DNA of 64,000 nt from Siphonodentalium dalli. Taxonomy: Eukaryota; Mollusca; Scaphopoda; Gadilida; Siphonodentaliidae. The stretch lies in NCBI GenBank assembly GCA_032622095.1, contig CP136066.1, positions 204,746,978 to 204,810,977 of the forward strand. Reading direction: 5' to 3'. This document shows positions 1-64,000 of the stretch, in pieces (position 1 is the first letter of the stretch; every line of letters begins with the position of its first letter). The position numbers were made by a program, and so were the translations under genes. Below the pieces are notes generated by a model that ran no database searches, had not been told where the DNA came from, and saw only the letters and a list, made by a program, of their open reading frames with translations.

Positions 1-69
1 CATTCTGCAAATGTCCGGCACCATATCTTGAGGCCTGCACCTAATAGTGCCACATTTCTGTGTGATATG

Positions 70-490
70 TGACCCGCCATATCAAATCTAGTCGTAAGTC
101 AGGATTTTTTTACCCTGGGCCAATGCATTCTCTTATATATGCGAGTCGACCATAGGTCGCCTCGCATATATAAGAGAATGCATTGGCCTAACAATTCTTT
201 ATCATTTTTTTTAAATAAATGTTTCTTACAATTTTTAGGACATAAAATAAAAAAACATCCATTACCCTGCAGGGAGCCCCACACATATATAGAAGCATAT
301 AGAAGAGTGTCGTCTGCTCATGTTTGTCTGGGGCTCTGTATGGGTGAAATTATAAAATTGTTAAAGAATACAAGAAAAAATTATTAAAATTGTAAAAAAT
401 TGTTAGGCCAATGCATTCTCTTATATATGCGAGGCGACCTATGGTCGACTCACATATATAAGAGAATGCATTGGCACAGGGTAAAAAATC
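70..490. mobile_element. Double-hairpin element, TGACCCGCC end type, right end lost
   Basis: Begins TGACCCGCCATATCAAATC, then TTTACCCTG, then two inverted copies of the AATGCATTCTCTTATATA hairpin (118-185 and 412-475) around a spacer of about 225 bp that includes a GGAGCCCC...GGGGCTC inner palindrome (268-337). The right end diverges after GGCACAGGGTAAAAA, so the terminal repeat is incomplete. No coding frame. Confidence 0.7.
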
Positions 491-577
491 TACGTTTCGG
501 AGGTGAAAAGCATCCCGCCCCCTCCTCCAATAAAGAGCTCTCACCAACTTCACCCATATCATAAGAGAATCTCCATT

Positions 578-703
578 GAGTTATGTTGGGATAAAATATT
601 TTATGAAATGAGCTTGATAAATTTGATTCACAATGAGTCACAGAAGAGTTGTGAATCAAATTTATCAAACGAGTTTCCTAAAATTTATATCCCAAACATA
701 ACG
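578..703. repeat. Fold-back repeat
   Basis: GTTATGTTGGGATAAAATAT and CTTGATAAATTTGATTCACAA on the left are matched by the reverse complement TTGTGAATCAAATTTATCAA ... ATATCCCAAACATAAC on the right, with a loop of about 15 bp. Confidence 0.75.
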
Positions 704-1138
704 AGTTGAATATCTTTTATATCACATGAAAAAACTAGAGCTTTATGCCTTTTTAACAAATCAAGCTGAAAAATGCATGCAAAATGCATACCGGTACATG
801 CACGCGCAGCATTGGCTGAGACGCTTCACAACCATATACAACAGTATCGCGCGCTCTGACTGGTGACGGAAAATATAGTTCCCCAATTTGCCGCTTTGTT
901 TTTTTGCCTATATTTGTTAGTGCATTGAAGTTGGACAAGAATTTAACTTTAATGAACAAAGCAATCATTTTACAATGTCTGGTGTTGGTCTCATCCACGG
1001 CTTTTCAAAATAGTATTTTGTTGGCAATGCCAACTATCCTTTGAAGCACGCGCCTATTCATTATTATACGATATAATATATGAGATATAAGGAAATTTGT
1101 AACGGCTTTTTAATATAATAGAGGTTTCATGTGATATG

Positions 1139-1591
1139 TGACCCGCCATATCAAATCCAGTCGTAAGTCGGGATTTTTTTACCCTGTGCCAATGCATTCT
1201 CTTATATATGCGAGTCGACAATAGGTCGCCTCGCATATATAAGAGAATGCATTGGCCTAACAATTTTTTATCATTTTTTTAAAATAAATGTTTCTTACAA
1301 TTTTTAGGACATAAAATAAAAAACATCCATTACCCTGCAGGGAGCCCCACACATATATAGAAGCATATAGAAGAGTGTCGTCTGCTCATGTTTGTCTGGG
1401 GCTCTGTATGGGTGAAATTATAAAATTGTTAAAGAATACAAGAAAAAATTATTAAAATTGTAAAAAATTATTAGGCCAATGCATTCTCTTATATATGCGA
1501 GGCGACCTATGGTCGACTCGCATATATAAGAGAATGCATTGGCACAGGGTGAAAAATCCCGACTTACGACTGGATTTGATATGGCGGGTCA
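1139..1591. mobile_element. Double-hairpin element, TGACCCGCC end type, complete
   Basis: 453 bp. Left TGACCCGCCATATCAAATCC and right GGATTTGATATGGCGGGTCA are exact inverted repeats; the repeat continues through the AGTCG(T)AAGTC(G)GGATTTT segment and the two hairpins. The internal spacer is the same as in the 70-490 copy. I could not define a clear target-site duplication. It ends 15 bp from the splice donor of exon D-E6. Confidence 0.8.
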
Positions 1592-1606
1592 AATATATGA
1601 ACTTAC

Positions 1607-1682
1607 ATAAAGCCTTATATGCCTGTTTCTCTGAGCCGGAGTATGTTTGTTCAATCGCTTCCTCAATGGTAGCTCCACTTAT
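1607..1682 (-). CDS. Module D exon E6: end of annexin repeat 3; last exon in window
   Basis: 76-nt exon encoding ISGATIEEAIEQTYSGSEKQ and AYKAL plus one base. CAG acceptor at 1685-1683; donor GTAAGT from 1606. It starts with Ile where the other modules have Leu. A 453-bp hairpin element ends 15 bp inside the following intron. E7 and E8 of core D must lie left of the window. Confidence 0.92.
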
Positions 1683-4600
1683 CTGAAGGAAATGACATGA
1701 TGAGCGTATGAAATAATTAGAACGTGTTAATGACAAAACTTCAAAATAAACAAATGGTAGATAATAATATGACAGACTGCTATTCTCATAAATATATAAT
1801 ACTAGCAGGTGACCCGACTTTGTCTGGGCTTTAACCTTGAATTGACAATTTTGAAGGTCATGGTCAGGTCGGTGTCACTATTTGACCCGTCCAAAACACT
1901 TCCCGGACAAAATTACCCGAAGGTATCAAATTTCGTCGAAATCCGTCCAGCAGTTTTCCCGGCCATAGCTAACAGACAAACAGACAGAAGTCCCAAAATA
2001 TATATTAGATCATTTGTGGGTAACCGTTTCAAGGTGAAGGTCACCTTGGGCTGAAAAACTGACCCGATGAAAATCTCCCCCATTCCCAGGAACCCCTAAG
2101 TACGAACACAGACAACACGCTCATGTCTGTACACAGACACAACACGCTCATGTCTGGACACATACACGCTCTTTATCAACGACACTGCGGATACGAACGC
2201 TCTTTAACTATCACATGATTAACCCATGAATTTCCATTGTGGTGGCGGGGGATTGGAGAATGAGTGCTCTGACGTTCTCAGAAGCGGTGCGATGACACTC
2301 CATCTGGTAGTCCCAAAATATATATTAGATATATAATCTTGTTATGTTTAAATTAACTATTCAAATTAGAATAAAGTTAAACCACATGGCAGTTTGCGCT
2401 CCAAAATACACCTAATAATATTCGCTTTTGAATTTTTCCTGGTATCGAAATAGGTCAATAAATACTATGCAATACCTTTCTACATTATATTATATTTTCC
2501 AGAAAGACACATTAAAGTCATAAAAAATACAACTTTGAACACGATGATCTGGTCCCAATAAAAAAAAGACATTTTGTATTAATTGGAATTCCAGAATCGG
2601 AAACGAAATGTCCAGAAAATGTATATTGCGTTATCTTAAACACAAAACTATTTTAAAACTTCATGCACGGCTTTCTCTTCATTTTAAGCATGAACATTAT
2701 GTAATAAATGTATCAGAGCGACGTCAGATCTAGATTTTCTTCTCATGGTGTACAGTTCCAATTTTTAAGTGACCGCTGACAAAAATTGCACGGGCACTTT
2801 AACGAAACGATCTCAAATTTACCAAAAAATGTAAGAAACAAAAGATTTATTTTCAGCGCTATATTTACAAAGTTTTCAAAAATCTTCTGCATAGATATGT
2901 TTGAGATACATCTTACCAAATTATGTATACATTATAGTGGGGTTCGAATGATCGAGCCATGTCTGTTTGCATTTTCCACAGATAAATGTCCCAAAATCAC
3001 AACAGACAGCATGTTTATCCCCTAATGCCTTGTAAAGTCAATTTACCATTTCTCAGACCCGCACGAATGGTCCAGAAACCCCGCGAATGTAACCTTTTTA
3101 TTCGCATTTTATATGTCGGAAATAATTATAAGAAACTTTTAACTTTAAAAAATGATAAAAAATTGTTAGGCCAATGCATTCTCTTATATACAGTTACATG
3201 CTTTACATTATTTTTTGGCGTGAGAAATGGAAAATTGACAGAAACTAAAGGTCTAACAGAAACCACATATATTTGTGCCCCGCTATCCTCTGTGGAACAT
3301 AATCAATAGAAACAATCTAGTAATTTTTTAACCCTTCCATAATTGGAGCTTCCTGAAATTTTGCCAAAAACCTGTGCCAATGCATTCTCTTATATATGCA
3401 AGTCTCCCATAGCAAGCCTCACATATATAAGAGTATACATTGTCCTGACAATATTTACCTTCACCTTGTAAGCCAGTGCATTCTCTTATATTATGCTAGG
3501 CTCCCTATGGGGAGACTCGCATATATAAGAGAATGCACTGGCACAGGATCTTTAATGCTGCACCAGCGCAGCTCCCATCATGAAAAGGTTAAACGTTAAA
3601 AATGATTTTACTTACTTCTTTATATTTCTCAAAGATCTGCTGCCTTTGTTTGGGATTTGACATCACAGATTCTCGGAATGATTTTACTTACCTCTTTATA
3701 TTTCTCAAAGATCTGCTGCCGTTGTTTGGGATTTGACATCACAGATTCTCGGAATGATTTGTCTTTCTTGTTTATCAAGTTCTTCTCATCCTGGATAATA
3801 TAATGAAAAAACTTTTCATAAAGGACTTTAATGTAGAAATAAAATGTAATTTAACAAGTGCACCACACAGATTATCACAAAAGCCAGGTTCTGTAACATT
3901 TTGGCTTTTGTTTACATAACAAAATGTACAAACTTGACAATGACATACAATATACATGATTTATGATTGGTATAAGAACAACTTTCTGTTTATGGCAGTT
4001 TTAATGGATGTGGCAATTTTAACAGCAATACCCAGCGCGAAGGTCATCCATGCCTTTAATATCACATGATATCTATCTTTAGTGCTCTGACAAACAATGT
4101 TATTAATGTATCCTTAATGATCAAGACACCAAACCTTAAATAATTGTTGGTGGTTTGTCAGTATATTTTCTTGGCTGTTTTCTCTATGAAACTCACCGTG
4201 TATATTTCTTGGCTGTTTTCTCTATGAAACTCACCTTGTATATTTTCTTGGCTGTTTTCTCGGCGTCTCCCTCGTCCACCTTATCAGACGGTTTCTTGCC
4301 ACTGAGAACTACCATCAGTATATCATTGAGTTCTCCTTTAGTTTTCTTCTTCACATCAGATGCCATGTCTTTCTTATAATCTGGGAAAACGAGATAAGTT
4401 CAATATAATGTATGGACAATGGATACAAAGGCATAAAATGTAATGCTGCATTGAAGCCTTGAAATAGTGTGCCTGTCATTTGCAGAATGAGGTCCCCAGA
4501 GGGTGAATTTAGTGATGCTATCCGCATAGCAGGCTAGCATCACCAAATTCACCCTCTGGGGATCTCATTCTGCAAATGACACACACTATTTCAAGGCTTG

Positions 4601-7600
4601 GCTGCATTGAAATTGACTTGAAATTTGTGTCATTTGTATTAGTATGAATTATTTGATGAAAATGTTTCTAAAATATTTAATAAACTTTTCACTAAAGTTG
4701 ACTCAACTAATTTCACCCTTCTATCAGAAGTGTTTGGAAACAACTGAAATTAATTGCCGACAATGATATAAAGCAGATTAATATAGACGAAGCTATCAGC
4801 ATTATATTTACCATTCTTGTATCTGTCTTTGATCGGCTCCAATTCCTGAAACAAATATTTGTGGCAATGAATATCTTCCGAAATCTCAGAATAACTTTGT
4901 TGATATATGTAATAGGGTATGTTTATCTTTCTATACAGTTACTTTTACAAATATAACCTCAAAAACTTTAAAATCTAGATGCGAAGCTGATTGAATTGTG
5001 ATAATTAAAAACAAGAGCATCCACAGGGTGTGGCAAAATACGTCTGTGGTAATTTTAACAAAGGGCCATACCTCTGGTGAAAATTGGCAAGCAGAACCCA
5101 AATTCGTGCTTCACCTGTATTTTCGGCTAGTAAATTGCCATTCCAAATTTCAATCCATTCAGTTCAGACTTACTAAAGTTATCAACCGAAAACGAAAATT
5201 GAGTAAAAAATTCCAACAAAAAAGGCCAAATCATCATAATATGCATGCTTCAAGTATTCAAATAGATTCAAATGAAATTTCAAACTCACATCTGGTTCTT
5301 TAGTACAGACAACATCTACGAGAACCTCGTCCTTGAACTTTCCTTTGACAACCTGATTAACGCAGTAAGCTTCGTATTCCACAGGCTCCAGCATTAATGA
5401 AATGGCGAGGTTACGGAAGTCTCCAGAAAGGTCAGACTCAAGGTCATCAATACAGTTCTGAAAGTAATTTGCAAAATATGAAGCCATATAGCTACAACAG
5501 TCAGAAAATATTTCCCTTCCATGACTGGAGCTTCCTGAAATTTTGCGACAACCCTGTGCCAATGCATTAACTTATATATGAGTCTCCCATGGGGAGCCTC
5601 ACATATAAAAGAGAATAAATTGGACTAACAATATTTATTTGACCTTGTAAGCCAGTGCATTATCTTATATATGCGAGGATCCCTATGGAAGACTCACATA
5701 TATAAGAGAATGCACTGCCACAGGATATTTAATGCTGCAAAAGCACAGCTCCTGTCATGAACCTCAGGTTTAAGTAAAAAGGGCCTGATGCAATGGCTTA
5801 GACAGGACATTTATTTTCAGACCTGGTATAACAGTGTCGGACATAAATTTCAATATTAAGATTAAAGCTGAAAGTAGAAATGACAAAAACAATATTTTTG
5901 GAATTCATTTTCATTACAAAATGATCAATTATCTCTTCAAAAGAGTTGAGAGTAAATTAATTTCAATACTTGTCTGTGATATTCATATGAGAACACTCAT
6001 TCAATTAGGGACATATGACAAACTGCGGGATGGGATGGAATGTGGAACAGAATGTAAATCTGCAAATTTGAAATTGAGTGGGACGGCCAATATATTGGTG
6101 TAAGGAAAGGCCGATGTTCGCCCCAGCCAAATATACTAACCCCTGGTACTGTATTTTTACAGCGACAAAGCTATGCCCACAACCAAATTTGGTATTAAAA
6201 TGAAGATTAGCATCTATTGCACAACAGATATGTATTCATTCAAAAGAAGCGCTGATTTTTTGTATATCTAGAGACCGATTAACCCACCCATGCGAAGGAA
6301 CCACGAAAAATGGAAAACTATTTAGAATTTAGAATTTAGTACTGAAAAAGAAACTAATCCAAAAGGGGGATAATCCAGTTGTTCTGAGTATAAAATGAAC
6401 AGAAAAAAGAATGAAAGAATACAATGATACAGCTGAAATTTTAGAAAATAAGAAGAAATGCTAACCTGTTTGTATTTGTCTTGGTATTAACCCTTTACCC
6501 TACAGAACGGCCCTGTGCCAATGCATTCTCTTATATATGCGAGTCAACCATAGGTCGCCTCGCATATATAAGAGAATGCATTGGCTTAACACATTAAAAA
6601 TTATAAAATTGTTAAAGAATGTAAGAAAAAATGGTAAAAAAAGATTTTTTTTTAGGCCAATGCATTCTCTTATATATGCATTGGCACAGGGCATAACTGT
6701 AACCATCACAATGTGGTCAATGAGCCGGTTCCAATGATATCCATATTTGTATGGTTTTATTGAGACAGACCCAAGATAATTTAGGCTGTTGCAGCTTTAT
6801 TTGTATTTATCTTGGTATTAAATAGAATGCAAACCTGTTTGTATTTATCTTGGTATTAATAGAATGCTAACCTGTTTGTATTTGTCTTGGTATTAAATAG
6901 AATGCTAACCTGTTTGTAGTTGTCTTGGTATTAAATAGAATGCTAACCTGTTTGTATTTATCTTGGTATTAAATAGAATGCTAACCTGTTTGTATTTGTC
7001 TTGGTATTAAATAGAATGCTAACCTGTTTGTATTTGTCTTGGTATTAAATAGAACGCTAACCTGTCTGTATTTGTCTTGGTATTAAATAGAATGCTAACC
7101 TGTTTGTATTTGTCTTGGTATTAAATATAATGCTAACCTGTTTGTATTTATCTTGGTATTAAATAGAATGCTAACCTGTTTGTATTTGTCTTGGTATTAA
7201 ATAGAATGCTAACCAGTTTGTATTTATCTTGGTATTAAATAGAATGCTAACCTGTTTGTATTTGTCTTGGTATTAAATAGAATGCTAACCTGTTTGTATT
7301 TGTCTTGCTATTAAATAGAATGCTAACCTGTTTGTATTTATCTTGGTATTAAATAGAATGCTAACCTGTTTGTATTTATCTTGGTATTAAATAGAATGCT
7401 AACCTGTTTGTATTTGTCTTGGTATTAAATAGAATGCTAACCTGTTTGTATTTGTCTCGGTATTATATAGAATGCTAACCTGTTTGTATTTGTCTCGGTA
7501 TTATATAGAATGCTAACCTGTTTGTATTTGTCTCGGTATTTTGTATTTGTCTTGGTATTAAATAGAATGCTAACATGTTTGTATTTGTCTTGGTATTAAA

Positions 7601-10600
7601 TAGAATGCTAACCTGTTTGTATTTATCTTGGTATTAAATAGAATGCTAACCTGTTTGTATTTGTCTTGGTATTAAATAGAATGCTAACCTGTTTGTATTT
7701 ATCTTGGTATTAAATAGAATGCTAACCTGTTTGTATTTGTCTTGGTATTAAATAGAATGCTAACCTGTTTGTATTTGTCTTGGTATTAAATAGAATGCTA
7801 ACCTGTTTGTATTTGTCTTGGTATTAAATAGAATGCTAACCTGTTTGTATTTGTCTTGGTATTAAATAGAATGCTAACCTGTTTGTATTTATCTTGGTAT
7901 TAAATAGAATGCTAACCTGTTTGTATTTGTCTTGGTATTAAATAGAATGCTAACCTGTTTGTATTTGTCTTGGTATTAAATAGAATGCTAACATGTTTGT
8001 ATTTGTCTTGGTATTAAATAGAATGCTAACCTGTTTGTATTTGTCTTGGTATTAAATAGAATGCTAACATGTTTGTATTTGTCTTGGTATTAAATAGAAT
8101 GCTAACCTGTTTGTATTTGTCTTGGTATTAAATAGAATGCTAACCTTTTTGTATTTGTCTTGCTATTAAATAGAATGCTAACCTGTTTGTATTTGTCTTG
8201 GTATTAAATAGAATGCTAACCTGTTTGTATTTGTCTTGGTATTAAATAGAATGCTAACCTGTTTGTATTTGTCTTGGTATTAAATAGAATGCTAACCTGT
8301 TTGTATTTGTCTTGGTATTAAATAGAATGCAAACCTGTTTGTATTTGTCTTGGTATTAAATAGAATGCTAACCTGTTTGTATTTGTCTTGGTATTAAATA
8401 GAATGCTAACCTGTCTGTATTTGTCTTGGTATTAAATAGAATGCTAACCTGTTTGTATTTGTCTTGGTATTAAATAGAATGCTAACCTGTTTGTATTTGT
8501 CTTGGTATTAAATAGAATGCTAACCTGTTTGTATTTGTCTTGGTATTAAATATAATGCTAACCTGTTTGTATTTGTCTCGGTATTAAATAGAATGCTAAC
8601 CTGTTTGTATTTGTCTTGGTATTAAATAGAATGCTAACCTGTTTGTATTTGTCTTGGTATTAAATAGAATGCTAACCTGTTTGTATTTATCTTGGTATTA
8701 AATAGAATGCTAACCTGTTTGTATTTGTCTTGGTATTAAATAGAATGCTAACCTGTTTTTGTATTTGTCTTGGTATTAAATAGAATACTAACCTGTTTGT
8801 ATTTGTCTTGGTATTTAATAGAATGCTAACCTGTTTGTATTTGTCTTGGTATTAAATAGAATGCTAACTTGTTTGTAATTGTCTTGGTATTAAATAGAAT
8901 GCTAACCTGTTTGTATTTGTCTTGGTATTAAATAGAATGCTAACCTGTTTGTATTTGTCTTGGTATTAAATAGAATGCTAACATGTTTGTATTTGTCTTG
9001 GTATTAAATAGAATGCTAACCTGTTTGTATTTGTCTTGGTATTAAATAGAATGCTAACCTGTTTGTATTTGTCTTGGTATTTCTCCCTGATGTTTTGTCT
9101 CTGAGAGTTATTGTTCCTGGATATGACATCTATAATAGTATCCTCATCAGTTCCCAGCCCCTTCATTGCTTTATACAGCTTATCCCAGTCCTCATTAGAA
9201 TCATCCGGCTTCTCATCCTTTTTCTCTTCTTCTTTCTTTTGTTCCTGCTTTTCTTCTTTCTGTTGCTCTTGAACAATAGATTTCTTTCTCTTTTTCTCTT
9301 CTTTTTCTTTTTTCTTCTTCTCTTCATCCTCTTTTTTCTTCGTTTCCTTCTCTTCCTTTTCTTTCTGTTTTCTCTCTTCTTCCTCCTTTTTCTGTCTCTC
9401 TTTCTCTTCCTCCTTTCTCTGCTTCTCTTTTTCTTTTTCCTTCTTGTCATCTTCCTTCTGTTGTTTCTCCTGTTGGACGGGAACGGGAACAATGACTTGT
9501 TGCTCTTTTTGCTGCTCTTTTGTTTGTCCTGTTTCTTTTTCTTTCTTTGGTGATTTTACTTTCTTTTTCACATCTTTCTCTTTGATCCTAGGAAAAATGA
9601 GAAATTATTGTAAGTAGTTAAAGATTCAAGAATCAATTTCATCAGGATATTAATCGCTAGGAAACAAGGCATCTGGAGAAACAGTTTAATTAATTTTATA
9701 CCATTGTCGATAAGCCAGAGATCATACCTTAACCCTTTCAGTGCCAAGTCCGATTTTTGTATTAACCCATGTACCCTGTGCCAATGCATTCTCTTATATA
9801 TGCGAGTCGACCATAGGTCGCCTCGCATATATAAGAGAATGCATTGGCCTAACAATTTTTAATATGGCCCCTGACACTGAAAGGGTTAATTCTGTATGTC
9901 TTCATGTTGTGAAATAGTGACGACTGTCATGCAATGCAAAATGAAAAACAGTGTTATAATAATTGATGAATTTCTAACATTATTCCACAAATCAATATTT
10001 CAGTACATTATGATTTGACAACAACAAAATTGTTTGAAAGTAAATAATTTAACACTGAAAGTATGAGCTGATATAAAAGTTAGGGTGAATGAAGAATTCT
10101 CAATACATGTTTAGCAAGCAACTTGTCGAATATATCTGCTAATAATAATTTGATCGACAGAGCTGTGGAAATGTCATTAACCCTTTACCCAACAAACCGG
10201 CCAAAATAGGGCAAATAAAGCTTCAACAGCCTAAAATATCTTCGGTCTGTCTCAATAGAACCATACAAATATGGATATCATTGGAACCGGCTCCTTGACC
10301 ACATTGTGATAGTTACAGTTATGCCCTGTGCCAATGCATTCTCTTATATATGCGAGTCGACCATAGGTCGCCTCGCATATATAAGAGAATGCATTGGCCC
10401 AAAAAAAATCTTTTTTTAACACTTTTTACCATTTTTTCTTACATTCTTTAACAATTTTATAATTTTTAATGTGTTAAGCCAATGCATTTTCTTATATATG
10501 CGAGGCGACCTATGGTCGACTCGCATATATAAGAGAATGCATTGGCACAGGGTCGTTCTGTTGGGTAAAGGGTTAACAAAACGGATTAAATCCTTACTTG

Positions 10601-13600
10601 TCTCCTATAACAGCTAGCAGTAGTTTCCTGTAATCTCCACTCGTTTCTGATTTTATTTCTTTTATCACGTTCTTCTCATGAAGCTCCTCAAACTTAGCAC
10701 CGACGGCTGGAAGATCCTTCTGGAAGATACAGAGAATATAGCATTCATTGAAAGCGATGAGTTTCTGAATGGGGAAGCTTTAATGAAATGAATTGTAAAT
10801 GAAACATATATATTCAGTTCTAATTAAAAATAGTCTCCCGAGTCAAAACATTTGACAATTTGAGTATAACTGTAGTTACACTGCGCTTAAAGGCATGGGT
10901 TGCATTCATTGCAGAATTATTCATATTTGTTCAAATAGCCATCAACAGAAGGAATATTAAAATATATATAGTTTTGCTCATATGCCAAACATAATCAGCA
11001 CATAAATAGTATATTGATCATCGAAGTACGATGGTGTACGTAAACAAGAACCTGCTCGTGTTACAGAAGTTTTGCTTCTGTTTGCATAACACAGCGCAAT
11101 TCTATTGGTTAATCACACACAAATGATATAAACGCTCTTTATTATTTCCATGTCAGGAAAACAGTAACAAATAACGCTCTTTATGTTTACCATATCCGGA
11201 TCTAAACAAAAGCCAGGTTCTGTAACGCTTTTTGCTATTTGTTTACATAACAAAGGAAAAACATTTGACAATAACATACTGTTTATGCCATATTTCTGAT
11301 TGGTATAAGATCAAAGTCTGTCTATATTTTACTATTCTTTCTGTTTATGGTGGTTTTTGATGAAGCTGAATATTTTAATAGCATACCCACCACCAATGCT
11401 GCCCGTATCTTTAACTTACAGCCTATAGCCACTGTTATGAAACTCAACAATCAACCGATGAGCATCGAACTCATGTACAGTAATGCCCTAAGTAATCGAC
11501 TCCATAACCACAGCAGAATTATGGGTAACTTTTCAGGATTTAGTCGGAAAAAGTTACCCATAATTCTGCTGTGGTTATGGAGTCGATTACTTAGGGCATT
11601 ACTGTAACTGTCAACACAATGCTACAAGTCAAACATACACTAAAACCTTTGAGCGACCAACCCCCATTTCACAAATTGGATAATGATAGTTTCACATTCA
11701 CTCTTGTAAACCCTTTCAGTGTCAAGTCCGATTTTTGTATCAACCCATATTTCCTTGATCATTTAATCAAATTTATTGATTATAATAATGTGATACATTG
11801 ATGGAAAGAGCTTTTAGATTGGTTGATACAAAAATCGGACTTGGCACTGAAAGGGTTAAAACTAGACCCAGGTTGCATTACAGTCAACACTCAGTCTAGA
11901 GACTCTGGTAAATTGATTTCAGAGATGAACTGGGAATCCCCAGCTCACGACAGCTCATTAATATTCATGTTTTAAATTATGCACTGTTTACTGTTTTGAT
12001 TGAGCGACAAAGCCCACATGGGTTAATAACAATGGCCATAACCTGTAGGCGTTTCTGTGGATAAATAAGCCTTGTAGAATATTCTCATTTTCTGGTTTCT
12101 GTGAATCAATGCCTATTGTATGCAATACATTATTAATTGTTATGTCAAGAATTTCTATTTCACCATGTTTTATTTGTACAGTCTCACTTTCTCTATCACT
12201 TCCACTTTCCATAATACTATATTATTGTGTGGGGCTTATAATTGTAAATAAGTGAAAAGGTGTGAATAATTATTGATTTTGCAGGAAGTTATTGATTGGT
12301 TGAGCAACACTTTCTTTAATGCACAAGTATTTTCATTGGCGCGATTCCTCCCATTTGAAATATGTTATTCCATGGGAGTCCCCAGACCGTAAGTTGATTG
12401 AAATGAAACATGGTCTAGTTTTAACAAGACTGTGTTGCAGTGTGCTATGTGAGAAAAATGTCAACCCACCCACTCATGAAAACTGATATAAAACTTACTT
12501 CTTCTCTAGACACGACGACCCGACTGAGCAGATCTTCATTGGTTCCCAAACCGCTGCATGAGTCGGCAAAATTATCAGCACAGTGAGCAGGAGGGTCTTC
12601 TTTGGACTTCACTGTTGCATGTTAAAATATCAGATACAGAAAAATTTAGGTTGCATGAATATAACAAGCTGGTTAATTATCTCACAGAAGGCATGCATGG
12701 TAGTCATCTGATATTAATGATGAAATATATGAAGTAAAGACGGTTAAAATGCATTCAGCATTGCAACACCTAATATTACAACATTGGGACCTTTATTGAA
12801 CTAAATTAAGCACCATCTATCGGTTATTTTAGAGATAGTTGCATCAGAAATCAAGCGTTAATTTATGACCATGGTCCTCTAAACATGACGTAAAGAGATC
12901 ATTTCTGAAAGAAATGAAGAACGTTCGAAAAAAAAAAGAAAAAAATAGTGCATGGATCCTAAGACCACTAGTCATTTTGGCATAGTTAACTCCATGCCAT
13001 GCAATATCTATATAACAGTCTACTTCTCCCTAATAAATTAATAGGGAGAAGTAACTTCTCCTAATTTGAAACCAAGGCTGTCAATAGTTTGAAGATGATA
13101 TAAACAATTAAATATTTCACCATTTCTGTCCTAAATGCTCATTGGCAAGTAGTTATCCCTGAGGAAATGTTCACTACTGAACATTTCCCACCAATGAATA
13201 TGAATCATTCTGCTCTTGTATCATCTGTTATTATGTCTGTCAAACTGAATGGGAGAATGTTGTCAAACTGAATGGGAGCTAGAATGTTCTTTCTGTCTGC
13301 CATCTGCTTTTATTACCTGAACAGGCCTCCAAATGAATAATAGACTGTTCCAATGTATACTTTTATAACTCAATGGGAGAATGCAATTTGTAAGAAAGGG
13401 TTAAATAATAACTCACATAGAGCCAGATATGCTTGTTTCTCTGATCCTGAGTAAGTCTCTGCAATGGCCTCCTCAATAGTAACCCCACTCAACTGAAAGA
13501 ATCATTATTAGAATGAAGAAGTGTCATTTACCGCCTCAAGAATGAATTTCTCGAAGGAAGTATGTATCGCCTCAGAAAAGAAAAAGGCAGAAAATAATTT

Positions 13601-16600
13601 GCAGAGCTCTTGATTATCTGTCAAGTCTGAATTGCTCAAATTATAATTTAAAAAAAGTTCAATGTCAAGGGTGTCATGTGCCCCAATGCTCAGTTTAGAG
13701 AGTGTGCCATGCTAAGTGTTTATATGCATGGAAAATTATTATTTCAAGAAGGTCAATCACTGAGGAAACTGAATGAATAAAATCCATTGTCTATACCTCA
13801 TATTGACTTTTCACTATTCCAAAAGATGTTCAATTACAACCGTTGGTACTTTAGATTGTGATGGAAGGGTGGAAAATCTTGCTATTTTATTCTTCTAAGT
13901 CCAACAATGTCAATAACTCTGACAAACAGACATGGAGTAAACCTGTCAGTATCCTTCCTTAAATCCTGGTCTATTAACATCCAAATAACACACATTTTGG
14001 TCTATTAACATCCAAATAACATTCAAGTCGGATCATTGCTACTGAAGTTACAATGCAGAATGTCTGTACAGAGTGAAAATTAAATATATTTCTAAGTACA
14101 ACAAGGGCTGGTAACAATTAATGAACTTAGCCCATGGTAAGTGGGTAACCTTTCCCCAAACTGGGCTATTACCATACCAAAGCACATCAAAATTTGATGA
14201 TTGGCACCAGAGTAGGGTTGAAACGATTAATCGACTAGTCGAAGACGACGCTGAAATGTCAGAACGTCGACTCTGAATTTTGCCGTCGACTAGTCGGAAC
14301 ATAGTGTATTAGTTCCATGTATAACATTTTCAAGATCGATTCCGACATAAACGGTGTTAACTGCGCGTAAGTTACAGTAAGTATAACGTTTGGTGGCACC
14401 CGGAATTGACAGTGTTACTAGTATAGACACACACGGTGACCCGACTATTACTTGAAAGAATGAAATTGACAACACAATGTCTCACTCGTCGTTTGAGGTC
14501 AAAGACATCACTGCGACATGATGGCAATGATTGACGCGGCTTTATCGCTTGTCGGAGACCGCTTTGATCTAGACACTGTGTATATTTAAATTGATCAATT
14601 GAAGGTCGCTTTAGGTGACGTCATTGTTGCTACCGTGTATAAATGATACTGACATTAAGAACTGGCTATCGTTTTCAACAACATAGCCTATTCTATAGGG
14701 CGTATTTAGTCGGAACATTAACATTTTATAGTGACACCGCTCGGCACCGGTTTATTGGTGATCACGTGACTAAACGAAATCTCGAACGCAGATATTAAAT
14801 TTAAAACCTGTATAAATGATCGAGTTTCTAATCATTATCCACCACATGTCTAATTATATAATTACATTCAGTGTGTTGGATAAATATCAAGATGTTTACA
14901 GTATTATTTCCCAAATAAATTGGTGTTTATGCAGGGAAATGCGCTACGCAATAGACCGCCATTGCATCAGTCATCAGTGTACGCCATGTATGATGAATTT
15001 TCCGTACCATGTTATGTTTGAAAGTTTTGATATCGGGTACCGACTAGTCGACGCAACGTGACTTATGGGTCTCGACTAGTCGACTCTGAAATTCACTAAT
15101 CGTTTCAACACTACACCAGAGTTACAACGCTAACTGTTCATATGGAGACAAAAGTAACAAATTTCCAAGTCAACAAGAGCTGCAATTCAGGTAAAAATTA
15201 TGTAACAAAACCTGTAATATGAACGGTATCCTTTCCCCCAACTGTGCTATCACCATGCCAAAAGGACAATGAAATCCGATAGTTAACACCCGATTTACAA
15301 GGTGAAACATACGGACGTATATTTTGCCCTGAATATCCCAATGACAAAACCTTAATTTTCATTTTGGTTTTATTACCAACATCAGATCGATATCAGCAGG
15401 ACCCACTAACAGTAGGTTTTTGGAGAGCCAGTTGAATGGTAAGTATGTTATCAAACATTATAAAACTCACGTCTTTGTGGTTGTTAAAGATTTTCTGCCG
15501 CTGATCTGGGTTAGACATCACAGCTTCTCGGAATGACTTGTCCTTCTTGTTTATTGGGGTTTTCTCATCCTGAAGAAATGATGATAAAACCGATTCACTC
15601 AATCAGAATTTTTGGTCTGAGAAAAGGAAACAAATTTGCATGACCTTATATAGTCTAGCAAGGCTGAATTCAACAACTATGTAACATATCCTTTTGGAGC
15701 TTTGTCAGTTTATTTATGAAACTGACCTTGTATATTTTCTCTATCAAACTCACCTTGTATATTTTCTTGACTGTTTTCTCTATGAAACTCACCTTGTATA
15801 TTTACTTGGCTGTTTTCTCTATGAAACTCACCTTGTATATTTTCTTGGCTATTTTCTCGGCCTCTCCATCATCCACCTTATCAGACGGTTTCTTGCCACT
15901 GAGAACTCCCATCAGTATATCATTCAATTCTCCTTTAGTTTTCTTCTTCACGTCAGACGCCATGTCTTTCTTGTAATCTTAAAACAAAAAGACCATCATA
16001 ATACAATCATTCAAAGAGAAACCAAGCATGCTATACATATAGGTTATCACCACCATGAGGGTTTCCGAGATCTGTATTCAGGTTGAGCTATATCCTCTGG
16101 GCTGTATATCAATGAGTCCTCCAGGATAACCATGCAGACCTTGAAATAGTTTGTGTCTGTCATTTGCAGAATGAGGTCCCCAGAGGATGAATTTAGTGAC
16201 GCCATCACGGCATAGCGGGCTAGCATCACCAAATTCACCATCTGCGGACCTCATTCTGTTGAAGTCTCAACTGCTATGGGAGACATACGAACAGATTGAA
16301 GTTCCCCAGTTGAAGTTGGTGATGTTCACCCATTAGTCACCTCGATAATACATTTTATCTTCTGCAAATTAGGCGATATAAACACTGAACAGAAGGGAAA
16401 AAGTAACTAAATACATTGTTAATTTGAGATGATAGATACTTCCCAGAAGATAAGGCCTAAGCAGAATGAGTTCCCCAGAGGGTAAATGACATGGGAATTA
16501 TGCCATATTGTGTATGAAAGGGCACACCACCTAGTTGACGTCGCATTGCGTCACTGCGAAGTATTAATTATTCAGTGTGTTAAATATAGGTCCGTTTATG

Positions 16601-19600
16601 CATAAGTGTTGAAATTATCAAAACATTGCTGTTTTTGTAGAATGCAATACATTTTCAAGTGTTTTTTCGTTCGTCATAGCCACTGGAAATATATCATTTG
16701 ATTTGAAATGATATATGTATATGTCTGATTATAAAGAGAATAGAAATAATTAATGCCAATTGCCCATCCACATATAAATCTGCTGGGATTGTTGTATACA
16801 TGGTTTAGATATCATTCCATAGCAACCATTTCAACTTTCATGTTTGACAGCTGAGTACAGAATGAGGCTCAGGCATGCTCTACATTCAACTGTGGGTCTG
16901 TCCATCAAAATATTCAATTTAAAAAATAACATGTTCTGTTGCAGAAACCTCAAGCCTAATAGTTTATAACGTACCTTCCTTGTATTTATCTTTAACAGGC
17001 TCCAACTCCTGTAACAGAAGATATATATGAGCTTAGGGGTTTGTTACATGAGCCAGAGTAACTCAGTCTGCCGAGTGGTGTGGGCGGTAACTAAAAACGT
17101 CACTCTCACGACGCGAACATTCTATTGGCTGATGTCATGTTAAGTCACAACGAATCATGTTACAATCCAATTTAACAGGGATGACTCTCTGTTATATGAG
17201 CCGAGTTGTCCCGGCTGAACGAGTTATCCCGGCAAGGCGGGATGGGTTATCCCAGCCTACCCAGTTTGAGCAGAACATGAAACATATATATTCAATATAT
17301 ATTCAACTAGACTGTGACCAATGGGCCTGAGGATAGATCCATGGAACAACTTTAACAGGTTTCTTAGTAGTCAGCGTAATTTAAAACATACCATCTAATA
17401 GTCTTAATTATATACAACTGTTAACAATGCAAGACAACTCACAATTAAATACTGTGTAGAAGTAACAATAGATTATAGGTCAGTGAGTGCTTGAATATTT
17501 TTGGCTATTCATACATAATATTATAGTCTTTTGATGCTTAAAGTTAGAAGTCACACTTGTCTGATGCCCATCAATGTTCTCGCTGGTCCAAAATAAATCT
17601 TGTAGCCAAAATTTTAGCCATTTCCAGATTTTTTAGCAAATAGAAAAATTTTAAGCCACTTTATACTCCAGGGTATAATCAGCATTTAATAACTCAGATT
17701 TTTAATTTATTTGTGATATTGTCCCTGTTACTATAAATGGTTCAATATCAGTAAAAACGATCATAGAATAAAGAAATAACATGTACAATATAGCACATTC
17801 ATTTATCATATCGCGCATGTAGTTTGCAACATACAGAAGCATATACAATGCAATTGATTGTAGATACCGCTGGGTTTTGCACAATCATCCTTGCTTGAAT
17901 AATTGTCGACAATAGATTGGGCACGTCCCTCAAATGATAGCCACCATGGTGTACACACATATTTACTTTTCATCGAGCTATGGTATTGATGGGTGAGAAT
18001 AATATGAAATGAAAACCCAAAGTTTACGCAACGACTTAATCACACACACCTTCAAACTGCAGTGAGATGACTGCCTTTTGTGCAACTGCTATTAGCTGCA
18101 TTCACTGGCACTCAATGGTAATTAGATCCATGACAAAGACGGTGTGACGCCAACGCCACTGTCTTTTACGCTGCCATTTTTTTCGCCATTTGACAAGTTA
18201 TTTTAGCAATTTCTATTTATTTTTCGCATTTGGCTAAAATGGCTTACGGCAGTGCGAATACTGATGTCCATTGATATTCAACTTACCTCTGGAGTTTTAG
18301 TACAGATGACATCCACGAGAACCTCGTCCTTGAACTTTCCTTTGACAACCTGATTAACGCAGTAAGCTTCGTATTCCACAGGCTCCAGCATTAACGAAAT
18401 GGCAAGGTTACGGTAGTCTCCAGAAAGGTCAGACTCAAGGTCATCTATACAGTTCTAAAACAGAATATTAATTATGTGATTGATGTTATGACACCACATC
18501 ACGGACCAAAGAGAATTAGTGGAATTTTTCAGATTGATTTTTCAGGTATCCAGCACGATTTTCAAAAGCTTACAGAAAATGCGTTTGTATATGATGTCAA
18601 AACTGAGGCCATATATTTTTTTTAAGCATTTAAACAATAATCAAGCACTGATTATCTGCTTCAGGTTCAATCATAAATAGAGGATCTCTATTGAGGAGCA
18701 ATTCTATACAAAATTTATAAAAAGAGTGCAGTAATTTAATTAAAAATAACATTGATTTCCTTATCACAACCAAAGAAAAGAAAATTAAGACACCTTCAAG
18801 AAAAAATATAGATCCATTTTAAATGTGTCTTTTCATGTTGATAAAATTGTTCAACCGCCCTTATCACCTATGCTTATCTCACAGTCAACACTAAATAACC
18901 CAACACAAATCGAATATCATAATTATATTCTAATTAACATAATAATAACATTGGTCGATATCATTGGGCTAAGCTCTTATGTCACTGCGCATGCTGATAA
19001 TACATGTGAGTTTTACTAAAAATATGAGTCCAGGTTTTGGGGCTAATTATGTGAAAAAACAAATTAATGCACAGTCAGACAATTTTTCAAAGCCAATAAT
19101 GATTATAGCATATTGATTGCATTACTGTACTCCATCTCACGTCTAATTGAACTGAGTTTAGACGGTGTAGTTATATTCCACCTGAGAATTTGATGTAGTG
19201 ATGATAATCAACCTTTATTAACAGAATTTAGAATTTTATCACATAATCACATTTTAGCAAGGAAAATATAGATTTCCTTATCACAACCAAAGAGAAAGTA
19301 AACCTCTGTTTTAAATATTTCTTTTCATGTTGTCAAAATTGTTCAACCACCCTATGATGTTTATCTCAGTCAACTCTAAATAGCCCAACACAACAACACA
19401 AATAGAATGCTAACCTGTTTGTATTTGTCTTGGTATTAACCCTTTACCCAACAAACCGGCCAAAACCGGCCAAAACCGGCCAAATAAAGCTTCAACAGCC
19501 TAAAATATCTTCGGTCTGTCTCAATAGAACCATACAAATATGGATATCATTGGAACCGGCTGCCTGTCCACATTGTGATGGTTACAGTTATACCCTGTGC

Positions 19601-22600
19601 CAATGCATTCTCTTATATATGCGAGTCGACCATAGGTCGCCTCGCATATATAAGAGAATGCATTGGCCTAAAAAAATCTTTTTTTTAACACTTTTTACCA
19701 TTTTTTATTACATTCTTTAACAATTTTATAATTTTTAATGTGTTAAGCCAATGCATTCTCTTATATATGCGAGGCGACCTATGGTCGACTCGCATATATA
19801 AGAGAATGCATTGGCACAGGGCCGTTCTGTTGGGTAAAGGGTTAAATAGAATGCTAACCTGTTTGTATTTGTCTTGGTATTAAATAGAATGCTAACCTGT
19901 TTGTATTTGTCTTGGTATTAAATAGAATGCTAACCTGTTTGTATTTGTCTTGGTATTAAATAGAATGCTAACCTGTTTGTATTTGTCTTGGTATTAAATA
20001 GAATGCTAACCTGTTTGTATTTGTCTTGGTATTAAATAGAATGCTAACCTGTTTGTATTTGTCTTGGTATTAAATAGAATGCTAACCTGTTTGTATTTGT
20101 CTTCGTATTAATAGAATGCTAACCTGTTTGTATTTGTCTTGGTATTAATAGAATGCTAACCTGTTTGTATTTGTCTTGGTATTAAATAGAATGCTAACCT
20201 GTTTGTATTTGTCTTGGTATTAAATAGAATGCTAACCTGTTTGTATTTGTCTTGGTATTAAATAGAATGCTAACCTGTTTGTATTTGTCTTGGTGTTAAA
20301 TAGAATGCTAACCTGTTTGTATTTGTCTTGGTATTAAATAGAATGCTAACCTGTTTGTATTTATCTTGGTATTAAATCGAACGCTAACCTGTTTGTATTT
20401 ATCTTGGTATTAAATCGAATGCTAACCTGTTTGTATTTGTCTTGTTATTAAATAGAATGCTAACCTGTTTGTATTTGTCTTGGTATTAAATAGAATGCTA
20501 ACCTGTTTGTATTTATCTTGGTATTAAATAGAATGCTAACCTGTTTGTATTTGTCTTGGTATTAAATAGAATGCTAACCTGTTTGTATTTGTCTTGGTAT
20601 TAAATAGAATGCTAACCTGTTTGTATTTGTCTTGGTATTAAATAGAATGCTAACCTGTTTGTATTTGTCTTGGTATTAAATAGAATGCTAACCTGTTTGT
20701 ATTTGTCTTGGTATTTCTCCCTGATGTTCTGTCTCTGAGAGTTATTGTTCCTGGATATGACATCTATAATAGTATCCTCATCAGTTCCCAGCCCCTTCAT
20801 TGCTTTATACAGCTTATCCCAGTCCTCATTAGAATCATCCGGCTTCTCATCCTTTTTCTTTTCTTCCTTCTTTTGTTCCTGCTTTTGTTTTTCCTTTTTC
20901 TTTTCCTCTACTTTTTTGTCTTCCTTCTTTTGCTCTGATTTTGGAGAATCTTTCGCCTTGTCTTTTTTCTTATCAGGTTTTTCTTTCGGAGATGGACTTC
21001 TCTGTTTTTCAGGTGATTTAGCCCTTTCTTTCTTCTCGGGAGACTTTTCCCGCTTCGCTGACTTTGCTCTTTCTCTCTCCTCTCTTTCTTTCTCTTTTCT
21101 TGGTGACCGGCTTTGGGGACGTTCCGGGGAAGCATTTCTGCGTTTAGCAGATTTCTGCTGGGCACTAGGAGAGGGAGTCCTCGACCGTTCGCCCTCCCTT
21201 GTCGAACCTCGATCAGCTAATATAGCCGCGGGATAAATTGATGGTCTTGGACCTGCTTTTTCTTCTTTTTTCTTCTTCTCATCTTTCTTTTTATCGTCTT
21301 TCTTCTTTGACTTATTGTCCCTATAAAATCAAGGATATAGTGTGTCTGACATTTGAGGAATGAGGTCCCCAGAGGGTGATTTGGTGATGATATCACCCTA
21401 AAACTGCATAATGTCTGAAAAGATGAATTGAGTGCTTATGTCTGCCAGATTATCGTGGTTGAATAATATTTATGTTGTTTTGGTCCTTCACACAATAAAA
21501 AAATAATTCTCGAAATGGCTGCCAAAAACTAAAATATGGAATGAAAAATATTTGAGTTTTAATTTCTTGCAGAGTCATTATTTCAGATGGTGGACTGAGC
21601 GCATACCCTAATTGGATATATTTCCTGTTAAACTCTCCATCGACCTGCCTCCAAAATCTGGGTTTTGTTTTATAAACCCACTTTTTTACATAATTGGAAC
21701 ATAACTCTCATGTTGTGAGTTTGAACATGTGTTGTTATTGTACTATAGCATACATTGGTTACAGAAGATAATGATTTTCCCCTTCAAAGTAATTGTTTTA
21801 AATTGAGATTTTTTTTAAATTCACAAATGGGGTGCCTCCTTATTAAACAGGATTATGTTGATTTTACTTTTTATCTAGTACAGCAACAAGTAGTTTCCTG
21901 TAGTCTCCACTCGTCTCGTCTTTGGTGTCTTTTAACAGTTTGGTCCCAAACAGCTCCTCATATGTGGAACTAATAGCTGGAAGATCCTTCTGAAATCAAA
22001 ATAACAATTGGTAACTCTTCAATATATATGCAGAACAACACCAGTGGGTTAATGTGTTTGTTGATATGGCATGAGGGCTAACCAATAATGCTAACAACAG
22101 TCAACTATAGTATCACATTGCGCAAAAGTATTATTTATCAACATTTTTTTCAACGAAATTTGGCCGCATTGTCAAATATCTAATACCCAAAGGCACTTGA
22201 TTTTAGAGTTAACCATGTTCATCCGCAATTTTTCCCGAGACCGTCGGCTTGACGAATATTTGTCAGGCCACCAAAAATTACATATCTCGGGAAATAACAA
22301 ATTTCAAAAATCAATATCTCATCACTCTGAGCATTGATGGATGGGTTCCTCGACTCGAATCAGATAATTTTTACCCCCGAAGCAAAAGAAATAGTAATTT
22401 GGGAGCGTTAATTCTGATTATGCATCTCTAAGCAATTCGAACAATGACCATTTTCGCGTGAGTTCCACAGGTCTCCAGAATAAAAATTGACCCCACCTCC
22501 AATAATACTTGAGTTCAGTGTTCGCTGTGTCTATAGGCTGGTCACCACCCCTGAGGGAATGACTTTCATGATGGTTTCATATGGAAGGATAGAATGAGAG

Positions 22601-25600
22601 GTGCAGCCTTGAGCTCTATCCTTACACAATGGCAAAAGTGTCGTATCAACAAACCCATTAACTCATGTGTCGATCTGCGTTTATTACACATCATCCATCC
22701 TAGAATTTGTGCATAAAAAAATACAGGCTTAATACAAGGGTTAGTTAGGCACATTTAGGACTTGTTTTGTCATGTGTGATGATGCTTTTATTTTATGGTT
22801 CCGGTTTCATGGTTGAGGCGAACGTCATGTACGTCATTTGATGTCGACAAGATGCATAACGGAATGTATGTTCCATATGAATTTGTACATATGGAACAGC
22901 AAAACACTGTAATTCTAGGAACAAGCATGTAAAAATACTCAAATAAAACAAGAATCGCATCAGAGATGTGGGATTGAGTTTCGAGAGCTATGACACAAAA
23001 ATCAGACTTGGCACTGAAGCTGACAGGGTCATTGTCACAAGGCTTCAGTCACATTCGTAGCCAACTTTTTAAATCGATCACAAATGTAGCCAGCTTTTCA
23101 CCGGCGATCACATTCATAGCCAGCTTTTCTAATTCCATGCTTTAATGGCGCGAAATATGACATCATATATATATATGTTATAAGATGTACCGTACTAATA
23201 ACAAATTAAAAGTCAAGTTGTTTTTCATCCACCAACTCAGAAAAATGAGATTAACCTATAATCTTCTTCATTGCATGAGGCTTGCATGAATATGAAAAGC
23301 TGGCTACAAATGTGATCACCATAGAAAAGCTGGCTACATTTGTGATCGATTTAAAAAGCTGGCTACGAATGTGATCGATGCCTTGTGACAATGACCCCAT
23401 CAGCGGCACTGAAAGGGTTAATAATAAGTCTCAAATTCCTAATATCAACAAATCAGCTGATATTTGTTCAAGTTATTGCACTATCGCTATAAAATATAAT
23501 GAAAAGGAACTAATAAAGGGCTGTAACTCTGCTCAAAGTAAACAGACCTGGATCTAGTCAAGACGATTCAAACAATAGAAAAACCCATTTCCTGCTAAAA
23601 TTAACATAAACATAATAACACTCTGCCAACTTTATCCCTAGATGAGTAAGTTATCCCTAAGGAAATGTTCAGATAATAAGTTCAACAGTGAACGGTCGGC
23701 GACCTAGATGACTTTGGTGAGCCAGAAGGAGACTTGTCTGGCTACTGACACAAGGGCTGCATGCTGTAATAAAATGAAAGTAAATCAAACCTCTTCTCTG
23801 GATATAACAACCCTGTTGAGTAGATCTTCATTAGTTCCGAGTCCAGTGAAAGTCTCGTGCAGTTTCTTCGCATAGGATGCTGGAGCATCGTCATCTTTTG
23901 AAACTGTGGGATAAATAATTACTGTCTTCAGACATTACTTTTATAATTTCATAGACTTAATCCCAACAAGCGCTATTTGATATAATTTAATCCCAAAATG
24001 ACCACAAATCGAATCAATTGTACCATAATTCATATTCTCATCCTCACATTTATGTGTGGATGAGAGGAATTCTCTGAAATAGAGAGGGAAGAAATCAGAG
24101 GGAGTGAATATGTTAACATAACATAGCAATTCAATTATCAATTGACCTCAATTAATTGACACCTCGGTATTGGGAAGACAATGACCTATTACCAGTATAT
24201 GTACTATGTTATTTTAACATTTTCACTCCTGAAGATATTTGTACGAACATATGCAAATTGGAATCAGTGTCTTACCTAAGCTGGTGTAAGAATCTCTCAT
24301 TTCATCTTCATATGACTGGTTCACAGGGTGATTTACCTAAGCTGGTGTAAGAATATCTCATTTCATCTTCATATGACTGGTTCACTGACCTACCTAAGCT
24401 GGTTTCAATCTCCATACAGTTGCGTCCCTTTGCTATGCTTCGCGCTCCGGAACTGGTTTGTGCTTCTCATTTCATCTTCACATGACTGGTTCACAGGGTG
24501 ATTTACCATAGCTGGTGTAAGAATATCTCATTTCATCTTCATATGACTGGTTCACAGGGTGACCTACCTAAGCTGGTTTCAATCTCCATACAGTTGTGTC
24601 CCTTTGCTATGCTTCGCGCTCCGGAACTGGTTTATGCTTCTCATTTCATCTTCATATGACTGGTTCACAGGGTGACTTACCTAAGCTGGTGTATGCATCT
24701 CTCATTTCATCTTCATATGATTGGTTCACAGGGTGACTTACCTAAGCTGGTGTAAGCATCTCTCATTTCATCTTCATATGACTGGTTCACAGCATCAGCG
24801 ATCGGAATTCCACTTAGCTGTAATAATAACAATAATGGTGCTTATATAGCGCTTATCTCCAGTACCATGAGCGGACCCTAAACACTTCATGTTACAGTGA
24901 AACCTCTCCAAACCAGACCCTCTACAATCCGAATCCCTCTCCATTCCGAACGAATTGTTCGGTCCCGAATTTACCCAAGTGCATTGTCACTAAACCTCTG
25001 TACTCCGAACATCGGACGGCTTTTCTGGTCGACAAGTGAACGAATACATTAATTTTCACCTCCGAAATCCGAACACGAAAAGCAATACCAACCGAACGAA
25101 CGCACGTGGGGTAAATTGACATAATTGATGCTGATCGAGCTCTTGCTGGTATATACCAGGGATTCTTTAAAAGTTTAGATGTCTGGTTAATTAAAACTGT
25201 TTTGGTGACTGCATGCATACAAACCATCGTGATTGAACCAATGATGCACAGCCGAATAACAATAAATAAGAAAACTGCATTTCCAATTATGTATAATACT
25301 TTATGTAAAATACCCGGCCCAGACACATTGTTTATCTCAATGTTTTGACAACATTCCCATTGTTCACTAATTGGCAGCTGAATTCAAACTCAAGTGATTT
25401 TATTTGATAATTAGCAACCACTATTCAAAGTGACATTAAACTCTATTCATCAATACTGTATTCACACTTCACTTAGCCAGTACAGCCTCAAAGGAATCGC
25501 GCTGAGTTTATCTTATCACCAGCAGTAACTATGCAGTGTTACATCATGTGGACATGTCACGCTCTGCTTGATTTCCGTATTGTATCTACAGTACCGATCA

Positions 25601-28600
25601 ACACAATGTGACGCTAATTCAAAAGTTGCGCAGTTGGTGTGAAATTTTTATCACACTTTGCCATGAGTTGGGCTGACACTAATGACCCAACTTTTAGGAT
25701 TAATGGAGATCTTTTGTGACATAATTATGGGCACAATGATTAATGCAAGATAGGAGTTAATCCAATTTTTCACTTGCAAGCACCAACAGACATTCCCATT
25801 ACGTTGTCAATGGACATCACTTAGGTAATTTTCCCGCCTCCAGTTTTCAATGTACACTATTAAGGGCTCATATTGGGAAGAGTTAATTAATTTGTAAAAA
25901 CATGCAGGTATAATTTAGGTGCATTTTATTATAGCCATGTGTTATCTATTGTTATTTATATTTTATTTGGTACTTTATTGAATAAAGTTAAATTAATTAA
26001 CAATGATTGGTTGTACTTCAAAAACTCATAGTATGAACGTCAATACATTCCGATCGTCATGCGATTTTCTATAAACCGAACACCTCTCTAAACCGAACAG
26101 AAGGGCCGGTCCGAACTCCAAAGGGTGTTCGGTTTGTAGAGGTTTTATTGTATTACCCCAGCTGTGAGTAAGCGGAGTCTTGCGTCTGCTGCTATTTTAC
26201 AGACGCTTCACTAGAGCGGGTAAAGCTTACTTAACAACCAGGTCCCTATTTCTCGTCTAGGTACAACGAAGCGAGCACAGTATAATGACCTTGGCGCAAG
26301 ATCACAGTGAGTGGCTCTACTGCACACATACACACCACTTAACCCTTTCAGTACCAGGGGCCAATCTCATCGGCCCTAATTTACGGTCTGTAAAATCGGC
26401 CCTAAAAAAAATAAATAATAAAATAAAATACATTTTTTAGATTTTTTTGGGTTGAATTTTTTTTGGGTATGCTTAAGCATGCTATAGCGAATTTAAAAAC
26501 AAACTGGATAAAACCTTAGGGGCATGTTATAACTCAAAACTATCACCAAGTATTCATAGTAATAATTTTGATGCCCATGAAAAACGTAAGATTCCCTGGC
26601 ACTAAACCTACAAAATAAGTCTGTTAAAGAATATAAGAAAAAATTATTAAAATTGTAAAAAATAATAACAAATGATGAAAAATTGTTAGGCCAATGCATT
26701 CTCTTATATATGCGAGGCGACCTATGGTCGACTCGCATATATAAGAGAATGCATTGGCACAGGGTATATGGACAATGATACAAAAATCGGACTGGCACTG
26801 AAAGGGTTAACAACCAGGTCCCTATTTCTAGTCTAGGTACAACGAAGCGAGCACAGTACAATGACCTTGGCGCAAGATCACAGTGAGTGGCTCTACTGCA
26901 CACATACACACCGCTTAATCTGACCAAGCCACTGTTGTGTAGATGATACTCCACTGATGGCTGCGGACTCATGCCGGGGCAGTGACACAATTACAGGTCC
27001 GACACTCTAACCACTACCGAAATCCTTTAATGGAAAAGAGCATACTAGTAGTTCCATAAGAAATGGTCGGGACCAGTGTTCACACTGTCGGTAGCCAAAT
27101 TAGCCAATGGCTAATATTTTTCGAATTTGGCTAATAAAAATTTCATTTGGCTAAAATTTTGGCTAAACTTTTTTTGAACCCAAATTGAAGACTGAAAGCA
27201 TGGAGCCAGAAAGCTAATTAATAAAAGCGCTCAATAGATCGACATTCAAGACGAAGTTAGGTGACGAAATTATTTCATTATTTTCGTACTTATGAAATAT
27301 CGTACAAAGGGAAACCCGATCGACAACTCTATCAACCAAGCGATCACAAAGTAATATGCAATCATCTTTAGTTTTCTCAAGACGGACATTCAAAGATGCA
27401 TTAAACCGACCGTGGTTGAATTATGACAATGTGAAGAAAGCAATGTTTTGTAAAGTGCATTGACGCCGGTATATAAGCAATTTGTTCGTAACATGTGCAG
27501 GCTGTTTTAATCTGGAGAAAGATTACGTCACTCTGCACGAAGCAACAAAAGGTCATTATTAATTTTTACATTTAATCCCCTAATCCCCCATTCAGCCCAT
27601 TGTCTGTCTGGTCACTCACGGCGCGCCTGCACAATGCATGTTTATGATGACATTGTAGTTATGATGGTCGAGGTTTATGAGCACCAAGTGTAAGACAATA
27701 GCTTAATCAGCCAAATGTGCATCACGACAGATATTTTGTGGCTATTTGTCGTCAATACCGATACAGTCAAAAATAATATGCATGCTTTTATGACAGATTG
27801 TAATTTGATAATGGCGTAACAATATTAAGTTACATGTATTAGTTTCCAGATGTCACTTAGATATTTTCGCAAGGCTAAATATTTAATGATTTAAAAATAG
27901 ATATTGATATAAAACAAAAAAATAATGACATTAAGAAGGACAATACCGGGTTACCCCCCCACCCCCCCCCCCCCCCCAAAATCACTCTTTCACATAAAGA
28001 TTAATAAATTTTTAATAAATGATACATATAAAAATACTTGTAGTTCATCAAAATTATTTAAATTATTGTGTATTTTACCTTTATCTGTTAGATTTTACGT
28101 TTTAGTCATCAATTGTGAACCGACCAGAAAACGATGATTTAATTTGGCCAAAGTTTTTTTTAATTTGGCCAAAAAACATTTGGCTAAAGTTTTTTTCATT
28201 TGGCTAATAAAATTTTCATTTGGCTAAACTTTTGGCTAAAGTTTTTTTCGGTCCAGCGCGAACACTGGTCGGGACGGACCCAAATACGAACTTGAGTGGA
28301 ACATTCTCATCAGTAAATTTCCCAATGACCAAAATGTTTTTCGTGGGACAAGACGTCAAATTTTATATATAAACAAATGCATTCAAAGTATTTGTGAAAT
28401 ACATCTTAGGCTTCCTCTTTAACAGCTCTAATTTTCTTCACATGGTTTACAGATGCAATTTTTCACGACTGGTTGTTAAAGACGTAGGTATATTTTGAGA
28501 TACCTCTTACCACATTCTGTGTACTTATTTTGGGGTTCGAGCGAACCATGTCAATTTAAGCATGTTTAACCCTTTCAGTGGCAGGTCCGATTTTTGTATC

Positions 28601-31600
28601 AACCCATATACCCTGTGCCAATGCATTCTCTTATATATGCGAGTCGACCATAGGTTGCCTCGCATATATAAGAGAATGCATTGGCGTAACAATTTTTCAT
28701 CATTTGTTATTATTTTTTACAATTTTAATAATTTTTTCTTATATTCTTTAACAGACTTATTTTGTAGGTTTAGTGCCAGGGAATCTTACGTTTTTCATGG
28801 GCATCAAAATTATTACCATGAATACTTGGTGATAGTTTTGAGTTATAACATGCCCCTAAGGTTTTAACCAGTTTTGTTTTTTTAATTCGCTATAGCATGC
28901 TTAAGCATACCCAAAAAAAATTCAACCCAAAATTTTTTACACTGAAAGGGTTAAGACATAGGTATATTTTGAGATACCTCTTACCAAATTATGTGTACTT
29001 ATTTTGGCATTCGAGCGAACCATGTCAATTTAAGCATGTTTGAACTAATTACTTCAGAATTCTAATAAATCCATATTACTATATTTATTTATTGTGGGTG
29101 CATTATATATCATATAGTTAATTACCTTTTCATATTTTTCAAACACCAGCTCTCTTTGTTTCGGATTGTCATTCAACAGGACATCCTTCAGAGTGGAGTC
29201 CCTCACGTTAATTGGGTGTTTCTTGTCCTGAAATATGAAGTTGTCTTTTGGTAAAACAATAAAAAATTTAGAACAAAACTTTGAATCTAGCAAAAATACA
29301 AAAATAACAGCAATTGGGCATCATATATTGGTTATTTCTCATGAAAGATTAGCTAATACTCAGCCTCTAGTTGGCATGTTATGATTTCTGATCTGGCGGT
29401 CTGCCTTTCAGCTGATCAGTTTTGCATCCAAAATGGGTATGCGGGGTAGCATCACTAAATTCACCCTCTGGGGACCTCATTCTGCAAACGACAGGCACAC
29501 TATTTCAAGGCTTCTGTGGTATTCTGGCCATAGGGTCTTTATCGACAGTGTGCCCAGGTGACTAACAGCTTCAGAAATATTTATTATTTTACAGCATGAC
29601 TTTAAATTGCGATGGTATAAAATACAGTAGCTTTCAGAGTGGTGGTCCCCACTATAGTTATTATTAGATGACAGATCTTGTCATGTTCAATGTCAATACA
29701 AAATTTCAAGAAATATTCTTGGTTTGCTTTAATATATAAGCTAATTACACAGTCTAAAGGCATATCATCCCTAATGACAAACTGTTAAGTTCATAACTCA
29801 TTTTGCGATTTTTATGTATGTTATTTTATATGATGCCTTTAAGCTTTGTAATCACCTTAGGAAACCGATATTATATCTTAATAAATTGTAAAAGTATAAC
29901 CATTAGTAGTTTAAAGTTGCAAGAGTCATGTTATCAATTACTTCACATTCATTCAACATTAACTAGGCTGCTAGCTGCATCTTTGTTTTATTATTTATTA
30001 TATTATTTCCGTCTTTCAAGTAGTTATAGTATCTGTTGTAACTTTTTATTCCTTTTTTTTTTTTTAAAGATACATGTAATGAAAAATTAATTTGTTTTTG
30101 TTAGGATCAACGCTTTGCGATAAAATTGGAACATACAAACAATTTATTGCTGGAATATGACAATTTATGACAGCATGTGGGAATTAGAGATGCTTAGTAG
30201 CTCTATGTTGTCCGCATAGGCGGCCTTTCATCATCTGTTGTTTGCGACCCATTTAGGATGCAAAAAAGATTAGCTGAAACCACCAGGTCAGAAATCATAA
30301 CGGGCCAACTAGCATATCTGACATTTCAGAATAAAGTCCCCAGATGGCTAGCATCACCAAACTCACCCTCTGGGGACCTCATTCTGCTTAGGCCTCATCT
30401 TCTGGAAAGTATCTATAGTCTCAAATTAACATTGTTTTTAGTAACTTTTTCCATACTGGGAAGTTTCTATATCCTCTTCTATGCAGAAGATAAAATGCAT
30501 AATCGAGGTGACTAATGGGTGAACATCACCAACATCAATCTGATCCTAGGTCTCCCATAGCAGTTGAGGCCTAAGCAGAATGAGGTACTTACAGGGTGAA
30601 TTTGGTGATGCTAGCCCACTATGCGGGATAGCATCACTAAATTCACCCTCTGTGGACCTCATTCTGCAAATGACAGACACACTATTTCCAGTCTTGCATA
30701 TATGGACATGCTATACATACCTTGAATATCTTCTCAGCATCTTTCTCAGCTTGATTCTCGTCTGTCTTTTCATCCTTATGTTCCTTAGGTTTGAGTTGGG
30801 CGACGAGCAGATCCTCAAGGTCACCTTTAGATGCTTTCTTCACATCTGCATCCATATCTTTTTTGTAATCTACAAAAAACAAGAAGTATATCATCTGTGT
30901 GTCAAATTTCAAGATGAGGTTAAAGATATGGGCGGCCTTCGCTGTGGGTATAGGTGTTAAAATAGTCACATCCACTAAAACCGCCATAAACAGAAAGAAT
31001 ATTATATAATAGACATAAGTTGTTCGTATACCAATCATAAATATCGCGTACATTGTATGTTATTGTCATGTTTGTATCCTTGGTTATGTAAACAAACATC
31101 AAAAATGTTATGGAACAGATTGTTTATAGACAAACACTTGCAACTACCGTATCGTCCAATGAAATTGTTCCGTTGCGCTGTGGAATGAGTAGATAAAATT
31201 ATTGGCCCAATCAACAATCGCATTCAAATCACACCAAATATTATTTTAATTGACCCATTCTACCTGCTGTCAGTTCAAAATCAAGCTAATCCACGTTTCT
31301 TCATGATTGGGAAATGGTCAGACAGAAAACGTGTACATAATATAATTGTTCTTGCAAAGAGATGAATATTTTTCAATCCAGTTAGTATTTTCTCCTAACC
31401 TATATATGGTAATACATACCAAATATGGAATATTACTATGAGTTGTATTGTGAGTTGTAAGTTGTAAACACACCAATTTAGGGTTTTATAACAGACGTAT
31501 AAAGCCCGAATTTCAATAAGGAAATGGCGCAATATCGTGACTCTGCTTATAAACAATCCACTGCGCTTTTTGTGAGAAACTAAACAACAGTCGATTTGTA

Positions 31601-34600
31601 TTTTCTCGGAAACAAAGCATGTTTTGTGAATTATATCGCATTGATATCACCTTTGTGCTATACTATTAGTATATTCTTGAGGAAATTATCATAATTTGAT
31701 AATGTTATTTCTATTAGTTATAACCTACAACGAAGGCCGCCCTTCCCTTCAACACCAGGAACTTTAAATTGCAGTAATGTCAACATTCAGCACACAAATT
31801 ATGATATCATTCAGCAGCGAATAGGTAAAAGATAAGGAAGGGCGTTGACGGTGGGTATATTGCTGCTAAAATAGTTACATTTGTTAAAACCTCCATAAAC
31901 AGAAAGAATATTAAAACAGATTTTGTTCTTATACCAATCATAATATCCCGTGAATAGCATGTTAATTTCTTGATTGTACGCTGTGTTATGTAAACAAAGG
32001 AGATATTCTGTTTACAAAAGCTTTGTACAAATGCTCAGAACCAGCTGATTTTCTACTTTTACTCTGTTGTTTATATAGGGTGCTGTGGAAGGCAGAGATA
32101 TCATTAATGGTGGCATGCACAGCAGTCTCAATCATATCACATCACACCATTCAATTGAGCTATACTACCTGTTGTCAGTTAAAAATCCAGCTACTGTACA
32201 TCACTTCATAAATGGGGAATGGTGATGATGATCAAGCAGAAACTACCTAACAAAATATTGTTTTTGCAAAGAGATTAAATAGAGAGTAATCAATTGGTTC
32301 CAATAATTACGTTAAATAATTCACGAGAGGCGAGAGACGTTGGTAAGAAATGAGTGCGCGTTAGCGCACGAGTTTCTTACCCAAACGTCTCTCGGCTCGA
32401 GTGAATTATTGAACGTAATTTTCGGAACTAATTGATTACTCTATTTATTACACTTCTGCATCAATTTGGTTCGCCAAATATGATTAAAACACACATAATT
32501 AATGCATGAATGTCCCGATGTGGAGAAAGATCAACCATCGAAAATTCAGTCTAGATCAGTAAGCGACGTAACGTCAATGACGTCACGGAAAATGACATAA
32601 TTCACTAGTGACATTACCATTTTTAATTAACAGCGTTTTCAAAGGAAATCGCGCACAGGAGTGTAATAAAATTTATTAATCCAGTTCATATTTTCTCCTA
32701 ACATTTATTGTAAATGGTAGTAAATTGCGTGTGCATATGTTCTAAATAAGGAGATGATGCAATATTATGTCCTTTCAATAGCATTATGGGGAAGAGATAC
32801 TGTAGCTTGTTTATCATTATATCACTATTTCCTTCTTGCTTCTTTATTATACATTTTTGTTGCTACCTTGCTACCTTTTGAGTTTATGATAAATCCTGCG
32901 AAGGAGGAATCGTGTTGCGCAGTTTCTCCTGTTTTTCTGACAGAACCAGCTTAATTAAGCGAATTGTCATTGTATTATTGTGCGAATTAACACATGGTGG
33001 TTGTTTACGTGATAATAGGTGAAGATTTCCGAAAATCTACACATATCTTTGTGACTCTCTGATGAGAAATAAACCAATGTGCTTTTCGTGAAAAATATCG
33101 AAAAAAATTCATTTCATTTTATCTCACACAAAGTGTGTTTTGTGGATAATATCACATTCATACTATCATTATATTATACTATTTTATCTTGAGGACATTT
33201 TTTATAATTTGGTAACTTTATTTCTAAATTATAACCAACAATTTATGCCTTTTGTGGCTTTAAGTTTTGTCAACCGTAAAGAGCCAAGAATATAACATTC
33301 TCTGGCTAGAGTCAAGAATTTGCAGCTTAACAAATTTCTTAACCCTTTACCCAACAGAACGGCCCTGTGCCAATGCATTCTCTTATATATGCGAGTCGAC
33401 CATAGGTCGCCTCACATATATAAGAGAATGCATTGGCTTAACACATTAAAAATTATAAAATTGTTAAAGAATGGTGTTGAAAATTACATATAGGATTAAA
33501 AAGCATTGTTTTTCACCCATCAATATCGCTTTATATATGGCTCATTTTAATCACTTTCTTGTTAACTCTTTCAGTGCCAGGGGACGATCTCATCGGCCCT
33601 AATTTACGGCCTGTAGAGTGCCAGGGCCGATCAAATCTGGCACTGAAAGAGTTAAAGAATATAAGAAAAAATTATTAAAATTGTAAAAAATTGTAAAAAA
33701 AATAATAACAAATGATGAAAATTTGTTAGGCCAATGCATTCTCTTATATATGTGAGGCGACCTATGGTCGACTCGCATATATAAGAGAATGCATTGGCAC
33801 AGGGCATAACTGTAACTATCATAATGTGGTCAAGGAGCCGGTTCCAATGATATCCATATTTGTATGGTTCTATTGAGACAGACCAAAGATATTTTAGGCT
33901 GTTGAAGCTTTATTTGGCCGGGTTTGGCCGGTTTGTTGGGTAAAGGGTTAACCGAAATGGGTCCCCTGAATTCCAGTTACCACTTTCTATACCAATGATT
34001 GGCCCATTCAGTAATAAAAGTATACATGGGAATGGTCTATTTTTCATTTGGAGGGGTCTTCAGGATAAATTAGCAGGCAACAGAATGATGAAAAGATAAT
34101 ACAAGTGTAGAAGGATTCATATTCTTTGGTGGGAAATGTTCAGATAATAAGTTCAACAAACAAATTTTTTGTTGAACTTAGTATCTGAACATTTTCTAAC
34201 TCGTCAATGATTACTTAGAGAGATATGAATCTTGCATACCAGTCAAAAAATTATGGACTACAAATCATAGATTGTAAGCTAGTAAATACTAGTTTTTACA
34301 CCTTTGCAGAAGCAATGTCCATAATGTTAACATATCAAGCGCCATGGGACTGTATTTTATCTTGTTGTTGGGGTAAGAAATAATCAAAATTTGAACAATA
34401 TGGTGCTATAAAATCTGTGTACTAACTTTAAAGTGTGGTTATGTATCCCTACTATCAATAAAGTACGAATCCTGGGTATGACTTGAAAATCACATGAATC
34501 TCGTTTACCAGAAAAAGGGTGACACTGTTTTAATTCGACGAAACTCTGCCGAAATGACAGTGACGAAGTTGTTGATAGTCCATCGAAATGACGCCGATAT

Positions 34601-37600
34601 GACTCCAAGTATAGGGATTCGTAGGCCAAAGAATTTTCTTGGTTTTAAATGTTATAACGCTAGACATTGATATCACTAATAAAATAGATTATCAACAAAA
34701 AAATATTCAAATGTTTTTATTTGAATAAATACATTCAAATGTGATCAGAAATATGAATTTACATGAATTCATCCTTTGAAAAGTGAAGATTAATTACATT
34801 TAACTACTTTAAAATCACTGCCCACCATTTTTCAAAGGAAGAAATAGTGAAAATGTTACTTTTTAGCTGCAATTTGGTAATCTCCCTGACAAGACCCAAA
34901 TCTCCCTGACTGAAGGGGCAGAATCTCACTGACAGATTTTTAGGCATTAAACAGGTCTGGTGTCACACACAATCAAGTACATGTATGCAGATGAAAGAAG
35001 ATGAAGCGATTCTAATACCTTTTTTATATTTATCCCGAATCTGACTGATTTCTCCTGGGGTCTTTCCACAGATAACATCGACCAGAACATCTTTGTTCTT
35101 GCCGCCTGCAGACTCGTTCACACAGCGGGCGTCGTATTCCACAGGCTCCAGCATCAGGCCGATAGCCAGGTTACGGAAGTCACCAGACAGGTCCGACTTT
35201 AGATCATCTATGCAATTCTGAAAATTGGAATTTTTCCTTTAATAACCCTTTCAAGGCGGGAGCCACGCTGGTGCAGCATTAACGATCCTGTGCCAGTGCC
35301 AGGGAGCCTCGCATATATAAGACAATGCACTGGCTTACTATGTCAAGGTAAATATTGTTAGGCCAATGTATTCTCTTATATATGCGAGGCTTCCTATGGA
35401 AGACTCGCAAAGAGAATGCATTGGTACAGGGTTTTCGCAAAATTTCAGGAAGCTCCAGTCATGAAATGGTAAAAAATTAGGCCAAACAGAATTAATGTTC
35501 TATTTCTCAGAACTGTCGCCTCATACAAATATGGTCCGCTTGGGCGCTTTTTATAGCCCATTCAGCCTCAAAAGAAGGTGTCTGCAATCTCTGAGCTAGA
35601 CAGATTTCATCTCGTATTTGATATTTATCATATTATTAAAGTTTTTCTTTTTGGTTCGTTTTAAATTGTATGTACGGTTGTACAACAGACTGTTACATTA
35701 AAATTGCATTAACACTTAAACATGAAAAGTAATTTTTCACACCAAAAATGTTTTTTGATAATTTGGGAATAAACTGAAAAACCTACCTATACTGGGAAAT
35801 TTTGCTCCAAAAATGTGGGAATAAAAACCAGTTTGCCAGATAATGTTGGGGGGGGGGGGGGAAAGTGTCCAAGAATCAGATAATCAACTTTGTGTGACTT
35901 TAATATTAAGGTACTCTTATCTGCTAGGATTATTATATTTCGACAACGCATCCTTAGTATTGGGAAACAGAATAAAGTTCCCAGAGGGTTAATTTGGTAA
36001 TGCTAGCCCACTGTGTGGGATAGTGACACTAAATTCACCCTCTGGGGACCTCATTCTGCAAATGACAGATACACTATTTGCATGCTTGGTCATGTCCACA
36101 TGGAATCCATCTACCAATTACACACAAGCCTTGAAATAGTGTGTCTGTCATTTGCAGAATGAGGTTCCCAGAGGGTGAATTTAGTGATGCTACCCCGCAT
36201 AGCGGGCTAGCATCACCAAATTCACCCTCTGGGAACCTCATTCTGCTGAGGTGTAAGCAGAATGAGGTCACCAGAGGGTGAATTTGGTGATGCTAGCCCA
36301 CTATGTGGGGTAGCATCACTAAATTCACCCTCTGGGGACCTCATTCTGCAAATGACAGGCACACTATTTCAAGGCCTGATTACACAAAACTACAGATCCC
36401 ACTTTTTGTTGGAGGGCTATATACAAACCATAGTCATGGGTTATGACTATACCATTTATAAATGACGTGACAGTCAAAGGCGTTTTTATGCATGCATTTC
36501 TATGATGGGTAATCAGTGAAAGTAGAGTTAAAACATTTTTTAAATTTAGGCTTGCAACTTCTACATATGAAGGTTTGTTCTTCTCTAGTTCTCAATATCA
36601 CTATTTTAACCCTTTCATGATGGGAGTTGCGCGGGTGCAGCATTAAAGATCCTGTGCCGTAGCATTCTTTTATATTTAAGAGAATGCACTGGCTTACAAG
36701 GTCAAGGTAACTATTGTTAGGCGAATGTATTTTCATATATATGAGAGGCTCCCTTTCACATAATATAAGAGAATGCATTGGCACAGATTTTGAGCAACAT
36801 ATCAGGAAGCTCCAGTCATGAAAGGGTTAAAGACCACCACCATATACAGTAATGCTCTAAGTAATCGACTCCTTAACCACAGCAGAATTATGGGAAACTT
36901 TTCAGGATTTAGTCGGAAATATGGCTTGTTGCCATTCATCGGATGGTTTTTAGGGCATTACTGTAGCAGCCAGAAATCAGTTGGGGTACGTTGCTGCTAT
37001 TATAGAAGGGATTATTTACACATACCTTCTTATACTTGTCTTGGTATTTCTCCCTGATGTTTTGTCTCTGAGAGTTACTGTTCCTGGATATGACATCTAT
37101 AATAGTATCCTCATCAGTTCCCAGCCCCTTCATTGCTTTATACAGCTTATCCCAGTCCTCATTAGAATCATCCGGCTTCTCATCCTTTTTCTCTTTCTTC
37201 TTTTCATCCCCCTTCTTCTCCTGTTTCTGACTTGGGGCAGTACTTCCCGCAGATTTCTGTTTCTGACTTGGGGCAGTACTTCCCGCAGATTTCTGTTGAT
37301 TATCCCCCTTATTCTGCTGTTTGTCCTTTTCTTTATCCTTCGGTCCAGCTGATTTTGATCTGTCATTACGCTGATTCTTATCTTTACTTTTATCACGAGC
37401 AGATTTTTCGCGACCCTCACTTTTTGACCGACCAGCGCTTTTACCTCTGTCATCATTCTTTTTATTATCATCCCTGCCTCTAGACTGGGACACTGTCGTT
37501 TGAGAACGGGGACCAAGCTTTGGCTTCTCATCCCGGTTTTCTTTAGACTTGTCCCCTTTTGGCTCATTTTTAGATTGTGACACTGTTGTTTTTGACCTGG

Positions 37601-40600
37601 GACCTAGCTTATTGTCATCTTTTGGTTTTGATTTTTCCTGCTTCGGTTCAACGACTTTCACCGATTTCTTTTCTTCCTGTTTAGGTTTAGTATCTTTCTT
37701 TTCATCTTCCGTCTGTTTCTTTTCTTCTTCTTTCTTTTTATCTTCCGCCTGGTTCTTTTCTTCTTCTTTCTTTTTATCTTCATCACTAAAACCATCATCG
37801 ATTATCCCTTACATGACGAGAGCCGCACTGGTGTAGCATTAAAGATCCTGTGCCAGTGCATTCTCTTATAAATGCGAGTTTCCCATAGGGAGCCTCGCAT
37901 ATATAAGAGAATTCACTGGCTTACAAGGTCAAGTGTAAATATTGTTAGGCAAATGTTTTCTCTTATATATGCATGTAAAGATCATGTGCCAGTGCATTCT
38001 CTTATATATGCGAGTCTCATATGGGAGCCTCGCATATATAAGATATTGCACTGGCTTACAAGGTGAAGGTAAATACTGTTAGGCCAATGTATTCTCTAAT
38101 ATATGCTAAGCTCCCTATGGGAGACTCGCATATATAAGAGAATGCATGGGCACAGGGTTTTTGCAAAATTTCAGGAAGCTCCAGTCATGGAAGGGTTAAA
38201 TATACATGTATCAAAAGACAACAAGGTAAACGCTTTTCGTATCCCACCCTGAATCCAAAAAAAAACAACAAAAAAAACATTTGCACTGTCTCAAAAATCA
38301 ATTTGCTTCTAAAAATAGGCACCTGGTGTGTTGTATAGTCCCAAGCATGTTCTAAGGGCCAGCTCGGCTCGGCATGTTTCGGAGGCAATAAATATAACAT
38401 TGCTACTGTGCTATATCTCCTATATATATAAACGCTTTTGCTTATGTCTTCTGTGAGTTTTATATTTATTATACAGTAATGCCCTAATTAATCGACGGAA
38501 ATATGGCTTGTTGCCATTCATTGGAAAGCTCTCGCCGAGAGCTTTCCGATGAATGGCAACAAGCCATATTTCCGACTAAATCCTGAAAAGTTACCCATAA
38601 TTCTGCTGTCGTTAGGGAGTCGATTAATTAGGGCATTACTGTACCTCCTGTTTCTACAGATGAACAGTGGGATGCATGAAGCTTGTGTATAACATATACA
38701 CATGTGTATCCAGGGGATATACAAAAGCAAAACTTGTTCGTTCTTATCTAACAACAAGACAGTAGAGACCTTTCGCAAAATCAAGAATACGATTACGGAT
38801 ATGGATAATATACTGCCAGTATCTGGCCAAAATTCAATCTTTACTCACAGGGGTTCTTATGTGAGACAAAATATACCCCACTCAGTTTAATTATATGCAG
38901 ATATAAAGGATGTTCCACCGCGGTCCTGCTTTGGGATGCTCTAACATTATCCGTGTGGTACATGTATATAACACACGGATAAGAACATGGGATCTGAAAG
39001 AGACATACATTATTTTTTCTATCAAATATATGTGTAACTGAATATAGTGGGGCATATGCCGTCTCACCTATTAGCCATCGCATGTAAATTGTGATGGTGT
39101 CTACATCACTAGGACAAAATATCCTATCCGTAATCATAATATTGATTTTGCAAAAGGTCTCTATTACTGGTATATCCTCATGTGGTGTTTTTGGGCAATC
39201 AGTCGTCCATGTCAGTTGATAACACAAATATCCCGTCATACTCTGTACAGTGAATGTTGACAGATTTTGGTTGACTAACATGTTTTGTCCCCACATCCGG
39301 TTGTAACTAGCAATCTGATTGGCTACAATGCCACGTTAAAATCACCATGTCCCCCGTCACCCTTGACAGCGGGGTATAAGAGAACATGCGCCAAACATCA
39401 GGGGTATATGAGCACGTGAAATATCGGGGGTATATGAATGACCCTTCAACTGGCAGTTTCCACCAATCGTGACGTTGCTCTCGCACGCCAAATTTGACGT
39501 CACCTGACGCCGGATCCTTAGGTCAGCTACTGAATTATTCTTATTGGTGTGAATTAATCGGATAACCTATGAAAAACACACTTAAATTAAGGAGACATGG
39601 TTATTGTCGTGGGGACAAAATCATTATCTTCGGCAAGATCGTGGGGTACATGGAGATTTAATACATGGATGTCTCTTTTTGAACCCCTCGGCTCCGCCTC
39701 AGGTTCAAAATCGACATCCAGGTATTAAATCTCCATGTACCCCCGATGTTGCTGAAGATAACTAATATTATTCCAGGCTGATGTCCATTTCCATTGGTTC
39801 TCACACTTGGTATATATTGGTAAAGTTCTGGTTATTACTTCAGGCAAAACAAATCTCTCAGATACAGGAAATTTGAGTACAGTCCCCCTTTAACCCTTTG
39901 GAGTAGTTCCCTCATTAAATATTCATATAATAAGTTCAACAAACGACCTTAGACTGTTTGTTGAACATATTATCTGAATATTTCTCACCAATGCATATAA
40001 ATCCTTCTGCACTTGTATAATCTGTTGTCTGCTTATATTCCCCATAAGATCCCTCCAGATGAATAATGGGACATTCCAACATTTACGTTTATTTAAGAAA
40101 TGGATGCTGAATTGCTTGCATTCCATAGAGTATGAATGCAAGTTGGTTGACATTTTTAAGGGAATATGAAAGCATTCCATACATAAAAATGTCATACCAA
40201 CTTGCATCCATACTCTATGGAATGCAACAAAATCAACATCTATTACTTATAAAATATACACCATATAACCAAGTCAACTGGCAGATTAGAAGAGCATTAA
40301 GTGCCCATTTCCAACGTTATTCTCGTAACTTGATGCAAGTTGCGTCTACATGAAAATGGATGCAAGTTGGGGTCATGCAGCGCATGATGTCATGTGATGT
40401 AATTTCAACCAACCAACGTCCTGCATTCATGTTCCACAATGCGATTGCATGTGTGAGTGTAAATATAACTGAAGGGTCATCTATCGGTTGAGGAGTAGAA
40501 CGACATATATGTCGTTTCAGGAAGTGTTATTTTATGTAGATATATAACTTCAATAAATCATCTGATTTATAAGTGATTTGTATAGGAGTTATTTCGATTA

Positions 40601-43600
40601 ATATAATGTCCCAAATGTATAAGTGCAATCGATTATGATAACACACGTTAACCCTTTACCCAACAAACTGGCCAAAACCGGCTAAATAAAGCTTCAACAG
40701 CCTAAAATATCTTCGGTCTGTCTCAATAGAACCATACATATATGGATATCATTGGAACCGTCTCCTTGACCACATTGTGATAGTTACAGTTAGCCCTGTG
40801 CCAATGCATTCTCTTATATATGCGAGTCGACCATAGGTCGCCTCGCATATATAAGAGAATGCATTGGCCTAAAAAAATCTTTTTTTAACACTTTTTACCA
40901 TTTTTTCTTACATTCTTTAACAATTTTATAATTTTTAATGTGTTAAGCCAATGCATTCTCTTATATATGCGAGGCAACCTATGGTCGACTCGCATATATA
41001 AGAGAATGCATTGGCACAGGGCCGTTCTGTTGGGTAAAGGGTTAACAAAAAATGCACATAATTAAAACTAATTATTGGACCCTTTTGACCCGAACTTGTT
41101 AATAATTATTGCTATGACGTTCACGTTAAATATACTCATGACGTCATGTATATAACATTACAGATACTCTCCAAAGGGTAACTGAATTTGTTTGCCTGTT
41201 GTATGAGTATAGTATCTCAATGAAGAATTGACACATACTGTAATTGCTTTCTGAAATGAATGGAAAAATCCTTTCAGTAATCAAATAGTACATAGTGGTC
41301 TGTAGATATCTGAGTGTCACATTTGTATCCTTGTATGAATAAGTTTTTGAACAGAAGAAAAGGTTCAGCTACATGTTGTGTTCTAACAAGGTGCATTAGG
41401 CTTAATTACGATCAATACAAATTTCACCATAGGAGCATGATATGTAGCCTGAAATGAGAATACTGGAAGTGAGACATACATATGTACATAATGCATAAAG
41501 GGACACAAGGCATTCATAGTAGGGCTGAATTGGTCACTATCACCATTTTTTGTTGATAAAGTTACACAAGTTCCCGAAATTGTGATATTAACCCTTGATG
41601 ACTGGAGTTTCCTAAAATTTTATGAAAACCCCTGTGTCAATGCATTCTCTAATATATGCGAGTATCCCATAGGGAGCCCCGCATATATAAGAGAATACAT
41701 TGGCCTAACAATATTTACATTTACCTTGTAATCCAACGCATTCTCGCATATATAATTGAATGCACTGGCACATGAGCTTTAATGCTGCACCAGCGCAGCT
41801 CCCATCATGAAAGGGTTAAAGTTACCCAGGTTAGCAAATCTCACAATATGAACACGATTTCAAAGTGACCAAGGGGAATACAGATCAGTTTTGGCAAGTG
41901 ACAGCCCTCATTACTATATATAGTAAATATAAATTAAGAAATTTTATTACAGGAGACGGTCATTTTTATCGCAAACAAATGAATATTTGGTTGCTATACA
42001 TGAAATATTATTAACCTGGGCAACATTATCACAATTTTGTAAACCTGGTTAACTTTACCACAATAGTCGGGAACCTGGTTAACTTTATCACAATAGTCGG
42101 GAACCTAGTTATTAAACGTTACCACAATTTCGGGAACCTGGTTAACTTTACCACAATTTCGGGAACCTGGTTAACTTTACCACAATTTCGGGAACCTGGT
42201 TAACTTTATCACACAAAAAAAGAATGGTGAGAGTGAGCAATTCAGCCATACTAGGTACAGTAGGTGTATGTTAAAAGTCAGGAATGTCTGTAAAACAACC
42301 ACAGAAGGATATTACACATAAAGCTGAAACTAGAGGCATCTCGCACTATCCTTCTGTCATTGCACTCGTGACATAAACTGACGGTCAGTTACAAACATGT
42401 AACATGAATAATTTTATATTTTATTATTTATTTCTGAGGCACATGCCAACAAAGCATTCCACCTTCGCATCGGCTAGCTCCAAATTTCAGTTGTCCGTGG
42501 CCATTATTTCCTGAACAGACGTCCTTAAAAAGTTAGTTGACAGGTTCTACAGTAATGCCCTAATTAATCGACTCCTTAACCACAGCATAATTATGGGTAA
42601 TTTTTCAGGATTTAGTCGGAAATATGGCTTGTTGCCATTCATCGGAAAGCTCTCGGTGAGAGCTATCCGGTGAATGGCAACAAGCCATATTTCCGACTAA
42701 ATCCTGAAAAGTTACCCATAATTCTGCTGTCATTAAAGGAGTTGATTATTTAGGGCATTACTGTATACACTAATTGGGAACCTCGATTATGCAATGTGTC
42801 GCCTGCCAATTTGGGAATATAGAGAAACTATAAACTAAAAAAGAAATAGAATGTAAGCGAAGAAGTTTCTATAGAAATTTTATAATAAAGAAACTTTCCA
42901 GAGAAGATGAGGCCTAAGCAGAATGAGGTCTCCAGAGGGTGAATTTGGTGACCCTCTGGGGACCTCATTCCACAAATGACAGGCACCATATTCTCAGGCC
43001 AGCTGAAGACGGTGAATAGTGAACTAAATTCATGGAACACTGAGACAAGCAAGAGGATTGATATTTGGAAGTATTAAAAGCATTAATTGGGTACAAATAG
43101 AAATAACTAAAATGATGATTTGGAAACTAATATAATAAGTAAAATATAAGATGAAAAAGAGAATAGCTATCACAATCACTATCAGCCCAAACTCACATTT
43201 TAACCTGACATCTCGATTGAAGACGGAGAATCCAAAATATTTCACAAGAGCATGCCATCGGGGCATGGCATAATACACCCGTTTCTGGAGTAGAGTGGGG
43301 CAAGGTTTAATTCATTTGTTTGAAACCTTTGACTTAAGACGAAATAATAAAAAAAATAAAACTTGAGTTATCTTGCGGAAATCGAATTTTTTTTAAAAAA
43401 TATTTATTTTCGGCTATTTTGAGACAAAAAAATCCTATAACTCTGGCAAAAATGGTCAGATCGGACTCAAATTCAAACTTGACCTGCAAAATCATGTAGA
43501 CACAACCCATATTTGAACTTGATCTGTATACCAAATTTGGTTCAGTTCACTCGATTCAATCTAAAGTTATCCTCTGGAAACCGCATATCAGGTAAAATCT

Positions 43601-46600
43601 AAGTCGAAAAAGTGGCATAACTCAGTAAAAATCATGCGGACGAAACCCATATTTGAACTTGATCTGTATTTTGGGGTGGTAAACTAATATACCAAATTTG
43701 GTTCAGTTCACTTGATTCAATCTAAAGTTATCATCCGGAAACCGCAAATCAGGTAAAATCTAAGTTGAAAAAGGGGCATAACTCAGTCAAAATCATGCGG
43801 ACGAATCCCATATTCGAACTTGATCTGTATTTTGGTGTGGTAAACTAGCATACCAAATTTGGTTCAGTTCACTCAATTCAATCTAAAGTTATCCGGAAAA
43901 CAAAAGCGGACGGATGACGGACGGACAGACAACCCATTTATATAATACGAGCATTTTTTTCAAATGGGCGTATAAAACTTTTTCAAAATCATTGCCACTC
44001 TAATTCGGTACCATATTTGTTTATTGTGATGAATAACATGTCTGACGATAAATGCGAATAATTAAATCATGATCGCACATGATCAGTAAGTCAACTAACA
44101 TTAAGTTGTCCTAAATAAGCGAGATCACTGATCGATGAGCTGCTACCATATTTGATCCATCCCCGTTCCGCGCATTCAGTGATACAGGTCAAAGTTCTGG
44201 AGAAGCATTCCATATATGGAATTCATGAATATTAACTCTTTCAACCCGGCAGCCCACTAAAGCAGGCACAACGTAATTTATGTTCATCCCGGCAGCCCGC
44301 TTTAGCGGGCAGAGCGCAATTGTCGGGAATAATACAATATTTCCAGAGATATGCAAATGATTTTATTGGTTTAAGCGACTTATATATCCTTTGGGTGATA
44401 TAAGGTATCAATATTAATGTATTGGTGCCCACGAATACCTATCATGTACACCATTAAGATAATTTTTTCCGGGCCTAAATATAGACAACACCTGTATGAT
44501 GTCACGATTACTATTTTGGGGTTTCCTAAAAATCGATGACACAATACTGCCGAAACGTGTGGTGTTTTAAGTCACATTTCGAATTTGGTTTATTGTTGAT
44601 CACAAACTAGTAACATTATTATTATTACGTTTATGAAATAAAGAAGATAATGTTGACCTTTCTAACGATGTTTTATTTGTGGTATCTGTGTAATGTCTCC
44701 TATTTTTGACGCAATGTTGTGGAAATTACCGTGCCGCACAACGGCGCGAATTTAATAATAATAGCTGCATGTGCATGTTATAAACATGACATCGGCATTC
44801 ATAATTATTTTGGAAATCCGATCAGGACATTGACAGTTGTTTTATTTGGAATGTTACTCATAATTCCTCAGCATACTGACAAGTAAAACAAAAATTGCTA
44901 AATGTGGGAGTATATGTCTGTTTCGGTCAAATAGCGTCTTTTTGGGCATACTAGCTAGGTTAGTACTGATCTGCTCTTGCCTTTGATAAAGCAATTATGT
45001 TCATACAGTTCAATGAACTGATTGGTAAAACATTTGAAACCATGCATGGTGTCATCACAACCACGTTTATACGCCACACTTGTAAATAATGACACATACG
45101 TGTATGTATTTGTGGAAGACATTAATATGCGAAGTTGATATCCCAGATACAGGTGATACATGCGACTATAGCGTATATTGGAGTTCAATGTCCCTTCTCG
45201 GTTCTCACCTGCACCCACACCTGATATATCATTTAGATGTGACGCCCTCAACTGGTACATGTATATAACACAAATGGAAGGTCTCTTGTTAGCGATCATA
45301 AAATATGCAGTTTGCCATACCCGACATCACTCTAAATGCATTGTTGCAGCAAAACATCAGGGACACATAATTTTACTTAGGCAAGCTGATAATCCAGGGT
45401 TCTGGGACATCTATATCTGTATATTCAGGGATGAAAGAGTTAAAAACTCCATATATGAAATGCTACTCCAGAACTTTGACCTGTAGCATTGAATGCGAGG
45501 GACGGAGCTGGATGGATCCAATATGGTAGCGACTCAGTGATCTCGCTTATAGTGTTAAGAGGGAGTGATTGTGTCATCATGTCAATGCCATTTAGAAAGG
45601 CATATCACCAGGTTATTAATTAACCTACAGACCTTTGTTCAAGGGTGTAGGAGGGGGCAGATTTAACCTTTTTATGTGCTCCTGAAGTACGGTTTTGAAA
45701 TACACCAACAATCTTTATTTCTCAACTTGATTACCATGTAGAATGTTAGCCTACGAAGCATTTACTTCTCTCAATATAAAGACAAGAGTGGTGCATCAAA
45801 GATGGCTCTGGTCAAGTTGTTTTGCCCATAATAGTGAATCTGTCTGACTGTGAACCGCTAAAACTGGACGAACTAAAGAAACATCCTCAAAATTAAGGGC
45901 CATAACTCATGTAAAAAGAAATCAGACAAACCTTGGTTTTGAACTCAATCAACATATTGTGGTGAAAGATCCATATACCCAATATAAATGAATTCGGTTT
46001 ACATTTGTTGAGAGTTATATATCGCACCGACAGCCATAAAATTGCTAAAAATAGACAAACTAAGGGTCGTACCTCAAGTATAAATAATCGGACAAATCTG
46101 GATTTTGAACTTGATCAAGATCAGTGTTCGCACTGTTGGTGGCCAATGGCAATTTTTTTTCGAAATTGGCCAATAAAAAACTTGTTTTTACCCCAAATGG
46201 AGACGGGAAGCTAATTCAAAAGCACTGAATAGACCGATATTCCCGACAAAGTTAGGCGACAAAAGTTCCATTTAAATAATATTTGATTTAAAACACTAAT
46301 CGTCAAAACGCTTAATCTGTGCACTGCATGGTTAAGTGATATTTTGTTGATTAAGCAGGCTGCAAGATAAAATACCTAAATGCATTGTCCCATAATTGGT
46401 TGAACAGGCTTGCAGTGCTTAACTCAATAGTTATGTAATGTGTCATAAACTGCCTCCCATCCAATAACAACCTGGCTTCACATCATAAAAGGTTTGAATA
46501 CAATAGATATTCATCACCTCTCGATAATAAGCAACATTTTTCTTTATCTCGGTGAAAATAGCATGACAACTAACAAGCCTTGAAATAGGGTGTCTGTCAT

Positions 46601-49600
46601 TTGCAGAATGAGGTCCCCAGAGGGTGAATTTAGTGATGCTACCCCCGCATAGCGGGCTAGCATCACCAAATTCACCCTCTGGGGACCTCATTCTGCTTAC
46701 AACTCAGCAGAATGAGGTTCCCAGAGGGTGAATTTGGTGATGCTAGCCTGCTATGTGGGGTAGCATCACTAAATTCACCCTCTGGGGACCTCATTCTGCA
46801 AATGACAGACATACTATTTCAAGGCATGACAACTAACACAGCTCATTATATTATTAGTTAGTGACCCATAATTATGTTTGTAAAATATTTTGTTTTTAAA
46901 AGTTGTTTTAATTATGATTTTATTCTGAGTAACAAATAAAAGTTACAAACAAATATTTTAGTCATCAATTCTCAATTGCTCAGTAAATGAGGATTTAATT
47001 TCAAAGTTTTTTTAATTTGGCCAAAAAAACATTTGGCCCAAGTTTTTTTTATTTGGCCAATAAAATTTTCATTTGGCCACAAGATATTTCGGTCCAGTGC
47101 GAACACTGATCGAGATATTGTTGTGAAAGATCCATATACCAAACATGAATGAAATTGGTTGACGTTTTTTCAAGTTATCGTGCTAACGGACCTAAATTTT
47201 CTTAAAATTGCTAAAAAATATATAGACCAACTAAGGGCCGTAACTCAGGTAACAATAATCGGACAAACCTGGTGTTTAAATTCAATTGAGATGTTGTTGT
47301 GAAAGATCCATATATCAATTATGAATTTAATCGGTTGTCATTTGTTAAATTTCCTAATATTTCTAAAAATAGACGAATTAGCGCTGTAACCCAGGTAAAA
47401 ATAATCAGACAAACCTGGTTTTAGAACTCTATTGAGATATTGTTGTCAGAGATACTTAATTACACCAAATATGATTGAAATTGTTTGATGATTGTTCAAG
47501 TTATTGAAAAAAAAAGAATCCATCAATAAACGACTATGTTATATAGGTTTGTTGCCGCCTGCCCATCTTCTGTGTAGCTATATGTTTTGAGATACCATAC
47601 ATACATAATTTTGGGTTTCCAATGAGCCATGTTCATCTTAATTGTTATGTATATGACACCACACTTGACAGGATGGGGAATGTGCCATAGATATTATTTA
47701 ACGGCCCTGGTGCAACACCAATTTAATTTGTTGGTTTACAAACAAAATTACACGATTACGAAATAATCGCATTTATTTTCGAGCGATCCGTCTCTACAGT
47801 AGTCAAATAAACTATTACTTTTGGGTATCACGGTATTGGAACACGAGGTGTAGATTTCCAGTTTTGCGCATGCGCACACAAATCTTTGAGACGCCATTTC
47901 AACAATTACAAGATCGCAAAAAATCTTGGCAATAGAAAAAGATTAATAACTCAAAATGTAGAAGATTTTATTTACACCCAACCCACCCACCCTTTAAGTC
48001 TATCTCCTTTGTCTATCACTGCTCACCCCCGGGGAGCATTTTGGAAATGGTTTCCTTTATATTTTATAATTGTTATGTCAATATATATTGATAATTTTAT
48101 GTTATGTCAATATATATTGATAATTTTATTTTTCTTAAGTGGATGATGCTGTTTTTTGCCCACCACCGTCATGACTATATATATTTTGGTTATGTTAATT
48201 TTGATATATATATATATATAAATTTTTGGTTGTTTATCAATAAACAGCTCTATTGAATCTGACCAACTAGTTTAGTCATTGAACATAGCAAACCCTTAGA
48301 GCAGCCCCTATTACTATCCCGGGTTATTCGGCCTTGGGTTGACAGTAGGATCTGTAGAACATAAATGTATTACTTTTGCTTATGGTATTCAGTTTGTGTT
48401 GGCTTCTCAACAAACTGTTATATCAGTCATAATATCATGGAAAATAATAATAATTGAGATATCGATGTATTGGTATTATTTTTATTTGCAAAATATGATT
48501 TAAAGTGAATTTATGAGATTGGCATTCATACGATCATGTGGAATAATTGCCAATCGTTATGTCAAGACCTGCCTGGGTTTAAAAAAAAGTTCTTCCTACA
48601 TCTAGAGATTTTTTAGCCTAATGTTCGTAAACCAACTGATAGAATTGCTGTGGCCTGATGGGTTTTGCATCCTCAAATTGTACCTAATAATTCACACTTT
48701 TGTCCCATGGGAACAAAATCAGTCCATAAATGGTGAAACACTTTCATATAGACTTAGTATAAGTCCCATTCAAACTTATTAGGGCACCCATGCCATTTCT
48801 CGGCCCCTTGACCGATGAAGGTAAAATAATGGATGTTGTCATACAGACTTTGTAAGTCTCATTTAGACTTATTGAGGCCATGAAAATTATTGCTTTAACC
48901 CATTCAGTGCCAAGTCCGATTTTTGTATCAACCGATATTTCCTTGATCATTTTTCAAATTTATTGATTATAATAATGTGATACATGGATGGAAAGAACTC
49001 TTAGAGCTCTTTCCATCAATGTATCATGTTATTATAATCAATAAATTTGAAAAATGATCAAGGTAATATGGGTTGATACAAAAATCGGACTTGGCACTGA
49101 AAGGGTTAATATGATATAAAACATAACATCTTTTTTCCTGCAGTAATTTTTCGCATAGAGATTAGGGTTATATTAAAAATTTCGGTTGAAAAATACCATG
49201 GAGGTACCTCCTTACAATTACGTACATATAATATGGAGATTCATATGAGCATTGACAATTTAATCATTTCATTTTCGCTATATCTTAAATTTTAGTCCAA
49301 TTATTGTGAAATTTTGCACCGAAATATTAGTTGAATCACTGGTATTTCCAGAAAATTTTGTAAAAATAATTATGAAATTTCATCAAAATATCAGTGAAAA
49401 TATAGGTTAAATTTCAGTGAAATTTAAAAAATATTTTACACAAATTTTTGCTGAAATTTATGTGAAATAAAGTGAAATGTCACTGTGTATTTTCTCTTGA
49501 GAAGGCAATTAGTGAACATCTAAACTTCAAGTTACCCTGAAGGTATGGTGACTTTTTAAGGTCTGCCTCATTTTCTTCAACCTTCTGGCACCCCTTTATA

Positions 49601-52600
49601 AAGCAAGCAAACTTCTGGCGCCCCTTTATAAAACAAGAAACCTTCTGGCACCCCTGTATAAAACAAACATATTACTGAAAAGAAATAGAGAGAGGCTGAA
49701 GTAAAGCTACAAATTAAAGCTATAACTAAGGTATAGGTGAACTATAAAGGTATCAGTGACTAGGGAGTATATTAAAGTGGTGGGATGGTGGCAGATTTCC
49801 ATGTGAGAATCAAACAACAGGGTAAGGTGCATGCATGGTAATAATTGGGTTCTCTGAGCAATTAATAAAGTATAAATTACATAAGAATTAAACGTATTCC
49901 ACCACAGAATGATACCAAAAAAGGCTAGTTTCAAAACAATAATTCCAAAAATAGAGACGAATTTTGTATCAAACAATGACTTTTCTACCATATATTGAAG
50001 TAACATATAAAACATTTTGCCAAACAACATCTAATGTTAAAGCTTATACAGAATTATATGAATTTGCAGCTAAAATCATATATAAAATTAATTTAACTCT
50101 TCCATGACCAAGCAGAGCTTCCTGAAAGTTTGAAAAAATGCTAATACATTCTCTTATATATGCGAGTCTCCCATATTGAGCCTCACATATATAAGAGAAT
50201 ATATTGGCCTAACAATATGTACCTTGTAAGCCAGTTCATTCTTTGATATATGCAAGGATACCTATGGGAAACTCGCATATATAAGAGAATGCACTGGCAC
50301 ATGATATTTAATGCTGCACCAGCACAGCTCCAGTCATGAAAGGGTTATTGAAACTATTTGTGAATTTTTTCAAACATGTATCGTGGCATCAAACATTGAA
50401 GCTATGGATTCTGTTGGCTGTTATTGTAATCTACGTGGTGTAAGACTTTTTTAGTGTCAGTCAGTTTCTCTAGTCACACATCTAGACAAAAATGGCTTGC
50501 AGTTAGAGCACTACGTGGCTATACTAAGTCACAAAAATAGATGCATTAACCCTTTACCCAACAGAATGGCCCTGTGCCAATGCATTCTCTTATATATGCG
50601 AGTCGACCATAGGTCGCCTCGCATATATAAGAGAATGCATTGGCTTAACACATTAAAAATTATAAAATTGTTAAAGAATGTAAGAAAAAATGGGAAAAAG
50701 TGTTAAAAAAAGATTTTTTTTAGGCCAATGCATTCTCTTATATATGCGAGGCGACCTATGGTCGACTCGCATATATAAGAGAATGCATTGGCACAGGGCA
50801 TAACTGTAACTATCACAATGTGGTCAAGGAGCCGGTTCCAATGATATCCATATTTGTATGGTTCTATTGAGAGAGACCGAAGATATTTTAGGCTGTTGAA
50901 GCTTTATTTGGCCGGTTTTGGCCGGTTTGTTGGGTAAAGGGTTATAGAGATTTATTCAGTGATCCAAATGTATTGGATTGTCAAATCACAGTAACTTTTC
51001 AGCAGAAATAAGTCAAGATAGTTCAATCAAGGAGAGAGATACATGTTCTCAGTCCAAAGACCAGTTTAGAGGGCGACCTGGGAGATATTATCTTCCTAAA
51101 ATGTGCAACTTCTCCCTATTTTTGTATTAGGGAGAAGTGACTTCTCTCTCATATACCAGCATGCATTTGGACCATCACCAAATTTGAGTATATTTATTCA
51201 TTATAACAGTTTTCTTACTTACTATAATTGTCTTATATTATTCCACTTCTCCCTACTAACCAAACAGGGAGAAGCTACTTCTCCCATTTGAAACCTATAT
51301 GCTGGTCCCTGTCTCAGTCTCAGTCATTCCATACTTAAGTGCTTCATATTCAGTTGAAATGTGTCCCTCGATATCCATACTTAAGTGCTTCATATTCAGT
51401 TGAAATGTGTCCCTCGATATCCATACTTAAGTGCTTCATATTCAGTTGAAATGTGTCCCTCGATATCCATACTTAAGTGCTTCATATTCAGTTGAAATGT
51501 GTCCCTCGATATAATCAACAATATGATCTCGCCAATTCTCTGTATGTGGTATCGTTCCTGTTATTCCTGTATACACAGCTGGGTATATTTCAAACTTTTA
51601 TTTTTTCACCCTCGACGATGGAAACAAATTCAGAAAAATATATAATTCGCGAAAAGTAGAAACACAAGAGAGAATGATGTGAACCATTTAACCCTTTTTA
51701 TACTAAATGGATTCTCCCATTCAGTTATAAAAGTACACATTGGAATGATCTATTATTCATCTGGAGGTGTTTTCAGGAAAAATAAGCAGGCGACTGATAA
51801 AAAAGTGCAGAAGGAGTCCTATTTATTGGAGGGAAATGTTCAGATAACAAGTTCAACAAACGACCAATCTGAACATTTCTATGGGAACTACTCTACGGTA
51901 ACTACTCGTCAATGAGTATTTAGTAAAGAAAGGGTTAACATATTTACATGTATGTGTTACATAATTTATCAGGTTGGAATTTCATCATTTTCGAAACTCA
52001 TTCAATGAATCAACCCTGACAAAGCATTAATTCTTGGGACTTTATTAATCCCAATTAAAAAATTCTTATATCATGACTTTGACATGGGACATATCGTGAC
52101 ATAGGCCGCATCTTCAAATGAAGAAAAAGGGTTTGTTAAATAAAAAAGGTATTTAGATTTAATAATTTATTTGTAAAATAAGAATAAAGGTTTTTTTTAA
52201 CAAAATGAGAACAATACTGTATGTTGGTTAGATATATAAACATAATAATGCTGTCCTGGCACATAAATAGCCATAGTATATGACATCACATGAGCGTAAA
52301 TGTACAATTCCACTTTTCAGGAAGCCAAAATAAGCAAGCACACTCTAATATTAACACCCAAACGATGATTATTTTTTTTTACACTTTAAGTGGTTGTCAT
52401 GAATTTGTGTTAAGATATTTGATACAGGAAGCTCTCCACAGGCATAGGTCCATAGATTGTGGCAATGAGAGGCATTATCCAGTACAAATAAATCATACTA
52501 TTGCTTCCCATACTACTTTCATGTTTTGTTAAAAATGATGTAAAAACATGGCACATGTGTATGTGTATGGCATACGTGTATGTACTCTTACACTATGATA

Positions 52601-55600
52601 GCGAGATGTATGAAACTTGTGTATTATACACGTGTGTATCCAGGAGAAATACACAAGCAAAACTAGTTCGTTCTTTGTAACGACAAGACATATACAGGTA
52701 TATACTCATGTTGCATTTTAGGCCAATCGGTCATCTGTATCAGTTTATAACGCCATCACACCATACCAAGACTATGGCCAGCCATATTGCTACACAGACA
52801 ATGGCACAATACACCAGCAATACTTGAGTATATGCCGTGGATACACGCTTGAGTATAATACACACGATTCGTACATCTCGCCGTGAGTCTCTGTAATAAT
52901 AGTGGTGAGAATAGTATGATGTATTTATAGCTCACACTATATATCTCATGATCTTCAGTTCATATAAAGCAAGCCAAATAACAAGGGAGTAAAATTTGTT
53001 ACAATACCTAATTTCTAATTACATATTTTCCGAGGCAGGCGGCATCAAGGAGTGAACAACAGATGGGTGTGAATATCTTTCATTCTTCTCCATTCATATT
53101 TGAAAATTAGATATAGCTCAGTTTCAATTTAATTTACTTATTTTGGCTTTTTGAGAATGAGGAAAATGGAATGAAAACATAATGTGTAACATTGATTACA
53201 AATATAGGCACTAAATGATTGAAAATGTATATTAAAGGGAGATTCTGCACAAATTTCCGTCAAATTTAAGTACTTGATTTACCTTGATGTCATGAATTGT
53301 GCCATACAAACATGCCCGATGCTAGTACATGTACTACTGAAAATGGACTTTTTGTGAAAATATCATATTTATACAGTTGTTTGTAACTTTAACCTTTCTA
53401 CACCAAATGGATTTTCCCATTCAGTTATAAAATTATACATTGGAATGGTCTGTTTTTAAGGATAAAATAGCAGACGACAGAGAGACTATTTCCACTCCTC
53501 CATGGTTTTATCTATAAGACTCATAATTTCAGTGTCCTCTCAATAAACGAGGCGACAAATCATACATAATGCTGGTAAATCCATTAAATGTTATGAATCG
53601 ATGCTTGAATTTGAAATAACTTTTTGAAACTGATGAAATAAAAATTAAAGGTTTTATAAATGTAGTCAATTATTGCAGAAGACAGCAACGAACTCTTAAC
53701 TTTAATACTGCAAAATACCCCTTTAAAACATACATTTTCATTGTAATTCCTAACATTTACAATGGTTTATATAATCTATAGGCATTTAATCAGCAGTGTT
53801 AACTAATACTTGGTATGTATCTTTGGAATTAAATTTGGAGCTATAGTTCAATATAAACATGAATAGAATTAATATAACTTTGACAAAAATGGGATGATTT
53901 CATTACAAACTTGAGCAAGGTAATCGGAAACGTCTAATCAGGAATTGGCAACCAGGAATTGCTATAAGGCCAAATTAAAATATGCATGTTTCCGGTAACC
54001 CCGCCACCCCAATCTCAAATACAGTGCCCAAAATGTTCTACATCTTATATATATATGCATTTCATTTAAATTGATACATTTTTGAAATTCATGGGGTTTA
54101 TTATTCCAATTAGCAAAATATTTTGGAAAATGAAAACCATTTAGTTAATTTTGTTTAGTTTAGTTTAGACCATTACCAGAAACATGTATTGTTTGTATTT
54201 TGGCCTAACTGTTATAATGTCTAAGCAGTGGAACTAATTAACAGACATAGTATATCCTCCATAGAGACTGAAATGGTTAGCATCTGAATTAGTGTGACCC
54301 ATATTACTGTTTAGCAAATCATTGCATGCTGCAGGTCTCTAAGGGCTTTTGGGGCCAATCAAATTTCATTCTGAGTTATATGCTATAGACATTCATTACA
54401 CCAGTTTATAGGACTAATTGTCTGCACTATTTCAGTGCATACCATTTGAGGCAAGCAATTGTTTCTTTCGCGTATGGGTTACGCAAAAATAAAATGAATG
54501 GGTTAACGAGACTAAGTTGGCTGACCATCATTAAAAGCTGACAAAGGTATCATAAACACTTAAAAAAATGAAGTTCCCTCCTCATATAATACCCTGTGTC
54601 CTTTATTATTCATCCGATTGTATTATTTTAAGGGTTTTCTATCCTTTTGAATGTCACTTGATTGAAAAAGTTAACATTCTCAAAAATCACACTTTCAACT
54701 TTGACGTTCAATATCGTCGCATGTTGATGGGTTAACTGAGTGATCAGTGTTTGTTAAGTGTCACTGGCCTTATTACTGTATCAGATTTTCTTGAACTTGA
54801 CCAGTTGTCACTCTGTGGGAATTTAGGGGCATGAATTTGAACCACCACCATATCTGTTCCACTGCATTCACTCGAAAGGATCCCTGCCCAAGCAAGGGTT
54901 AGTATACCACCATAGATTTATTGAAGCCAAACAATCGCATACATAAAGTATGTCACTCGAAGGATAGGTGTTTCAGCGAATGCTTTAATATAAAATATAA
55001 ATAGGATCGGCTGAATAACATAGGAGATATAGGGTATTATATGAGGGCAAACTGACTTTTTTGGAGTTGTTTTAATTGATGTGAGACATTTATAAATTAA
55101 AACAGGTGCCAATCATTCTCGACTCTATGCAAATAAACAGAATGTCTGCTTTAGTTACGACTGTTAAATTAACATATTTTTGGCAAGTATCCATGAGAAT
55201 TTGCTTTGACAAGCATGGCAATTCAAATAATAACCAAGTGAAATAAAACATTTCTGTGTCTAGTCTTAATTCTCTCCGGCAATGAAGATGGGATGATATA
55301 GCAACAATGATGAACATGAATTCAATTAAATTCAGATAAAAATTATTTGATACAGAGCATGAATTTCAGCATGTTTCAGTATCAAATCAAAGTAAAATAT
55401 ATGGAGGCGATTTCGAGGTGCTCTTAGTTTCCCAATGTTCATGTGTAATGTGCTATCTCTAGAGCTGCCACGATTCATCGCGATTCCGAAGCATAGTGTT
55501 TAAAGTCAAAATGCATCATATTGGGAGGGTGCGATGCAATGCAAAAACAATTAATGTATGCAGAGTTATCAATAGTTGGAGATCCAAACTTTTCCACTCA

Positions 55601-58600
55601 AGGTGAACACTGATGAGAATATACATACTAAAAATGATTAAGTGTTTCATCTAGTTTCGCAGCCTTCAGTTGCCAAAATTTTGTATTGTGATAGTAAAAT
55701 CATGATTCACATCGTGAAGTTCTGAATCGTTGCAGCCCTAGATATCTCTAGTAATTAATAAAAAAAAAAAAGAACAAGAGGTTTCAAAAAGGGGTGCTAT
55801 AAATATACCTCCATTTAAATTAAATTTGATTTTACAGATAAATAAAGAAGGATAACTCCAGAACAGAAAATGCAAATAGTAGCATTGAGTACTCTTTTGA
55901 AAGCACTCCTGATAAATTAACCCATGGCCAAGATATATTTAGGTTGAAAAAACGGACAGATGGGCAGACATAGCCAATCCAGTACACCCTCGATTTCTTT
56001 GAAATATGGTGTATAAAAAGGAACACACAAATCTAAGGCAATAAGAAATAAATACCTCCGAAGCAGTCTAATTATAACTAGACCAAGGTTTCCCAACAGT
56101 CAACTCTCAGTCTAGAGACACCGTCACACCGGTACTTAAATTCATTTCCGAGATGGACGGGGAATTCCCCGCTCGCGACAGCTCATTAATATTCATGTTT
56201 TAGCGAATGAATACCTACTTTTTTCAATACGTTTTTAATTGCAATTGTGAAAATTTGGATTTTGCCAAAATCAGCCATAGTTTTCTCACAGCCTCGCTTT
56301 CATTTATCATTTCCGCCTTCGGTAATACTTATTTTTTAGAAAAATATTGGGCGGGGTTTGTATGAATAATTATTACTGAGGGCAAAATGTGAATAATGAT
56401 AAGTTTTGCAGGCAGCTAGCTATTGATTGGTTGAGCAATGCACTCTTTGATGCACATTGGTTGCATTTCTCCCCTTTGAAATAATTTATTCCATGAGTGT
56501 CTCAAGACCGTAAGTTGAAAGTAAAGAAAATTATGTCTAGTTCTTATAAGACTGCCCCCCCAAGCAATGGTAATATAATTAATGAATCTTATTTATGGCT
56601 ATTACACTTTACTAACACTTGTTATTATTAGTACAATGTATGAATTTACATGCCGGTATACAGGGAGGGACTTTGGTCTCTGAATCCAATGATCTAGGTA
56701 TTTAAATTATTTTGGCATAAGTTATCAACCCAATAACAGAATCCAACACATTTAAAAAGCCTATCAGAGGAGATCTCCATAGTAATGACTGATCAATCCC
56801 ATTCCTAGGGGGCAGATCAATCGAACAGATACATACACATCAAAATATTTAACTGTATATACTTCATAATCTTTTCTGTGACTCTTTATATCTCTGCCAG
56901 CTCCGTAAGCATTCATCGTGTCATATGTCGATATCCATATTCATAGTTTTACTGATATTTTTATAAGCTGGGAGCGGCAAATATTCGCATGTATTTATCT
57001 ATCCCTCTGAAGAAGGAATCCCCATATACAGTAATGCCCTAAATAAACGACTCCTTAACCCACAGCAGAATTATGAGTAACTTTTCAGGATTTAGTCGGA
57101 AATATGGCTTGTTGCCATTCATTGGAAAGGTCTCAGTGAGAGCTTTCCGGTGAATGGCAACAAGCCATATTTCTGACTAAATCCTGAAAAGTTACCCATA
57201 ATTCTGCTGTGGTTAAGGAGTCGATTATTTAGGGCAATACTGTATTCATGACCCAAAATATCCATCAAATAAATGGGAGTGATGCTATCTAAAGGCCCAC
57301 TTAATGTCTGAGTCGCCGATTATTTCTATACAGAGTCTCCATTCAAGAACTTTAGTCTGATATCTGTTTTCAGCAAAAAGAAAATCAAGCTTGGAAATAA
57401 CCATCCGGTCATGGTCAATGCATGTTTGTAAGGCATCCGGTCATGGTCAATGAATGTTTGTAAGTGCCTGTCATTATGGTGGTGCTGATTTTCTACCATG
57501 AATTTTCGCTTTCAAAATGACAAAATAATTTACTCAAATAAACAATGCTCCACAAATTGAAATCTCGGCAAGTTTTGTATTGCTGTGTTAAATTTTTATT
57601 ACCAGGGCTCATTTTATATGAAAGCTGTAAATGGCACATTCATAAAAATATATACAGATATATACCGAGGTAGTAGTTAATTAGCGATAAAGTGGTATGA
57701 AGCAAATTAGAGATATTCTACATAATTTTGTGTGAAGTTTTAGCAAACAATTTTATATAATTAGATACCTTAATTGTCAGTTACATGTACACATAGCATA
57801 TATTTTGTGAAAAATTATTTGACAGGCACAAATTTTGTAATTTTGTCCAGCACCAAAATTTGAGTTAGTTCCAGGCTTGTTGAACATAAATAATAAAAAT
57901 AACAAACCATCTTTAAAGACATATTATGGACTTGTTCGAGTTTGTGAAACTGATCAGTTAGTATTCAGGAGCTATGCCAACTGGGGGAATGTAGCATTCT
58001 ACTAATATCGCCAAAATTCGAACTACGGTCAATTGTAAATATTTACTACTCAATTCGAGACGCAACTATTGGTGATAAACTAACAAAAATGATTTTGCCA
58101 CCAAGAGTAACTGCATTTATTTAATATATAAGAATGACGGCGTGTGTTGTCAATTTGGATATGATAATTGTAAAAATAACCACTTTGAGCAAGATATTCT
58201 CCATTTCTATTTGATCACCCTACCGGAGTGTTTCATATCACTTTAATATTTTGTGGCACAATTACCTAAGAAAACAGACTATTTAATGGTCTTACTATTA
58301 TCAGCAGTAGTTATCTGCACCAACTATATATTATTCCAATCAGACACAATAATAAATAAAAAATCTTAAATCTCATCAATATCACAGAATCCCAATTATC
58401 ACCATCATCATAGGAACAAGGAACATGCTAAACTATGAAAAAGTGAAAGACAAGGACGGAAAAGTCCATAAAACTAAAATAGATTGCACAAAACGTGGGT
58501 GTGCAGAAACAATTAAAATAAGGTAACATACATGCAAAACAAGCCCGAAGTTCAACATATAACACATGAACACATTTTCTCTGACAGTGTTGAAGCAGGT

Positions 58601-61600
58601 GGGGGTCGATTTTTTTTTTTTTTTTTATTATTTGTGAAATGTTTTACCCCAGACAGCTGCTCTGGATATAGGGTCCTGCGAATATTCGAGATTTGAATTG
58701 AAGTCTATATCGATCACGCGATTTGAGATCGACACCAAATAAGTTAATATCCTTGTATATCAGGCCCTCGCGCATGCACCGAAACACCACGAGTGCAACC
58801 TTTTTTTTATTCGCATATATCTGTTGGAAAAAATTATAATCGGTATGAAATAATTGCAGTATATTTTTCTACAAATTGCTCCGAACTGCATGCGATCGAA
58901 CATAACCACTTCCAGATTAAATTTCTGATTCATACACGTTGTTGTGATGAATTGTGTTGGCAAACTCAATAAAAATTGTGCCAGCGATACTCTATATGGT
59001 GATTTCTATAAAATAACTAACATGGAATTATCAACTTTTATGGGCATTTGTTTGAGGGGTAATAGTGGTTTGTAATAGTGGTCACAGGCAACTGAAATTA
59101 AACCCAGAGCTAGTCAATCTAGGAGTGGTATTCTTCGTTGGCGTGTCTCCCAGATAAAAACAAATTAAACAAAAAACTGTGTGATTTACAAAATGTTTTG
59201 GCCTGGGAAATGGGAAACTTATTTTACATGGACTTATCCATGTGAATATCTTTTCACTGCCTTCTCATGTAATCTTGCTCAAAATGTACTAATTGAGAAC
59301 TCAAAAACTACTGATTGAACAACTTATGATTGGATAAAAGGGGTTTGAAGCAGGAATAAGATAATTATGACGGGATAAAATATATTTTAGATCCTTATGT
59401 CACAATTTACTAAATTCTTTCACTTAAAAGGTCCAGGCTGTTATAATATATGAGAGGCATATTCATAAACAGATTAGCACTGAGAAATTTATGTCAAAAC
59501 TGGAACAAGAGCATCGCTAGAGCATGGCAAAATACACCCGTGGTAATTGCAATAAAGGGCATAACTCTGGTGAAAATTTGCGAGTGGAACCAAAATTTGA
59601 ACTTTTAGATATCGGAATTTGAATATGTGAAAAAGAGCCGATTCGCAGGACCCTACATCAAAGAGACTGATTTGGGAAGTAAAACGGTTTGTTGCATAGT
59701 ATAGTTGTTTGCGTAACAAAACTGATCCTAGATTGATGGATAGGTAGGAGATAGTGTATCTTCCATGCCTTTGAAGATGGATAGCGTTTTAAAACTACAA
59801 TAGAATACAATAGGCCGTATAGATATTTATTTAATAGAGGGACAAGAAAATATTTTGGGAGATCGTTGTTTATCGAAATGATCAATTAGGCTCTAACAGA
59901 GCATACAGTAATACCATAAATAATCGACTCCTTAACCACAGCAGAATTATGGGTAGTTTTTCAGGATTTAGTCGAAAATATGGCTTATCGAAAAGCTCTC
60001 AGTGAGAGCTTTCCGATGAATGGCAACAAGCCATATTTTAGACTAAATCCTGAAAAATTACCCATAATTCTGCTGCGGTTAAGGAGTCGATTATTTAGGG
60101 CATTAGTTTAGCTCTGACCACCTGTTACCTAAATTTTTTACATAAAAAATCATGGAAAAATGCCAAGTGATTATTTGGAGGATATTAAGAAGTTTGGCAA
60201 GCATTAGTATAGTCCTACAGTAGATTTAAGCATATATCATGGCAGCTAAGATACGTAGTCCTTATCATTATTAGAACCTTAAACCGTGCTTGAAAAAAAT
60301 GTGAAAAACCTCAAAATGTGTTTAAAATTTTCGTGTTAACCCTTCCATGACTGGAGCTTACTGAAATTTTGCGAAAACCCTGTGCAAATGCATTCTCTTA
60401 TATATGTGAGTCTGCAATAAGGAGCCTCGCATTTATAAGAGAATACATTTGCCTAACAATATTTGCCTTAACCTTATAAGCCAGTGCATTATCTTATATA
60501 TGCGAGGCTCCCTATGGGAGACTCACATATATAAGAGAATGCACTGGCACAGGATCTTTAATGATGCACCAGCGCAGCTCCAGTCAAGAAAGGGTTAGAT
60601 GTTAACTTCGATATCAGACTACTCTATATGCTCCATAAAGTTTTAAAATAATATAATTGCTTTTTTCAAACCAATTCATTTTTTTTCTGATTTAGCAAAA
60701 ACAATTCCAAAATGAAGACGAACAGAAGATAAATGTGCATCAGCAAGATGTACTGTCTGACGTTAAGCACTAATAAATACTTGTGTGACGTCTCTCAATT
60801 TGTCTCGAAACTCGGATGAAAACATTCCTGTAATCTGTATGTATATGAACATTCCGTTAAAGGTAACAAAGAAAGCGAGCGACATTTGATTGGCTAACAC
60901 ATTTTGAGGAAGTCACGGATGCATAACATGAGGATGAATCTGACAACATAATAATGCAGGCACTATGAATGTGTAGCCCTTACTTCTCAGCAGCTAACGT
61001 TAGCAGTATAATCTTATAATCTCCGCTCGTCTCGCTTTTGATCATCGCTCCCAGTGACTTCTTGTATTTCTTCTTAAATCTCTCCTTGATGAATACCAGA
61101 TCAATCTGTAAAAAGATTACAAAAAATTGTATTAAATATTTTAAATTTGAAATCCATTTAAAAAAAAAATCGGAATTATCATCAATTGTTTTAGTCAAGT
61201 TATATAATGCAAATTGTAATTCAAGTTGAATATTTGTTGCTAAAACATGCATTTTGTTCAGAATACAATTACGACCCTTGGAATGGACACCCTTATCTTA
61301 TATTGAATAAAAGCCAAATCCGTGAGTAAACCATTCAGCTTTATTTATTTGAATAACAGGTCACTGACCAAATTGTCCCCCGATGAAGGTGGCAGGTTTG
61401 AAGGATTTATGGGTTTCAGATCCCTATACTACAAACTTTAGTCAGGAGGAATTGATTACACCAATATGGTACAAAGTGCATCATTCACTAAATATGTTGC
61501 ACATCTTCAATGTGTCGAGAAAGGGTCAATAACTCTATAATAGAAAACAATAAACATTTCTATGTCGAAAAATGGCAATAACTCCAGACAACTCCACCAA

Positions 61601-62609: not shown

Positions 62610-62837
62610 CTGAAACAACAATGATTGAATGTGAAATTTGAGATAATAATATAATAATTGACTATATATAGTGCATAATCCAACTACATGTTCTCATATG
62701 GTTTTTCAAACAATCATCACAGCTAGCCACTATTACAAATATGAGAGACTTTCTGTATATTTCTATATAATTTAATCACAAGCTGTCAATTCACAAAATA
62801 CTATAAAACAATTGGTTGTCACACAATCACCCATTAA

Positions 62838-63229
62838 CCCTTTACCCAACAGAACGGCCCTGTGCCAATGCATTCTCTTATATATGCGAGTCGACCATAG
62901 GTCGCCTCGCATATATAAGAGAATGCATTGGCTTAACACATTAAAAATTATAAAATTGTTAAAGAATGTAAGAAAAAATGGTAAAAAGTGTTAAAAAAAG
63001 ATTTTTTTTAGGCCAATGCATTCTCTTATATATGCGAGGCGACCTATGGTCGACTCGCATATATAAGAGAATGCATTGGCACAGGGCATAACTGTAACTA
63101 TCACAATGTGGTCAAGGAGCCGGTTCCAATGATATCCATATTTGTATGGTTCTATTGAGACAGACCGAAGATATTTTAGGCTGTTGAAGCTTTATTTGGC
63201 CGGTTTTGGCCGGTTTGTTGGGTAAAGGG
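62838..63229. mobile_element. TTAA element, CCCTTTACCCAACA end type, complete
   Basis: 392 bp; TTAA at 62834-62837 and 63230-63233; two hairpins (62861-62931, 63010-63081). Nearly identical to 50550-50941, so recently active. Confidence 0.9.
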
Positions 63230-63310
63230 TTAAGGTTATTTCTCGATCATCTGAATTTCTTGATTATTTACCGCTACAGCATCAACTAATTAACCCAGAA
63301 ATCAACAGCA

Positions 63311-63450
63311 GCATGACTGGAGCTTCCTAAAATTTTGCCAATGCATTCACTTATGTTTGTCTCCCATAGGAAGCTTCACATATATAAGAGAATGCACTGG
63401 CTAACAAGGTAAAATAGATATTGTTAGGCCAATGCATTCTCTTATATATG
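63311..63450. repeat. Fragment of a two-hairpin TTAA-type element
   Basis: ATGACTGGAGCTTCCTAAAA, a damaged hairpin and 'attgttaggccaatgcattctcttatatatg' without its partner arm. A second fragment of the same family begins at about 63870 and runs to the window edge. Confidence 0.6.
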
Positions 63451-63739
63451 TTTTTATTCCACACCCATTGACGTGAGTCACATGTATTCAACGGAATCCC
63501 AGCCATTGAATACATATTAGTGTATACCTCTAGTGGAATACAAGCCGGAACTATTCTTGTTGACGTTGTCGCCAAGAAAGATGACGTACATTACGTTGAT
63601 CATCCGCTTCCGGTGATCCCCCCATAATTACTGGTTATTTGTCAGACTTAAATCACAAAATATGTAGCTATAGTATAGTAGCAATGAAGGTGCTATTCAT
63701 GGATTGAACTTATCTGACTGAACGGTGTAGAATAAATAC

Positions 63740-63865
63740 AGAACACAACTTGCATCATAATCTCGAATCTTTTATCAAACTCGTTGCGGGCGGCGCAATA
63801 TATCCTTGCGCCATCCGCAACTCATTCGATAAAAGAGTCTCGATTAAGATGCGCGTTGTGTTCTG
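63740..63865. repeat. Fold-back 'acacaacttgcatcataatctcg'
   Basis: GAACACAACTTGCATCATAA, TCTCGAATCTTTTATC, then centre GGCGCAATATATCCTTGCGCC, then GATAAAAGAGTCTCGATTAA, GCGCGTTGTGTTC. Confidence 0.8.
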
Positions 63866-64000
63866 TCTATGTCTCCCATAGGGAGCCTCATGTATATAAG
63901 AGAATACCCTGACCTTGTAAGCCAGTGAATTCTCTTATATGTGCGAGGCTCCCTGTAGAGTTATATCTTAAAAAAATTAAAACAGCTACAAGCCTGCAAA

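Follow-up and report, generated by a model that had tools for sequence, protein, structure and literature searches.

Annexins are calcium-switched membrane binders that normally have one core, and sometimes two, per protein. Textbook annexins are Ca switches of four repeats, with eight repeats in annexin A6. In single-core annexins (A5, A4, B12/XII) the N-terminal tail is free. Among the open-licence annexin papers listed, compared by title and the start of the abstract, none describes an annexin of more than eight repeats. One abstract gives annexin A6 (ANXA6) eight repeats, and a 2025 review states a range of four to ten for the family (PMC12249911).

Here we describe an annexin locus in the 2.23-Gb, nine-contig genome of Siphonodentalium dalli that lies outside this range, with 15 cores (nominally 60 repeats). 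The closest described system is ANXA6 (PDB 1m9i and 1avc), which was the best PDB match to the core and linker of core 5 (6.7e-89, in two 1m9i stretches) and likewise carries more than one four-repeat core per chain. Our protein comparison covered PDB, and automatic database entries of such chains may exist. ANXA6 has two cores in PDB chains of 672-673 residues, whereas the chain predicted here has at least 6,123 residues, and its 15 cores set it apart from ANXA6-type octad annexins, which have exactly two. An earlier note on part of this DNA had proposed a poly-annexin far outside the normal repeat number, with at least four cores and possibly more. Extending the sequence on both sides bore this out, as all 15 cores can be read in one frame.

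Fifteen annexin cores in one array

The stretch of DNA analysed first (the window) is 64,000 nucleotides long (C6:204746978-204810977) and lies within a 239-kb minus-strand annexin locus. Window coordinates, which are C6 coordinates minus 204746977, are used below wherever no contig is named. Pfam annexin matches, together with searches for start-of-core and end-of-core exons, traced an annexin-exon array on the minus strand from ~204.82 to 204.58 Mb of C6, and the window plus 190 kb of flanking DNA gave a 253.9-kb stretch with no N. We found 15 complete annexin cores (c1 to c15) in a single minus-strand array. Splicing in silico joined 119 exons into 18,372 nt in one frame, encoding 6,123 aa (~705 kDa) over a genomic span of 239,213 bp. 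There is no internal stop, and the single stop of the spliced frame is at the very end, in core 15.

Exons were found by homology, AG/GT boundaries and phase, the linker acceptors being chosen by motif and those of c1-c3 by hand. The spliced model has GT at 118 of 118 donors, AG at 119 of 119 acceptors and phase 2 at all 14 E8-to-linker joins, but these counts follow in part from the method, because the finder demanded AG, GT and the core 3 phases and because acceptors were picked. The finder did not impose that each core has such sites in homologous positions, that the frames stay open, or that constraint acts at the protein level. Independent support comes from the homologous site positions, the G at donor position +5, the lost stop of core 13, and pN/pS.

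Each core follows a plan of eight exons: E1 (the linker and the first half of repeat 1), E2, a 34-nt E3, and E4 to E8, with E2 and E3 fused in core 2. Introns between successive cores measure 330-2,247 bp in 13 of 14 cases, and the remaining one, between c1 and c2, measures 23,198 bp.

Of the 119 exons, 24 lie in the window, every one of them on the minus strand. Core 1 contributes E6 (62534..62609), E7 (61832..61941, in repeat 4, with GLGTNDN) and E8 (60984..61105, ending AA/GTAAGG, where the slash marks the exon end). Core 2 begins with linker exon E1 (37026..37785), which encodes a 209-aa linker and the start of repeat 1, and continues with the fused E2+E3 (35019..35217), E4 (30721..30869), E5 (29126..29227), E6 (24742..24817), E7 (23791..23903, in repeat 4, with GLGTNED) and E8 (21868..21989, ending AA/GTAAAA). 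Core 3 consists of linker exon E1 (20693..21320, with a 165-aa linker), E2 (18287..18454), the 34-nt microexon E3 (16975..17008), E4 (15832..15977), E5 (15471..15569), E6 (13417..13492), E7 (12499..12611) and E8 (10598..10719, ending AA/GTAAGG). From core 4 come linker exon E1 (9059..9587, with a 132-aa linker), E2 (5290..5457), the microexon E3 (4812..4845), E4 (4235..4380), E5 (3692..3790) and E6 (1607..1682).

The earlier note had listed 24 minus-strand exons with matching phases from 62609 to 1607, and we recovered them with exactly the same limits. Its three core-to-linker joins (60984/37785, 21868/21320 and 10598/9587) were in frame and were reproduced to the base, and the two complete cores that it counted are cores 2 and 3. 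Cores 1 and 4 are truncated by the window ends. E1-E5 of core 1 lie outside at C6:204818206-204811321, and E7 and E8 of core 4 fall just past the window end, followed by cores 5-15 as far as C6:204578994.

Upstream of core 1, we looked for a first exon with an ATG among Met-bearing open frames of at least 55 aa, and none was convincing by eye. Downstream, the Pfam, core-start, core-end and c5-core searches covered the ~100 kb between core 15 and C6:204473566. The match at C6:204473566-204473673 (minus strand) was considered as a 16th core and rejected; it reads as the terminal exon of a different annexin gene, which has a stop of its own, ~105 kb away.

Annexin identity and sequence history

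By repeat content and Ca motifs the predicted chain is an annexin, and it is new in architecture. In each of the 12 cores scanned (c1-c4 and c8-c15), the score of the Pfam annexin family (PF00191) lay far above the cut-off; 11 of these cores gave four stretches and c15 gave three. Cores c5, c6 and c7 are 98-99% identical to c4. The type II Ca motif, a GxGT loop with its acidic partner, is present in repeat 1 of all 15 cores and in repeat 4 of 14 (lost in c14), giving about 30 candidate Ca sites. In c9-c12, K or H follows the GxGT of repeat 4. Pfam Annexin matches and the Ca motifs of repeats 1 and 4 are common to these cores and to single-core annexins. Unlike in single-core annexins, the motif is mostly lost from repeats 2 and 3: repeat 2 has it in c1 and shows a GxGA variant in c14, and repeat 3 lacks it in all 15. 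A further difference is that a linker joined to the preceding core stands here in place of the free tail.

The locus appears to record its own history, with divergent cores at both ends and near-identical c3-c8 between them. Protein identity between cores ranges from 33% (c14-c15) to 99% (c4-c5, c5-c6 and c5-c7). In a tree, c3-c8 group together (100/100), with c4-c7 inside them (100/97), and long branches lead to c1, c2, c14 and c15; the pairing of c1 with c15 was flagged as possibly false. Divergence is uneven along the core. Among c3-c13, pS is 0.065 in the last ~150 nt of E1 and 0.28 in E8, compared with 0.5-0.9 in E2-E7. The same holds within c9-c13, where pS is 0.058 in the last 135 nt of E1, 0.335 in E8 and 0.60-0.92 in E2-E7. 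Examples of nearly identical exon stretches in the window are 20693-20842 (E1 end) and 10598-10719 (E8), both on the minus strand. The introns beside E8 have an ungapped identity of ~0.3 past the first 20 nt, near chance. Together, the low pS of the E1 end and E8 and the near-chance introns indicate that homogenisation or nucleotide-level constraint has acted on these exon stretches of c3-c13. The pattern looks like exon-restricted homogenisation, and the E1 end and E8 flank each linker on either side.

Searching the genome with the c5 core gave at least 78 matches at E 0.001, of which 77 are in the locus (one on the opposite strand) and one is on C7. Inside the core 5 part, a stop-bearing copy of core residues 106-153 (the E4 region) lies on the plus strand at C6:204718881-204719024. 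At C7:93878106-93891117 (plus strand), of which the first 10 kb were examined, two successive sets of annexin repeats may belong to a two-core annexin or to two genes.

Core 1 and the reading as one chain

The DNA by itself strongly supports a single-chain reading: the 15 cores probably form one in-frame spliced giant annexin, plausibly a Ca-switched multivalent membrane binder. The join between core 1 and core 2 is where this reading meets its most serious competitor, namely that core 1 is a gene of its own and that a 14-core gene (c2-c15) starts inside the 23-kb c1-c2 intron. The size of this intron favours two transcripts, as does the linker acceptor of core 2, the weakest of the linker acceptors, whose score of 2.72 falls at the 1st percentile of other acceptors. 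Core 1 also enters its own charged exon in phase 0, unlike the other cores, shares just 35-38% identity with them, and has kept a canonical repeat 2. Against this, the E8 donor of core 1 is good (AA/GTAAGG, score 7.98), it is matched in phase by the core 2 acceptor (hand-picked with phase in mind), and no other charged open segment was found inside the c1-c2 gap. We therefore regard two transcripts as unlikely, though worth keeping in view, and core 1 as probably on the same transcript as cores 2-15. Note that the two-transcript alternative is compatible with the single-chain reading as regards cores 2-15.

Charged linkers between the cores

A charged stretch of 130 residues precedes c1, twelve inter-core linkers measure 88-209 residues, and those ahead of c14 and c15 measure just 11 and 13. 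The linkers are rich in K, E, D and Q, and the 15 linker stretches contain no Met in 1,657 residues. This agrees with the earlier note, which had reported Met-less linkers of 130-210 residues; the three concerned have 209, 165 and 132. The linkers evolve as coding sequence and are constrained as protein, with a pN/pS of 0.12 at a pS of 0.55 in c4-c7. Nine of the 11 linkers of c4-c14 carry I(K/E/P)E(K/R)DV directly at the acceptor, and close variants start c10 (IEEKEV) and c11 (IEERDP). Across this strand of the 253.9-kb stretch, every charged open segment (18 or more K/E/D/R/Q in 30 residues; 53 of 53) overlaps an annotated exon. Linker acceptors are weaker than others, with eight of the 15 at or under the 11th percentile of other acceptors.

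Spacers made of a charged single alpha-helix (ER/K-type) are a known family. The c4-c8 linkers resemble them in having runs of 66-90 residues that are free of P and G and 81-84% charged. AlphaFold2 modelled the c4 linker exon, one of the 15 linkers, as a single 85-residue helix (residues 38-122), from a six-row alignment that included five other linker exons. The pLDDT of this helix is 76-91 in 10-residue blocks over residues 41-110 and 67 at 111-120; for the linker model overall, mean pLDDT is 70.6 and pTM 0.30. The linkers differ from ER/K-type helices in their i/i+4 and i/i+3 charge pattern, which is barely above that of shuffled sequences in c4-c8 (z 1.5-1.8), gives a z of 0.6 in c2, and is below shuffles in c1, c3 and c9-c13. 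Because this shuffle test is weak or negative, we claim no common rigid helix; a rigid spacer is a candidate for some linkers, not for all.

Such linkers could also be places of cleavage. Nematode polyprotein antigens are precursors cut into repeated units, and by analogy the chain might be cut in its linkers into single annexins. The similar repeated units with K/R-rich linkers between them would suit a precursor of this kind. We consider it improbable, as the 15 linker stretches contain no furin-type R-x-[K/R]-R site and there is almost no linker to cut at c14 and c15.

Splice donors or stops at the core ends

Whether the locus encodes a chain or tandem genes is the central question, since AA/GTAAG also reads AAG TAA (Lys-stop). 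Annexin genes commonly duplicate in tandem, and annexin N-terminal tails vary. The array could then be a row of independent annexin genes that each begin with an ATG exon, upstream of a charged N-terminal exon, and use the TAA or TGA after E8 as their stop. If the donor is unused, 13 of the 14 non-terminal E8s do run into an in-frame TAA or TGA (AAG-TAA or AAG-TGA in 12, AGG-TAA in c14). The AATAAA present in eight of the 14 inter-core introns (a raw count) and the weak linker acceptors also fit separate genes.

The sequences at these ends nevertheless read as splice donors. From c1 to c7 they are GTAAGG, GTAAAA, GTAAGG, GTGAGT, GTGAGT, GTAAGT and GTGAGT, and from c8 to c14 they are GTAAGC, GTAAGA, GTGAGT, GTAAGT, GTAAGT, GTATGT and GTAATA. 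A donor-like site thus stands at the E8 end of all 14 non-terminal cores. That of c2 is weak, the weakest of the 14, and scores lower than all 104 other internal donors. Position +5 is G in 12 of the 14, compared with 15% of random intronic GTRA sites. The E8 donor score averages 7.83 over c1-c14. Random intronic GTRA sites average 2.03, and when such sites were drawn 14 at a time, none of 100,000 draws reached the mean of c1-c14. The 14 donors are not independent events, because the E8 copies are partly homogenised.

The exceptions among the core ends are consistent with donors as well. Core 13 has lost the in-frame stop (AAG TAT) and has kept a fair donor (GTATGT, score 7.55). Core 15, the true last core, ends E8 with a TAG stop and no GT donor. 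As controls, we took last exons of other annexins in the same genome; three of five stretches were readable, all three end in a stop, and none has GTRAG there. GTAA also stands at the stop of the C9 control and is therefore not decisive by itself. An ordinary tandem gene array would be expected to show a stop without a donor at its core ends, whereas here only c15 does.

Space for gene boundaries would also be scarce. A poly(A) site, a promoter and a first exon would hardly fit into the 13 short inter-core introns, and the c8-c9 (330 bp) and c2-c3 (547 bp) gaps lack AATAAA, with one ATTAAA in c2-c3. Donor-like sites at 14 of 14 non-terminal core ends, a core 13 without a stop, the 330-bp c8-c9 gap, and constrained linker exons without Met all argue against separate transcripts; the DNA thus speaks against poly(A) addition after each E8 and separate first exons, and we judge separate genes to be very unlikely. 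An operon-like array, in which spliced-leader trans-splicing onto each linker exon supplies the ATG from the leader, would explain why linker exons begin at an acceptor and lack Met, and flatworms do have spliced leaders that carry ATG, but it would make the donor consensus at the E8 ends needless and is highly improbable here.

Possible function and significance

If the 15 cores do form one chain, a rise in Ca would make many cores bind acidic phospholipid jointly (at about two type II Ca sites per core), and the resulting high avidity could let the chain staple or space membranes. Its charged linkers would act as spacers, the c4 linker being a candidate single alpha-helix of ~13 nm according to its model. 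A multivalent membrane tether switched by calcium is plausible in view of how annexin cores are known to behave. Each of the units c2-c14 has the same intron phase at both of its ends and could therefore be skipped in frame, and splicing could in this way tune the length of the chain. A more specific proposal, which we offer tentatively and do not favour over its negation, is a membrane ruler or zipper: a 15-core, ~705-kDa annexin polymer of phase-matched cassettes, with ~30 candidate Ca sites and stiff spacers of ~10-13 nm, whose length would be set by in-frame cassette skipping.

A 15-core chain would be the annexin family's titin. It would put to the test annexin cores as avidity beads on a spacer, and the locus would show a membrane-binding module multiplied within one gene.

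Repeats and other observations

Two tandem arrays of a 38-bp unit (19842-20715 and 6800-9081) are built from the E1 end and the first bases of intron 1, so that a 5' splice site is repeated tens of times. Within the first 2.5 kb of the intron, the near-copies number 23 and 58, respectively, and core 9 has 65. We considered whether tandem repeats start preferentially at donors across the locus and rejected this, as they do so at 25 of 118 donors compared with 87 of 465 random intronic 16-mers (no enrichment). At acceptors, on the upstream side, the count is 3 of 118. Other intron repeats in the window (36154-36349, 46603-46799 and 37836-38106) have units of ~103 and 135 bp that look self-complementary, and by eye they resemble miniature inverted-repeat elements.

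Elsewhere in the genome, a search for the mollusc haemocyanin domain PF14830 gave no match, a negative that does not show absence. The one COX1 match, full-length and of mitochondrial type, lies on the minus strand at C1:108127492-108128832, within a contig of chromosome size. It contains five TGA codons, is open under table 5 and looks somewhat like the COX1 of heterodont bivalves, and it adjoins a frame that we take to be NAD2 from its appearance. This COX1 reflects either mitochondrial DNA copied into the nucleus or a join made in the assembly.
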